DNA of 64,000 nucleotides. Source: Closterium sp. NIES-65 (lineage: Eukaryota > Streptophyta > Zygnematophyceae > Desmidiales > Closteriaceae). Position numbers and translations under genes: made by a program. This document shows, piece after piece, positions 1-64,000 of this stretch; position 1 is the first letter of the stretch; each line of letters begins with the position of its first letter. The stretch lies in NCBI GenBank assembly GCA_948144175.1, contig CANXME010002568.1, positions 1,046,001 to 1,110,000 of the forward strand, given 5' to 3'. The notes beneath the pieces were generated by a model, which saw only the letters and a program-made list of their open reading frames with translations, was not told the origin of the DNA and did no database searches.

Positions 1-284
1 TACAAGGTCTGGGCACTCTTGTACTGGCTAAAGTGTGCGCGCTCAGCAGTAGGCAAGTGGCGACGCATAGCAAGACGTGCAGCAGCATCGCGCGTGGCCC
101 ACTGTGAGCGAACAGTGGCGTCAGCATCAGCAGCAGGGGAAGGGACGGCACCAGAGGTGAGGTCAAAGAGAGACAGACCGTCCGTCCTATCGCACTGTAA
201 AAACAGCTGCAGGTCGTCGAGCCAGACCTCAAAGTCTATAGCCCGACCCTAAGCGTCAAAAGCGAGGACACTAGGGGTAGCCAT
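1..284 (-). pseudogene. Copia-0 gag, N-terminal part, cut by window edge
   Basis: Reading leftwards from the ATG at 282-284 gives the same gag N-terminus as Copia-1, -2 and -3 (MATPSVL, then the acidic FEVW-DDLQLFLQCDR block and a SQWATRDAAARLA-type helix). Gag packages the element RNA in a cytoplasmic particle. Around codon 12 a TAG replaces the Glu codon present in the other copies, so this copy is not translated as a full gag. The rest of the element lies beyond base 1. Confidence 0.8.
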
Positions 285-1435
285 GACGACGACAGTGAAG
301 CAGTGCAAGCACTAGGGGAAGGGCACGCAGTGCTAGCGGTACAGTGCTCACCGGGCAGGGCAGGTCGGGCGGCTCGGTAGAAAGGTGGCTCGGCTACTCA
401 GCGACTCGGCTCCCGGGCGGCTCGGCTCCCAGGCGGCTCGGCGGTAGGGCGGTTCGGCTGCCGGGCGGCTCGGGTGCAGGGCGGCTCGGCTGCACTGCTG
501 CTTGGCGGTCCGGCGGCTCGGCTGCTGCAGTTGGGCGGCTCGGCTGCTGTAGTTGGGTGGCTCGGCTGTTGCAGGTGGGCGGCGCGAGAGGAAGGGGCGG
601 CGGGTCCGTGAGTGCTGTGGCGGCGGGGCCGCGAGACCAGGGGCGGCGAGGCCGCGTGGCATGGGCGGCGGGGCCGGGAGCGCTGGGGCGGCGGGGCCGC
701 GTATAAGGGCGCGGCGGGGCCATGAGCGCTGGGGCGGCGGGGCCGCGTATCAGGGGCGGCGGGGCCGGGAGCGCTTGGGGCAGCGGGGCCGCGTACCAGG
801 GGCGGCGGAGCCGGGAGCGCTGGAGCGGCGGGGCCGCGAATCAGGGGCGGCGGGGCCGGGTGCGCTGGGGCGGCGGGGCCGCGAATCAGGGGCGGCGGGG
901 CCGGGAGCACTGGGGCGGCGGGGCCGGGAGCGCTGGGGCGGCGGGGCCGCGTAGCAGGGGCGGCGGGGCCGTGAGCGCTGGGGCGACGGGGCCGCGAGAT
1001 CAGGGGCGGCGTGGCCGGGAGCGCTTGGGGCGGCGGGGCCGCGTATCAGGGGCGGCGGAGCCGGGAGCGCTGGAGCGGCGGGGCCGCGAATCAGGGGCGG
1101 CGGGGCCGGGTGCGGTGGGGCGGCGGGGCCGCGTAGCAGGGGCGGCGGGGCCGTGAGCGCTGGGGCGACGGGGCCGCGAGATTAGGGGCGGCGGGGCCGC
1201 GAGATCAGGGCGGCGAGGCCGTTAAGGAGGCGCGAGGGCGGGCAGCGGGGCGCGGGCGCTAAGGCGGCGCTCGGGCTGCTAGGGCGGGCGGCTCGCTAAG
1301 GCGGCGCTCGGGCCGTAAGGGCAGATCGAAAAAAAAGGTAAGAGCAAGGGCCCGGAGCGCGCTCCGGGCAGAAAAAAAAGTTCGATGTGGTGGGCCCTAA
1401 GCACAGTTCCCACGGGGGAACCTGCTCTGATACCA
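285..1435 (-). other. Copia-0 5' leader: GC-rich tandem repeats and primer-binding site
   Basis: Untranslated leader between LTR and gag. It is built from short degenerate units of the GGGGCCGCG / GGGGCGGCG type plus GGCTCGGC units, so every frame stays open by composition. The primer-binding site lies next to the LTR at about 1422-1435 and reads TGGTATCAGAGCAGG on the minus strand, the usual initiator tRNA-Met complement. Copia-1, -2 and -3 carry equivalent leaders. Confidence 0.75.
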
Positions 1436-1568
1436 TGAGAAAGTTAGAACGAGAATTGAAATGACTATGAACGAAGTGAGTACAAATAGCAAACCCTAAT
1501 TGGGTTGTACCCCCTATGGGATACCCCACTATAGCCTACACAAATAAGTAAGCTATAATGTTCTGACA
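1436..1568 (-). repeat. Copia-0 5' LTR (133 bp)
   Basis: On the minus strand it starts TGTCAG and ends TCTCA, directly followed by the primer-binding site. It is close to the Copia-1 and Copia-3 LTRs, sharing the TAGGCTATAGTGGGGTAT block, and contains a telo-box AAACCCTAA at 1491-1499. The element sits inside the 3' end of element X. The base run gccag at 1569-1573 is one side of the expected target duplication; the other side is outside the window. Confidence 0.85.
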
Positions 1569-4249
1569 GCCAGCTCGAGCCTTCCCTTTTCAATCTTGTC
1601 CTTCACGAAGAAATATCGCAGGGCGATGTGTTTCGTCCTGTTCGCAAAGCCGTTCTTGTTGGTGATGCGAATTGCAGATTGGTTGTCGCAGAACAGGGTG
1701 AAGTTGGGTAACTCGGCTAACTTAGCTTCTTCTAGCAGTTCGCGAAGGTAGAGTCCTTCCTTGGTGGCTGAGCAGAGTGCAATATATTCTGCTTCAGCTG
1801 ACGAGAGAGCAATTAGTTCTTGCTTGCTCGATTGCCAGGAGATAGGCCCGATAGGCTCGAAGCGATAGATATAGCCGGTGCGCGATCGTATGTTGTCGGA
1901 GTCGCCCGCGTGATCTGCGTCGACGTAACCGATTAGCTTAGGCGGTTCAGTTGCGTTCTTATGGTAGGTCAGGCCGACCGTCGGGGTGCTAACGAAGTAG
2001 TGAAGAGCGCGGTCGAGTTCCGCCAAATGTTCTGCTTCGGGCCTTTTGAGATGGGTAGCGAGCTGGCTTGCGGAGTATGAGAGGTCGGGACGACAGGTGA
2101 CAGCTGCGAAGAGAAGACATCCCAGCTTCTTCTGGTAGTCTCGTATGCCGGCGGGTTTGAGTAGGGCGGAGCCTCCTTTGTCATTCCCTGCAGTGTAGCG
2201 GTATGGCGTGGAGATGGCTGTTGGTGTGATCGTAAAGCGTTTGGCGATAGTGTCGGCATATTTTTCGGCGCTGAGATAGATCGCGTTCTCTTCTTCGCGG
2301 ATGTTGAGGTCGAGGTACTGAGTGACGGTAGATGAGACTGTGAGCGTGAGATCTCGCTGCAGCTCCCCTTCAAACCAGGTGGTGATGCCGTCAGTCGAGC
2401 TGATGTAGAGAAGATCATCCACGTAAACGATTAGCAGAATGTAGTCTTCGTCTTTGGTGAGTCGGTACATGCCTTGATCGTGCGGTAGTTGATTGAAGCC
2501 GATGCGGATGAGGCGAGCGTGCAGGTTCTGTTGCCACAGTCGCGGGGCCTGCTTGATGCCGTAGAGTGACTTGAGTAGCTGGCAAACTTGGTTGGGTTCT
2601 CCGTGGGAGCTGTGTGGTAACTCAACGAAGATTTCGGCATCAACAGGTGCGTAGAGGAATGCGTTGGCGACGTCGATTTGCCGTAGTTTCTTTTTCTTCA
2701 TGGCGGCGATCGCGAGGAGGATTCGAAGTGAGGTATGTCGGCTAAGCGGGGCGAATGTCTCGGTGAAGTCCCGTCTGTGCTCCTGATCGAATCCACGCAC
2801 AACCCAGCGTGCTTTGAACTTCTCAATTGCGCCATCTGCTTTTGTTTTAACGCGGAAGACCCATTTCCCGGTGAGGATGGTTTTGTTCCTTGCCACGCTG
2901 ATGGGGACGATTTTCCAGGTGTTCCGTTCCTCCAGCGTCTTTAACTCTCTGTCCATGGCTTCACGCCATTTTTCCCTGTGTTCCCCCCCCAGAGCCTGCT
3001 GAACCGTCGCAGGCTCCTTAGGAAGAGCATTGCCGTGGACTGCGGTGACGAGGCCGAGGATTTGTAGTCCAGTCTGTGAGTAGCGGGGGAGAGTTGCGTC
3101 CTCGGGATAAGCTGCTTCATCTTCCGCTTCTGGATCGGGTAAGAAATTTGGTCCTACTCGTTCTGCTTCGTTGGTGTTGACTGTCGCAGGTGTTACATAA
3201 CCGTTGTCGTCGAAGTAGTAGAAGGTTTCGGCGTTGACACTTTCGCGAGGGTTGTCGTCGTCCATGGGAACGTCGACGGAGCAGAATGGAAGAGGTCCGG
3301 CTTCTTCTGACGCGTTGTCCACATTCTGCTCGTCCCAGTCAGCTCCGTCTTCGGCGGAGGCGAAGGCTCGGTCGCCACGAAAACCACCTGTGGGATCTTG
3401 GTCCTCTTGTAGGTTGGCAAGGTATGTCTGGAGCGTGAGTCGTTCGTAGAAGATGACGTCGCGTGCTGATACTGTTTCCTTGGAGTGGACGTCGAAGATT
3501 TTCCATGCGTTGTAATTCTTTTCGATGCCAAGGTGTAGTCCCCACTGTGCGCATTTTGAAAATATTCCCGCTCGTGCTGCTCGGGGTCGATACTGTACCA
3601 TGCATCCGAATACTCGTAACATTTTTGTGCTGCCCTGTTTCCCTGTCCACAGCAGGTGCGGTGATGTGTTGTTCGGAAGCGATGATGACGACATCAGGTT
3701 GTGCAGCATGACAGCGTGGTCCATTGCTGCAGGCCACAGGTGGTTGGGTAGCCGCATGCCACGTAACAGTTTGCGCATGCTGTTCTGCAGAGTCCTGTTC
3801 ATTCTTTCTGCTACACCTTGCTCCTGATGGGCGTAGGGAAGAGAGAGGAGCTGCTTGATCCCCCTTTCCACCAGGCACTGCTTGAATCGTTGAGAGGTGT
3901 ATTCTCCTCCGTCTGATTGGAAGCTTTTCAGCTTTACGCGCGACTCTCTCTCTGCTACTGGTAGCCAGGCAGCGAATGCTTTGAGGGCCATGTCGCGGCT
4001 GGGTAAGTTTAGGTGCCAGACGTAGCGGGTGGCGGCGTCGATGAAGGTGATTGTGTAGTTGTAGATTACTTGTCCTGGCTCCCGATTGTACAGGATGTCG
4101 CTATACACCTTTTCGAGTGGTGCGTACGCAGGTGCACTCGGGTTGTGACGAGGAGTGAACGGCCGTTGTGGTAAGTCGGCTTCGGGGCAGGTGAGGCATG
4201 TTCCTCGTGCCCGTTGGAGTTCTCTTCCATTGGAGTTCCCTTCCGTCAT
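1553..4249 (-). pseudogene. Element X pol: integrase core, reverse transcriptase, RNase H (Ty1/copia)
   Basis: An open frame of 898 codons of the copia pol order. In order it shows the end of the integrase zinc region (CLTCPEAD), the integrase catalytic core (YSDIL, FIDAATRYVWHL, SDGGEYTS, then QEQGVAERMNRTLQ), a reverse transcriptase (TGKWVFRVK, RQIDVANAFLYAP, YGIKQAPRLW, and VYVDDLLY with YVDD at 2414-2425), and RNase H (YVDADHAGD, SSAEAEYIAL, DNQSAIRI, RTKHIALRYFF). It copies RNA to DNA and integrates it. The domain is uninterrupted, but Copia-1 separates it from its gag-protease half and Copia-0 cuts off its tail; the last codons at 1553-1568 are Copia-0 LTR. X is a different copia lineage from Copia-0 to -3, with no glycine-rich tracts and a longer LTR. 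Confidence 0.9.
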
Positions 4250-4494
4250 GTTTCGTCCTTGTCAAGGACTCCTGCTCTTATTGTGTTGTTTAACACAATG
4301 TTGCTTGGGTGTCCCATCCTTGCGTGCCAGGTACTTTCGTCGGCGCGATGCCCGGGTGATCGTCGGTACATGACGGAGTTGGAGTAAAAGCTGGCGATGA
4401 AGTTTGCACTACGATGAACTTCTCGTGGTGCTGGGTGGAGCTGTTGTGCTGGGGTTGGCGGTGTTTCGTTGACAAGGACTGGTGTCGTTGTTGC
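4246..4494 (-). pseudogene. Element X, protease-integrase linker and start of integrase zinc finger
   Basis: The frame carries STWHARMGHPSN, the HHCC-type GAG_pre-integrase motif found just upstream of the copia integrase core, followed by a stop (DKDET*) before the pol frame that begins at 4249. The two frames overlap by a few bases, so a frameshift or stop separates them. Copia-1 was inserted at 4490-4494; the continuation lies at 13085 and beyond. Confidence 0.7.
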
Positions 4495-4626
4495 TGTCAG
4501 AACATTATAGCTTATGCTGTTGTGTAGGCTATAGTGGGGTATCCCATAGGGGGTACAACCCAATTAGGGTTTCATATTTGTACTCACTTCATTCATAGTT
4601 CATTCCTTCTCGTGCTACTCTTCTCA
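4495..4626 (+). repeat. Copia-1 5' LTR
   Basis: Starts TGTCAGAACATT and ends CTTCTCA, followed at once by a primer-binding site (TGGTAATGAGCAGG). A telo-box (TTAGGGTTT) lies at 4564-4572 inside an imperfect dyad, AACCCAATTAGGGTT. At 132 bp it is very short for a copia LTR. No TATA box of standard form is obvious. Confidence 0.92.
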
Positions 4627-5787
4627 TGGTAATGAGCAGGTTCCCCCGTGGGAACTTTGCCTAGGGCCCACCACATTGACTTTTTTTTCCTGCCCGAAGC
4701 GCGCTCGCCCTGAGTCGCGCTCCGGGCCCTCTCTCTTTTTGTCGAGCCGCCCTAGAGGCCCCGCCGCCCGTCGATTGGGCCCCGCCGCCCTTCGTCGCGG
4801 CCCCGCCCTTAGACACGGCCCTGCCCTTCGTCGCGGCCCCGCCTCTCTCGTCGCGGCCCCGCCCCTCGTCGCGGCCCCGCCCTATGTCGCGGCCCCGCCT
4901 TAAGTCGCGGCCCCGCCCTTGGATGCGGCCCCGCCCTTCGTCGCGGCCCCGCCTTACGTCGCGGCCCCGCCCCACGTCGCGGCCCCGCCTTACGTCGCGG
5001 CCCCGCCCTACGTCGCGGCCCCGCCTTACATCGCGGCCCCGCCCCACGTCGCGGCCCCGCCTTACGTCGCGGCCCCGCCATACGTCGCGGCCCCGCCTTA
5101 CATCGCGGCCCCGCCCCACGTCGCGGCCCCGCCCTACATCGCGGCCCCGCCCTTCGTCGCGGCCCCGCCACCCCTCGTCGCGGCCCCGCCACCTCTGTTG
5201 TCGCGGCCCTGCCGCTCTTCGTTGCGGCCCCTGCCGCCCTTCGTCGCGGCCCCGCCACCCTGCCTTGCGGCCCCGCCGCCTCTCTTAACGCGGCCCCGCC
5301 GCTCTTCTGAGCGGCCCCTGCCGCCCTTCGTCGCGGCCCCTGCCACCTTTCTGCACCGCGGCCCCGCCACCTCCCTTGCGGCCCCGCAGCCCTGCACTGC
5401 CCGCTCCGCCCGAATCCACCAGCGCTGCCCGAGCCGCCTGAGCCGCTGAGGAGCCGAGCCGCCCGAGCCGCCTGTGCCGCTGAGGACCCGAGCCACCCGA
5501 GCCGCCCGAGCCGCCCGAGCCGCCCGAGCCGCCTGAGGAGCCGAGCCGCCTGTGCCGCTGAGGACCCGAGCCGCCCGAGCCGCTCGAGCCGCCTGCGCCG
5601 CCCGAGCCGCCTAAGGAGCCGAGCCGTTGGTCCTGCGGAGCTGCTGTTGCTGCTGGGCCGGCCGAGCAACAATGTTGCCGTGTTGCTGTGCTGCAGAGCT
5701 GCCCGACCCGCCCTGTCTGGTGAGAACGGCACCTCTGTCACTACACTGCCCCTGTCCTACAGTCATTGCTGCTAGTCTACTGCTGTC
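4627..5787 (+). other. Copia-1 5' leader with GC-rich tandem repeats
   Basis: After the primer-binding site and a conserved GGTTCCC...GGGCCCACC stretch, the leader consists of about 20 units of the type CGTCGCGGCCCCGCC (4790-5380) and then GAGCCGCCC units (5440-5630). The open frames across it (Pro/Ala/Arg-rich) follow from composition and repeat length and are not counted as genes. The same architecture in the sister elements suggests a retained structural or packaging role (inference). Confidence 0.7.
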
Positions 5788-8700
5788 ATGGCTACCCCTA
5801 GTGTCCTAGCTTTTGACGCGGAGGGTCGCGCCATTGACTTTGAGGTCTGGGTCGACGACCTGCAGCTGTTCTTACAGTGCGATAGGGCAGACGGCCTTTC
5901 TCTCTTTGACCTCACCTCTGGCGCCTCTCCTGCCCCTGCTGCTGATGCTGACCCTACTGTTTGCTCCCAGTGGGCCACACGCGATGCTGCTGCACGTCTT
6001 GCTGTGCGTCGCCACCTCCCTACCTCTGAGCGTGCGCACTTTAGTCAGTACAAGAGTGCTCAGACCTTGTACGACGCTGTAGTTGCACGCTACTCCTCCC
6101 CTGCCACTGCTGCACTGAGCCGTCTGATGCTACCGTACCTCTTCCCTGACCTTGCTGCCTTTCCCACAGTTGCTGACCTCATTACGCACCTCCGCACTAG
6201 TGACACTCGCTACCGCGCTGCGCTTCCTGCTGACTTCTGCGCCAAGAACCCCCCCCCCATGTACATCACTCTCTACTTCATAGTCACTCGTCTCCCTGAC
6301 TCCCTCCATGTAGTCAAGGACCACTTCCTCTCAGTCTGTCCCACCACTCTCACATGTCGACCTCCTCGAGAAGGCCCTCCTAGCGATAGAGAAGAGCATA
6401 GTCGCTGTAGGAGCCTCTCGAGGTGACCCGCGCACCCCCATCTTTGATGGGTGTTCCCCCTCCCCCCTCCTGCCCTCTGTTGCCTCTGCTGCTGCGGCCG
6501 ACCTCCTTGGTCTTGAGTCGGTCGGTGCGGCGTCTGCCCCTAGCGGGAGACGCCGCCCTGGCAAGAGCAAGGGGGGCAAGGGCGCTGGAGGAGCGAGCGG
6601 GGGCGGTGGAGGTGGAGGTGGCGGCGGTGGGGGGAGTGGGGGTGGCGGTGGGAGTGGAGGTGGGGGTGGAGGGGTCAGTGGCGGCAGTGGAGGCGGAGGT
6701 AGCGGCAGCAGTGGCAGTGGGAGCGGAGGTGGCGGAGGTGGCGGCGGTGGAGGCGGAGGCGGCGGTGGTAGCGGTAGCGGAGGCGCCGGAGGCGGTGGGG
6801 GTGGGGGTGGTGCTGGTCGCGGGTCTTCGCAGAGGAGTGGCTCCGGTGGTGGCTCGCGCCAGCTGCAGCAGCGAGGTCGTGCGACCCTCTCCCCTCAGCA
6901 GCTTCGTGAGTGGTACACTGCGCGCCAGCGGGGTGGGGGTTTTGGTCCATGCTCCTACGTGTTGCGCACAGGCGACCGTGCGGGTGAGCAGTGTGGGGGT
7001 GCGCACCCCACCCAGCGCTGCTTTGGCCGCCTGACGGACGCTTGGCGTTGCCAGTTCCAGGAGGCCTCAGAGATCCCTCGCTGGGACGAGCTGTCTAGGG
7101 CGGGTGTTGCCATCTATGATCTTGACTTTGATGCTATTCTCTCTGCCATGTATGCTGTGTCTATTAGTGATGAGGGTGACTGTTACCGGTGTTTCCCACC
7201 CGATCCGGGCATTGAGACTGCTGCTCTAGGTACTGGTGAGGCTGCTTCCCTAGGTGCTTCTGACGCTACTGCTCTAGGTGCTAGTGTGTCTGCGTCCTCA
7301 GGTACTGGTGAGTCTGCGCTCTCTGGTACTACGTCGGCTTCGGCCTCCCTCACCTTCACCCTTGACTCTGGGGCGTCTCGCTCCTTCTTTCGGGACCGCA
7401 CCACACTCACACCGCTGAGTCGGCCAGTTGCAGTCGTCTCTGGCCGACCCCTCTTGGGGTCTTGTCCTGTCTCGCTTCTCCACAGTCCTCCCGTGTCCGG
7501 CGGCTCCCTCTGGCACCCTGTCTGGTCTCTACCTCCCCTCGTTCTCTACGAACCTGGTGAATGGTGCTGACCTATAGGATGCGGGTGTCCACCAATTCAC
7601 TCCTGCGCGTCAGCGGGTGACGCACTGTACAGAGGCTAGCACAGGCCGGCACCTGGCTACGTTTACCCGTCACCCGGGGTCGAGCCTGTACACACTGACC
7701 ACTGCGTCTCCTCCCGTTACTGAGTCTGGTAGAGTCGCTTCGTCCGGTCAGGTGTTTGCTGCAGCGTCCAGGTCTGGTCCTGAGTCTGCCCCCTGTTTGT
7801 GTCGTCTCTTGTCTCACGAGACTCTCCTCTGGTACCACCGTCTTGGTCACCCCTCTCTGCTTCGGATCAGAGGCATGGCCTCCCGTCTTCTTGTGTCTGG
7901 TCTCCCCCGGTCCCTCCCTCCCCTTCCTCAGGGCCCTGGCCCTGCCTGTGTCCCCTGTGTCGAGGGGCGCCAGCGGGCTGCCCCTCACTCCTCCCAGTTT
8001 CCTCCGACAGAGGCCCCGTTGCAGACGCTTCACATGGACGTGTGTGGCCCAGCCCGCGTCCGTGGAGAGGGTCACGAGCGCTACTTCCTGCTCGTTGTTG
8101 ACGACTACTCGCGTTACACCACAGTCTTCCCCTTGCGCAGCAAGGGTGATGTCACTGAGGTGCTGATCGACAGGATCCGCGCAGCTCGTCTCCAGCTCAG
8201 GCAGAGCTTTGGCTCGGACTTCCCTGTTCTGCGTCTGCACTCGGACAGAGGCGGAGAGTTCTCCTCTGGCCTTCTACGAGCCTACTGTCGTGCACGAGGC
8301 ATCCGTCAGTCCTTCACGCTTCCGGACTCACCGCAACAAAATGGGATTGCTGAGCGCCGCATTGGCATGGTCATGGACGTCGCTCGTACGTCTATGATGC
8401 ATGCGGCTGCCCCCCATTTTCTGTGGCCGTTTGCGGTGAGGTACGCGGCGCATCAGATCAACCTTCACCCCAGGGTCTCCAGGCCGGAGACCTCCCCAGC
8501 CCTGCTGTGGACGGGGAAGGTTGGCGATGCGTCGGCGTTCCGGGTCTGGGGATCTCGGGCGTTTGTCCGCGACTTGTCTGTGGACAAGCTGTCCCCTCGC
8601 GCTGCTCCTTGCATCTTCCTAGGGTTCCCCCCCGACGCGCCTGGGTGGCAGCTCTACCACCCCACCTCTCGACGTGTTCTGTCCTCCCAGGACGTCACGT

Positions 8701-9434
8701 TTGACGAGTCAGTCCCCTACTACCGCCTCTTCCCCTACCGCACTCCGTCCCTCCCCCCGCCCCCACTCTTCCTTGTACCAGGTCCCCCCCAGGTAGACCC
8801 CCTCCCCCCTCAGGGTCCTGCCCCTTCAGGTGTGTCCCAGGTAGACGCAGTCGAGCCTGTCGAGGTCACTGGTGACTCTGGTGCTGCTGAGGGTGCTGAG
8901 CCAGGGGGTGCTGGGCCTGGGGGTGCGGAGCCTAGGGGTGCTACGCCTGGGGGTGCTGAGCCTTGGGGTGCTGAGCCTGGAGGTGCTGGGCTTGGAGGTT
9001 CTCCGGGTGCTTCGTCTCGCCGAAAGCCACTCTCTCCACGGGAGCTGCACGAGTGGTTTGCCCGACGCTGGAGCCGTGCGGCTGGTGCTGGAGATTCTTC
9101 GCCTGCTGAGGGTGCTGCTGTCGCGGGTCCCGGAGGTGCTCGTACTGGGAGTACTGGAGCTGCTGGGCCTGCGGGTTCGACTGTAGCTGGTGCTGCTGAG
9201 GGTGTTGGCGCTGAGACTACCACTGGCGGTCCTACTGGTGGTGCTCCTGGTGCTGCTGGAGGTTCTGGAGCTGCTAGGAGGTGCTGCTGGAGCGGGTGCT
9301 CCTGCTGGGGGTTCTGCTGCTGTCCTTGCTGTTTCTGGCGTTGCCACGCGGCCTCGACCGTACTTCGTCCCACTCCTGCAGCAGGTTCTTGGTCTTCCAC
9401 CTACTACTGGTCCTCCTCCTCCCTTGGAGGGTCC
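5788..9434 (+). pseudogene. Copia-1 gag-protease-integrase, frameshifted
   Basis: Starts at ATG 5788 (MATPSVLAFDAEGRAIDF). Gag is followed by a Gly-rich tract (about 6590-6820), a zinc-knuckle-like C-X3-H-X4-C (CGGAHPTQRC), protease (LDSGASRSFFRD), the integrase HHCC finger (WYHRLGHPSL ... CVPCVEG), the integrase core (HMDVCGPARV, VVDDYSRYTTVF, HSDRGGEFSSG, PQQNGIAERR), then a Gly/Ala/Glu/Pro repeat linker. Compared with Copia-2 the frame shifts near 6350 and near 7430, with a stop near 7573. The protein is therefore not made in one piece. The frame is finally cut by the solo LTR at 9435. Confidence 0.88.
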
Positions 9435-10607
9435 TGGGGAGATAACTGCAGCAACGGGAGCTAGGCTACGGACTAAGCACGTGTGCTCGTGTGATCTCTG
9501 CGTTCGTTAGTCCTTAGTCGTTTTCCTTGTGCACACACTACTTGCTAGTTCACGGGGAAAATTGGCAAGAGTTTCACTAGGAAAAGTTTAGACCAATTGG
9601 TACAATGAAGTTGGCATAGCAAGATTACATCAGAGCAAGCATTCAGGTTGGCCAACTGCCAGCGCAGCTTGGTCGACCGCGCTCCAGCACGACTTGGTCG
9701 ACCGCGCTCCAGCAAGGCAAGGTCGACGGCGTGCCAACGTCGCAGGTTGACGGCGTGACAGCGTTGCTCACGTAGGACAGCAGTGCACCCTGCTTCGCAG
9801 TTGCGCGCAGATGATTGGCGTGCAGAGTCTCGTCACCTGCACAGCGCACACACCACGTCAACCTCGAGCTGACGACTGCCTCTGATCCGCCACGACGACC
9901 TCGGGATACCACCACCGAGGTCGGGCTTGCCAACTTCCCCTGGGCGACCGTCGCACTCCTCCGCAGCACTTCGTCACCCAGGTAACCTGGTCGACCAGGC
10001 AACCACGTCGACCAGCAGCTCCCGTTCGTGCTCGTCGACCTCCCAGGTCGACGACCACCTCCACGTCGACCTCACCAGGTCGACGACACCATCGGTCGAC
10101 CTCCTCCAAGTCGACGTCCCCTCTGGTCGACCAGCTCCACGTCGACCAGTACTCCTGGTCGACCTGCTCCCCGTCGACCAGCACAGTCGTCGGCTAACCA
10201 CCCACGTCGGCCACCCGAAGCTGGCGTCACGAAGTTGACGCCCCGCTACTCGACGCCCAACGGCTCGGCGTCCTGAGTCAAGGCCGACGTCGGCCCCTCC
10301 GTCGTCGACCACCAGGCCCAGTCGACCACTAACAGGTCGACCAGCAGTCCGTTAGGCCGACCGTAGAAGTCGGCTTCCCCAAGTTGACGTCACCAAGTTG
10401 ACGTCCTCCGCAGGTCGACTCCCAAGTCGACCTCCCTGAAGTCGGCGCCACCCTGAAGTCGGCGCCCGTGCAGTGGTCCCCCGTGCAGGTCGACCTCCTC
10501 GTCGACCAGCTCACCCACTGCTGAAGGTCGGCTGCTCCCCTCACACCCGACCATGAAGTCGGCTCCCCCCAAGCGAGGACGGGGCCAATACCCAACTCCC
10601 GTTGACA
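9435..10607 (-). mobile_element. Solo LTR (1173 bp) inside Copia-1, rich in GTCGAC palindromes
   Basis: The insert is bounded by TG...CA and by the direct repeat ggtcc (9430-9434 and 10608-10612). Removing it and one ggtcc joins the two halves of Copia-1 pol at the same place where Copia-3 reads LEGP-Q. No primer-binding site, polypurine tract or coding region lies inside, so a solo LTR is the simplest reading. Orientation is a guess: read on the minus strand it begins TGTCAACGGGAG. The central part (9660-10530) has dozens of GGTCGACC-like words. It belongs to none of the LTR families seen elsewhere in the window. Confidence 0.65.
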
Positions 10608-12705
10608 GGTCCCCAGTCTGTTTTGTCACAGCCACAGCTACAGCCTGCCTCCCCTTTGCCTGCTCCTTCTCCCTACGCTAGTCCTACTGGAGGTCTTACT
10701 GAGCGTCATGAGCCTGCGTCTCGTCTTTCGTCGCCTGTTCGTACTGCCCGCGCTAGTGGTCGCAGTTCGCGTCAGCGTCCTCCGCCTGTCCCTTGCACGC
10801 ACCGGATGTCTCTGCGTCCGTCTACTGCTCCTCTGCGTGCCCCTTTGCCTTCTCCTCCTGCGTCCTCTCTTCCGGCTCTTTCCGACCCGGAGTCCGACTC
10901 TCTTCGTGCTGCCAGTCCTACTGTCACGCGTCCCCTTGCTACTGTCGTCGCTGTCCCTTCTTTCGAGTCTACTGCTGCGTCTGCCCTCGTTGCTGAGCTC
11001 GTCGACTTTGCTGCTCGCTGTCGCCTAGATTACGCTGCTGGTCTTGTCGCTGAGTCTGAGTCTGTCTGTCCTCCATCCGTCGGGGGTGAGTGTGCCCTTG
11101 GCACGGACGTCCTTGAGGACAGGCAGGAGGAGTTCCAGTGCTTGGCCGCTGCTTCACCTCATCTCGTGTCGGTACTACTTACCCCTGAGGGAGACCCGGA
11201 TGCACTTGAAATCCCGACTCCGCGCTCTTATGCGGAGGCGATAGAGGGTCCCTACTCCTCTCAGTGGCAGGCAGCTATGGATGCAGAGATGGCTTCCTGG
11301 AAGTCCACAGGCACCTACGTTGACGCTGTCCCCCCTCCTGGGGCGAACATCGTAAGTGGCATGTGGATCTTCAGGGTGAAGCGGCCACCGGGTTCTCCGC
11401 CTGTCTTCAAGGCGCGGTACGTGGCTCGTGGCTTCAGTCAGCGGCAGGGAGTTGACTACTTTCAGACTTTCTCCCCCACCCCGAAGATGACCACTCTTCG
11501 GGTACTGCTGCACGTTGCTGCTCACCATGACTACGAGTTGCACTCTCTCGACTTCAGCACTGCTTTCTTGCAGGGCAGCCTGCACGAGGAGATCTGGCTG
11601 CGCCGCCCACCTGGCTTCATTGGGTCTTTCCCTCATGGTACCCAGTGGAGTCTCAGGCGTCCAGTCTACGGTCTCCGCCAGGCGCCACGTGAGTGGCACG
11701 ACACACTGAGGACTACACTTGCGGCTCTTGGGTTTGCTCCTTCTACTGCCGACCCGTCGCTGTTTCTGCGCACCGACACCTCTCTGCCGCCGTTCTACAT
11801 CCTCGTGTACGTCGACGACTTGGTCTTTGCCACAGCTGACACTGCTGGACTCGCCTACGTGAAGTCCGAGCTGCAGAAGAGACACACGTGCACTGACCTG
11901 GGTGAACTGCGCAGTTACCTTGGATTGCAGATCACCCGAGACAGAGCACGCCGCACCATTACCCTGACTCAGTCACACATGGTGCAGCAGGTCCTTCAGC
12001 GCTTTGGCTTCACGTACTCCTCGCCTCAGGCCACTCCTCTGCCTACTCGCCACTCGCTCTCAGCTCTGCCTTCGGATGAGTCCGTAGAGTCGAGTCGCCC
12101 GTATCCAGAGCTTGTTGGCTGCCTCATGTACCTGATGACCTGCACACGTCCTGACCTTGCATACCCTCTTAGCATTCTTGCACGCTATGTTGCTCCTGGG
12201 AGACACCGACCAGAGCACATGGCTGCAGCGAAGAGGGTGTTGCGCTACTTGTGCAGTACATCGGGCATGGGGCTAGTGCTTGGAGGGCGGAGTCCAGTGG
12301 TCCTCACTGGGCACGCGGACGCTTCTTGGGCTGACGACCAGGCTACGCAGCGGTCGTCACAGGGTTACACCTTCAGTCTTGGTTTCGGCTCTAGTTTCGT
12401 GGCGGGCCACCCGCTCGTCTTCTGTTCTCGGCTCCAGTTGTGAGGCTGAGATCTACGCCGGGGCTATGGCTGCCCAGGAGCTTCGCTGGCTCACCTACCT
12501 GCTGACCGACCTTGGAGAGCCGCCTCGTTCTCCTCCAGTCCTGTACGTAGACAACAAGGCCATGCTGGCCTTGTGTCGAGAGCAATGACTGGAGCATTGG
12601 ACGAAGCACATTGCTCTCCGCTACTTCCTTGCTCGTGAACTACAGCAGCGTGGACAGTTGCGGCTTGCGTACGTGGCATCTGAGGCCAACACTGCTGATG
12701 TCTTG
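10608..12705 (+). pseudogene. Copia-1 reverse transcriptase and RNase H, broken
   Basis: Continues pol after the solo LTR. Recognisable are the Ser/Pro-rich linker, reverse transcriptase (SGMWIFRVKRPPG, FKARYVARGFSQRQG, SLDFSTAFLQG, YGLRQAPREWHDTLR, LVYVDDLVFA) and RNase H (GHADASWADDQATQRSSQGY). An extra base near 12395 shifts the frame, a TGA appears at about 12587 where Copia-3 has an Arg codon, and about 65 bp near the C-terminus (12704) are deleted relative to Copia-3. It is a pseudogene in an otherwise young-looking element. Confidence 0.88.
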
Positions 12706-12952
12706 TGCCTGTCTTGCCTCACTTGCTCACTTCTTGACCTTGCTTGTACTGTCACATATATATACTCCTGCTCTTGCTTGCTTAGCCTCTTATATATATA
12801 TATATGTGTGCTCTTGCTTGTGAACTGGCCTTTTGGCCTTGGAACTTGTGCTCGGAATGTGTGGTGACTTTGTGATCCACCCTGAGCTTTGCTTTGCTTT
12901 GCTTGACTGGTCTTGTGACCCCTTGTTATCCCCCACTTTGCCTATGGGGGTG
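12706..12952 (+). other. Copia-1 3' untranslated region and polypurine tract
   Basis: Short TATATA runs (about 12757-12805), CTTTGCTTTG repeats (12890-12905) and, next to the LTR, a purine tract in CTATGGGGGTG (12942-12952) that would prime plus-strand synthesis. The same tail is present in Copia-2 and Copia-3, and its CTATGGGGGTG end also in W1 and W2. Confidence 0.75.
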
Positions 12953-13084
12953 TGTCAGAACATTATAGCTTATGCTGTTGTGTAGGCTATAGTGGGGTAT
13001 CCCATAGGGGGTACAACCCAATTAGGGTTTCATATTTGTACTCACTTCATTCATAGTTCATTCCTTCTCGTGCTACTCTTCTCA
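12953..13084 (+). repeat. Copia-1 3' LTR
   Basis: Identical by eye to the 5' LTR at 4495-4626. It includes a telo-box at 13022-13030 and is followed by the target duplication gttgc (13085-13089). Confidence 0.92.
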
Positions 13085-15088
13085 GTTGCTGCTGCTCTTG
13101 TTGTTCCTGTTGCTGCCGATGATGTCTCTGCTGCTTCCGATGTTGTTTCTGCTGTTGTTTCTGCTGCTGCCGATGTTGTCTCTACTGCTGCCGATGTTGT
13201 CTCTGCTGCTGTCGATGTTGTCTCTACTGCTGTCGATGTTGTCTCTGCTGCTGCCGAATGTTGAATTGTTACTAACGCGCGTGTTCGTTCTGCTTCAAGA
13301 ATGGTATGTGAATACCAAAAGCCTTCCGGACTGTAGTCTGGATCAAGATCTGGAGGGTGTGTCCAGTCGGCAAAGTTCACGATGGCGGCGCTGTCTGCGG
13401 TGCCCAGGCCTGGAACAAAGTCGAGGACGAAGACGTTGTTCTTCAGGACCGCCTTTCCGATGTAGAGTCCGCCCTTCCCGTGGTATAGCTTGAACTCCTG
13501 GGTGGTACTGTCGGCTTCCAGGTGTATGCCTTTCGCCATCAGCTGACTGGCGCTCAGTAAGTTGTAGCCAAGTCCCTCTGCGATTAGTACCTTTGACATG
13601 TGTAGTATAACATTTGTCTCTCGTGACAGAAGTTGCACAATTCCCTATCGTCGTGTGCGCAGGTTCTGGTTGTTGGCGACTGTGATGACAACCTCTCGTT
13701 GAAGTCGGTGCTCACGTTGAACGAAGCGTCCCGAGGAGCACATGTGTTGTTCGCAGCAACTGTCCAAGAACCACGTGTCTTTCCCGGACGGCTCACTTTG
13801 AGCGATGGCGGCGTACGTCGGGTTCGGTTGAAGTGACTCGCGGCGAGGCGTGTTGTTGTCGAGTTGTTCTTCTGGTGAGTAATGTGGTGGTGACTCGGTT
13901 ACGCAGGAGTCGCTTAATCTTGTCATGCAACTGATGATGTTTCTTGTTTCCTTTGTAGATTGTCCCGTTGATGTTGTTGAGACTTGTACTGAGGTTGTCG
14001 GACTTGCTTGCATTGAAGCAACTTGACTGCTTGAAGGGCGAAGTTGGCGTTGCGGCGACGTTGACTGCTGTCGATTTGGGCAGTGTGTTCAAGGATGCTC
14101 TGAAGTCTTGCAGATGTGGCAGAACGGAGGTACTGGCTTCGGTTGTTGCTGCCGGTTGTTGTTGTTGTAGTTGTAGCGTCGCTGAGTGTGGAACGCGAAT
14201 TCGGGTACTGATGCCCTTTTCTTGTGTCGTTCTTCTTGCAGGTCCATGTCTTGCTGCTCAGCATGAATTTCGGCGTAGAGTGCTCCTTCGGAGATTTTCC
14301 CGTGTGCTCGTAGTATGGCGCGAGTGGAGCGCCAGTGAGGACCAAGACCGCCAATGACAATCGTGAGGAAGGCGTCTTCTGAAATCGATCCTCCACATCG
14401 AAGAAGCTTGTCGCGCAGCTCGCGGCAGCGACTGATATACGCCATTCCTTTCTCGCCTGGTTTCATTTCGATTGTTGTCAGCTGCGCCATTAACCGACTT
14501 TAGTTTACGCTGTCTGTTGCTTGATACAGGTTCTTCAAGTGGTTGTACGCGAGCTCCGCGGAGTTGCCATATCCTCGGTAAGTCCTTATGTTCTGCTGTT
14601 GAGTCAGGGGTGATGTTCCTCAGTAGTATCGTGTACGCCATCATTGATTGATAGGTGTACTGCTGCTTCTCATACTGTGTGCCGTTTGTTGGGTATGGCA
14701 GGGACCCGTCGAAGAAGCCAAGGATTTGCGCTCCTTCCATCATCAGCTCGAATTCGAACGACCAGGTAAAGAAGTCCTTCCCGTCGAAGGGTTTTCTCGT
14801 TTGCAGTTTTAGAACGTGCGCGAACTGCGACTGAACTTGTAGTGCGTCCAGCGCTCTTTCTTGTCCCGGTGCAGGTTGTGGTTGTGGCATGAAGCTGACG
14901 GAGCCGCGCTGGGGCTCGTACGGAGCGAAGGTAGGTTGTTGTTGTTGATTCCCGCGTGCGTAGGATGAGCCATCAAGACTCATGGGCGTCACGTTGTTGT
15001 TGTTGTTGTTGCTGTTGTTTGATTGCGCAGGTACTCCTTGCTGGTGCTGCTCGTAGAAGGACATGAAGGAGAAGAATTTCTTCATCAT
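13085..15088 (-). pseudogene. Element X gag and protease, frameshifted
   Basis: Starting at ATG 15088 the gag shows a Gln/Asn-rich N-terminus (QSNNSNNNNNN), then the copia gag core (KPFDGKDFFTWSFEFELMM, YQSMMAYTILL). The core continues in another frame at 14490-14089 (LTTIEMKPGEKGMAYISRCRELRDKL, WRSTRAILR) and ends with a zinc-knuckle start, CHICKTSEHP. The protease region (13645-14013) reads FLDSCCEQHM, where the family normally has D-S-G, so the active site may be altered. The following frame (13051-13638) has LLSASQLMAKG and a Thr/Ala/Glu repeat tail made by a CAG/CTG-rich tandem repeat at 13090-13260. At least two frame changes separate the parts. Confidence 0.8.
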
Positions 15089-15307
15089 GCTTGGGTCGAA
15101 GCCCGCGCCTTGGTTTGCGGGTGTTTCAGTAGACCCAGTGGCCGGTCTCGTTGTTGTGCCTTCCTCTGTTTGTAGGCCAGAGGCAGGAGGTGGAGTAGGA
15201 GTAGTACCAGGAGAGCCGTTGGAAGAGCTTCTCTCCTTTCTGGTAGAGATGTCTCTTGGTGTAATTGTAGGAGAAATAGAGTCTTACCCTAACCTGCTCT
15301 CATACCA
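15089..15307 (-). other. Element X leader and primer-binding site
   Basis: The primer-binding site TGGTATGAGAGCAGG lies on the minus strand at about 15293-15307, immediately after the LTR terminus. The remaining leader holds short Ser/Thr/Pro-coding triplet runs and no gene. Confidence 0.7.
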
Positions 15308-15751
15308 TGTTGGGCTGAGTGCCCCTTAGGATCTTTTGTAGGGTTGAACTCTGAGTAAAGTGATACAATAGCGGAAGCGTTTTAAGGAGAAGATTCTGAA
15401 CCACCTTGCGCTGGTATGTGAGGGCAAAGTAAGTTGATTAAAACAAACAAGTGCAAAGGCTTATATAAGAGTACAAGGAATACGAAGGGATATGAATGAT
15501 AACTGTCTTGCTGTTTGCGGTTCGATACAGTGCGACTCGGGCAACTGCTCAATATCGAGTCAGTTGTGTGTCCTTGTTGTCGCGCTGCATTTGTCAAGTC
15601 AAAGGTCGCTGACCTTTGACCTTCGCGTAACCTCCAGCTGTTACTTTCAACCTCCGAGGGTTGACTCGCTGGTGCCTCGATATGATCTGCTTCGCTTGTC
15701 CCTTGTTGTTTCGACACGATAGAAACGCAGTAGGCCCGATTGTTTCCAACA
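15308..15751 (-). repeat. Element X 5' LTR (444 bp)
   Basis: On the minus strand it begins TGTTGG and ends CCCAACA, an exact 6-bp terminal inverted repeat. A TATA-like CTTATATAAG lies at about 15460-15469. It abuts the primer-binding site on one side and, on the other, sequence that matches the LTR of element Y. The adjacent caagc (15752-15756) is the visible half of its target duplication. Confidence 0.85.
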
Positions 15752-15756
15752 CAAGC

Positions 15757-15954
15757 TATCTAGTGCTACGCTGGCAGCGAGGTTCGGGCTAGTCCCGAAG
15801 CGTAGGCCGACACGGCCGGGCCAGCAGTGCGAGGTTTGGTGAAACAGTGCGCGCGAAGTCGGCAAAGCTCCACTAGCAGTAACGGGCGAACAACGGCTGC
15901 TGCTGTACGCGATGTTGCAGGGCTCGCTAAGGAATGTCGAGAAAATTCCTTACA
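15757..15954 (-). repeat. Element Y 3' LTR, remnant cut by X
   Basis: About 200 bp align closely with 39826-40014, including the CGAAGCGTAGGCCGACACGG block. On the minus strand the LTR begins TGTAAGGAATTTTC. The remaining part of this LTR lies on the far side of element X, outside the window. Confidence 0.85.
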
Positions 15955-15957
15955 ATA

Positions 15958-15984
15958 CCCCCCCCCCCCCCCCCCCCCCCCCCC
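15958..15984 (-). other. Element Y polypurine tract: 27 consecutive G on the minus strand
   Basis: An uninterrupted run of 27 C on the plus strand is separated by three bases from the 3' LTR. Its position is that of a polypurine tract, the plus-strand primer of reverse transcription. A pure homopolymer of this length is unusual and its exact length may be unreliable in the assembly. Confidence 0.7.
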
Positions 15985-16699
15985 TCAAGAAGCCCCCTCC
16001 GCTACGCGAGTGCGTGTATATCGCGGAAACCCCGGCTCCTCAGGTACACTTGCAGGGCAGGGTGGTTTTCGATGTTGGCCAGGGGCACCCAACTATCCTC
16101 AGTTGGCGTGCGGTACTTCCAGCGAACGAGAAATTCAATCCTCTTGATTCCCGTGGGGTGTCGAATCCGATGGCTCAATATTTTTTTCGGGCTCGATGAT
16201 CGGCTCCGATGCAGGGCGGGTCATGGATGGTGGGCAGTGACGAGGCAGTTGGCTGGTGGTTGGGAGGTATGGGAGAAGCAAGCTGACGTGGAATGAAGGG
16301 CTGATGTACCAATCTGTCGGCAACAGTAAATGTGTTGTCACTGGGGTAATCATGTGGCTGATTTGGAATGGTCCATAGTAACGCGGTCGCAATATCGGTA
16401 CGACGGACAATCGTAAGTTTTGTGTGTCGAGCGGTACATAGTCTCCTGACTGGTACGTGACTGGGCGGCAGTGACGGTCAGCGTTGCACTTAGCGATGAC
16501 ATTTGCCTTTTTAATTGCTTCAGCGGCTCTGGTGTGGGCAACTTGCAGAATCTCAGCGAATTGTTGTACCCGTGGTGTTGGGTTGTCCGGTCTCAGCGTC
16601 ATGGGCACTATAGGATTTTGCCCGTAGTTCAGGTAGAACGGGGACTGCTGCGTCGTCGCTAACGTGGCGTTGTTGTACGCGAAATCGATTAGCGGCAAC
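15985..16699 (-). pseudogene. Element Y integrase C-terminus and chromodomain
   Basis: Minus-strand frame resuming the integrase at LPLIDFAYNNATLATTQQSP, followed by GQNP, RHCRPVTYQSGDYVPL and a PRYYGPFQI segment typical of gypsy integrase C-termini. Further on, in another frame, 16000-16165 encodes IEFLVRWKY, TPTEDSWVPLANIENHPAL: a chromodomain with its conserved aromatic and W-x(n)-E positions. Chromodomains direct such elements to marked chromatin. The frame change between the two parts, and a stop, indicate decay. Confidence 0.85.
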
Positions 16700-16704
16700 T
16701 GCTG

Positions 16705-18984
16705 TGCAGAGAATAGGCGATTGTGGGAGAGCCTAGGCGCAGAGTTGCACGATCAGAGAGTGAAGTGCGAGTTTTCCGTGTACGGACTTGCTGGAAACCG
16801 GATAGTGGTATATGAAGAACAGTATGCTTGGTATGCAGTAATAGACTTGGTATCCAGTAATGAAAGGAAAGTAATTGATTAATTGATTGATTACAACAGA
16901 TACAACATGAACCTTATAGGAAACATAGTGACGTGTGCGAGAACGTTCTACGAGAACGTTGTCCGTAAAGAACGTTCTTCAAGGAGAACGTGCAAGCACC
17001 TGGTCTAGTATGCGGTTCCTGTGAAGAAATGAGAGGAAATGAAGAAGAGAGGGTTGCACTAGCAGCAGTTGGTATACATATAGGAAACCCTAATTGGGTT
17101 GTACTCGCTATAGAGTACCCCACTGCAGGCTAGACAATTATAACATTCTGATACACCCCCATAGCCAAAGTGGGGTGTAATCAGCACAATGAGTAAGCAG
17201 GCATAGAGTAGGAGTTCACAATAGCGAGCAAAGCTAGATTTAATCACAGCCAACAAGTGAGGAGGAGGAGGAACTGTGGAGGGAGAGAAGATGGGAGGAA
17301 ACGACTGAAGCTCCAGAGGCACGGGCTTAGGAGCGGCTGACTCAGTTGCTACTGAAGCAAGTGCGACGGACTACTGGAGTAACTGGCTCCGCGGCTATAG
17401 ACGAGCGGCAGGAGCAACGGACCCACTGGCGACTGGTGCAACAGGCTCACTGGCTACCGAAGCAAGGGCGACGGGGCGCTGCAGGCGACATGACAGCTAC
17501 CTTCACACAACCTCCTCCAGCTGCCCCACACCCCTCGACACACACCCCCTGCTCAAACCCTAGTTCCACTCCCACAGCACCCCCCTTTCACACACCCCCT
17601 GCTACACCCTACGATCACTCACACCCTACCCCCTAGCACCACTCCGTCGACTCCCACACACCCACCCCCCTCAGCGGCAGCTGCAGCAGTGGGAGACAGA
17701 GGAGGAGGAGGAGCAGGGGAGACCACACACCCGCCACCCCCTACTCGCCACCCCCAGACCCTATCACAGGGCAGGGCGGGACGGCGGGTAGGGAGGTTAC
17801 GGGAGGGAGGGGCCGACGCGCGGCCTCCCAGGGCGCCAAAACAGGCGGCACAAGGGGCGACGCTCGCCCCCCCCCCCCCCCCCGGGTCGCCCGCGGCCCC
17901 CCAGGGAGCCGCGACGGGCGACGGGAAAAGAGGGGTGGGGGGGGGGGGGGGGGGCGGTGCACGGGCCCCCGATGCGCCGCGACAGGCGATCGAGCATGGC
18001 CGGGGCGAGGCCGGGGCAGGGTCGAGGCAGGGCCGAAAGGGGCGGCGACGGGGCCGCAAGTGGCGGTGACGGGGCCGCTGGAGGCGGCGACAGGGCCGAT
18101 AGGGTTGGCGACGGGGCCGCTAGGGGCGGCGACGGGGCCGCTGGTGGCGGCGACGGGGCCGATAGGGGCGGCGACGGGGCCGCGAAGGGGCCGCGAGGGG
18201 CCTGGAAGGGCGGCGACGGGCCGCTAGGGGCGGCGATGGGGCCGCGAGGGGCCTGAAAGGTCGGCGACGGGGCCGCTAGGGGCGGCGACGGGGCCGCGAA
18301 GGGGCCGCGAGGGGCCTGGAAGGGCGGCAACGGGGCCGCTAGGGGCGGCGACGGGGCCGCGAAGGGGCCTCGAGGGGCCGAGAAGGGTGGCGACGGGGCC
18401 GCTAAGGGCGGCGCGAGGGGCCGTGAGAGGGGCCTCTAGGAGGGGAAGAAAAAAAAAAGTCTGTCGCACGCTACGGGGCGTGCAACACACAGAGTAGCAG
18501 CGGAAGCAATTAGGTGGGCCCACAGGCCAGGAGCGTAGATGCTCTGATAGCATGTGAAGAAATGAGAGGAAATGAAGAAGAGAGGGTTGCACTAGCAGCA
18601 GTTGGCATACATATAGGAAACCCTAATTGGGTTGTACTCGCTATAGAGTACCCCACTGCAGGCTAGACAATTCTAACATTCTGACAGTTCCAGGTTGGCA
18701 CCGCCAGGTGAAAATACCATCAGGTGAAAATACCATCAGGTGCATTTTCTACATGCCCAGGAGTAGTTGCGCAGGTGCTCGCAATAGACAGCTGGACATA
18801 CTCGTTTCTGCAATGTCGTCACTTCCCTCCATTTCGGTTCAGTGTTGAACAGTGCATACCAAAGTGCACCATTGGAGTGTACCCGGTGAATACCGAAGCT
18901 CCAGTATGCGGTATGCGAAACCTCGCTACATCGCATAGGGCTGCTACACGCAAAACCAGGCGCGTGCAGGGCTTCACCTTAACA
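16705..18984 (-). mobile_element. Z: solo-LTR-like insert of about 608 bp, itself split by W1
   Basis: Bounded by TG...CA and the direct repeat tgctg (16700-16704 and 18985-18989). Removing it joins the Y integrase as WDQ-QLPLID, the normal family sequence, which proves the insertion limits. It holds no coding region. It has small direct repeats (AGGTGAAAATACCATC at 18710-18740; ATTGATTA at 16873-16891; AACGTTCT-type words at 16940-16980). W1 occupies 17020-18686. Orientation is inferred only from TGTTAAGG resembling an LTR start. Confidence 0.7.
17020..18686 (-). mobile_element. W1: short non-autonomous LTR element (1667 bp)
   Basis: LTRs of 134 bp (17020-17153 and 18553-18686) are flanked by gttcc at 17015-17019 and 18687-18691. 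The 5' LTR on the right is followed by a primer-binding site TGCTATCAGAGC, and the 3' LTR on the left is preceded by CTATGGGGGTG. The interior has a GC-rich leader (17790-18450, repeated GGGGCCGCTAGGGGCGGCGAC-like units) and no gag or pol. The left LTR starts TATCAG instead of TGTCAG. Telo-boxes lie at 17085-17093 and 18618-18626. It must have been moved by proteins of a related copia element (inference). Confidence 0.85.
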
Positions 18985-18989
18985 TGCTG

Positions 18990-19746
18990 ATCCCAAGTTG
19001 TCGGGTTGTCGCACGTAGCACGAATCAACTGCTCCATCGTCTGATTCGTTCGCTCCGTTTGACCGTCGGTCTCGGGGTGGTACGACGAGCTGAATTGTAG
19101 CTTGGTCCCGAACTGCTCCCAAAGTTTTTTCCAGAAGTTGCTGGTGAACTTCATGTCGCGGTCGCTGATTATCGCGGCTGGTATCCCGTGCAGTCGAACG
19201 ACGGCCGCGATGAACAAGCGAGCGGTTTCTTTGGCTGAGATCGATTTCTTGTACGCAGCGAAATGTGCCATCTTTGTCAACCTATCAACGATGACCATAA
19301 CTACGTCGTTACCCCCAGGGTTCGAAGGTAACCCTGTGACAAAATCCATGGTAACCTGCTGCCAGGCGTGCTCAAGCGGAGGAATCGGCCGCAAGCTGAC
19401 CTGCCTTTCTTTTTCGCGAGCTCTTCATCACCTGACACGTAGGACACGAGCCCACGTGGTGCTGCACGTTGGTCAACAGCTCCGGCCAGTAGTAATACCG
19501 TTGCAGTTGCTGTCGCGTTTTTTCTACCCGAAAATTTCCCGAGGTAATCCCGTCGTGTGCCTCCTGCAGTAACAGTTCCCTCAGTAGTGAGTATGCGGGT
19601 ACCCAGATGCGGTTGGTTCCTGTCTTTACGTAATAGACCCCTTTAGCTTCTGCCAGTAGCTGTGAATTTCCGGTCGTGAAACATGGGTCGGTATTGTATC
19701 CGTGGGTGAATATGCCTGTTAGCAGTGGATTGGTTTGGGCGAGTAG
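18990..19746 (-). pseudogene. Element Y integrase zinc finger and catalytic core
   Basis: Minus strand 19740-19400 encodes the zinc finger end (HHVGSCPTCQVMKSS). The core follows at 19394-18990: HAWQQVTMDFVTGLP, VDRLTKMAHF, ISDRDMKFTSNFWK, HPETDGQTERTNQ, that is the D, D and E positions of a gypsy integrase. A stop separates the finger from the core. W2 cuts the element upstream (19747) and Z downstream (18985). Confidence 0.85.
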
Positions 19747-20362
19747 TGTCAGAATGTTATGTTTGTCTAGCCTGCAGTGGGGTACTCAATAGTGAGTACA
19801 ACCCAACTTAGGGTTTCCTGTATGTACTCAACTGCTTGCTAGTGAACACCCTCTCTCTTCTTCATTCCTCAATTCTCACATGCTATCAGAGCGTCTACGC
19901 TCCTGGCCTGTGGTCCCACCTAACTGCTTCCGCTGCTACTCTGTGTTCGGCACGCCCCGTGGCGTGCCCCTTGCGCTACTCTTAGCGGCCCCGTTGCCGC
20001 CCTTCCAGGCCCCTCGCGGCCCCTTCGCGGCCCCGTTGCCGCCCTTCCAGGCCAATCGCGGCCCCTTCGCGGCCCTGTTGCCGCCCCTTTCGCGGCCCGT
20101 CGCCGCCCTTCCAGGCCCCTCGCGGCCCCTTCGCGGCCCCGTCGCCGCCCCTATCGGCCCCGTCGACGCCGCCAGCGGCCCCGTCGCCGACCCTAGCGGC
20201 CCCGTCGCCGCTCCTATCGGCCCCGTCGCCACCACCAGCGGCCCCGTCGCCGCCGCCAGCGGCCCTGTCGCCAACCCTAGCGGCCCCGTCGCCGCCATTT
20301 GCGGCCCCGGCCCCGCCCCGGCCATGCCTCGTCGCCAGCCGCGGCGCACCGGGGGCACGTGC

Positions 20363-20396
<34 letters not shown>

Positions 20397-20498
20397 TTTT
20401 CCCGTCACCCGTCGCGGCTCCTTCGGGGGGCCGCGTGGGGGAGGGGGGCGAGCATCGCCCCTTCTGCCGCCTGTTTTGGCGCCCTGGGAGACCGCGCG

Positions 20499-20532
<34 letters not shown>

Positions 20533-21283
20533 TAACCTCCCTACCCGCCGTCCCGCCCTGCCCTGTGTTAGGGTCTGGGGGTGGCAAGTAGGGGGTGACG
20601 GGTGTGTGGTCTCCCCTGCTCCTCCTCCTCCTTCGTCTTCCACTGCTGCAGCTGTCGCTGAGGGGGGTGGATATGTGTGAGCCTGCGGTTTAGGGTGTAA
20701 GGGGGGTGCTATGGGAGTGGAGCTAGGGTTTGAGCAGGGGGTGTGTGTCGAGAGGTGTGGGGCAGCTGGAGGAGGTTGGTTGAACGGAGGTTGTCGTCGT
20801 GTCGTCAGCAGCACTAGTAGTCCGAGGCGCTGCTCCGGTAGCCCAGTCGTAGCCAGCTGTGCCAGTCGCCCGTGGGTCCGTTGCTCGTCTGCCGCTAGTC
20901 TTAGCCGCAGAGCCAGTTACTCTAGTAGTCCGGAGCGCTGTTCCGGTAGCCGCTGTGCCAGTGTGACTCCTGTTGCCCGTGTATCTGCAGCTTCAGCCGT
21001 CGCCTCCTATCATCCTCTCCTCTTACAGTCTCGCCTCCTCCTCCTCACTTGCCCTTTGTGAATGACTCTAGCTTTGCTCGCTATTGTGAACTCCTGCTCT
21101 ATGCCTGCTTGCTCATTGTGCTGATTACACCCCACTTGGGCTATGGGGGTGTGTCAGAATGTTATGTTTGTCTAGCCTGCAGTGGGGTACTCAATGGTGA
21201 GTACAGCCCAACTTAGGGTTTCCTATATGTACTCAATTGCTTGCTAGTGAACACCCTCTCTTCTTCATTCTCGTTTCTTCACA
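19747..21283 (+). mobile_element. W2: short non-autonomous LTR element (1537 bp)
   Basis: LTRs at 19747-19880 (134 bp) and 21152-21283 (132 bp), target duplication agtag at 19742-19746 and 21284-21288, primer-binding site TGCTATCAGAGC from 19881, polypurine CTATGGGGGTG just before 21152. Same family as W1, in opposite orientation. The two share the region ahead of the 3' LTR (TTTGCTCGCTATTGTGAACT) and the GC-rich leader. Long C runs (about 20361-20396 and 20500-20528) make its true length uncertain. The Pro-rich open frame 19880-20680 is composition, not a gene. Telo-boxes are at 19808-19816 and 21213-21221. Confidence 0.87.
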
Positions 21284-22951
21284 AGTAGGATGACGTGGAG
21301 TTGGGCGGTGGGGCGTCTGAGTGCGTCGGCGATGTTGGATGCACCTTTCTTGTACGTGACCGTGTAGTGAAAGTTGGACTCCAGATAGTCCAACCAATGG
21401 ATCTGTCGTGGGTTGAGATTTGGTTGGGCGTGAAGGTACTGTAGTCATCGATGGTCTGTCCGTACTGTCACGTCTGCTCCCGTGAGGTAACAACGCCACA
21501 CCTCGAACGCGTGCATGATCACCAACATCTCGCGGTCGTGTATCGGGTAGTTGCGTTTGGGCGGGTGCGGCTTGCGGGACTCGTACGCGATTGGCTGGAG
21601 GCCGTTCCCGAAGTCCTGCAATAGTACTTCTCCCACGGCGATGTCGCTAGCATCAGTGACACGCTCGTACGGATGGTGCGGATTTGCGATGTCAAGCACT
21701 GGCGACGAGCACAAAATTGTTTTGAGGGCCGAGAAGGCAGCTTGCTATTTCTCGCCCCACGTGTACTCAACCCCCTTCCTCAGCAGGTCGGTCAACGGGG
21801 CAGTCAACTTCGCCATGTTGGGGACGAACCGGCGCACGTAGTTGACGAATCCCAGAAGACTGCAACTCGGTCAAATTTGTCGGCGCGTGCCATGCTTGAA
21901 TCATCGCGATCTTCTTCGGGTCTATTTCCACTCCTTCAGCTAAAATAATGTGTCCCAAAAACTCCAGTCGGTCCTGTAAAAACTCACACTTAGAAGCTTT
22001 GGTTAGTAGGCGGTTCTCACTTCGTATTCTAAAAACTGCTTCGATGTCGTGTAAGTGCTATGCTCTGTTGGGGCTGTAAATCAGTATGTCGTCGAGGTAC
22101 ACGATGACACACTTATCTAAAAGCGGGCGGAAGGCTTCGTTCATCGTCATTTGGAAAGTGACGGGGGCGTTGGTCAGTCTGAAGGGCATGACTGTATATT
22201 CGAAGGATTCGTAGCGCGTTCGGAAAGCTGTCTTGGGGCAGTTGGGTGGGTTGATGCGAATCTGGTGGTAACCTCCTCTAAGGTCAGTTTTCAAGAAAAC
22301 TCGGGCTGTGCGCAGTTGGTCGATCAGTTCGTCGGCTCGCGGGATGGGGTGACGAGATTTTATGGTAACTCTCTTCAGTTCCCTGTAGTCTATGCACATG
22401 CGAAAACCCCCGTCCTTTTTCGGCGTGAATAGTATCGGTCCTGCGAAGGGTGACGAACTCGGGCGAATGAATTCTTTTTCGAGTAGGTAATCCAGCTGCT
22501 TCCTTAGTTCGTCCAATTCGGGTTGGGTCAGTCGGAACTGTCGCTGTACTGTCGGCTGTGCCCCCGGTTCTAACTCGATCCTGTGGTCGTGCGGACGTTG
22601 AGGTGGCAGTCCCGTTGGCAGGTCATCCAGTTGACGCTGCTTCAGGAGTGCTGCCAGGTCATCCGGTACGTCGGCTAGCAGTTTCAGTAAATCCCCCCCT
22701 TTGTCTGCTGCCTTGGCTTCCCAAATGTCAACCGCGTACACGTCAGCTCCTGCCGCTACGGCACGTTTCATCGTGATCACATTGACACGCACCGACGAGG
22801 ACTCAAGCGAGCCCCAGCGAGGTAAGGCGATGTTGTTACCGTTCATTCGCACGGTGTAGTCACCCGTCATCCAGTCGATTCGTGTATTGTGTCGTCGCAG
22901 CCAATCACGACCGAGTAAAATGTCGGTACCGTCGAGGGTCGTTGTGAGCAT
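21284..22951 (-). pseudogene. Element Y reverse transcriptase and RNase H
   Basis: From 22951 down: end of the protease region (ILLGRDWLRRHN), linker, then reverse transcriptase with EFIRPSSSPFAGPILFTPKKDGGFRMCIDYR (in pieces), RHPIPRADELID, FLKTDLRGGYHQI and VYLDDILIYS with YLDD at 22088-22099. RNase H follows at 21770-21290 (TDASDIAVGEVLLQ, HDREMLVIMHAFEVWR, TVRTDHR, LNPRQIHWLDYL). A stop follows the reverse transcriptase block, the thumb region is frameshifted near 21870, and a TGA follows DHR. It copied the RNA genome of the gypsy element in the past. Confidence 0.88.
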
Positions 22952-22954
22952 TTC

Positions 22955-23454
22955 CTAGCTAAACGTGAAGTTACCCCCGCATTGAATCCGAACCCGGTCT
23001 ACACGTTCCCGTATCGCCAGTGGCGTGCCGTCAACTAGTCTTGCGTCGATCTCAGGTAAGCATCTGTCAAGTGGCAGTTTCAGTTTTTGTGCTGTAGCAG
23101 TGTTGATGAGGCTGTGGCTGGCTACCCCATCTACGAAGATTTTTACTAAGTCCATCCCAATTTTCCCACTAAGCAGTATGGGGCTGTCTACCGTAATACC
23201 CTCCTTATTCGGCCGGGTGTGGTCGATTGCGTGAACTAGCACAATCACTCGGTGAGGGTCGGTTGGGTCGAGCGAGTGGTGTGACCTGTCAGTAGAGGGC
23301 CCGTCTGCTACTGACTCCCAGCGTTTCTCTGCTGCTTGGTCTATTTCTGCCGCTCAGCTTCCCCCTTTCCCTTAGCGTTTTCCAGGCATTCGCTCTTGCG
23401 GTGTCCCGGCCGATTGCATGCAAAGCAGCACCCTTTGAACAGTGCGGCAGCGCA
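22955..23454 (-). pseudogene. Element Y gag zinc knuckle and protease
   Basis: The minus-strand segment 23450-23386 encodes CCFACNRPGHRKSEC, a C-X2-C-X4-H-X4-C zinc knuckle that binds RNA. The protease frame (23248-22955) has ILLSGKIGMDLVKIFVDGVASHSLI; the family active site D-S/T-G is seen as VDGVASH, so one residue differs. A stop separates the protease from the reverse transcriptase frame. Copia-2 is inserted at 23450-23454. Confidence 0.8.
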
Positions 23455-23590
23455 TGTCAGATGATTATATATTGCTGATGCATATATGTAGGCTGTAGTG
23501 GGGTAACCCATATGGGGTACAACCCAATTAGGGTTGGTACTTGAACTTGTTTCATTTCATAGTGCATCATTCCTCGCCTCTATCTCAACA
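23455..23590 (+). repeat. Copia-2 5' LTR
   Basis: Starts TGTCAGATGATTATAT and ends CTCAACA. It shares the TAGGCTGTAGTGGGGTA block with the other LTRs of the window. The telo-box is degenerate here (TTAGGGTTG). Confidence 0.92.
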
Positions 23591-24668
23591 TGGTATCGAG
23601 CAGGTTCCCTAGTGGGAACTGTTCCTAGGGCCCACCTACTGTTCCGTCCTGCCCGGAGCGCGCTCTGCCCTAGCCCGAGTCGCGCCTGGGCCTTTTTTCC
23701 TTTGGCGGCCCGATCGCGTCGAGCCGCCCGCGATTCCTTTTTTTTTTTTGGCGCGCCACCTACGCGGCCTCGTCGCGCCGCCCCTGGACGGCCGCGCCGC
23801 GTCGCGCGCCGCCCCCCTCTGACCCTCGCGACGCCGGCGCCGTCTCTGACGGCCCCGCGATCGCCTGCGACGGCCCCGCCGTCCCCTCTTCAGGCCCCTC
23901 CACTGCGCTTGACGGCCCCGCCGTCCCCTCTGCCGGCCCCGCCGCTGCACTTGACGGCCCCGCCGTCCCCTCTGACGGCCCCGCTGTCCCCCCCCTGACG
24001 GCCCCGCCGCTGCACCTGCCGGCCCCGCCGCTGCGCCTGCCAGGCCCCGCCGCTGCTTCAGGCGGCCCCGCCCCTGTACCTGACGGCCCCGCCGTCCCCT
24101 TCGTCGGCCCCGCCGCTGCGCCTGCCGGCCCCGCCGCTGCACCTGACGGCCCCGCCGCTGCACTTGCCGGCCCCGCCGCTGCTTCAGGCGGCCCCGCCGC
24201 TGCACCTGACGGCCCCGCCGTCCCCTTCGACGGCCCCGCCGCGGCACCTGACGGCCCCGCCGTCCCCTCTGACGGCCCCGCCACTGCACCTACCGGCCCC
24301 GCCGCTACCCCTGACGGCCCCGCTACTGCACCTGCAGGCCCCGCCGTCTCATCTCCCGACCCCGCAGCTGCATCTCCCGGCCCCGCCGCCCCAGCAACTG
24401 CGCCGCCCCAGCAGCCGAGCCGCCCCAGCAGCCGAGCCGCCCCAGCAGCCGAGCCGCCCCGGCAGCCGAGCCGCCCCAGCAGCCGAGCCGCCCCAGCAGC
24501 CGAGCCGCCCCAGCAGCCGAGCCGCCCCGGCAGCCGAGCCGCCCTAGCAGCCGAGCCGCCCCAGCAGCCGAGCCGCCGAGCCGCCCGCGCCGCCCGAGCC
24601 GCCTGCACTGCCCTGTCTGGTGAGCACTGAGCTTTACTCTGCGCACTGCCCCCCCCCCTACTGCTGTC
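23591..24668 (+). other. Copia-2 5' leader, GC-rich tandem repeats
   Basis: Primer-binding site at 23591, then C/G-rich units of the type CTGACGGCCCCGCCG (23860-24390) and CAGCCGAGCCGCCC units (24415-24560). It gives open frames on both strands, but none shows a recognisable motif and no counterpart is conserved in sequence between copies, so it is treated as untranslated leader. Confidence 0.7.
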
Positions 24669-27600
24669 ATGGCTACCCCCAGTGTCCTCACCTTTGACGC
24701 TGAGGGCAGAGCCATAGACTTTGACGTGTGGGTAGACGACCTGCTGCTTTTCCTACAGTGCGACAGAGCTGACGGCCTCTCTCTCTTTGATCTCACTTCT
24801 GGTGCCTCTCCCGCCCCTGCTGCTACTGAGGATGCCACTGTTCGCTCACAGTGGGCCACACGCGATGCTGCTGCACGTCTTGCTGTGCGTCGCCACCTCC
24901 CTCCCTCTGAGTGTGCACACTTTGGGTCGTACAAGAGTGCTCAGACCTTGTACGACGCCGTTATTGCACGCTACTCCACCCCTGCCACTGCTGCACTGAG
25001 CCGCCTCATGCTACCGTACCTCTTTCCCAACCTTGCTTCTTTTGCCACAGTCGCCGACCTCATTACCCACCTGCGCACTAGTGACGCTCGCTTCCGCGCT
25101 GCGCTTCCTGCTGAGTTCTGCGCCAAGAACCCCCCCCCCAAGTACTTCACTCTCTACTACATTGTCACCCGCCTCCCTGACTCCCTTCGCGGAGTCAGGG
25201 ACGACTTACTCTCAGTCTGCCCCACCACTCTCACTGTTGACCTCCTCGAGAAGTCCCTCCTAGCAGCCGAGAAGAGCATTCTTGCTGTAGGGGCCTCTCG
25301 TGGTGACCCGCGCACCCCCATCTTTGAGGGGTGTTCCCCCTCCCCCCTCCTGCCCTCTGTCGCCTCTGCTGCTACGGCCGACCTAGTTGGTCTTGAGTCG
25401 GTCGGTGCGGCGTCTGCCCCCAGTGGGAGACGTCGCTCTGGCAAGGGCAAGGGGGGCAGGGGCGGTGGTGGAGGCGGCGGGGGCGGTGGAGGCGGCGGTG
25501 GAGGCAGCGGAGGAGGTGAGGGTGGTAGCGGGAGTGGTGGCGGGAGTGGAGGTGTCAGCGGCGGCAGTGGAGGCGGGGGCGGCAGCGGCGGTGGTGGTGG
25601 GAGTGGAGGCGGAGGCGGCGGTGGCGGCGGTGACGGTGGGAGTGGCGGTGGCAGCGGAGGTGGTGACGGCGGCGGCGGAGGAGGAGGCGGCGGAGGTCGT
25701 GGCTCGTCGCGGAGGAGTGGCTCCGGTGGTGGTCAGCGCCAGCAGCAGCAGCGTGGTCAGGAGACCCTCTCCCCGCAGCAGCTCCGTGAGTGGTACGCTG
25801 CACGTCAGAGGGGTGGGGGTACTGGTCCGTGCACCTACGTCCTGCGCATTGGCGACCGTGCGGGTGAGCCGTGTGGTGGTCCACACTCCACCCAGCGCTG
25901 CTTCGGCCGCCTGACTGACGCTTGGCGCCGCCACTTTCCTGACGCCTCTGAGATCCCTCGCTGGGACCAGCTGTTTAGGGCAGGAGTAGCTATCTTTGAT
26001 CTTGACTTTGATGCTATTCTTCGTGCCATGTATGCTGTGACTATTAGTGAGGAGGGTGATTGTTACCGGTGTTTCCCGCCCGACCCGGGCATTGGTACTG
26101 CGGCTCTAGGTGCTGTTGAGGCTGCTGCTCCAGGTGCTGTTGAGACTGCGGATCTAGGTGCTGTTGAGGCTGCTGCTCTAGGTGCCAGTGAGTCTGTGTC
26201 CCCAGGTGCTGGTGAGTCTGCTCTCTCAGGTACTGCGTCGGCTCCGCCCTCTCTCACCTTCACTCTTGACTCAGGAGCGTCTCGCTCCTTCTTTCGAGAC
26301 CGCACCACACTCACGCCGCTTAGTCGGCCAGTGGCAGTCTCCCTGGCGGACCCCTCTGGGGGTCCTGTTCTGGCTCGCTACTCCACTGTCCTTCCGTGCC
26401 CTGCGGTCCCGTCTGGCTCCCTGTCCGGTCTCTACCTCCCCTCGTTCTCTACGAACTTGGTGGCGGGTGCTGACCTCCAGGATGCAGGGGTTGACCAGTT
26501 CACCCCTGCACGCCGACGGGACACCCACTGCACGGACGCGGACACGGGTCGACACTTGACCACGTTCACACGTGGGCCGGGGTCGAGCCTGTACACACTC
26601 ACTGTTCCGTCTCCTCCTCCTGTGTCTGGTCAGGTAGCTGCGTCGGGTCAGGTGTTTGCTGCAGCGTCCAGGTCTGGTCCTGAGTCTGCCCCCTGCTCGT
26701 GTCGCCTCCTGTCCCACGAGACCCTCCTGTGGCACCACCGCATGGGTCACCCCTCCCTGCCTCGTCTCCTGGGCATGGCCTCTCGCCTTCTTGTCTCTGG
26801 TCTTCCCCGGTCCCTCCCTCCCCTTCCTCCGGGGCCTGGCCCTCCCTGTGTCCCCTGTGTCGAGGGTCGCCTGCGGGCTACCCCTCACTCCTCCCCGTTT
26901 CCTCCGACGGAGGCCCCGATGCAGACGCTTCACATGGACGTGTGGGGCCCAGCCCGCGTCCGTGGACAGGGTCACGAGCGCTACTTCCTGCTGGTGGTTG
27001 ACGACTACTCGCGTTACACCACAGTCTTCCCCTTGCGCAGCAAGGGTGAGGTCACTGAGGTGTTGATCGACTGGATCCGCGCAGCTCGTCTCCAGCTTAG
27101 GCGGAGCTTCGGCTCGGACTTTCCTGTGTTGCGTCTGCACTCGGACAGAGGCGGAGAGTTCTCCTCCGGCCTTCTGCGAGCCTACTGTCGTGCACGAGGC
27201 ATCCGCCAGACCTTCACGCTTCCGGACTCTCCACAGCAGAATGGGATTGCTGAGCGCCGCATCGGCATAGTCATGGACGTCGCCCGTACGTCCATGGTGC
27301 ATGCGGCTGCCCCCCATTTTCTGTGGCCGTTTGCGGTTCGGTACGCCGCGCATCAGATCAACCTTCACCCCAGGGTCTCCAGACTGGAGACCTCCCCAGC
27401 TTTGTTGTGGACGGGGAAGGTTGGCGATGCGTCGGCGTTCCGTGTCTGGGGATCTCGGGCGTTTGTCCGCGACTTGTCTGCGGACAAGCTGTCCCCTCGT
27501 GCTGCTCCTTGCGTCTTCCTGGGTTTCCCCCCTGATGCACCTGGGTGGCAATTTTACCACCCCACCTCTCGTCGTGTTCTGTCCTCCCAGGACGTCACGT

Positions 27601-30600
27601 TCGACGAGTCGGTGCCCTTCTACCGGCTCTTCCCCTACCGCACTCCGTCCCTCCCCCCGCCGCCCCTCTTCTTGGTCCCAGGTCCCCCCGCGGTAGACCC
27701 TCTCCCCCCTCAGGGTCCTGCCCCTTCAGGTGTGTCTCAGGTAGACGCGGTCGAGCCTGTTGAGGTCACTGGTGACTCTGGTGCTGCTGCGGGTGCTGAG
27801 CCTGGGGGTGCTGAGCCTGGGGGTGCTGAGACTGGGGGTGCTGAGCCTGGGGGTGCTGAGACTGGGGGTGCTGAGCCTGGGGGTGCTGGGCCTGGGGGTG
27901 CTGAGCCTGGGGGTGCTGAGCCTGGGGGTGCTGAGCCTGGGGGTACTGCGTCAGGGAGTGCTGCACCTGCTGCTTCTGTTCCTGGTGGTTCTCCGGACCG
28001 TTCTTCGCGCCGCGAGCCGCTCTCTCCTCTGGAGCTGCGTGAGTGGTTTGCCCGGCGCTGGAGGCGAGCTGCTGGAGCTGGGGGTGCTGCGGGTGCTGGA
28101 GGTTCTGTTGCTGCCGAGGGAGCTGGTACCACGGGTCCCGGAGGTGCTCGTACTGAGAGTACTGGAGCTGCCGGGCCCGGGGGTGCCTCTGGAGCTGGAG
28201 CTGCTGCGGGTGCTGGCGCTGAGACTACGACTGTCGGTCCTACTGAGGGTACTTCTGGCGCTGCTGGAGGTGCTGGAGTTGGAGCTGCTACTGGTGCTGG
28301 TGCTGCCTCTGGAGGTGTTGGTGCTGTCCCTGCTGTCTCTGGCGGTACTGCGCGGCCTCGGCCGTACTTCGTTCCGCTCCTTCAGCAGGTTCTTGGTCTC
28401 CCGCCTTCGACTGGTCCTTCTCCTCCCGTAGAGTGTCCACTGCCTGTCCCGTCACAGTCACAGTTACAGCCCGCCTCTCCCCTGCCTTCTCCTTCTCCCT
28501 ACACTGGTCCTACTGGAGGTCTTGCTGAGCGTCGTGAGCCTGCGTCCCGCCCTGCGTCGCCAGTCCGAGCTGCTCGCCCTAGTGGTCGCGGTTCGCGTCA
28601 GCGTCCTCCTCCTGTCCCTGGCACACACGGGATGTCTCTGCGTCCGTCCACTGCTCCTCTGCGTGCCCCTTTGCCTTCTCCTCCTCAGTCCTCCCTTCCC
28701 ACACTTGCCGACCCGGAGTCGGACTCTCGCCGTACTGCCAGTCCTACTGTCACGCGTCTTCTTGCTACTCTTGTCACTGACCCTTCCTTTGAGTCCGCTG
28801 CTGCGTCTGCCCTAGTTGCTGAGCTCGTCGACTTTGCTGCTGCGTGTCGTCTAGACTACGCTGCCAGTCTTGTTGCTGAGCCTACTGGGTCTGCTGAGTC
28901 TGCGTCTGCTGCGTCTGCGTCTGCCTGTCCTCCGTCCGTCGGGGGTGACTGTGCTCTTGGCACGGACGTCCTTGAGGACAGGCAGGAGGAGTTCCTGTGC
29001 TTTGCCGCCGCTTTGCCCCATCTCGTGTCCATGCTTGTTGCCCCTGAGGGAGACCCGGATGCTCTAGACATCCCGACCCCACGCTCTTACGCAGAGGCGA
29101 TGGCCGGTCGCTACTCCTCTCAGTGGCAGTCAGCCATGGACGCAGAGATGGCTTCCTAGAAGTCCACAGGCATCTACGTTGACGCTGTTCCCCCTCCTGG
29201 GGCGAACATTGTCAGTGGCATGTGGATCTTCAGGGTGAAGCGGCCGCCGGGTTCTCCGCCTGTCTTCAAGGCGCGCTACGTGGCTCGTGGCTTCAGTCAG
29301 CGACAGGGAGTTGACTTCTTTCAGACCTTCTCCCCGACCCCGAAGATGACCAATCTTCGGGTTCTACTGCACGTCGCTGCTCAGCGTGACTACGAGCTAC
29401 ACTCTCTTGACTTCAGCACTGCTTTCCTGCAGGGCCGCCTGCACGAGGAGATCTGGCTGCGCCGCCCTCCTGGCTTCACTGGGTCGTTCCCTCCTGGTAC
29501 CCAGTGGAGCCTCCGGCGGCCAGTCTACGGTCTCCGCCAGGCGCCGCGTGAGTGGCACGACACACTGAGGACTACACTTGCGGCTCTTGGGTTCGCTCCT
29601 TCTACTGCTGACCCGTCGCTGTTTCTGCGCACCGACACCTCGCTGACGCCGTTCTACATCCTCGTGTACGTCGACGACTTGGTCTTTGCCACTGCGGACA
29701 CTGCCGCACTCGCCCACGTGAAGTCCGAGCTGCAGAAGAGACACACGTGCACAGACCTGGGTGAACTGACAAGCTATCTTGGCTTACGGATCACCCGGGA
29801 CAGAGCACGCCGCACCATTACCCTGACTCAGTCACACATGGTGCAGCAGGTCCTTCAGCGCTTCGGCTTCACGTACTCCTCGCCTCACTCCACTCCTCTG
29901 CCTACGGGACACTCGCTCTCAGCTCTGCCTTCGGATGAGTCCGTAGAGTCGAGTGGTCCGTATCCAGAGCTTGTGGGCTGCCTCATGTACCTGATGACCT
30001 GCACTCGACCTGACCTCGCATACCCTCTCAGCATCCTAGCACGCTATGTTGCTCCCGGCCGTCACCGGAAGGAGCACATGGATGCAGCTAAGAGGGTGTT
30101 GCGCTACTTGTGCAGTACGTCGGGCATTGGGCTAGTGCTTGGAGGGCGAGAGCGGCCTGTGCTCACTGGGCACTCAGACGCTTCTTGGGCTGACGACCAG
30201 GCTACGCAGCGGTCGTCTCAGGGTTACACCTTCAGTCTTGGCTCTGGCTCTGTCTCTTGGCGCTCTACTCGCTCTTCGTCTGTTCTCAGCTCCAGCTGTG
30301 AGGCTGAGATCTACGCCACCGCCATGGCTGCCCAGGAGCTTCGCTGGCTCACCTACCTGCTGACTGACCTTGGAGAGCGGCCTCGTTCTCCTCCAGTGCT
30401 GTACGTCGACAACAAGGCAACCATTGCCTTGTGTCAGGAGCACAGACTGGAGCACAGGACGAAGCACATTGCTCTGCGCTACTTCCTTGCTCGAGAGCTG
30501 CAGCAGCGTGGTCAGCTTCTTCTGCGTTTCGTGGCCACTGAGGCCAACACTGCTGATGTGTTCACCAAGGCACTTCCGCCTCGTGACCATCAGCGCTTTT

Positions 30601-30650
30601 GCACTCTGCTAGGCCTTGTGCCCACTGGGCCTCACTTGCTTACCTCTTGA
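24669..30650 (+). CDS. Copia-2 gag-pol polyprotein (one in-frame TAG at 29157-29159)
   Basis: Single-frame copia polyprotein from ATG 24669. Gag occupies residues 1 to about 230, followed by a Gly/Ser tract (about 258-355), a zinc-knuckle-like CGGPHSTQRC, protease (DSGASRSFF, D at about residue 534), the integrase zinc finger (HHRMGHPSL ... CVPC) and core (HMDVWGPARV, VVDDYSRY, HSDRGGEFSS, PQQNGIAERRIG), a linker with a 15-bp repeat coding Gly-Ala-Glu-Pro-Gly, reverse transcriptase (FKARYVARGFSQ, DFSTAFLQ, YVDD at residue 1667) and RNase H (SDASWADDQ, SSSCEAEIYA, DNKATIAL, TKHIALRYF). Processing would yield capsid, protease, integrase and polymerase acting in cytoplasmic particles and then the nucleus. 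The only visible lesion is a TAG where Copia-1 and -3 have a Trp codon, between integrase and reverse transcriptase. Confidence 0.93.
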
Positions 30651-30870
30651 CCTTGCTTGTACTGCTGCATATATATATCCTTGCTCTTGCTTGTTTAGCA
30701 CTGTTATATATATATGCTCTGCTGCATGTGAACTGGCCTTGTGGCCTTGACCTTGTGCTCGGAATTTGTGTGGTATCCTTGAGATCCACCCTAAGCTTGC
30801 TTTGCTTTGCTTTGCTTTGCTTGACTGGTCTTGTGACCCCTTGCTCTCCCCCACTTTGCCTATGGGGGTG
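30651..30870 (+). other. Copia-2 3' untranslated region and polypurine tract
   Basis: TATATATA runs at about 30668-30714, a CTTTG pentamer repeat (30795-30822) and the purine tract ending CTATGGGGGTG at 30870, directly before the 3' LTR. Confidence 0.75.
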
Positions 30871-31006
30871 TGTCAGATGATTATATATTGCTGATGCATA
30901 TATGTAGGCTGTAGTGGGGTAGCCCATATGGGGTACAACCCAATTAGGGTTGGTACTTGTACTTGTTTCATTTCATAGTGCATCATTCCTCGCCTCTATC
31001 TCAACA
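30871..31006 (+). repeat. Copia-2 3' LTR
   Basis: 136 bp, differing from the 5' LTR at about two positions (GTAGCCC for GTAACCC; TTGTACTT for TTGAACTT). Followed by the target duplication gcgca at 31007-31011. Confidence 0.92.
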
Positions 31007-31448
31007 GCGCATTCGCGGTGACGGCACGTATCGTGGCGCCCTCATTCGTTCCACGAGACCGATGTCCCCAGTCACTACTTTCGTAGGACCCCGGTCTCGG
31101 TCGGCGGAAGAAGTCAAGTTTCTCCACCATAGCGAGAATTTCTTGAAAGTCGGTGACGCCGCGAAGCTGGATTTCTTTAGCGATGTCGTGCTTCAGGCCG
31201 GCGATGTAGCGGTTGATGCGCTCGCTCTCGTGCATGTAACCCACTAGTTTTCATAGCGCCAGAAACCCGCTTTTGTAGTCCTGGACGGAACCGAGTTGGC
31301 GCCAAGTGCGGAGCTTCTGTCGCGCTGCGATCGAAGCCGCAATTGGCTCAGACCAAGCGCGCAGATCTCCGCACCATGCGTCCCACGTGCGATATTGGGG
31401 CACCTCCACGAAATACGATGGCGCCCAGGGTCCAGTTTGTCCTTCCCG
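31007..31448 (-). pseudogene. Element Y gag, middle part
   Basis: Two minus-strand pieces, TWDAWCGDLRAWSEPIAASIAARQ (31454-31251) and YMHESERINRYIAGLKHDIAKEIQLRG with DFQEILAMVEKLD (31244-30996). These are the retrotransposon gag core with its conserved W-F and Y-x(n)-F-x(n)-GL spacing. A stop lies between them. The segment is bounded by Copia-2 on the left and Copia-3 on the right. Confidence 0.8.
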
Positions 31449-31584
31449 TGTCAAAATATTATGTAGCTTACTTATTTGTGTAGGCTATAGTGGGGTATCC
31501 CATAGGGGGTACAACCCAACTAGGGTTTCCTATTTGTACTCACTTCGTTCATAGTCAATTCATTTTCTCGTTCTTTCTTTCACA
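31449..31584 (+). repeat. Copia-3 5' LTR
   Basis: Starts TGTCAAAATATTATG and ends TTTCACA, followed by the primer-binding site. Close to the Copia-0 LTR (shared GCTTACTTATTTGTGTAGGC). Confidence 0.9.
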
Positions 31585-32666
31585 TGGAATCAGAGCAGGT
31601 TCCCTCCTAGGGACTGCTTCTAGGGCCCACCGAAGCGCGCCCCGAGGCGCGTTTTCCTTTTTTTTTAGCAACCCGTCGTGTCGCTCCTAGCGGCGCGTCG
31701 TGCCGCCCTTCCTTAGCGGCCCCGCCGCCCTTCGATCGCGGCCCCGCCGCCCCCCCTTCGATCGCGGCTCCGCCGCCCTTCCTTAGCGGCCCCGCCGCCC
31801 TTCGATCGCGGCCCCGCCGCCCTCTGCTACGCGGCCCCACCGCCCTCTGCTAAGCGGCCCCGCCGCCCTTCGATCGCGGCCCCGCCGCCCTCTGCTACGC
31901 GGCCCCGCCGCCCTCTGCTAAGCGGCCCCGCCGCCCTTCGATCGCGGCCCTGCCGCTCTCTGCTAAGCGGCCCCGCCGCCCTTCGATCGGGGCCCCGCCG
32001 CCCTCTGCTAAGCGGCCCCGCCGCCCTCTGCTAAGCGGCCCCGCCGCCCTCTGCTAAGCGGCCCCGCCGCCTTGCTTACGCGGCCCCGCCGCCCTCTATT
32101 ACGCGGCCCCGCCGCCCTCTTCTACGCGGGCCCGCCGCCCTTCCTTCGTGGCCCCGCCGCTCTGCTCTCGCGGCCCCGCCGCCCTCTGCTTAGCGGCCCC
32201 GCCGCCCTTCCTTCGCGGCCCCGTCGCCCTTCCTGCACGGCCCCGCCGCCCTACCTGCGGCCCCGCCGCCGCCCTACCTCCACGGCCCAGCATCAGCCGA
32301 GCCGCCCAGCCGCAGCCGAGCGGCCCAGCATCAGCTGAGCCGCCCAACCGCAGCCGAGCGGCCCAGCATCAGCCGAGCCGCCCAATCGCAGCCGAGCCGC
32401 CCGGCAGAAGCCGAACCGCCCGGGAGCCGCTGAGCAGCCCAGCAGCAGCCGAGCCGCCCAGCAGCAGCCGGGCCGCCCTGGAGCCGCCGAGCCGCCGGGC
32501 ACCCTTCCTGGAGCAGCCAAGCCACCCAGGAGCAGCCGAGCCGCCCAGGAGCTGCCGAGCCGCCCAGCAACCGCCGAGCCGCCCGACCTGCCCTGCCCGG
32601 TGAGCACCGTACCGCTGTCACTGCGTGCCCTTCCCCTACTGCTTGCACTGCTCCATTGTCGTCGTC
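31585..32666 (+). other. Copia-3 5' leader, GC-rich tandem repeats
   Basis: Units of the type GCGGCCCCGCCGCCCT (31700-32290), then GCCGAGCCGCCCAGCA units (32290-32590), ending in the conserved CTGCCCTGCCCGGTGAGCAC stretch 5' of gag. That last stretch contains GGTGAG, a possible splice donor, also present in the Copia-0, -1 and -2 leaders (as GGTGAGCAC or GGTGAGAAC). Confidence 0.7.
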
Positions 32667-33725
32667 ATGGCTACACCCAGTGTCCTCGCTTTTGACGCTG
32701 AGGGTCGAGCCATTGACTTTGAGGTCTGGCTCGACGACCTGCAGCTGTTTTTACAGTGCGATAGGGCGGACGGTCTGTCTCTTTGACCTCACCTCTGGCG
32801 CCGTCCCTGCCCCTGCTGCTGATGCTGACGCCACTGTTCGCTCTCAGTGGGCCACGCGCGATGCTGCTGCACGTCTTGCTGTGCGTCGCCACCTGCCTAC
32901 CGCTGAGCGCGCGCACTTTAGCCAGTACAGGAGTGCCCAGACCTTGTACGACGCTGTAGTTGCGCGCTACTCCTCCCCTGCCACTGCTGCACTGAGCCGC
33001 CTCATGCTCCCCTTCCTCTTCCCTGACCTTGCCGCCTTTCCCACTGTCGCTGATCTCATCACGCACCTCCGCACTAGTGACACTCGCTACCGCGCTGCGC
33101 TTCCTGCTGACTTCTGCGCCAAGAACCCCCCCCCCCCATGTACATCACTCTCTACTTCTTAGTCACTCGCCTCCCTGACTCCCTTCGTGTAGTCCAGGAC
33201 CACTTCCTCGCGGTCTGTCCCACCACCCTCACAGTCGACAGCCTCGAGAAGGCCCTCCTTGCAGCAGAGAAGAGCATAGTCGCTGTAGGAGCCTCTCGAG
33301 GTGACCCCCGCGCCCCCATCTTTGAGGGGTGTTCTCCTTCCCCTCTCCTGCCCTCTATCGCCTCTGCCGCTGCGGCCGACCTCGTTGGTCTTGAGTGGGT
33401 CGGTGCGGCGTCTGCCCCTAGCGGGAGACGCCGCTCTGGCAAGGGCAAGGGGGGCAAGGGAGCGGGTGGGGCCAGTGGGGGCGGTGGAGGTGGAGGTGGA
33501 GGCGGCGGAGGGAGTGGGGGTGGCGGTGGAGGTGGTAGCGGGGGTGGGGGTGCTAGTGGCGGCAGTGGAGGCAGGGGTGGCGGCGGCGGTGGCGGTGGTA
33601 GCGGAGGTGGCGGAGGTGGCGGCAGTGGAGGCGGAGGCGGGGGCGGTGGAGGCGGAGGCGGGGGTGGCGGAGGTGGAGGTGGTCGGAGTGGAGCTTCGCA
33701 GCGGAGCGGCACTGGGGGCGGTCAG

Positions 33726-33761
<36 letters not shown>

Positions 33762-33841
33762 CGTTCTCGCGACGTCCCCACCTCTCAGCAGCTCCGTGAG
33801 TGGTACACGCAGCGTCAGCGCGGTGGGGGTTTGGCCGCCTG
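32667..33841 (+). pseudogene. Copia-3 gag, frameshifted, zinc knuckle deleted
   Basis: Begins at ATG 32667. Two bases are missing near 32780 and bases are added in the C run at 33126-33136, both relative to Copia-1. A Gly-rich tract (33470-33690) and a CAG run coding Gln (33730-33765) follow. Near 33830 a deletion of about 80 bp removes the zinc-knuckle-like motif that Copia-1 and Copia-2 retain, joining GGG directly to RLTDAW-type sequence. Gag is therefore non-functional. Confidence 0.85.
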
Positions 33842-34552
33842 ACGGACGCTTGGCGCCAGCAGTTCCCGGAGGCCGCGGAGATCCCCCGCTGGGGAGAGCT
33901 GTCTAGGGCTGGTGTAGCTATCTTTGATCTTGATTTTGATGCTATCCTTGCTGCCATGTATGCTGTTACCATTAGTGATGAGGGTGACTGTTACCGGTGT
34001 TTCCCGCCCAACCCGGGCATTGGTACTGCTGCTCTAGGTGCCGGTGAGACTTCTGCTCTAGGTGCCAGTGCGTCTGTGCTCTCAGGTGCTGGTGAGGCTG
34101 CTCTCTCAGGTACTAGTGCGTCTGCGCTCTCAGGTACTGCGTCGGCTTTGGCCTCACACACCTTCACCCTTGACTCTGGAGCGTCTCGCTCTTTCTTTCG
34201 GGACCGCACCACACTCACGCCGCTTACTCGGCCGGTCGCGGTTTCCCTGGCTGACCCCTCTGGGGGTCCTGTCCTGTCTCGCTTCTCCACAGTCCTCCCG
34301 TGTCCGGCGGCTCCCTCTGGCACCCTGTCTGGTCTCTACCTCCCCTCGTTCTCTACGAACTTGGTGAGTGGTGCTGACCTACAGGATGCGGGAGTCCACC
34401 AGTTCACCCCTGCTCGTCAGCGAGTGACGCACTGCACAGAGGCTAGCACGGGTCGTCACCTGGCTACGTTTACACGTCAGCCAGGGTCGAGCCTGTACAC
34501 ACTGACCACTGCTTCTCCTCCAGTTCCTGAGTCTGGTAGGGTCCCTTCGTAA
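33842..34552 (+). pseudogene. Copia-3 protease region
   Basis: Encodes RLTDAWRQQF, IFDLDFDAIL, the Gly-Ala-Ser repeat spacer and protease LDSGASRSFFRDRTT. It ends at a TAA at 34550-34552 where Copia-1 has CCG, so it is not continuous with the integrase. Confidence 0.85.
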
Positions 34553-37500
34553 GGTCAGGTGTTTGCTGCAGCGTCCAGGTCTGGCCCTGAGTCTGCCCCC
34601 TGTTCGTGTCCTCGCCTGTCTCACGAGACTCTCCTCTGGCACCACCGCCTTGGTCACCCCTCTCTGCTTCGGCTCAGAGGCATGGCCTCCCGTCTCCTTG
34701 TGTCTGGTCTTCCCCGGTCTCTCCCTCCCCTTCCTCAGGGCCCTGGCCCTACCTGTGTCCCCTGTGTCGAGGGGCGCCAGCGTGCTGCCCCGCACTCCTC
34801 CCAGTTTCCTCCGACAGAGGCTCCGTTGCAGACGCTTCACATGGACGTGTGGGGCCCTGCCCGCGTCCGTGGACTGGGTCACGAGCGCTACTTCCTGTTG
34901 GTGGTTGACGACTACTCGCGTTACACCACACTCTTCCCCTTGCGCAGCAAGGGTGATGTCACTGAGGTGCTGATCGACTGGATCCGCGCAGCTTGTCTCC
35001 AGCTCAGGCAGAGCTTTGGCTCGGACTTTCCTGTGTTGCGTCTGCACTCGGACAGAGGCGGAGAGTTCTCCTCTGGCCTTCTGCGTGCCTTCTGTCGTGC
35101 GCGAGGCATCCGCCAGACCTTCACGCTTCCGGACTCACCGCAGCAAAATGGGATTGCAGAGCGCCGCATTGGCATGGTCATGGACGTCGCTCGTACGTCT
35201 ATGATGCATGCGGCTGCCCCCCATTTTCCTGTGGCCGTTTGCGGTCAGGTACGCGGCGCATCAGATCAACCTCCACCCCAGGGTCTCCAGGCCGGAGACC
35301 TCCCCAGCCCTGCTGTGGACGGGGAAGGTTGGCGATGCGTCGGCGTCATGGGTCTGGGGATCTCGGGCGTTTGTCCGCGACTTGTCTGCGGACAAGCTGT
35401 CCCCTCGCGCTGCTCCCTGCGTCTTCCTGGGGTTCCCCCCCCGACGCCCCTGGATGGCAATTCTACCACCCCACCTCTCGACGTGTTCTGTCCTCCCAGG
35501 ACGTCACGTTCGACGAGTCGGTACCCTACTACCGCCTCTTCCCCTACCGCACTCCGTCCCTTCCCCCGCCCCCGCTCTTCTTGGTACCAGGTCCCCCCCC
35601 GGTAGACCCCCTCCCCCCTCAGGGTCCTGCCCCTTCAGGTGTGTCCCAGGTAGACGCGGTCGAGCCTGTCGAGGTCACTGGTGACTCTGGTGCTGCTGCG
35701 GGAGCTGAGCCTGGGGGTGCTGGGACTGGAGGTGCTACGCTTGGGGGTGCTGAGCCTGGGGGTGCGGAGTCTGGAGGTGTTGAGCCTGGGGGTGCTGAGC
35801 CTGGGGGTGCTGAGCCTGGGGGTACTGAGTCTGGGGGTGCCGAGCCTGGGGGTGCTGTGCCTGGGGGTGCTGAGCCTGGGGGTGCTGAGACTGGGGGTGC
35901 TCCGCCTGGAGGCGCTTTGCGTGAGGGCGCTGTGCCTGGAGGTTCTCCGCCTGGAGGTGCTTCGTCTCGCCGGGAGCCACTCTCCCCACAGGAGCTACGT
36001 GAGTGGTTTGCCCGGCGCTGGAGGCGTGCTGCTGGTGCTGGAGGTTCTTCGGCTGCAGAGGGTGCTGCTGCCGCGCGTCCCGGAGGTGCTCGTGCTGTGT
36101 GTGCTGGAGCTGCTAGGCCTGAGGGTCCTCCTGGAGCTGGTGCTGCTGAGGGTGTTGGCGTTGAGACTACTGCTGGGGGTCCGACTGACAGTGCTCCTGG
36201 TGCTGCTGGGGGTTCTCGAGCTACTGGAGGTGCTGCTGGAGGTGCTGCTGGAGCGGGTACTCCTGCTGGGGGTACTGGTGCTGTCCCTGCTGTCTCTGGC
36301 GTCGCCACGCGGCCCCGACCGTACTTCGTTCCGCTCCTGCAGCAGGTTCTTGGTCTTCCACCTTCTCTTGGTCCTCCTCCTCCTCCCTTAGAGGGTCCAC
36401 AGCCTGTCCAGTCCCAATCACAGCTACAGCCTGCCTCCCCTTTGCCTGCTCCTTCTCCCTACACTGGTCGGACTGGAGGTCTTACTGAGCGTCGTGAGCC
36501 TGCGTCTCGTCCTGCGTCGCCTGTTTGTCTTGCACGCACTAGTGGCCGCGGTTCACGTCAGCGTCCTCCTCCTGTCCCTGGCACGCACCGGATGTCTCTG
36601 CGTCCGTCCACTGCTCCTCTGCGTGCCCTTTTGCCTTCTCCTCCTGCTCCCTCTCTTCCTGCTCTTGCCGACCCGGAGTCGGACTCTCTTCATGCTGCCA
36701 GTCCTACTGTCACGCGTCTCCTTGCTACTGCTGTCACTGACCCTTCTTTCGAGTCTTCTGCTGCGTCTGCCCTTGTCACTGAGCTCGTCGACTTTGCTGC
36801 GCGCTGTCGTCTAGACTACGCTGCTAGTCTTGTCGCTGAGTCTGAGTCTGCCTGTCCTCCGTCCGTCGGGGGTGAGTGTGCCCTTGGCACGGACGTCCTT
36901 GAGGACAGGCAGGAGGAGTTCCAGTGTCTGGCCGCCGCTTCACCTCATCTCGCGTCTGTACTGCTAGCCCCTGAGGGAGACCCGGATGCACTAGACATCC
37001 CGACTCCGCGCTCTTACGCGGAGGCGATAGAGGGTCCCTACTCCTCTCAGTGGCAGGCAGCTATGGATGCAGAGATGGCTTCCTGGAAGTCCACAGGCAC
37101 CTACGTTGACGCTGTTCCCCCTCGTGGGGCGAACATCGTCAGTGGCATGTGGATTTTCAGGGTGAAGCGGCCGCCGGGTTCTCCGCCTGTCTTCAAGGCG
37201 CGTTACGTGGCTCGTGGCTTCAGTCAGCGGCAGGGAGTTGACTACTTTCAGACCTTCTCCCCCACCCCGAAGATGACCACTCTTCGGGTACTGCTGCACG
37301 TTGCTGCTCACCGTGACTACGAGCTGCACTCTCTCGACTTCAGCACCGCTTTCTTGCAGGGCAGTCTGCACGAGGAGATCTGGCTGCGTCGCCCACCTGG
37401 CTTCACTGGGTCTTTCCCTCCTGGTACCCAGTGGAGTCTCCGGCGTCCAGTCTACGGTCTCCGCCAGGCGCCGCGTGAGTGGCACGACACACTGAGGACT

Positions 37501-38577
37501 ACGCTGGCGGCACTTGGGGTTGCTCCTTCTACTGTCGACCCGTCGCTGTTTCTGCGCACCGACACCTCTCTGCCGCCGTTCTACATCCTCGTGTACGTCG
37601 ACGACTTGGTCTTTGCCACAGCTGACACTGCTGGACTCGCCTACGTGAAGTCCGAGCTGCAGAAGAGACACACGTGCACTGACCTGGGTGAACTGCGCAG
37701 CTACCTTGGCTTGCAGATCACCCGGGACAGAGCACGCCGCACCATTACCCTGACTCAGTCACACATGGTGCAGCAGGTCTTTCAGCGGTTCGGCTTCACG
37801 TACTCCTCGCCTCAGGCCACTCCTCTGTCTACTCGCCACTCGCTCTCAGCTCTGCCTTCGGATGAGTCCGTAGAGTCGAGTGGTCCGTATGCAGAGCTTG
37901 TTGGCTGCCTCATGTACCTGATGACCTGCACACGACCTGACGTTGCATACCCTCTTAGCATTATCGCACGCTATGTTGCTCCTGGGAGACACCGACCAGA
38001 GCACATGGCTGTAGCGAAGAGGGTGTTGCGCTACTTGTGCAGTACGTCGGGCATGGGGCTAGTGCTTGGAGGGCGCAGTCCAATGGTCCTCACTAAGCAC
38101 GCGGACGCTTCTTGGGCTGACGACCAGGCTACGCAGCGGTCGTCACAGGGTTACACCTTCAGCCTTGGTTCCGGCTCTGTTTCGTGGCGGGCTACCCGCT
38201 CGTCTTCTGTTCTCGGCTCCAGTTGTGAGGCTGAGATCTACGCCGGGGCTATGGCTGCTCAGAAGCTTCGCTGGCTCACCTACCTGCTGACCGACCTTGG
38301 AGAGCCGCCTAGTTCTCCTCCAGTCCTGTACGTAGACAACAAGGCCATGCTGGCCTTGTGTCGAGAGCAGCGACTGGAGCACAGGACAAAGCACATTGCT
38401 CTCCGCTACTTTCTTGCTCGCGAGCTACAGCAGCGTGGACAGTTGCGACTTGCGTACGTGGCCTCTGAGGCCAACACTGCTGATGTCTTCATCAAGGCAC
38501 TTGCGCCTTGTGATCATCAGCGTTGCTGCACGCAGCTGGGTCTTGTGCCTGTCTTGCCTCACTTGCTCACTTCTTGA
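34553..38577 (+). pseudogene. Copia-3 integrase, reverse transcriptase and RNase H
   Basis: The integrase finger and core are at 34590-35225. An extra base near 35226 (TTTTCCTG for TTTTCTG) and another in the C run near 35447 shift the frame, after which one frame stays open to the stop at 38577. It includes the 15-bp-repeat linker (GAEPGG, 35700-35930), reverse transcriptase (SLDFSTAFLQG, LVYVDDLVFA) and RNase H (KHADASWADDQ, SSCEAEIYA, TKHIALRYF). The C-terminal 1000 codons look intact, but the protein could not be made as one piece. Confidence 0.88.
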
Positions 38578-38789
38578 CCTTGCTTGTACCTTCACCTATA
38601 TATACTCTTGCTCTTGCTTGCTTGACTCTTGTATATCTCTATATATGATCTTGCATGTGAACTGGCCTTGTGGCCCTTGAACTTGTGCTCGGAATGTGTG
38701 GTGACTTTGTGATCCACCCTGAGCTTTGCTTTGCTTTGCTTGACTGGTCTTGTGACCCCTTGTTCTCCCCCACTTTGCCTATGGGGGTG
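38578..38789 (+). other. Copia-3 3' untranslated region and polypurine tract
   Basis: Same layout as the sister elements: TATATA runs (38597-38645), CTTTG repeats (38725-38741), CTATGGGGGTG before the LTR. Confidence 0.7.
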
Positions 38790-38925
38790 TGTCAGAATAT
38801 TATATAGCTTACTTATTTGTGTAGGCTATAGTGGGGTATCCCATAGGGGGTACAACCCAACTAGGGTTTCCTATTTGTACTCACTTCGTTCATAGTCAAT
38901 TCATTTTCTCGTTCTTTCTTTCACA
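38790..38925 (+). repeat. Copia-3 3' LTR
   Basis: 136 bp from TGTCAGAATATT to TTTCACA, about two differences from the 5' LTR. Confidence 0.9.
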
Positions 38926-39518
38926 GGTAGAGTCACGTAGTCCATCGGCTTCGTGACGATGACACGCCACTAGTCCATGGCGGGTCCTCGCAGCAGTGAC
39001 ATGACGTAACGGATTTTCGCCGTATCCTCCGAGACGTAGTTGGCATCGAAGAAGACATTCATCATGAACAGCCATGCCTGAACGGTAGGACCACCCCGTT
39101 GACTCGGGTCAAAGCATGGCGGACGCTGCGGCTTCAGCGGCATCGGCGACGGCAGTGTTGATTCGCTGGCCGGCACAAAAATCGTGACTCGAGGCTGACT
39201 CCTGGCCGCATTCGTCGCTTCGGGGTGTGTCGTGCCGTGGTCGTCGTCTCCATCGTGGCGGACGATGCCATCACTGGCCGCGCTCGCGAGTTGCCCCACA
39301 CTTCCATGTTGCGATGTCTGTAGTGCAAGCTGTACCAGAGTGCCAGATGCTTGAGATTGTGCTTGCTGTGCTCGTGCGACGTCATTTTGCAGGGACGTGC
39401 GTTCTGCCGTCAGCGTCGCGATTTCTTCAGAACTTTCGCAAAGTTGCTGCAGCAGTTCGTTCAAGCGCTCCTGCGTGAGAGTGGTGACGTCGATGTGCTC
39501 GGCCATTACGAAGGGCAT
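38926..39518 (-). pseudogene. Element Y gag, N-terminal part
   Basis: Minus-strand frame from ATG 39518: a helical, coiled-coil-like stretch (LTQERLNELLQQLCESSEEI), a Gln-rich segment, then PPCFDPSQRGGPTVQAWLFMMNVFFDANYV and RYVMSLLRGPAMD, the start of the gypsy gag core. A TAG follows AMD, in line with decay. The next part is at 31448 beyond Copia-3. Confidence 0.82.
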
Positions 39519-39690
39519 TGGCTCGGCTTAGTCTAGGCGCAGTCGTGGCTGCACGCGTTTACGAGAGAACGCGAGGACAGCGGCTCCTAGGGGCTAAGGT
39601 GCGTGAGTCCCTTCGAGTGAAAAATCAAAAGTTGATTTCCTGGGGTGCGGAGATGCGCGGTCCGAAAAGAAAGAGGCTCTGAATACCAAG
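39519..39690 (-). other. Element Y leader and primer-binding site
   Basis: TGGTATTCAGAGCC on the minus strand at 39675-39688 is a tRNA-Met-type primer-binding site with one extra T, two bases from the LTR. The rest is a short leader without repeats. Confidence 0.7.
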
Positions 39691-40014
39691 TGTTACGGGT
39701 GCAATGAAGCGAGGTAGCGAGGATTGCACAAAGGTGTCAAACGAGTACAAAATGTGAGCGAAGGCGTGAGCGAACATTTATACGCGAAACATGCAAACGG
39801 TAACGCGGTGCGTGCGAGCTAGCTAGTGCTACGCTGGTAGCGAGGTTCGGGCTAGTCCCGAAGCGTAGGCCGACACGGCCGGGCCAGCAGTGTGAGGTTT
39901 GGTGAGGTTCGCGCACGAAGTTGGCGAGCTCCGTTAGCAGTGACGGGCGAACAACGGCTGCTGCTGTACGGGACGTTGCAGGTCGCGCTAAGGAATGTCG
40001 AGAAAATTCCTTAC
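39691..40014 (-). repeat. Element Y 5' LTR (about 324 bp)
   Basis: Matches the remnant at 15757-15954 over its left half in minus-strand terms. On the minus strand it ends CCCGTAACA. The outer end is at about 40014 (GTAAGGAATTTTC). Beyond it starts single-copy DNA with the 3' flank of gene A. Confidence 0.82.
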
Positions 40015-40244
40015 TATACTCCTCTCTTAACTTGTTCTGATATGAACCTGTCACACATTTTTTTCAGAACGAAGTAGGCCAATTTCCAACTACTTGATTC
40101 TAACTTGGATATTTCTCTAAAAGCTTTAGATTTTCAAGGAGTAAATGGCATTGTGTGTACTCTTATTTCAGATTCACAGAAGCATAAGGTAACCTAGGCC
40201 GAACACAAGTTTCAGAAACTCATCACAAACTGCACCCTACGAAT
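40015..40244 (-). other. 3' untranslated region / downstream flank of gene A
   Basis: The 230 bp between the gene A stop codon and the gypsy LTR. A polyadenylation-like AATAAG lies on the minus strand at 40162-40167, about 80 bp after the stop. No other feature seen. Confidence 0.5.
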
Positions 40245-43200
40245 TTACTTATAACCGGCACCGCTCTCACCCGCATACGAGTTGTCAGATCCTTCTGCAT
40301 AGCTAGGCTCGTTCATTGGCATCTGGCCCTCGCCCTCCCCACCTGCTGGGTATGCGACTGGGACAGCTGAAGCCTTGTACAATCTGGCGTGGGGAAGACA
40401 ATAGAGGGGATAAGAATGAGTGGAAGGGATTCAGTTGCAGTGATGGAGGAGTAACTAACACTCAGGTGATATGATGATTTTTGTTCATGTTTGTGTATGT
40501 GATGTGCAGTGAGATAGTTGTGTGAGGGAGCTGGAAATAAACAACTACGGCTTATTACTCAAGCACTCGCTATCTCACCTCTCCCACCATCTGAACTCCC
40601 TGGGAATTCCCACACCCCCTTTCTCTTTCTTCCCCCTTCACCCCCTTCTTCCACCCTCTCCCCCCCTCCCCCTCCACTCTGCCCCCAGCCACCTCCAACC
40701 CCATCCCCCAGTCCCAAACCCAACTGCCCATCCTTTCCCCCAGGCCTTACCCCTCACTTTTTGAGGCGCCTCAAAAATAGACCCACCCTTTCCCCCAAGT
40801 CTTACCCCTCAACTTCGGCGTCGCTGAGTTTGTCACCGAGCCGGACGGCTCGGAAGACGTAGATAGGCATGGAGAGGGCCTGCATCATGCAGGCGATGGT
40901 GATGACCAGGAAGCCAATCCACAGCATCTGGAAATTGGTTATCATCGCCTGTGCCTCCGACATTGCAAACTGGGTGGGGCACAATGGGAAGGGGAGGCAG
41001 GGGAGTTGGGATATGGGAATTAAGGGGGACTCGTGAGTATCGTAAGGGGACTCGTGAGTATCGTAAGGGGACTCGTGAGTATCGTAAGGGGACTCGTGAG
41101 TATCGTAAGGGGACTCGTGAGTATCGTAAGGGGACTCGTGAGTATCGTAAGGGGACTCGTGAGTATCGTAAGGGGACTCGTGAGTATCGTAAGGGGACTC
41201 GTGAGTATCGTAAGGGGACTCGTGAGTATCGTAAGGGGACTCGTGAGTATCGTAAGGGGACTCGTGAGTATCGTAAGGGGACTCGTGAGTATCGTAAGGG
41301 GACTCGTGAGTATCGTAAGGGGACTCGTGAGTATCGTAAGGGGACTCGTGAGTATCGTAAGGGGACTCGTGAGTATCGTAAGGGGACTCGTGAGTATCGT
41401 AAGGGGACTCGTGAGTATCGTAAGGGACTCGTGAGTATCGTAAGGGGACTCGTGAGTATCGTAAGGGGACTCGTGAGTATCGTAAGGGGACTCGTGAGTA
41501 TCGTAAGGGGACTCGTGAGTATCGTAAGGGGACTCGTGAGTATCGTAAGGGGACTCGTGAGTATCGTAAGGGGACTCGTGAGTATCGTAAGGGGACTCGT
41601 GAGTATCGTAAGGGGACTCGTGAGTATCGTAAGGGGACTCGTGAGTATCGTAAGGGGACTCGTGAGTATCGTAAGGGGACTCGTGAGTATCGTAAGGGGA
41701 CTCGTGAGTATCGTAAGGGGACTCGTGAGTATCGTAAGGGGACTCGTGAGTATCGTAAGGGGACTCGTGAGTATCGTAAAGGCACCGGTGATGCCTGGAC
41801 TAGGAAGCCGACCCAGAGCATCTAGAAGAGAAATTGGTCACCATTGCCTGTGCCTCGGATTTTGCTAACTGGGGGGACACAGTGGGGGGAAGGGGGGTTG
41901 AGGGGGCATTGGGGGGCGAAACAGCACGCTGATTTCCCATGAAGGAACCAGAAAGCCAACCCATCTGGAAGTTGGAGGTGACTCTTGAGTCGACTCAAAA
42001 GTCAACCTGAGTTCCCATGAAGGAACCATAATTCCAACCCATCTGGAAGTTGGAGGTGACTCTTGAGTCGACTCAAAAAGTCAGCCTGAGTTCCCATGAA
42101 GGAACCATAATTCCAACCATGGTGGCGACGTAGGAGCAGTCGACAAGGGTGAGCACGTTGGGGATGGTGGATTCGAGCAGCGCGAGCGTCTGAGCCGTGG
42201 CTGTGAGGCCGTTCATCACCACCTCTGGCACCGCACAGCACCGCACTGCACCACACAGCACTGTACTGCACCGCACCGCACCGCACTGCATATCTTCTCA
42301 CCTTGGCAATGTTGGCGACATAGGAGCAGTCCACAAGGGTAAGCACGTTGGGGATGGTGGATTCGAGCAGCGCGAGCGTCTGAGCCATGGCTGTGAGGCC
42401 GTTCATCACCACCTCTGGCACCGCACAGCACCGCACTGCACTGCACCGCACCGCACCGCACTGCATATCTTCTCACCTTGGCAATGTTGGCGACATAGGA
42501 GCAGTCGACAAGGGTAAGCACGTTGGGGATGGTGGATTCGAGCAGCGCGAGCGTCTGTGCCGTGGCTGTGAGGCCGTTCATCACCACCTCTGGCACCGCA
42601 CAGCACCGCACTGCACTGCACCGCACCGCACCGCACTGCATATCTTCTCACCTTGGCAATGTTGGCGACATAGGAGCAGTCGACAAGGGTAAGCACGTTG
42701 GGGATGGTGGATTCGAGCAGCGCGAGCGTCTGTGCCGTGGCTGTGAGGCCGTTCATCACCACCTCTGGCACCGCACAGCACCGCACTGCACTGCACCGCA
42801 CCGCACCGCACTGCATATCTTCTCACCTTGGCAATGTTGGCGACATAGGAGCAGTCCACAAGGGTAAGCACGTTGGGGATGGTGGATTCGAGCAGCACGA
42901 GCGTCTGAGCCGTGGCTGTGAGGCCGTTCATCACCACCTCTGGCACCGCACAGCACCGCACTGCACCACACAGCACTGTACTGCACCGCACCGCACCGCA
43001 CTGCATATCTTCTCACCTTGGCAATGTTGGCGACATAGGAGCAGTCCACAAGGGTAAGCACGTTGGGGATGGTGGATTCGAGCAGCGCGAGCGTCTGAGC
43101 CGTGGCTGTGAGGCCGTTCATCACCACCTCTGGCACCGCACAGCACCGCACTGCACTGCACCGCACCGCACCGCACTGCATATCTTCTCACCTTGGCAAT

Positions 43201-46200
43201 GTTGGCGACATAGGAGCAGTCGACAAGGGTAAGCACGTTGGGGATGGTGGATTCGAGCAGCGCGAGCGTCTGTGCCGTGGCTGTGAGGCCGTTCATCACC
43301 ACCTCTGGCACCGCACAGCACCGCACTGCACCACACAGCACTGCACTGCACCGCACCGCACCGCACTGCATATCTTCTCACCTTGGCAATGTTGGCGACA
43401 TAGGAGCAGTCCACAAGGGTAAGCACGTTGGGGATGGTGGATTCGAGCAGCGCGAGCGTCTGTGCCGTGGCTGTGAGGTCTTTCCTCACCACCTCAGGCA
43501 CCAGCACTGAGCTGCCGGCTGTCGTCATGAGCATCTGCAGGGCGGGGGGTGGGGGGAATGAGGACAAGGGGGTAGCGAGGTGAGGACAATGTGTGTTTTA
43601 CTGACTCTGAAGGCCGTGAGGTCCTTCCATACCACCTCAGGCACCAACACTGAGCTGCCGGCTGTCGTCATGAGCATCTGCAGGGCGGGAGGAGAGGGTG
43701 GAAAAAGGGGGAGGGAGTTGTGGCCGACTCATAAGGCTGTGAGGTCGTTCCGTACCACCTCGGGCACCAGAGCAGAGCTGCCAGCTGTCGTCATAAGCAT
43801 CTGCGGGAGGAGGGGATGGAGGAAGGAAGACAGTGGGAAAGGGGAGGTGACAGGAGGAAAGGGGGTGTTGTGTGCAAAGGGGGGAGTTGTGACGAAAAGG
43901 CGGAGTTATGTCTGAATCACAAGGCTGTGAGGTCATTCCGTACCACCTCGAGCACCAGAGCAGAGCTGCCAGCTGTCGTGATAAGCATCTGGAGGGCGGG
44001 GGGAGAGAGGGGGAAACACAGGGAGGAAGGGGGAAATGGGGAGGAGGGTACAGGAGGCAAAGGGGGAGTTGTGTTGGACTCAAAAGGCTGTGAGGCCGTT
44101 CCTCACCACCTCTGGCACCAAAGCAGAGCTCCAGCTGTCGTCATAAGCATCTGCAGGGCGGGAGGAGGGAGACAGTGGTAAGGGAGGCAGGGGCAAGGGG
44201 ACAGGAGGAGGGGGACAGAGGGAGGGGGACAGGTGGAGGGGGACAAGGGGAGGGGGACAGGCAGGAGCAAGGGGCGTTACAGGGTGTTTTTGAGAATTCT
44301 CAAAAACACCGTGCAGCAAGGGGCGTTACAAACAATGTGCTGTTTGTGACGTGTGTGGCCGACTCAAAAGGCTGTGAGAGCACGTGCCACGACAGCACAC
44401 ATGCCACATCAGCACGCAGCACACATGCCACATCAGCACGCAGCACACATGCCACATCAGCACGCAGCACACATGCCACATCAGCACGCAGCACACATGC
44501 CACATCAGCACGCAGCACACATGCCACATCAGCACGCAGCACACATGCCACATCAGCACACCAGCCACTCACGTTGACAAAATCCGGGAAGAGGATGGTG
44601 CCGTCAACACAGAGGTTTGTGTCGCGCGTGAAATTGGGCGCCGGGCCGTACGGCACACAGATGCCGCCCGGCACACGGAGAATCTTAAATAGCTGTGGTG
44701 GGAAGGGGGGGGAGGGAGGGAGGGAGCAAGGGGAGCAGTGACAAGGTTGAGTAACTTTGGAGGGAGGAAGGAGGAAAGTAGGGAGAGTGCTTTTGAGAAT
44801 TCTCAAAAACACCCTGCAGCATCAGATGAGGAGGGAGAGGAGGGCTGTATGGCACACGGATGCAGCCCGGCACACCAAGAATCTTAAATAGCTGTGGTGC
44901 AAGGGAGAAGGGGAGAGGAGGGGGAGAGGGAGGAGGGTGATATAGCTGTAGTAGGAGGCAGGATAATAGGGAGAGGCTGGCCGTATGGCACACAGATGCC
45001 GCCCGGCACACCGAGAATCTTAAATAGCTGTGGTGGGGAAGGCGGGACGGGAAGGGGGGAAAGAGAGCTGTAGAGGGAGGCAGGAGAATAGAGCGAGGGA
45101 GGCCGTAGGGCACACAGATGCTGCCAGGAACACCAAGGAAGTTAAATAACTGTGGGAGGGTGGTGGGGGTTGGGGAAGGAGGGGGAAGTAAGCTGCGGAG
45201 GGAGGCAGGATAATAGGGAGAGGCAGGATAATAGGGAGAGGCAGGAGGCAGGATAATAGAGAGAAGAGGGCTGTACGGTACACAGATGCCGCCCGGAACA
45301 CCAAGAATCGTAAATAGCTGTGGTGGGAGGCGGTGGGGGGAGGGAGGGAAGGGAAGCAGGGGGAGCATTGAGAAGGCTAAATAGCTGTGGTGCGAGGCGG
45401 GGGAGTAGGAGGGGCGGGCCGTAGGGCACACAGATGCCACCCGCAACATTAAGAAGCTTCAATAGCTGTGGCGGGGAAGGCGGCAGTGGGAAAGGGAGGG
45501 GAAGAGAGGGAATTGGGGGAGCAGGCAGAGCAGGCAGAGCAGTGACAAGGTTAAATAGCCATGGTGGTGGGAGACAAGGTGATAAGGAAAGGCGGGCCGC
45601 AGGGCACACAGTTGCTGCAAGCAATGACTGAACTCACTCTAGGTGCGTTGCCAACCTACTGAGCCTATTGTTGAGTCGACTCAAAAATGACTGCACTCAC
45701 TCTAGGTGCGTTGCCAACCTACTGAGCCTATTGTTGAGTCGACTCAAAAATGACTGAACTCACTCTAGGTGCGTTGCCAACCTACTGAGCCTATTGTTGA
45801 GTCGACTCAAAAATGACTGAACTCACTCTAGGTGCGTTGCCAACAACCGAGCTGCTGGCAGTGGTGAGCATGATGGCAGTGGTGAGGACAGTGGTGGTGG
45901 TGCAGCATGGGTGCAGCATGGGTGCAGCATGGGTGCAGCATGGGTGCAGCATGGGTGCAGCATGGGTGCAGCATGGGTGCAGCATGGGTGCGGCATGGGT
46001 GCAGCATGGGTGCAGCATGGGTGCAGCATGGGTGCGGCATGGGTGCAGCATGGGTGCAGCATGGGTGCAGCATGGGTGCAGCATGGGCGCAGCATGGGTG
46101 CAGCATGGGTGCAGCATGGGTGCAGCATGGGTGCAGCATGGGTGCAGCATGGGTGCGGCATGCAGCCTTTGAGTCAGTCACCTCAAGAATCACGGTGAGC

Positions 46201-49200
46201 ACGGTGGCAGGGTAGGGCAGGGTAGTAGGAGGGGCGGGCAGGGTAGTAGGAGGGGCGGGCAGGGTAGTAGGAGGGGCGGGCAGGGTAGTAGGAGGGGCGG
46301 GCAGGGTAGTAGGAGGGGCGGGCAGGGTAGTAGGAGGGGCGGGCAGGGTAGTAGGAGGGGCGGGCAGGGTAGTAGGAGGGGCGGGCAGGGTAGTAGGAGG
46401 GGCGGGCAGGGTAGTAGGAGGGGCGGGCAGGGTAGTAGGAGGGGCGGGCAGGGTAGTAGGAGGGGCGGGCAGGGTAGTAGGAGGGGCGGGCAGGGTAGTA
46501 GGAGGGGCGGGCAGGGTAGTAGGAGGGGCGGGCAGGGTAGTAGGAGGGGCGGGCAGGGTAGTAGGAGGGGCGGGCAGGGTAGTAGGAGGGGCGGGCCGCA
46601 GGGCACACAGTTGGTGCAAGCAATGACTGCACTGCACTGCACTGCACTCACATACCCTAGGTGCGTTGCTGACCACAGAGCTGTTGGCCGTGGTGAGCAC
46701 GGCAGCAGCGGTGCAACGCACATCCTGTGACACTCGCCTCAAAAGGTCACCCCAATCATCGGCAGACAGCAGTCGTAAGCACCCCAATGACTGCACCCCA
46801 ATGACTGCACCCCAATGACTGCACCCCAATGACTGCACCCCAATGACTGCACTCACTCACCCTGGGAGCGTTGGTGACAACTGAGGTGTTGGCAGTGGTG
46901 AGCACGGTGGCAGCGGTGTAACGCGCGTAGCGAGTGGCATTCAAGAGCTTCTCGTTGGGGATGCAATGAAGGTATTTGTCCATGGCGCTGCTGATTGTAG
47001 GGGACTGCTGCACCTGCTCCAACGCCACACTGGTGTCACCGTTGACCCTGGTCGTGGGGGGATTGGGATTGGGGGATGGAGGGAGGGAGGGAGTGGAGTT
47101 GAGGGGGAGGGCAGTCTATACCCCCCTGGGAATGCAGTGGAGGTATTTGTCCATGGCTACGTGCTGACGTCTCAAAACCCTTGTTCAAACATGGGGATGC
47201 AGTAGAGGTATTTGTCCTTGGCGCTGCTGATGGTGGGGGATTGCTGCACCTGCTCCAATGCGACACTTGTGTCGCCGTTTACCCTGGTTGGGGGGTTTGG
47301 GTTGGGTTGGGAGTAGGGATTGGTGGGGGAAAAGGAGGGAAGACGAGGGAGGGAGCAGAGCAGGCACTTGTTACTGCTGGGGATGCAGTGAAGGTATTTG
47401 TCCATGGTGCTGTTGATGGTGGGCGACTGCTCCATCCAGTGCCTTTTGAGTCGACTGCGCCAGTGCCACGCTTGTGTCGCCATGAAGTGAAGTGAAGGTA
47501 TTTGTCCTGGAAGAGGACACCAGTTAGGCGGCATTGAGATGACACGTGGCAGCAGCAACCAACTTAGGATTGAACACCAGTGGTCGTTGTTGGAACTACT
47601 TACAGGAAAAAAATGCTCTTGTGTAAAAACGTTCGGTGGTAGCTAGGAAGTGCGTGCGAGCAAGAGTCTTACAGGTATGCAAGTGATTTCGATATAAGAG
47701 TCTTACAGGTATGCAAGTGATTTCGATATAAGAGTCTAACAGGTATGCAAGTGATTTCGATATAAGAGTCTTACAGGTATGCAAGTGATTTCGATATAAG
47801 AGTCTTACAGGTATGCAAGTGATTTCGATATAAGAGTCTTACAGGTATGCAAGTGATTTCGATATAAGAGTCTTACAGGTATGCAATCAGTAAACCAGCT
47901 GTCATGCACCAAGTCAAGAAAACCACCACCCAGATTAGAGTGAGAAAGCTGTGGAGGGGGATAGACAAAGGGCAAGGGTACGAACATAGCCAGCGTTGAT
48001 GATTGGTACTGTGAGAGTAGAATGATGAGTCGGAGGGGCGTTACAATGTGATGTGTGGAAGAAAGCTAAAATCGTTCCGAATCAAAGCCAGGTACATGTT
48101 CATCAACACTATACCAATTCTTCAAACAGCAATGGAAATAACATAAATAACAACTTGGAATGCAAGGAAACTTCTTTAAGCATGCAAGAGCACTCACATG
48201 TTGGAAGCCACGACCCATTTGAGAAGAGAAAACACTGCGAGGAGAACCATACATAAGAGGGTGTAAGACAAGAAAGGGGAAAAAAAAAAAAAAAAGACGA
48301 ATCACATCACAAATGGCGGTACATGCATGGCAGATACACGAGCGCGAAGAGATTGGCAAGAGTCGCAACCCTAGCACTAGCACATACAACAAGGATGTGC
48401 TTCACAATTGCTTTTGAAAAAAAATGTTGCCGCAGCAGGTCGCGCCTTGTTTCTAAAAAAATATCTTTTGGACTCTCGTCTCGTTCATACCCTCGCACAT
48501 GCTCTGGGATCGCTTCTCAAAAACTTATTCCAAGAACATTGCGAGTGAGAGGGCCGAGGGCGCAAGGCCACAGCAATGACTTTTGAGGCGCCTCAAAAGC
48601 CAAGGGCGCAAGGCAACAGCAATGAATGAATAAAACGAGAAGTAAATAATTTGTCAACAAATTGTAATGAGTGATACAATTATTGCTTGCAATAAAATGC
48701 TAGCCAGAAAGGTGAGCAGTGGCAGGGGATTGTAGAGGTTGGACAGAAAAATATCATTGACGTGATTATCGAGGAGAGGAGAAGGGGACAGAGTTAGGGA
48801 AGAACAGAGGAGGCAGAAAGGAGCTCACGTAAGGCGAGGATGCAAAGGGCAGTGATAACGCATCCAATGACATAGAAGGTAATGGAACTGAAGTGGGGGG
48901 GAGGGGGGGGGGAGGGGAGAAGGTGGGGAAAGAGATGGATGGGGGTAGGGGGGAGAGGCAGGCATATGCCAAGTCAACTTTAAGTGAAGACAGCATCCTT
49001 TCAAAAGGGTGGTGATGACGCATCCAATGACATAGAAGGTAATTGAACTAAGTGGGGGGGAGGGACAGGCACAGACGGTCGGGAACGGGGTAGAGAGGGG
49101 AGGTGGGGAAGAAGGGAATGGTAGGCGAGCGGAGGGGCGCACACCGCACCACACTGCGCGCAAACAGCACAGCAGTTACACCACACCGCACCGTACTCCA

Positions 49201-51863
49201 CCCCACGGCACTGCATTGCTCTGCAGTACACCGCACTACACCGCACTGCACTCACAGGACTCGCAGGCCGTTGTTGATGAGGTTGATGCCGTCCGCTGTC
49301 TTGGCTTGCAGCTCTGTGGCTGTCTCGTTTGCTTTCCTTGCCTTGGCTTCAATGTCCGCCTTCTTGTCAGCTGGTGAAAGGGGGAGAAAGGGGGAGAAAG
49401 GGGAGAGAGAGTGATGGTGAGTGGCTGCCTCGTTTGCTTTCCTCGCCTTGCTCTCAATGTCCGCCTTCTTGTCAGCTCCAGGCGGTTGCATGGGAAAGGG
49501 GGGAAACGAGGGAGAGGAGAGAGAGAGAGCGATGGTGAGTGGCTGTCTCCTTTGCTTTCCTCGCCTTGCTCTCAATGTCTGCCTTCCTGTCAGCTGGTGA
49601 AAGGGGATGGAGGGAGAGGGAGGGTTGGTAGTGAGCAGCTGTTTCCATCGCCTTCCTCGCCTTGCTCTCAATGCCCACCTTCTTGTCAGCTGCAGGCGGT
49701 GCCCTGTTCTGAATGCCCGCCTTCTGCAAGTAGCTCACTACAATGCAAGGCAGGCACCCCGTGTGTGTGATGTGGTGTGGTGTGGTGTGGTGTGATGTGG
49801 TGTGGTGTGGTGTGGTGTGGTGTGGTGCAGCTCGACTTGTCTCACTCACCTGGTATGACGGCATTGGCGACGGTGCAGCTGTCGAGCTCGTGTCCACAAT
49901 GATGGAGAGGTTGAATCAAATCAGATTTACCCCAGGCGTCCGCGTGGCACAGTTTGTCTCACTCACCCGGAATGACGGCGTGGCGTTGGTGACGGTGCAG
50001 CGGCACTAGTCGAGCTTGTTTCCCCGATGCTGGAGAGGCTGAGTTAAACTCACCCCAGGCAGGCACGATGCTGGAGAGGCTGAGTTAAACTCACCCCAGG
50101 CAGGCACGATGCTGGAGAGGCTGAAGACCACGCTGGTCCTGAACTGTTCGGGGCGCATCGAACAACGGCTTCTGAGGCGTCTTAAAAGGCGCATCGAACA
50201 ACGGCTTTTGAGGCGCCTTAAAAGGCGCATCGAACAACGGCTTTCAAGGCGCATGAAAAGGCAACTCACCTGGAATGACGGCGTTGGCGATGGTGATAGA
50301 GGAGCTCTTTCCCAGAATGTGTGTGTGGGTGGCACGGCTCGGCTTGGCTTGTCTCACTCACCGGGAATGACGGCGTTGGCGATGGTGATAGAGGAGCTCG
50401 TCTCCACGATGTTGGAGAGGTTGTAGATCACACTGGCCGTGAAGTCCACCTGCTCCGTCACGTACTGTGTCACCGTGTTCACGCGGTTATGCAGCTGCAC
50501 TCCTCCTGCCACCATCACAGAGAATCCCACCCTGGGAGAGGAGGGAGAGGAACGAGAACAGGGTGGGCCGATTTTTTATGTATATATATACATATGTATA
50601 TATATATATATGGTGTTTTTACAGGCGAATCTTGTGATACCTTATATCACGAGAAAAAAACAAAAATTGCATCTTAGATGTCAGTCATTTCTGTTACAAG
50701 CATTCTCAATATCAGCACTCACAGCACGGCGACAATCCCGAGGAGCATGAAGCCCAGCGGCACCCAGAGGTCCTTCTTGGTGTACTTGGCGTATTTGGGG
50801 TCCCTCATTTCGGTCCACTTGTCGCGACAGCACAGGCAGGTGAGCAGCGAGAATCCGACAATCCCGAGGCCCAGGATCAGCCAGAGAAGGCCGAGCAGCG
50901 GCGCGTACACCACCGACCACACCACGGACTGGGGGAGCGGGTCGGAGCGGGGAGGGGTGCGGAAAGGTGGGGAGGGGTGTAAGGTCCAGGAAGGGGGAAG
51001 CGGCGAGCAGAGCAGCCCGAGCAGCGGCGCGTAGACCACCGATCACACCACGGACTGGGGGAGCGGGTCGGAGCGGGGAGGGGTGGGGAGGGGTGTAAGG
51101 TTCAGGAACAAAACAGCGGCAAGTAGAGCAGCCTGAGCAGCGGCGCGCAAACCACCAACCACATGACGGACTGGGGGACGGGGGAGGGGGGGAGAGGAGG
51201 GAGAAGGGGGAGAAGGGGCGGAAGGGTAAGGGCGGGGAAAGCGGGGCGGGAAGAGCGGGGCGGGGAGAGCGGTTCTTGCGCCACGTGCGATTCTGTGAGC
51301 TATGTGGGTTACACGGGTTTCGTAATTTCGTCATTCGTTCGCGAAACACGTACCGCCCAGTAGTCCTTGTTGGCTGGGTCCCACCCGCCGGTGTAGTCCC
51401 TAAGTCCGTCGAGAGGGTTCTTGCGCCGCGTGCGGTTCGGAGCGAGAGTCACGTTCTGGAGGATTTGTTGTAACGCGCGACGAGTGACGTGATTAAAACG
51501 GGCGTGTTCCAAAATCGCGGCGCGAGGCGCTTGTGTTATAGCGTTCCGAATTAGCGCGTCGTAGTAAAGGACGGCATCGGGGAGGTGATTATATTCCGGG
51601 TGAAACTTCTGCGATGCTGTCACGTCGGGAACTAGGGAAGACCCACTAATGCCCTTCAACCGCGCCGCAATCTGCGCCGTCGAATCCGAGTCGCCTGCGC
51701 ACAGACGCGGCGCGGTAGCTACAACGCAGATGGCGAGGAGGAGGAAGGAAAAACTTTTCCCAATGCCAGAAGTATGCGACCAGCCACGAGGCGACGAAGC
51801 GTGCGCTGCCCGACGGGGGCTACACGCCTTATTTGGCGTAGCACAACCGCCTCTTCTCCGCAT
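40245..51863 (-). CDS. Gene A: five-pass membrane protein, plant Tweety-like (PTHR31414-type), 12 exons
   Basis: Predicted from splice sites and alignment with gene B. Exons: 51354-51863, 50723-50928, 50362-50531, 49256-49370, 48829-48887, 48198-48234, 47877-47948, 46861-47047, 44573-44692, 43382-43534, 40806-40969, 40245-40383; 643 residues. Order: hydrophobic signal segment (SFSFLLLAICVVATAP), luminal domain with NVT and NRT sites and the family signature NPLDGLRDYTGGW, TM1 (about 172-204), TM2 (223-250), glycosylated loop, TM3 (334-353), TM4 (366-390), large Cys-bearing loop (GDTSVALEQVQQSP; VPGGICVPYGP), TM5 (556-581), short Gly/Ser/Tyr tail. Plant relatives are plasma-membrane proteins of poorly known role; an anion-channel-like function is not demonstrated. 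All frames are open. The start is uncertain: the ATG of gene B aligns with ACT here, so an upstream ATG (51863) is assumed. Family assignment is from memory, not a search. Confidence 0.78.
40758..40777. repeat. Perfect 20-bp palindrome, core GGCGCC
   Basis: TTTTTGAGGCGCCTCAAAAA, 29 bp after the exon 11 donor of gene A. Confidence 0.95.
41022..41780. repeat. 21-bp minisatellite, about 36 units, intron 10 of gene A
   Basis: Unit GGGGACTCGTGAGTATCGTA plus one A, nearly invariant. One unit at about 41420 lacks a G, which shifts the translated repeat from VPLRYSR to SPYDTHE on the minus strand. As 21 is a multiple of 3, all frames stay open, and the minus frame runs into exon 11. On the plus strand each unit contains GTGAGTAT, a donor-like word. 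Confidence 0.95.
41936..42090. repeat. 78-bp direct repeat, two copies, each with a SalI-core palindrome
   Basis: CCCATGAAGGAACCA...GTTGGAGGTGACTC is present twice at 78-bp spacing. Each copy ends in TTGAGTCGACTCAA (41985-41998 and 42063-42076). Intron 10 of gene A. Confidence 0.85.
42110..43534 (-). repeat. Exon 10 amplification in gene A: seven exon copies plus one degenerate copy
   Basis: The exon end CSYVANIAK followed by GTGAGAAGATAT recurs at 42301, 42476, 42651, 42826, 43016, 43191 and 43381 (position of the exon/donor junction), spacing 175 or 190 bp; an eighth end at about 42118 is degenerate. Only the copy at 43382-43534 has the full 153-bp exon with a normal acceptor. The others begin at VVMNGLTATAQ, 111 bp, preceded by GCCAGAG. 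Copies are almost identical. If spliced from CAGAG/GTG to AAG/GTGAG each is a 0-0 exon of 37 codons that keeps the frame. Intervening pieces are 64 or 79 bp of GCAGTGCGGT-type sequence. Confidence 0.9.
43600..44160 (-). repeat. Four 5'-end copies of gene A exon 10
   Basis: At about 43614-43682, 43735-43803, 43922-43991 and 44080-44157 the minus strand repeats the acceptor side of exon 10 (CTGCAGATGCTCATGACGAC ... VPEVV), then diverges into A/G-rich sequence. Copies carry small changes, for example VWKDL for VRKDL. They lie upstream of the real exon 10, so they act as competing acceptors if recognised. Confidence 0.85.
44283..44310. repeat. Perfect 28-bp palindrome, core GAATTC
   Basis: Arms GGTGTTTTTGAGAA and its exact complement, centred between 44296 and 44297. 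Longest of the family. A shorter relative with the same CACC flank is at 44791. Confidence 0.95.
44395..44562. repeat. 24-bp minisatellite, seven units, just downstream of exon 9 of gene A
   Basis: Unit CACATCAGCACGCAGCACAC plus ATGC, seven tandem copies, intron 9. Its open frames (HAAHMPHQ) are not genes. Confidence 0.9.
44693..45615 (-). repeat. Six or so acceptor-side copies of gene A exon 9
   Basis: Upstream of exon 9 the minus strand repeats (C)CACAGCTATTTAAGATTCT followed by the codons for VPGGICVPYGP, at about 44895, 45030, 45152, 45320, 45470 and a last decayed one near 45610. Each copy keeps the acceptor and 15-20 codons and then turns into a poly-Pro-coding pyrimidine tract. Individual copies differ (LFNFLGVPGSICVPY, LLKLLNVAGGICVPY). 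Confidence 0.85.
44791..44808. repeat. Perfect 18-bp palindrome, core GAATTC
   Basis: TTTTGAGAATTCTCAAAA, about 100 bp upstream of exon 9 of gene A. The flank CACC-TGCAGCA is shared with 44283-44310, so the two are duplicates. Confidence 0.95.
45620..45845. repeat. 63-bp tandem repeat carrying exon 8 donor end and palindrome
   Basis: Three full units and part of a fourth (palindromes at 45671, 45734 and 45797, spacing 63). Each unit contains the minus-strand VGNAPR-type end of exon 8 with AGAGTGAGTT and a TTGAGTCGACTCAA palindrome. Intron 8 of gene A. Confidence 0.88.
45895..46165. repeat. 11-bp minisatellite (GCATGGGTGCA), about 23 units
   Basis: Near-perfect tandem array in intron 8 of gene A, with a few GCGGCATGGGT variants. 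All six frames are open because 11-mers concatenate without stops; the His/Cys/Pro-rich ORFs are artefacts. Confidence 0.92.
46205..46595. repeat. 21-bp minisatellite (GGGCAGGGTAGTAGGAGGGG plus C), about 18 units
   Basis: Tight array in intron 8 of gene A, strongly G-rich on the plus strand. It begins beside a partial exon-8-like piece and ends at a piece of the exon 9 copy family (GGGCCGCAGGGCACACAG). Confidence 0.92.
46596..46860 (-). repeat. Partial exon 8 copy and 14-bp repeat
   Basis: 46640-46740 repeats the 3' half of exon 8 on the minus strand (TAAAVLTTANSSVVSNAPR followed by GTATGTGAG). 46793-46852 is a 14-bp repeat, ACCCCAATGACTGC, of about five units that leads into the real exon 8 donor at 46860. 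Confidence 0.8.
47160..47500 (-). repeat. Two acceptor-side copies of gene A exon 8
   Basis: Minus-strand copies of VNGDTSVALEQVQQSPTISSA(K/M)DKY with their CCAGGGT acceptor at about 47290-47205. A second, more altered copy lies at 47510-47385 (HEASVALAQSTQKALDGAVAH-type remnants, DKYLHCIP). Both lie upstream of the real exon 8 (46861-47047). Confidence 0.75.
47663..47880 (-). repeat. 34-bp tandem repeat: six extra copies of the exon 7 donor site of gene A
   Basis: The real exon 7 end is ...GCATACCT/GTAAGAC at 47877. Downstream the word TGCATACCTGTAAGACTCTT recurs six more times at 34-bp spacing (TCTT at 47667, 47701, 47735 as TCTA, 47769, 47803, 47837). Each unit therefore carries eight exon bases plus a functional-looking donor. 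Confidence 0.92.
48580..48599. repeat. Perfect 20-bp palindrome, core GGCGCC
   Basis: CTTTTGAGGCGCCTCAAAAG in intron 5 of gene A, within a short direct repeat (GGGCGCAAGGCAACAGCAATGA on both sides). Confidence 0.95.
48600..49250 (-). repeat. Gene A intron 4-5 region: extra exon 5 copy
   Basis: At about 49066-49008 the minus strand repeats exon 5 (TTCAATTACCTTCTATGTCATTGGATGCGT...) but ends in TTLLKG without a donor. The rest (48600-48825 and 49080-49250) is purine-rich or GCACCG-type low-complexity sequence with nothing else recognisable. Confidence 0.75.
49256..49720 (-). repeat. Exon 4 of gene A with three acceptor-side copies
   Basis: The real exon is 49256-49370. At about 49480-49425, 49595-49540 and 49695-49640 the minus strand repeats CAGCTGACAAGAAGG ... 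ARKANE/ARKAKE/ARKAME and then runs into GGGAGAAAGG-type sequence instead of finishing the exon. 49775-49826 is a TGGTG pentamer repeat. Confidence 0.85.
49840..50330 (-). repeat. Donor-side copies of gene A exon 3
   Basis: Downstream of exon 3 (50362-50531) the minus strand has several altered copies of its end: STITIANAVIP-like at 50310-50270, FRTSVVFSLSSIVP at 50140-50090, a 51-bp direct duplicate at 50035-50105, and SSTAAPSPMPSYQ/GTGAG at 49890-49850. Three decayed palindromes of the TTTTGAG family lie at 50168-50260 in a 37-bp repeat. Confidence 0.75.
50990..51180 (-). repeat. Two acceptor-side copies of gene A exon 2
   Basis: Minus-strand copies of CCCAGTCCGTGGTGTG... with YAPLLGLL at about 51058-51010 and 51172-51125. 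They encode SVV*SVVYAPLLGLL and SVMWLVVCAPLLRLL and then diverge. They lie between exon 1 and the real exon 2. Confidence 0.85.
51826..51838 (-). promoter_or_regulatory. Gene A: degenerate counterpart of the gene B TATA box
   Basis: GCCAAATAAGGCG on the minus strand aligns with the gene B TATA motif (CCATATAAACAG) at the same distance from the conserved signal-peptide codons. It lies downstream of the ATG assumed for gene A, so either transcription starts elsewhere or the assumed start is wrong. Confidence 0.35.
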
Positions 51864-53185
51864 GCCCTCCATCAATTTCCAGCGTATTAGTATAGTCTCT
51901 TTGTTATCTAAAGCGCTCGTAAGACGTTGAAGCCACTTGAGATGGTTAAAAGCGCTTTTAGGACGTGACGTAGGGCCCTCGTGCAATGAGACGCGGGGGT
52001 GGTGATTCGAGGCGTCTCAGCAAGCAACCTCTGTGCTTGTCCGCCTAATGCGCTACTGCAGCTAGAGTAGGCATTCACGCGTCAGAAATGGAGCTCCGTC
52101 TCCGTAACTAGCGGCGCCTAGGTAGCGGCACAACCGCTCTCTAGAACTAAAAGCGGCACAACCACAATGAAAGGCAGCCCAGCAACCACCACGTTGGCGC
52201 TCAAGCCATGCTATACGGCAACAGAACACCACCCAAAAGAGGAACTTTAGTCATAACAGAGTGAGACACTACAAGACAGTTAATTATTCGGTGGCGGGTG
52301 ACGGTGAAAAACGGAGGGGAAGACCAGGAGGCTGAGGCGAGGACGAAAGGCCCGGTGTATATCGCACACCACACATTCGTGCTGTATCACTAACCTACCT
52401 AACCACTCTAAATAATAAATTGACCGCTGTATATAAAACTTCGAGCCGCACTCAGACGAACGTGTTGAACACGTTCTCAAGGGTCAGGTGCAAAGTTTGA
52501 ACGTACACATGATGCCCAGCCACTGCACGCGAATTTGCCCTGCACCGGATGGAAACGCTGCACCCGAGGTCTTTTCCCCAGCCTGTTGCACCCACGATAC
52601 AAGCGCGTCGCGTGGTTATGGACCAATAATAACGAACAGACTGAAATCAAACTGAAGAGACCGAAGTCAAATTGTCAACGAATAAGGTTACAGATCCTTA
52701 ATATAAGCACCTCCGAATCCTTTTTAGATAGCTGCGAAATGACGAAACTTATGCGAAATGCTCGATACAGCTTATACGCCCTCTTCACAAGGCAACCGGG
52801 AGGGGCTCAAACAGGCATCAATTGTAGGTGCCCCTTTTGCCTGCCATGGAGTTGCTGGTTTATCGCGATTCGCAAACGGTGTCCCGATCGGCCAAATTTG
52901 TCGTGTAGGTGTCTTATTTATCAACATAAATAACGCTTTTTCACCGTGTTAAACCGTCCTGGAACACGAAGCATGAACTGTAATTGTGCAAGTAGACGTC
53001 AAGGTCTGGAACGAAGAACCACAGTCAGACAAGCTGAGTTTGTTCATATTCCATACTAAATAGCCCAGCATGCATATTAACATTTGAAACATTTTTATAC
53101 TCAGTACAGCAATCAAACTTAACCAGCAAATCCCATATTTTATGAGAGCTAAGGTCATACACAAAACAGAACATACACTGCATTT
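51864..53185. other. Intergenic region between genes A and B
   Basis: About 1.3 kb of ordinary-composition DNA between the assumed start of A and the duplicated end of B. It holds no recognisable gene; the open frame 52535-52933 has no family motif and no counterpart elsewhere. A decayed GAGGCGTCTC palindrome lies at about 52008-52018. The promoter of gene A should be here or in the first 60 bases of the gene, but no clear TATA box is seen. Confidence 0.5.
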
Positions 53186-53250
53186 TTACTTGTAACCGGC
53201 ACCGCTTTTGCCTGCACATGAGCTGCTGCTATAAGGTTGCTCCGAGCCAA
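53186..53250 (-). repeat. Duplicate of the last coding segment of gene B, with own stop
   Basis: The minus strand reads GSEQPYSSSSCAGKSGAGYK and a TAA at 53186-53188. The first nine residues repeat the end of gene B exon 12 and the last seven match the C-terminus of gene A. It lies about 55 bp downstream of the gene B stop and is not translated by the predicted transcript. Confidence 0.8.
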
Positions 53251-53303
53251 TAGGGCCCTAGATACCGGCAGCCCTATCTTTACATGGCAGCAAACGAGAG
53301 CAA

Positions 53304-56300
53304 TTACTTGTAGCTTTCGTCCGCGTATGCGCTGCTGCTATAAGGTTGCTCCGAGCCTACATGTGAGTTGGTCGAGCCTTCTGTAAAGCTGGGTTCGTTC
53401 CCTTGTGTATGGTCCTCACCCTCACCCCCTGCAGGGTATGCAACTGGAACAGCTGAAGCCTTGTAGAGCCTGGCATGCAGACGACAATAAAGGGGATGGG
53501 AATGGGTGGGAGGCATGAAGCTATAGTGACAGAGGTAGTATGTGTCTTTATGCATGTCCCATGGATTTCTGTTCAGGTACCGTGTGTATGATGTGCAGTG
53601 GAATAGCTATTTAGGAGCTGGAAATACATGAAGGGCTTATTACTCCTGCACTCACTATCCCAACTCTTCCCCCATCCCCCCACCCCATCCCCCCTCCCCC
53701 CATACCCCCACCCCATCTCCCTAATCCCATCCCCCTAACCCCATCCCCCACCGCTCCCTATCACCTCACCACTGTCCCTTGTTTTCCACACCCTACCCAA
53801 CACCCGTGCACTCCACACCCTGTCATCCCCAATATCAGGCAATATAGAACTTGCAGGGGTAGGGACGATAATTGAGGCATCTCAAAAGACTCTCCCAGAC
53901 CCCATCCTCCACCCATGCCCTCCATACCCTGACCATCATCCCCAACCCTTTCCCAGGAAACTCCCAAGTCTTACCCCTCGGCTTCGTCGTCGCCGAGCCT
54001 GTGGCCGATCCTGACGGCTCGGAAGACGTAGATAGGCATGGAGAGGGCCTGCATCATGCAGGCGATGGTGATGACCAGGAAGCCAATCCACAGCATCTGG
54101 AAATCCGTTACCATCGCCTGAACCTCGCCCAATGCAAACTGCCCAATGAGAGAGATGAGAGAGAGGAGGGAGGAGGGAGGAGGGAGAGTATGAAGGTGAG
54201 TGAACAGAAGCATATCCATTCATCCATGCGTTTGAGATGACCAGGAAGCCAATCCAGAGCATCTGGAAATGCGTCACCATCGCCTGAACCTCGCCCAATG
54301 CAAAAAGCAAGGCTGCAAGACCACAGCCGTACCTGGGAGATTCCAGAGACATAGGAGCAGTTGGTGAGAAAGAGGACGTTGGGGATGGTGGATGTTTTCT
54401 CGCACACGCGTTCAGAGCCCACGCACGGGAGCATGGGAGCATGGGAGCATGGGAGCATGGGAGCATGGGAGCATGGGAGCATGGGAGCATGGGAGCATGG
54501 GAGCATGGGAGCATGGGAGCATGGGAGCATGGGAGCATGGGAGCATGGGAGTGGGCCTGGCCTTACCAGGGCGATTTCAGAGACATAGGAGCAGTTGGCG
54601 AGAAAGAGGACGTTAGGAATGGTGGATGTTTTCTCGCACACGAGCCTCTAAAACACTCACACGGAAGCAAGGGGGAAGCTATACCTGGGCTATCTCGGCG
54701 ACAGAAGAGTGTTTTGAGACGTCTCAAAACAAGCAAGGGGGAAGCTATACCTGGGCTATCTCAGCGACAGAAGAGTGTTTTGAGACGTCTCAAAACAAGC
54801 AAGGGGGAAGCTATACCTGGGCTATCTCGGCGACGTAGGAGCAGTTGGCGAGAAAGAGGACGTTGGGGATGGTGGACTCGAGCAGAGAGAGCGTTGTGGC
54901 AGCAGCAGTGAGGTCGTTCTTTACCGCATCCGGCACAATCTCGCTGCTGTTGACCGTTCTTGCCAGTGCCTGGGGGGAGGGGCACGGGGAGAGGGGCACG
55001 GGAGAGGGGCATGGGGGAAGGGGCATGGGGGGGAGGGGTATGGGGGGAGGGGCATGGGGGGAGGGGCATGGGGTGAAGGGCACGGGGTGAGGGGCATGGG
55101 GGGAGGGGCATGGGGGGAGGGGCATGAGGGAAGGGGCACGGGGGGGAGGGGCACGGGGGGGAGGAGCACGGGGGAAGGTTTGCTACGACGAGACGAGGAT
55201 GAGGATGCTGGGGGTGGGGATGAGGATGCTGGGGGTGGGGATGAGGATGCTGGGGGTGGGGATGAGGATGCTGGGGGTGGGGATGAGGATGCTGGGGGTG
55301 GGGATGAGGAGCTGGGGGGGATGAGGATGCTGGGGGTGGAGATGAGGATGCTGGGGGTGGGGATGAGGATGCTGGGGGTGGGGATGAGGATGCTGGGGGT
55401 GGAGATGAGGATGCTGGGGGTGGAGATGAGGATGCTGGGGGTGATACCGCTCGACCGCTGCTGATACCTTTCTCGCCTCTAAGCACGCTTTCTACCAGCG
55501 GCTACGAAGTCGGGCTTACCCCTCTGATTTCCTTCTACCCATCTTCAGGAGCATTTTCTTTCGTCAACGACCTCTCCTTCTGGAGCAGACTGCTGCCCGC
55601 CACGCACACAAACTTGAAACTCCCCCCGAACGCGGCCCCCTAGTCTTGAAGACACTGTTCACACCTTTGACCGGTCGTCTCAGGCTGGGGGTGCTTTTGA
55701 GGCGCCTCAAAAGTCGTCTCCTGTCTCGCGGTTTTTATGTGGGGAGAATTATAATTGCATGGAAGTGTGCGCGTAACCTTCAGCGGTTACTTGTAAGGGC
55801 GCGGTTACCAAAGTCACTCGCCAATGTTGTCGAAGAAGTTCCCGAAGGCTGACTTGGCACCTTGAATTTGTTTCATTGCCTAGTTGGCGAACCCCTTTCC
55901 TAGTTGGATTCTGGGTAGTCGGGTTTCTTGTATGTAGATCTCGAGGGTAATCTAGCTACTTTAGCTGCTACCAGACTCTCTGTTTCTGAGTTCCGGATTG
56001 TGCTGTACTGATGAAGGCGTGATTGGGTTCGCCCATCCGCCGAAACTAGTTTACGCAAGGAGGCTTTTCGGAAGCTAAGGGTTTTTCAGATCTGCGTTTT
56101 TTTTTTTTCACCAGTTTTCACTGTTTGTTCCTTTGCTTAAGCGTCCTCTCTGCTACTGCAGCCCTTCGAAACATGAGTCAGGGTGACCCCTGGGATACCG
56201 GATTTACCACGTGAAAAAAACAGTGTTTTGAGATGTCTCAACAGTCGCTACTCACATCCACGAAACTCGGGAAGGTGATGGTCTTGGTGGTGCTGTCATC

Positions 56301-59300
56301 GCAGTAGCTCGCAATGTTTGAGGCACCTCAAACACGTTACATCACAGACGCTACATGAGCAAACACACACTACTCACATCCACCAAACTCGGGAAGGTGA
56401 TGGTCTTGGTGGTGCTGTCAGCGCAGTAGCTCGCATTGCGTGTGTAGTCTGGAGGCGGGCCGTACGGCACACAGAGGCCGCCCGGAACACCAAGGAGGTC
56501 AAACAGCTGTGGTGGGGGGGAAAGGGGGGAGAGAGGGGAAGCAGGGGGGGCATTGACAGGGCGGCGGGCCGTACGGCACACAGAGGCAGGGGAGCAGGGA
56601 AAGAAAGGGGAGTTGGGGGGGGAGAGGGAGAAGGGAGGACAGGGAGAGAGAGGAGGGGGGTGGGGGAGGGGGGGGGGCACTTCAGAGCCTCTTGAGGAGC
56701 TTCAAAAAGGAGGACGGGAGAAATGGGGACTCTTGAGCGACTCTTGAGCGACTCTTGAGGAAATCTTGAGCGACGGTGTAGCGGACTGTTTTTGAGTTTT
56801 GAAACGTCTCAGAAGGATTTTGAGGCGCCTCAGAAGCTTCAAAAAGGAGGACGGGAGAAAGGGCGCCTCTCGAGCAGCTCTCGAGCGGCTCTTGAGTGAC
56901 GGTGTAGCGGCTGATTTAGCACTGCACTCACCTTAGGAGCGTTGGTGGTGACAGACGTGTTGGCGACGGTGAGCGCGGTGGCAGCAGTGTAGCGCGCGTA
57001 GCGAGTGGTATTGGCAATCTGGTCGCTGGGGATGCAGTGCAGGTACTTGTCCATGGCGCTGACCATGGTGGGGGACTGCTGCACCTCTTCCAGCGCCACG
57101 TTGGTATCACCATTCACCCTGGGGTTGAAGGGAGGGAGTGGAGATGAGTGGAAGAGCGGCCTAGAGGCTACACCATGCTGGCGATGCAGTGCAGGTATTG
57201 GTCCATGGCGCTGACCGATGGTGGGTGGGGGACTGCTGCACCTGCTCCAATGCCACGTTGGTGTCTCCATTCACCCTGGAGAGGTTGGTGATTGTGAGGT
57301 TGGGGATTGGGGATTGGGTTTTGAGGTTAATCCGTGATACATGCAACAATATATGTCAACCCCCAAAGAATAAAGAGAACATGATGCCCAAGAATTTGGT
57401 AGTACAGGCTTGAAAATCGTGGGGCTCACAAGAATGTGTGTACATATGATATTTTAGAGGTTTACGGAAAATAAAGGCAAATGGATATGGTGTGATGAAG
57501 GGCTTAACAAAGTGAATCAACAAAGGCATACAGGCGAACCGTATATGACACTTACAGATATGCAATAATTAAACCGGCTGTAGTGCACCAAGTAAAGAAG
57601 ACCACCACCCATATTATAGTGACGATGCTGTTAATGGGGATTGGAAGAACAAGGATTCTGGGCATGATGAGTGTGGAGACAATTGCGAGAAAATGGAGAG
57701 TTTAGGGAGTACACTTAGTCTTAGATATAAAAGAGCTGGACTTAAAAAACCAGACATTTTTCCACATCATTCAAAGCACTGGCAAAGCAAATTCAATTAG
57801 CTGATCATATGACAAAAACGCATTCACAACATGAGTGCGCGAAATCGGACACAATAAATATGGTGACATATCTGTTGTACTAGGCTTTCTAGCACGTATG
57901 CAATGGCCCATCGGACGCAACGCAAAGTAAAGAACGCATTGAAGGGTTTTTGAACACTCACACATTGGATGCGACGAACACTCACACATTGGATGCGACG
58001 GCCCATTTGAGAAGAGAAAACACTGGCAGGGAAAAGAGGGGATGTTAGACAAGGTGAAAGTGGGAGGTTGATGGGAGGAAGGCATAGGGGTGGGAAGCAG
58101 GGAGGGGAGAGGGGGGGAGCGTTGAGTGGGTGAAGGAAATGGCGGTGATTCGGGCGTTGAGTTGGGGAAGGAAATGGCGGTGATTCGAGCGTTGAGTGGG
58201 GGAAGGAAATGGCGGTGATTCGAGCGTTGAATGGGGGAAGGAAATGGCGGGGGCTGTGGAGATTACTAATTCGTAACTGTGCGATTCAGAGATTTGAAAT
58301 TCCTCTAGGCTCAAAAGGACTGCTGCTGTGACGGCAAGGATTATGAAGCAGTGGCGAGGGAAACAGTGTCACGGAGCAACGGAGCAGTTATGGTTTGATT
58401 GTGATTGCAACGGCAGTTATTTCGAATTGCGTATGATACGAAGCAGATGGGGGGATGCAGGAAGAGAGGAGGGAAGGAAGAGATGAGATGAGAGGTAAGA
58501 GAAGAGGAGGGAGGAAAGTGAAGGGAGAAAAGTTAGGGGGCAGAGAAGGAAGGGGGCAGAGAAGAGAGGAGCAAGGGAGGGAGGGAGGGAGGGAGGGAGG
58601 GAGGGAGGGAGGGAGGGAGGGAGGGAGGGAGGGAGGGAGGGAAAGTGGGAGGGAGGGAGGGAGGGTGCAAGGGAGAGAGGTAGGGAGAGAGGGAGGGATG
58701 GAGGGAGGGAGGAAGGGAGGGAGGGAGGCAGGGACGCACAGAGGGCTAAGATGCAGAGAGCGGTGATGATACAGCCTAAGATGGAGAATGTCAGCGTGCT
58801 GAAGGAAGGAGGGAGGGGAGTGGGGAAGAGCAGGGAGGGATGTGACCAGGGAGGGCAGAACACATGCATGGGAGAACACATGCATGGGAGAACACATGCA
58901 TGGGAGAACACATGCATGGGAGAACACATGCATGGGAGAACACATGCATGGGAGAACACATGCATGGGAGAACACATGCATGGGAGAACACATGCATGGG
59001 AGAACGAAAAGAGGGGTGAAGATGGAGAAGGTTAGTGTGCTGACGGAAGGAGGGAGGGGAGTGGGGAAGAGCAGGAAGGGCTTTTGAGACATCTCAACAG
59101 ACACAAAGAGCGGTGAGTGATGATGCAGCCTGGGATGGAGAAGGTGAGCGTGCTGACGGAAAGAGGGGAGGAGGAGGGGGGTGGGGGGCATGGAAAGGGC
59201 GTGGAAGAGGCAGTCTCAGAGGGCGTGGAAGAGGCAGTCTTAGTGTGCTTTAAGAGGGTTGGGCAGGAGGGAAGCGAAGAGGCGAGGAATGTTTTTTTTG

Positions 59301-62300
59301 GCGCGATAAAACTCATCTCGTCTAATGCGATTTACACATAACCGTGCAGAACCATGCATGACCGTGCATGACCGTGCATGACCGTGCATGACCGTGCATG
59401 ACCGTGCATGACCGTGCATGACCGTGCATGACCGTGCATGACCGTGCATGACCATGCATGACCATGCATGACCGTGCATGACCGTGCATGACCGTGCATG
59501 ACCGTGCATGACCGTGCATGACCGTGCATGACCGTGCATGACCGTGCATGACCGTGCATGACCGTGCATGACCATGCATGACCGTGCATGACCGTGCATG
59601 ACCGTGCAGAAGCAGAGCCCATCATGCAGAAGGTCATGGAGGTCGTACTCACAGTACAACCGCTGCACTGCACAGCACTGCACCACACCACACCGCACCC
59701 CACATCACCACACCCCATCGCACAGCACAGCACCGCACCGCACTGCACTCACACGGCGCGCAACGCGTCGTTGATGATGACGATGCCATCCGGATCCGCC
59801 GTCTTGGCCTGCAAGTCGTACTCACAGTTCACAGCTGCCGCACTGCACCGCACCCCACACACACCCACTGCATTGGACGGCACCGCACCGCACAGCACTG
59901 AACAGCACCGCACCACACCGCACTGCACTCATCGTACCACATTGCACACCACACACAACCGCGTCGCACCCCACTGCACCACACTGCACTCACACTACTC
60001 GCAGCGCGTCATTGATGATGACGATGCCATCCGCCGTCTTGGCCTCCAGCTCGGTGGCCGTCTGATTGGCCACCCTTGCTTTGCTCTGTATGTCCGCCTT
60101 CTTAGCAGCTGTAAGGAGGGAGAAAGGAGCGAGAAAGGGGTGAGAAAGGAGGGAGAACGAAGGGAGAAAGGAGGAGAAAGGAATGAGAAAGGAGTGATAA
60201 AGGGCTGAGAAAGGAGTGAGAAAGGAGTGAGAAAGGAGTGAGAAAGGAGTGAGAAAGGGGTGAGAAAGGAGTGAGAAAGGAGTGAGAAAGGAGTGAGAAA
60301 GGAGTGAGAAAGGAGTGAGAAAGGAGGGAGAATTGGGGGACGGCCAGGCACTGTCTTGGCCTGCAGCCCCGTGGCTGTCTCGGTTTGTCACTTTTGACTT
60401 GCTCGAAGTGTCCGCCTTCTTAGTGGGGAGGGAGGGAGCGGGAGGGGGGAAATCAACGGTCCCCGTGAGGAGATCCATATAACCATGTGCACCCGGTGCA
60501 ATACTTGTATAATATGCATGCAGCATGTATGTATGTATATGTACATCTATATAAATATATATTTGGTTCTTTCTTAACAAATTAAAGAGTTGCTCTACAA
60601 AGAGCATGCCGTACAAACATTCAGACAAACAAACACACACAAGCGAGAGAATCAAACACATGAGGGACGACGGTGCTGGCGATGTTGATGGAGGTGCTGG
60701 TCTCGACGATGTGGGTCAGGTTAAAGACGACTACAACGGTGTGTGTGATCAATTCCCTCTGTGACAAAAGCCTGTCACCTTGTGCACTGGTTGCTACAAG
60801 GAACCTAGAAAGCACGCACGTGGGACAACGGTGTTGGCGATGTTGATGGAGGCGCTGGTCTCAACGATGCGGGAGAGGTTGAAGACGACGCTGGCCGTGA
60901 AGTCAACCGTCTCGGTGATAAAGTCCGTCACCTTGTGCACTCGGTTCCTCAGCTGCACGCCCCCTGCGATCATCACAGAGAATCCGACCCTGGGGGATTA
61001 GGGAGTGCGAAGGGAGGCGGACGGAGGGGAAAGGGATGGGGAAGGGAGGTGAAAGGGAAGGGGAAAGGGATGGGGAAGGGAGGTGAAAGGGAAGGGGAAA
61101 GGGATGGGGAAGGGAGGTGAAAGGGAAGGGGAAAGGGATGGGGAAGGGAGGTGAAAGGGAAGGGGAAAGGGATGGGGAAGGGAGGTGAAAGGGAAGGGGA
61201 AGGGAGGGGGAAGGGAGGGGGAATGGAAGCAAAAGGGAGAAAGGGAGAAGTCAACGGTTTTAGTGATAAAGCCCGTCACCTTGTGCACTCGGTTCCTCAG
61301 CTGCACGCCTCCTGCCAGCATCACGGAGAATCCCACCTTAGTGGGTCAAAGAAAGGCGGGGAGAGGGAGGGGGGAGGTAGGGGGGAAGGGTGGGGGAACA
61401 GAAGGAAAAGGGAGAAAGGGTGAAGTTTCTGCGATATAGTCCGTGACCTTGTGCACTCGGTTCCTCAGATGCACACCCCCTGCTAGCATCGCAGAGAATG
61501 CGCTAGGGGAGCAAGGAAGGGGGCGGGGAGGGAGGGGGAAGAGGGGATTGTTGCAGAAAGGAGTCGTGGACAGGAAGAAAGAGACCAAAACAGAGAGAGC
61601 GCCAGCGATGCAATAACAAGAGAGGAAAACAGAGGAAAACTGTTGCAATAACAAGAGAGGGAAACAGAGGGAAACTGTTGCAATAACAAGAGAGGGAAAC
61701 AGAGGAAAACTGTTGAAATAACAAGAGAGGGAAACAGAGGAAAACTGTTGCAATAACAAGAGAGGAAACCACAGATACCTCTGTTGAAATCACTTTCGTG
61801 AATTTTCAGAACTGATTTCCAACATAGAAAACAAAGCTACCTCCACACCACAGTGCTTTGAGACGCCTCAGAACGAAGCGAGGAAAACCATCCTTGTTCC
61901 CTCTCACACCGTTGCTCACTTCGAAGTCTGGCTCAGAAGAAGTCACCCTGACGGAACTCACTCACAGCACGGCGACAATCCCCAGGCGAACTAGAAAAAA
62001 ATCGAGAGGGACGTAGAGAGAGAATCTTTTTTGAGTCGACTCAAAACTAGAGCGACGTAGAGAGAGAATCTTTTCCCGTTACAAGCGTTTTCGACTCACA
62101 GCACGGCGACAATCCCGAGGAGCATGAAGCCGAGCGGCACCCAGAGGTCCTTGTTGGTGTACTTGGCGTATGCAGGGTCCCTCATTTCGGTCCACTTGTC
62201 GCGACAACACAGGCAGGTGAGCAGGGAAAATCCGAGAATCCCGAGGCCCAGGATGAGCCAGAGTAGGCCGAGCAGCGGCGCATATATTACTGACCACATG

Positions 62301-63573
62301 ACCGACTGTGGAGGGGGTAGGGCGGGGAGGGAGGGACGATGAAAGGGGGAGTGTAAGGGCGGGGAGAGAGGGAGAAGAGGGAGAGAGAGAAAACGAACAT
62401 TTCGAGGCCCAGGATGAGCCAGGGAGTGGGGAGGGAGAGAAGGGTGGGGAAGGATTGAAGGGCGGGGAGAGCGAGGAGAGCGGGGAGAGCGGGGAGGGAG
62501 GAGTGGGAGCGGGAATCCGAGGATCCCAAGACCCAGCATGAGCCACAGCAAGTGAGTAACATGAGCTACCTGGGTTATTCATACCTTGAGACAAAACTAC
62601 TGCACCGCTCGGCCTACGTGGATTTGGTGAGTCTTATCCACATCCGGACAACACGTACCGCCCATGTTACTGTGTAGCAGTTAAGCCCGTCGAGGGGGTT
62701 CTTTCTTGCATTTCTTTGGGTTATGTGAATCATCTGGGTTACAAACATAGCGTTGGTTACTCATTCTTTTCGCGAAACACGTCGCCAAACACGCCGCGCG
62801 AAACACGTACCGCCCAGTAGTCCTTGCTGCTGGGTTTCCAGCCTTCCGTTGAGGGGGTTCTTGTGACATCTGGGTTATGCGAGTCATCTGGGTTACATAA
62901 GTTACGAGGGTTGTGAATCGCGCAAGTTGTGGGTTACGAGTCATTCGTTCGCGAAACACGTACAGCCCAGTAGTCCTTGCTGCTGGGGTCCCACCCGCCC
63001 GTGTAGTAGTTAAGCCCGTCGAGGGGACTCTTGCACTGCTTGGGTTATGTGGGTTACACAAGTACGTGAAATGATATTAAATCTTTCGAACAACGCACGT
63101 ACCGCCCAGTAGTCCTTGCTGCTGGGGTTCCACCCGCCCGTGTAGTAGTTAAGGCCGTCGAGGGGGTTCTTGCGACGCGTGCGGTTCGGGGCGAGCGTCA
63201 CGTTCTGCAGAGTTTGCAGCGCGCGGCGATTCACGCGACTCGAGCGGTCGGCGTGACTCAAACGGTCGGCGTGCTTCAAAAGGTCGGCGTGAGTGTAACG
63301 GGAGTGCTCGAAAAGCGCTACGCGAGGCGCTTCTGCCAGAACGTTCTGAATAAGCGTGTGATAATAACGAGCGGTCTCGGGAAGGTCGTCATAGTCCATG
63401 GGATCGTTCGGTGATGCTGCCACGTCAGCGACCGAGAACGACCTACTAATGCTGCTCAATCTCCCCGCGTCTCGCGCCATCGGATCCGCGTCGGTCGTGG
63501 TCAAACGCGGCGCGATAGCTACACTATAGATGGCAAGGAGGAGGAGGGGATATATATTCCTATGGCTCGCCAT
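53304..63573 (-). CDS. Gene B: five-pass membrane protein, plant Tweety-like (PTHR31414-type), 12 exons
   Basis: Exons: 63103-63573, 62100-62305, 60820-60989, 59994-60108, 58740-58798, 57986-58022, 57556-57627, 56932-57118, 56378-56506, 54817-54969, 53975-54138, 53304-53469; 642 residues; all introns GT-AG with the same phases as gene A. Start at ATG 63573, followed by a signal peptide (PLLLLAIYSVAIAP). Then a luminal domain with QNVTLAPNRTRRKNPLDGL and YTGGWNPSSKDYWA, TM1 (159-191) ending in LLTCLCCRDKW, TM2 (210-237), glycosylated loop (VANQTATELEAKTADG), TM3 (321-340), TM4 (353-377, IIWVVVFFTWCTTAGLIIAY), a large Cys-bearing loop (GDTNVALEEVQQSP, CIPSD, VPGGLCVPYGP, LFLANCSYVAEI), TM5 (546-571, FQMLWIGFLVITIACMM) and a cytosolic tail ending YADESYK. 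Topology and the GDT-VALE / YTGGW signatures match plant Tweety-like membrane proteins; the function is not established. Closest relative is gene A, 1.4 kb downstream. Confidence 0.82.
54240..54660 (-). repeat. Extra exon 10/11 fragments and 8-bp minisatellite in gene B intron 10
   Basis: From right to left: STIPNVLFLANCSYVSEIA-L/GTAAGG (54630-54565), an 8-bp array GCATGGGA of about 15 units (54430-54552), NVLFLTNCSYVSGISQ/GTACGG (54390-54325), and a copy of the exon 11 start, FALGEVQAMVTHFQMLWIGFLVIS (54305-54235). The exon copies retain splice-site words but the exon 11 copy has no donor. Confidence 0.85.
54661..54816 (-). repeat. 66-bp direct repeat: exon 10 donor end plus palindrome, gene B
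   Basis: Two units (palindromes at 54710-54731 and 54776-54797, 66 bp apart) each contain the minus-strand exon end GCCGAGATAGCCCAG or its near twin, the donor GTATAGC, and TGTTTTGAGACGTCTCAAAA plus CA. They stand directly downstream of the real exon 10 donor (54816). Confidence 0.9.
54970..55450. repeat. G-rich 16-bp-like repeats and 21-bp minisatellite, intron 9 of gene B
   Basis: 54970-55185 holds GGGGCATGGGGGGA-type units. 55190-55445 holds about 11 units of GAGGATGCTGGGGGTGGGGA plus T. Strong strand asymmetry (G on the plus strand). The ORFs across it are artefacts. Confidence 0.88.
55451..56240. other. Intron 9 of gene B, remaining part
   Basis: About 800 bp of mixed-composition DNA with no gene. 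It contains a perfect palindrome (55694-55713, CTTTTGAGGCGCCTCAAAAG) and a T run (56098-56109). 55740-56090 has no match elsewhere in the window. Confidence 0.5.
55694..55713. repeat. Perfect 20-bp palindrome, core GGCGCC
   Basis: CTTTTGAGGCGCCTCAAAAG, identical to the one at 48580-48599 in gene A although the flanks differ. Confidence 0.95.
56241..56335 (-). repeat. Donor-side copy of gene B exon 9
   Basis: Minus strand repeats SYCDDSTTKTITFPSFVD followed by GTGAGTAG, a second, slightly altered end of exon 9 (the real one is 56378). A decayed palindrome (GTTTGAGGCACCTCAAAC) marks its other edge at 56315-56332. Confidence 0.88.
56507..56931. other. Intron 8 of gene B
   Basis: G/A-rich sequence with one more fragment of the exon 9 start (GGGCCGTACGGCACACAGAGG at 56566-56586), two decayed palindromes (56797-56814 and 56821-56832) and a tandem ACTCTTGAGCG repeat (56737-56775). 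Confidence 0.6.
57119..57555 (-). other. Intron 7 of gene B with a partial exon 8 copy
   Basis: 57170-57285 repeats the acceptor side of exon 8 (VNGDTNVALEQVQQSP, then a shifted SAPWTNTC). The remainder (57300-57555) is A/T-richer DNA with nothing recognised. Confidence 0.7.
57957..57985 (-). repeat. Donor-side duplicate of gene B exon 6
   Basis: CGTCGCATCCAATGTGTGAG occurs twice in a row, so the last ten or so exon bases and the donor are doubled (26-bp unit). Confidence 0.85.
58050..58260. repeat. 35-38 bp tandem repeat, intron 5 of gene B
   Basis: GGGGAAGGAAATGGCGGTGA plus TTCGAGCGTTGAGT, four units, followed by unique sequence. Confidence 0.8.
58570..58735. repeat. GGGA tetranucleotide repeat, intron 5 of gene B
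   Basis: Nearly pure GGGA repeat on the plus strand (58575-58640) with related GGGAGAGA sequence to the exon 5 donor at 58739. In the transcript this is a long C/T tract immediately after the donor, an odd place for it. Confidence 0.85.
58799..59170 (-). repeat. Two exon 5 copies and a 16-bp minisatellite, gene B intron 4
   Basis: Minus strand at about 59160-59100 and 59050-59020 repeats CAGCACGCTGAC... (TLTFSIPGCIIT and TLTFSIF). The 16-bp array GAACACATGCATGGGA of nine units lies at 58858-59003. A decayed palindrome is at 59081-59098. Confidence 0.85.
59340..59610. repeat. 10-bp minisatellite (ACCGTGCATG), about 26 units, intron 4 of gene B
   Basis: Near-perfect array with a few ACCATGCATG variants. 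Each unit contains the 6-bp palindrome TGCA(T)/ATGCAT. The ORFs across it are artefacts. Confidence 0.92.
59755..59990 (-). repeat. Donor-side copy of gene B exon 4 and GCACCG-type repeats
   Basis: 59815-59755 repeats LQAKTADPDGIVIINDALRAV followed by GTGTGAGTG, a second end of exon 4 with a two-codon insertion. 59825-59990 is CACCGCAC-type low-complexity sequence resembling that between the exon 10 copies of gene A. Confidence 0.82.
60109..60440. repeat. 11-bp repeat (GTGAGAAAGGA) and a decayed exon 4 copy, intron 3 of gene B
   Basis: 60125-60330 is an array of about 18 units. 60350-60440 on the minus strand is a decayed exon 4 copy (KKADTSSKSKVTN..., QDSAWP). Confidence 0.8.
60441..60819. 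other. Intron 3 of gene B, distal part, with an exon 3 copy
   Basis: 60660-60770 repeats the end of exon 3 on the minus strand (VVVFNLTHIVETSTSINIASTVVP). 60441-60655 is A/T-rich DNA with TATGTATG words and no gene. Confidence 0.7.
60990..61500 (-). repeat. Two acceptor-side copies of gene B exon 3 and 34-bp minisatellite
   Basis: Minus strand at 61336-61250 and 61500-61425 repeats GFSVMLAGGVQLRNRVHKVTGFI and FSAMLAGGVHLRNRVHKVTDYI, then runs into GAAAGGG-type sequence. Between them and exon 3 lies a 34-bp G/A repeat of about five units (61028-61205). Confidence 0.85.
61600..61775. repeat. 35-bp minisatellite, five units, intron 2 of gene B
   Basis: Unit GTTGCAATAACAAGAGAGGG plus AAACAGAGGAAAACT. 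Followed by unique sequence with a decayed palindrome at 61857-61874. Confidence 0.88.
62029..62046. repeat. Perfect 18-bp palindrome, core GTCGAC
   Basis: TTTTGAGTCGACTCAAAA, 54 bp after the exon 2 donor of gene B. It sits inside a 40-bp direct repeat (GACGTAGAGAGAGAATCTTT on both sides). Confidence 0.95.
62395..62560 (-). repeat. Fragments of gene B exon 2
   Basis: Minus-strand fragments LLWLMLGLGILGFPLP (about 62552-62505) and WLILGLEMFVFSLS (62427-62385), internal pieces of the exon 2 membrane segment, upstream of the real exon. Confidence 0.8.
62655..63060 (-). repeat. Three extra donor-side ends of gene B exon 1
   Basis: The real exon 1 end is at 63103 (DYWA/GTACGTG). Copies follow at 63042-62965 (SPLDGLNYYTGGWDPSSKDYWA/GTACGTG), 62850-62798 (shortened, ...SSKDYWA/GTACGTG) and 62710-62660 (NPLDGLNCYTVTWA/GTACGTG). 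Spacer sequence repeats GGGTTACAT/AGGTTA-like words. Confidence 0.88.
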
Positions 63574-64000
63574 TTGCGAACGGCCACGAGAGGGCGAACG
63601 CGTTCTGTTCGAAGAGGGTTACCCTGTTTATATGGCGAAACTACACGACCAGCGCCACCTCTTCCGCGCGGGTCGTCTATTCGCGTGGAAGCTTTCTTGC
63701 CTACAAAACCAGGGCGTTTTACTAGAGTAGTAACAGTTTCGCGTACGAGAGAGTACGTTTAACTAGGGTCGATTATTGACGTTTGATTAAGCAACTTCGT
63801 ATGCCTATTAACCGACAGCTGTAATACCAGTTCCTGTTGCAAAAACCAGTTGTAAAGCGTGAAGAAACGAGGCAGAACCACGCACAGTGAGCGCGAGCAA
63901 CATATATATTCAAAAATAGAAACACACGCAGCATAATAATGCCTTTTCTGCTCGACTTCTGTTGGGATTGGAAACGAGAAGAGAAGCGTGTAGGGTTGGT
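63574..64000. other. Upstream region of gene B
   Basis: Contains the TATA box at 63624-63635. The remaining 365 bp to the window end have ordinary composition, and I see no other gene or repeat in them. Confidence 0.5.
63624..63635 (-). promoter_or_regulatory. Gene B TATA box
   Basis: CCATATAAACAG on the minus strand, about 52 bp upstream of the ATG. Position and sequence suit a core promoter with a very short 5' untranslated region; the transcription start is not known. Confidence 0.5.

Follow-up and report, generated by a model that had tools for sequence, protein, structure and literature searches.

Paralogous genes and the exon copies in their introns

The 64,000-nucleotide stretch of Closterium sp. 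NIES-65 DNA analysed here (the window) carries two paralogous genes, A and B (Table 1), in which the phase is identical at every exon border and exons 2 to 8, 10 and 11 are of equal length. Both models translate without internal stops, in agreement with an earlier note on this DNA, which stated that the authentic exons stay in frame. The models were further strengthened by P0001, a protein annotated in Closterium sp. NIES-65 in which a part of B is fused to a part of A; they match it over the shared exons, save a few residues. The B part of P0001 lacks the first 31 residues and the C-terminal end of B, and its A part starts at exon 2, so that P0001 lends no support to the start codon of gene A. 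A Pfam search with protein B returned no match above the cut-off, and positions 1 to 40000 of the window are, from their open reading frames, presumably LTR retroelements.

By searching exon by exon at a threshold of E ≤ 1e-3, we identified direct partial copies, most of which retain the splice site, beside 18 of the 24 exons (A2-A5, A8-A11, B1-B5 and B8-B12), with E-values from just below 1e-3 to 7.5e-138; no copies were found at this threshold for A1, A6, A7, A12, B6 and B7. Chance could account for the weakest individual rows but not for the set as a whole. The exon copies reported in the earlier note are thus real. Its statement that every copy includes an exon edge holds for most of them and fails for the exon-internal copies of A3 (50007 and 50105), A8 (47127 and 47378), B1 (62672), B2 (62384 and 62514) and B4 (60343). 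Its list of exons missed copies at A11, B11, B12, the B2 and B3 donors and the B9 acceptor, and its copy numbers were inflated by arrays at A7, A9 and A10. The paralogs have indeed been hit differently, as it described, with mostly different breakpoints and often on different sides of an exon. Local hits within the A/B locus comprise 116 direct and 9 inverted ones, the latter being low-complexity stretches, simple arrays or palindromes; inverted duplication is not supported. Outside short-period arrays, 31 families of duplicates were delimited, 22 of which share 12 or more bases with an exon; 16 families include an exon edge (15 of these 22 and the A7 array).

Table 1. Gene models, exon copies and palindromes, in window coordinates
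Feature	Position	Strand	Basis
Gene A, 12 exons, open frame, GT-AG	40245..51872	(-)	
Gene A exons 1-6 (high-low)	51872-51354, 50928-50723, 50531-50362, 49370-49256, 48887-48829, 48234-48198	(-)	
Gene A exons 7-12 (high-low)	47948-47877, 47047-46861, 44692-44573, 43534-43382, 40969-40806, 40383-40245	(-)	
A exon 2, two acceptor-edge copies	51008..51244	(-)	exon search
A exon 3, donor-edge and internal copies	49810-49913, 49954-50001, 50007-50041, 50105-50143, 50264-50331	(-)	exon search
A exon 4, acceptor-edge copies	49421..49700	(-)	exon search
A exon 5, acceptor-edge copy	49004..49064	(-)	exon search
34-bp array, 6.6 units, holding A exon 7 donor edge	47662..47886	(-)	
A exon 8, copies of acceptor half	47127-47157, 47192-47288, 47378-47434	(-)	exon search
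Half-palindromes at A exon 8 acceptor-half copies	47171 and 47444		
A exon 8, donor-edge copies	45821-45884, 46621-46719 (within 45623..46719)	(-)	
63-bp array with palindromes, near A exon 8 donor copies	45623-45844	(-)	
A exon 9, acceptor-edge copies, five main units	44842..45504	(-)	exon search
A exon 10, four acceptor-edge copies	43612..44169	(-)	exon search
A exon 10, donor-edge tandem copies, period ~175	42119..43381	(-)	
A exon 11, acceptor-edge copy	41798..41886	(-)	exon search
A exon 11, donor-edge copy, join with palindrome	40727..40769	(-)	
Gene B, 12 exons, open frame, GT-AG	53304..63573	(-)	
Gene B exons 1-6 (high-low)	63573-63103, 62305-62100, 60989-60820, 60108-59994, 58798-58740, 58022-57986	(-)	
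Gene B exons 7-12 (high-low)	57627-57556, 57118-56932, 56506-56378, 54969-54817, 54138-53975, 53469-53304	(-)	
B exon 1, three donor-side copies, one without edge	62672..63034	(-)	exon search
B exon 2, donor-edge copy	61960..61986	(-)	exon search
B exon 3, two acceptor-edge copies, AG lost	61247..61546	(-)	
B exon 3, donor-edge copy, GT lost	60656..60788	(-)	
B exon 4, donor-edge copy	59665..59792	(-)	exon search
B exon 4, exon-internal copy	60343..60423	(-)	exon search
B exon 5, two acceptor-edge copies, decayed palindrome between	59019..59179	(-)	
B exon 6, short donor-edge copy	~57957..57985	(-)	by eye only
B exon 8, acceptor-edge copy	57177..57279	(-)	exon search
B exon 9, donor-edge copy, join with palindrome	56240..56316	(-)	
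B exon 9, weak acceptor-edge copy, 63% identity, AG lost	56560..56678	(-)	
B exon 10, donor-edge copies, including 66-bp units with palindromes	54325..54775	(-)	
B exon 11, acceptor-half copy, ends at exon edge	54220..54304	(-)	exon search
B exon 12, copy of exon end, past stop codon	53204..53248	(-)	exon search
Palindrome, core GCGC, join of A exon 11 donor copy	40759..40776	(.)	
Palindromes at 41983 and 42061, core TCGA	41983..42078	(.)	
Palindrome, core AATT, two exact 16-bp copies around it	44288..44305	(.)	
Palindrome, core AATT, no clear flanking copy	44791..44808	(.)	
Palindromes at 45669, 45732 and 45795, core TCGA	45669..45812	(.)	
Palindrome, core GCGC, 27-bp flanking copies, intron only	48581..48598	(.)	
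Palindromes at 50170 and 50206, inside 36-bp array	50170..50223	(.)	
Decayed palindrome, weak flanking copy	53870..53887	(.)	
Palindromes at 54712 and 54778, core ACGT	54712..54795	(.)	
Palindrome, core GCGC, with only an 8-bp repeat at its flanks	55695..55712	(.)	
Decayed palindromes at 56226 and 56316, either side of B exon 9 donor copy	56226..56333	(.)	
Decayed palindromes at 56690, 56797 and 56818	56690..56835	(.)	
Decayed palindrome just past end (59080) of a B exon 5 copy	59082..59099	(.)	
Decayed palindrome, no flanking copy found	61856..61873	(.)	
Palindrome, core TCGA, ~25 bp flanking copies, intron only	62029..62046	(.)	

A palindrome at duplication joins

The earlier account of the duplications, sound as to the copies, omitted a palindrome that lies at many of their joins. 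This 18-bp sequence, TTTTGAG-NNNN-CTCAAAA, has 30,327 exact copies in the 874-Mb genome, against 4 of the reversed pattern. Its core is usually TCGA, ACGT, GCGC or AATT, and the outer arms often match, are cut at variable points and are partly specific to the four core groups. In 23 clean events the palindromic insert measures 19-38 bp and is nearly all arm, with no interior; some inserts are longer, a few near 50 bp, and likewise mostly arm. The window holds 23 near-matches, all within A or B introns by coordinates, compared with 0, 0, 0, 0 and 1 in five Markov shuffles. The palindromes examined belong to contigs of 0.15-2.8 Mb, where they sit in the introns or the flanking DNA of genes with introns; one 20-bp form had 0 matches in viral contigs. 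Within 259 kb, TTTTGAG occurs 93 times inside palindromes and unpaired 23 times, and CTCAAAA unpaired 20 times, with about 16 each expected by chance; no longer parent element with palindrome ends was seen in these 259 kb.

The association with duplication was evident from a diagonal scan of the window, in which 7 of the 13 near-adjacent two-copy duplications outside short arrays have a palindrome at the join. Conversely, 7/23 window palindromes (7/18 loci) fall inside the inserts of such duplications; these inserts account for 3.0% of unmasked intronic starts (binomial p 3e-6 and 5e-7). A BLAST-based pair search had placed 3/23 in inserts and missed pairs such as 48553/48599, probably through culling near the self diagonal, and a first flank test was uninformative because minisatellites swamped the control (score of at least 20 in 81/150 controls and 17/23 palindromes). 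In a 195-kb sample of other contigs, picked for containing palindromes, 35/50 exact palindromes (one of 51 was left out), or 22/34 loci with neighbours collapsed, have direct copies on both sides, against 11/120 and 22/300 random-position controls (Fisher p 1.5e-10 or less at the level of loci); the other 15/50 lack flanking direct copies. A palindrome-blind scan of this sample found the palindrome in 24/79 local duplications and no motif in 48/79. Among the A and B exon copies, the motif or half motif occurs at the exon-side join in 10/60 rows and on the intron side in 6/60 under the same loose rule, a count that drops the B exon 5 whole-exon rows (simple repeats) and cross-exon A8/A10 matches; the outermost A exon 10 acceptor copy, for instance, has the half palindrome GACTCAAAA at its exon-side join. 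A recognisable palindrome is missing from the exon-side join in the majority of A and B exon-edge copies, so that a shared origin for them is an extrapolation from the clean events.

Two filled/empty site pairs between sister contigs (L029/L028 and L037/L038) fit insertion with target duplication, each empty site having one target copy and no palindrome. Both pairs come from one contig pair, and deletion between copies could also yield them.

The earlier note had proposed a locus-specific process, which does not survive comparison with unrelated genes of this genome and with predicted proteins of other Closterium strains, where the same pattern recurs. The check on other genes of the genome revealed exon-edge copies in CCT-family genes and in a gene on contig C6, which we take to be ion-channel-like and which also has an exact 60-bp duplication around a palindrome; three peptides of this gene had no match in a Pfam search. 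In strain Naga37s-1, the predicted protein P0006 reads, at the protein level, like a translated palindrome between exon-1 edge copies, and likewise between exon-10 edge copies. Gene models are affected as well, since reading by eye showed repeats of exon-edge peptides in the predicted proteins P0006, P0008, P0011 and P0012.

Origin of the duplications and inserts

We consider it likely that these observations reflect a genome-wide, recent or ongoing process of local duplication, in which staggered breaks are probably repaired with frequent capture of a palindromic micro-insert. The duplicated target spans about 16-70 bp in clean single events, and array units reach about 175 bp. One nick in each strand, with tens of bases between them, would give a staggered break, fill-in of both overhangs would double the target, and end joining would often trap a palindromic duplex between the ends, while later slippage or unequal exchange could expand the units into arrays. 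Events fall in introns and on exon-intron borders. One within an exon or spanning a whole exon would usually alter the protein and so be removed by selection, and edge-crossing copies would survive because the authentic splice site and the full exon remain; the partial exon stranded in the intron would then decay as other non-coding sequence does. The palindrome could be either a mobile micro-element or captured DNA. A further reading, slightly less likely than not, is that the inserts form a new insertion class in Closterium nuclei. Its members would be palindromic micro-elements that lack an interior, fall into four core groups around a conserved axis (TTTTGAG-XYY'X'-CTCAAAA) and number tens of thousands; on entry they would duplicate long targets of variable length and in this way copy exon edges into introns again and again.

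If the palindrome were a mobile micro-element equipped with insertion machinery of its own, the tagged copies would be unusually long target-site duplications, and its very high and specific copy number, partly group-specific arms and filled/empty polymorphism would be accounted for. We nevertheless regard this as rather unlikely, given target duplications that vary from 16 to >60 bp, variable cut points at both insert ends, the lack of a longer parent and the near-chance number of unpaired arms in 259 kb, and the many duplications that have no palindrome.

The earlier note knew of no named system of this kind, and we likewise found none that fits fully. A literature search, with most subscription papers outside reach, yielded among the matches listed nothing that deals with palindromes of this kind in Closterium or with its exon-edge copies. 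Insertions in rice were reportedly treated by Vaughn and Bennetzen in 2014. A known tandem duplication that included intron-exon structure made a new intron, whereas Closterium introns grow and both paralogs have 12 exons. According to the available text of PMC8355091, small tandem duplications arise from staggered double-strand breaks by CST/Pol alpha-primase fill-in; they resemble those of Closterium in being short, local and direct and are explained by fill-in of complementary overhangs, but that text describes no palindrome of specific sequence that recurs at the join. The duplications found here are direct, local and of variable length, and an empty site with a single target copy was seen in 2 cases, from one contig pair. 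Yeast fold-back templated insertions at breaks are also very short and inverted and, in the accessible part of PMC11724301, are joined by NHEJ with the local end as template, whereas the Closterium palindrome core is the same genome-wide.

The palindromes of Volvox carteri organelles (14-79 nt in the plastid, regarded as selfish) are likewise short and numerous and are located in intergenic and intronic DNA, but they are organellar, judged inert in the nucleus and given no flanking target duplication in the available portion of PMC2670323. The Closterium copies examined, in contrast, lie in nuclear-type genes, and the palindrome there exceeds 30,000 exact copies and is polymorphic between sister contigs. 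For Amoebophrya, the text available from PMC7789003 gives 10-15 bp for the direct repeats of MITEs and describes introners that carry splice sites; these share with the Closterium inserts the inverted repeats, the flanking direct repeats and the tie to introns, but the latter practically lack an interior, and their target copies measure 16 to >60 bp. The inserts do not fit a MITE, since the 23 clean ones are nearly all arm rather than inverted repeats around a non-coding interior, and since target duplication length spreads continuously from 16 to >60 bp rather than being typical of a family; neither a transposase nor a longer relative with the same ends was seen in 259 kb. Introner elements carry splice sites and form new introns, which does not fit A and B, where 23/23 palindromes lie inside introns common to both 12-exon paralogs.

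Exon edges, copied splice sites and intron growth

Preferential capture of exon-intron junctions, as the earlier note suggested, agrees with the 22/31 larger families that touch an exon and disagrees with the near-adjacent two-copy duplications outside short arrays, 3/13 of which touch an authentic exon; targeting of junctions is a candidate explanation. Duplication aimed at junctions, for example through splicing- or transcription-linked breaks, would explain why 22/31 larger families touch an exon and 16 include an edge, when the simulated edge share is 0.12-0.37 (with segment lengths approximated from the family list), why the youngest pairs (identity 0.92 or more) comprise 7 valid exon-touching and 4 other pairs, and why both paralogs are affected, often on different sides. 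Against it, palindrome-tagged events also occur in plain intron (48553, 44266 and 62005), and constraint on one copy keeps exon-anchored pairs recognisable for longer. The intron-only pairs found are somewhat younger (median identity 0.914 vs 0.872), in an age test for detection bias that is weak at p 0.065 including one invalid row (A10don, a stretch compared partly with itself) and 0.039 without it, on two-decimal values; slower decay of exon-anchored pairs accounts for only part of the exon-touching excess. Moreover, the A/B introns were probably once shorter, 39% of their length being neither array nor duplicate. We judge such targeting improbable.

That palindromes already present break and seed duplications would fit the palindromes at the joins, yet the two empty sites have one target copy each and no palindrome, and a two-copy event contains a single palindrome, although two would be expected if target and palindrome had been duplicated together. 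This order of events is very unlikely. Equally little probability attaches to redundant or decoy splice sites kept by selection, a suggestion of the earlier note that finds no support. Although GT or AG is kept in 42/46 edge-crossing alignments, with about 35 expected from exon identity squared, this count is biased, since only alignments that reach across the edge enter it. Among the 24 copies whose alignment extends at least 20 nt past the edge, 43/48 dinucleotide positions match (0.90; donors 12/12, acceptors 31/36), compared with 0.84 at exon positions 4-40, 0.87 at non-CpG exon positions and 0.89 at the last three exon bases, so that no clear excess retention was detected in these copies. 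The splice-site counts drop the B exon 5 whole-exon rows and pairs >3000 bp apart, and the dinucleotide test also drops the homogenised A10 donor array. An assembly artefact, conceivable since repeats are prone to error, can practically be dismissed, as the copies are diverged and hence not assembly duplicates, sister contigs mostly agree, predicted proteins of other strains show the same pattern, and the four published C. psl strain assemblies, this genome not necessarily among them, are PacBio-based in the available text of PMC10407611.

Overall, the findings point to a tangible source, countable and apparently recent, from which the introns of an alga closely related to land plants gain length and stranded exon edges, and they tie this source to a specific palindromic insert of more than 30,000 exact copies. 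Two questions thereby come within reach of testing: by what route short tandem duplications acquire their inserts as they arise, and how a gene copes with a large number of surplus splice sites. In this single-celled alga, introns fill with spare exon edges yet the genes stay readable.

The gene pair and its partial exon copies

Genes A and B, two paralogs, share the phase of every exon border, and their exons 2-8, 10 and 11 are of identical length. A homologue search of 5.8 billion sequences, in which the best 7997 candidates were scored, returned 12 proteins, all 12 from Closterium, and a Pfam search with protein B gave zero families above the cut-off. The annotated Closterium sp. NIES-65 protein P0001 is a fusion of B and A that matches the predicted exons save for a few residues, and it lacks A exon 1, B residues 1-31 and the terminal part of B exon 12. 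This public model joins neighbouring genes into one, and the public models of four other predicted Closterium proteins (P0006, P0008, P0011 and P0012) seemingly count exon-edge copies as coding.

Coordinates of the genes and repeats
Feature	Position	Strand	Description
Gene A	40245-51872	minus	12 exons, GT-AG introns
Gene B	53304-63573	minus	12 exons, GT-AG introns
Palindrome matches	40759-62029		intronic by the exon coordinates of A and B
Minisatellite	41025-41779		unit 21 bp, fills gene A intron
Minisatellite	45899-46162		unit 11 bp, fills gene A intron
Minisatellite	46215-46596		unit 21 bp, fills gene A intron
Copy of B exon 12 end	53204-53248		downstream of the stop codon
Repeats within B exon 1	63230-63310		short, in frame (HADLLKHADRLSHADRSS)
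ORFs and large minisatellites	1-40000		ORFs presumably resemble LTR retroelements
Array on contig C6	L014:6185-6448		decayed GCGC palindromes, several spaced 24 bp

When each exon, flanks included, was searched for within its own gene, partial copies were detected for 18 of the 24 exons of A and B together, with the donor of A exon 7 sitting within a 34-bp array and the donor of B exon 6 showing a short copy by eye. The local duplications are direct (116 direct matches versus 9 inverted, the latter being low-complexity stretches, simple arrays or palindromes). Short arrays make up 25% of the 18,028 intron bases of the two genes, duplication families 36%, and neither 39%. A and B mostly have unlike exon-side breakpoints; for the acceptor copies of exon 8 they almost coincide (92 and 94 exon bases), so this duplication may be older than the A/B split. 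The minisatellites of the gene A introns are very homogeneous (97-100% matches), and the repeats in B exon 1 suggest that small duplications also arise in coding sequence if the frame is preserved.

Exon edges and splice sites

The earlier note proposed that exon-intron junctions are repeatedly captured or that redundant or decoy splice sites are selected. With short-period arrays excluded, 31 larger duplication families were counted, of which 22 touch an exon and 16 contain an edge (the A exon 7 array counting as one); simulations placing tolerated segments uniformly gave edge shares of 0.12-0.14 with introns as they are now, 0.16-0.19 once short arrays are removed and 0.26-0.37 for residual introns. 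Exon-anchored pairs stay detectable longer because divergence proceeds on one side only, and the intron-only pairs detected are somewhat younger (median 0.914 versus 0.872; P = 0.065 including one invalid row, 0.039 after its removal). Pairs of identity at least 0.92, of which 7 touch exons (valid rows) and 4 are intron-only, count against a reading without targeting, whereas the near-adjacent events, 3 of 13 touching an exon, count for it. These data do not establish targeting of junctions; a moderate preference is possible.

Splice-dinucleotide positions match at 43 of 48 in the 24 copies whose alignment runs 20 nt or more beyond the edge, compared with match rates of 0.84 at exon positions 4-40, 0.87 at non-CpG exon positions and 0.89 at the last three exon bases. 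Raw dinucleotide retention (42/46 versus about 35 expected) is biased, since alignments were required to cross the edge, and no observation requires selection for spare splice sites.

A palindrome between duplicated copies

The 18-bp palindrome TTTTGAG-NNNN-CTCAAAA, whose central four bases form the core, has 23 matches in the window at up to 2 mismatches, versus 0, 0, 0, 0 and 1 in five Markov shuffles. Scanned likewise, positions 1-40000 yielded zero, perhaps a sign of young age. Exact palindromes number 30,327 genome-wide (874 Mb, 2400 contigs), versus 4 for the reversed pattern. In a 195-kb sample of stretches from other contigs, picked because palindromes were present, 51 exact copies had the core TCGA (22), ACGT (13), GCGC (10), AATT (2) or, in the remaining four, a singleton core one transition from one of these. 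The outer arms tend to follow the core group and are frequently symmetric inside one insert, with ends truncated at variable points.

Of 13 near-adjacent direct duplications outside short arrays in the window, 7 carry a palindrome between the copies; the inserts of such near-adjacent duplications, 3.0% of unmasked intronic starts, hold 7 of the 23 palindromes, or 7 of 18 loci with arrays collapsed (enrichment P = 3e-6 and 5e-7). Of the 51 exact palindromes in the 195-kb sample, 50 were tested, and 35 of these are abutted on both sides, within 14 bases, by direct copies of 14 or more net matches. Some palindromes lie in arrays; with neighbours within 150 bp merged, the figure is 22 of 34 loci, and random positions gave 11/120 and 22/300. 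Exact target copies of 60, 28, 23 and 21 bp surround palindromes there. A palindrome-blind scan of the sample found 79 local duplications: 24 with the palindrome, a share that is not a genome average because the stretches were picked for palindrome content, 2 with a half palindrome, 5 in tandem with no more than 3 inserted bases, and 48 with a different motif or none. Among exon-copy joins in A and B, the motif or half motif lies at 10 of 60 exon-side breaks versus 6 of 60 intron-side breaks flagged under an identical loose rule; the palindrome thus accounts directly for a minority of these old copies.

Near-identical contig pairs occur in the genome, and nine alignments covering six of them gave nine length differences of at least 20 bp, two with a palindrome, both from the pair C1757/C2261. 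In one, a 20-bp target is doubled around a 24-bp insert in stretch L029 and single in L028; in the other, at 99.8% identity, L037 has 76 extra bases (an approximately 53-bp target plus the palindrome) relative to the single target in L038. The remaining seven are a repeat block of 294 bp, a unit of 136 bp similar to the units beside it, array-unit changes of 21, 42 and 88 bp, and two differences of 21 bp, one a segment and the other located where an alignment ends. Because deletion between copies would likewise leave an empty site, the direction from single-copy to filled is inferred.

Other genes and a possible mechanism

The duplication process, which the earlier note suggested might be locus-specific, is not confined to the A/B locus. 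Within the CCT chaperonin family (PF00118), adjoining overlapping partial exon matches were found, by our reading, in 3 of 11 contig groups, and for one such exon a donor-edge copy of 122 bp and 96.7% identity stands on one side and, by eye, an acceptor-edge copy on the other. A gene on contig C6, which we take to be an ion channel and for which a Pfam search gave nothing, repeats its donor-edge peptides (by eye), and a palindrome in its region is enclosed by an exact 60-bp duplication. P0006 of strain Naga37s-1, read as a predicted protein, carries FETSQN, the expected translation of the ACGT palindrome, between two exon-1 edge copies, and FENSQN, that of the AATT form, at two places between copies of the exon-10 edge.

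Mean intron lengths of 485-554 bp are given in the C. psl genome paper (PMC10407611), which describes PacBio-based assemblies of four strains and has zero occurrences of "palindrom" in its main text. Such palindromes or exon-edge copies in Closterium were not found among the matches listed in a literature search that covered few subscription papers. The palindromic inserts fail defining tests of MITEs and of introners, and the nearest kind by form is the Volvox organelle palindromes (PMC2670323).

The copies are direct, the target varies in length, a single insert lies between two copies and the empty site has one copy; these features fit a mechanism whereby a staggered break would be filled in, with a short duplex captured between the ends. 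Tandem duplications by fill-in are already known (PMC8355091), and the unusual feature is the constancy of the insert. In copy number the palindrome resembles a mobile micro-element; by its ragged ends and the varied length of its targets it resembles break filler.
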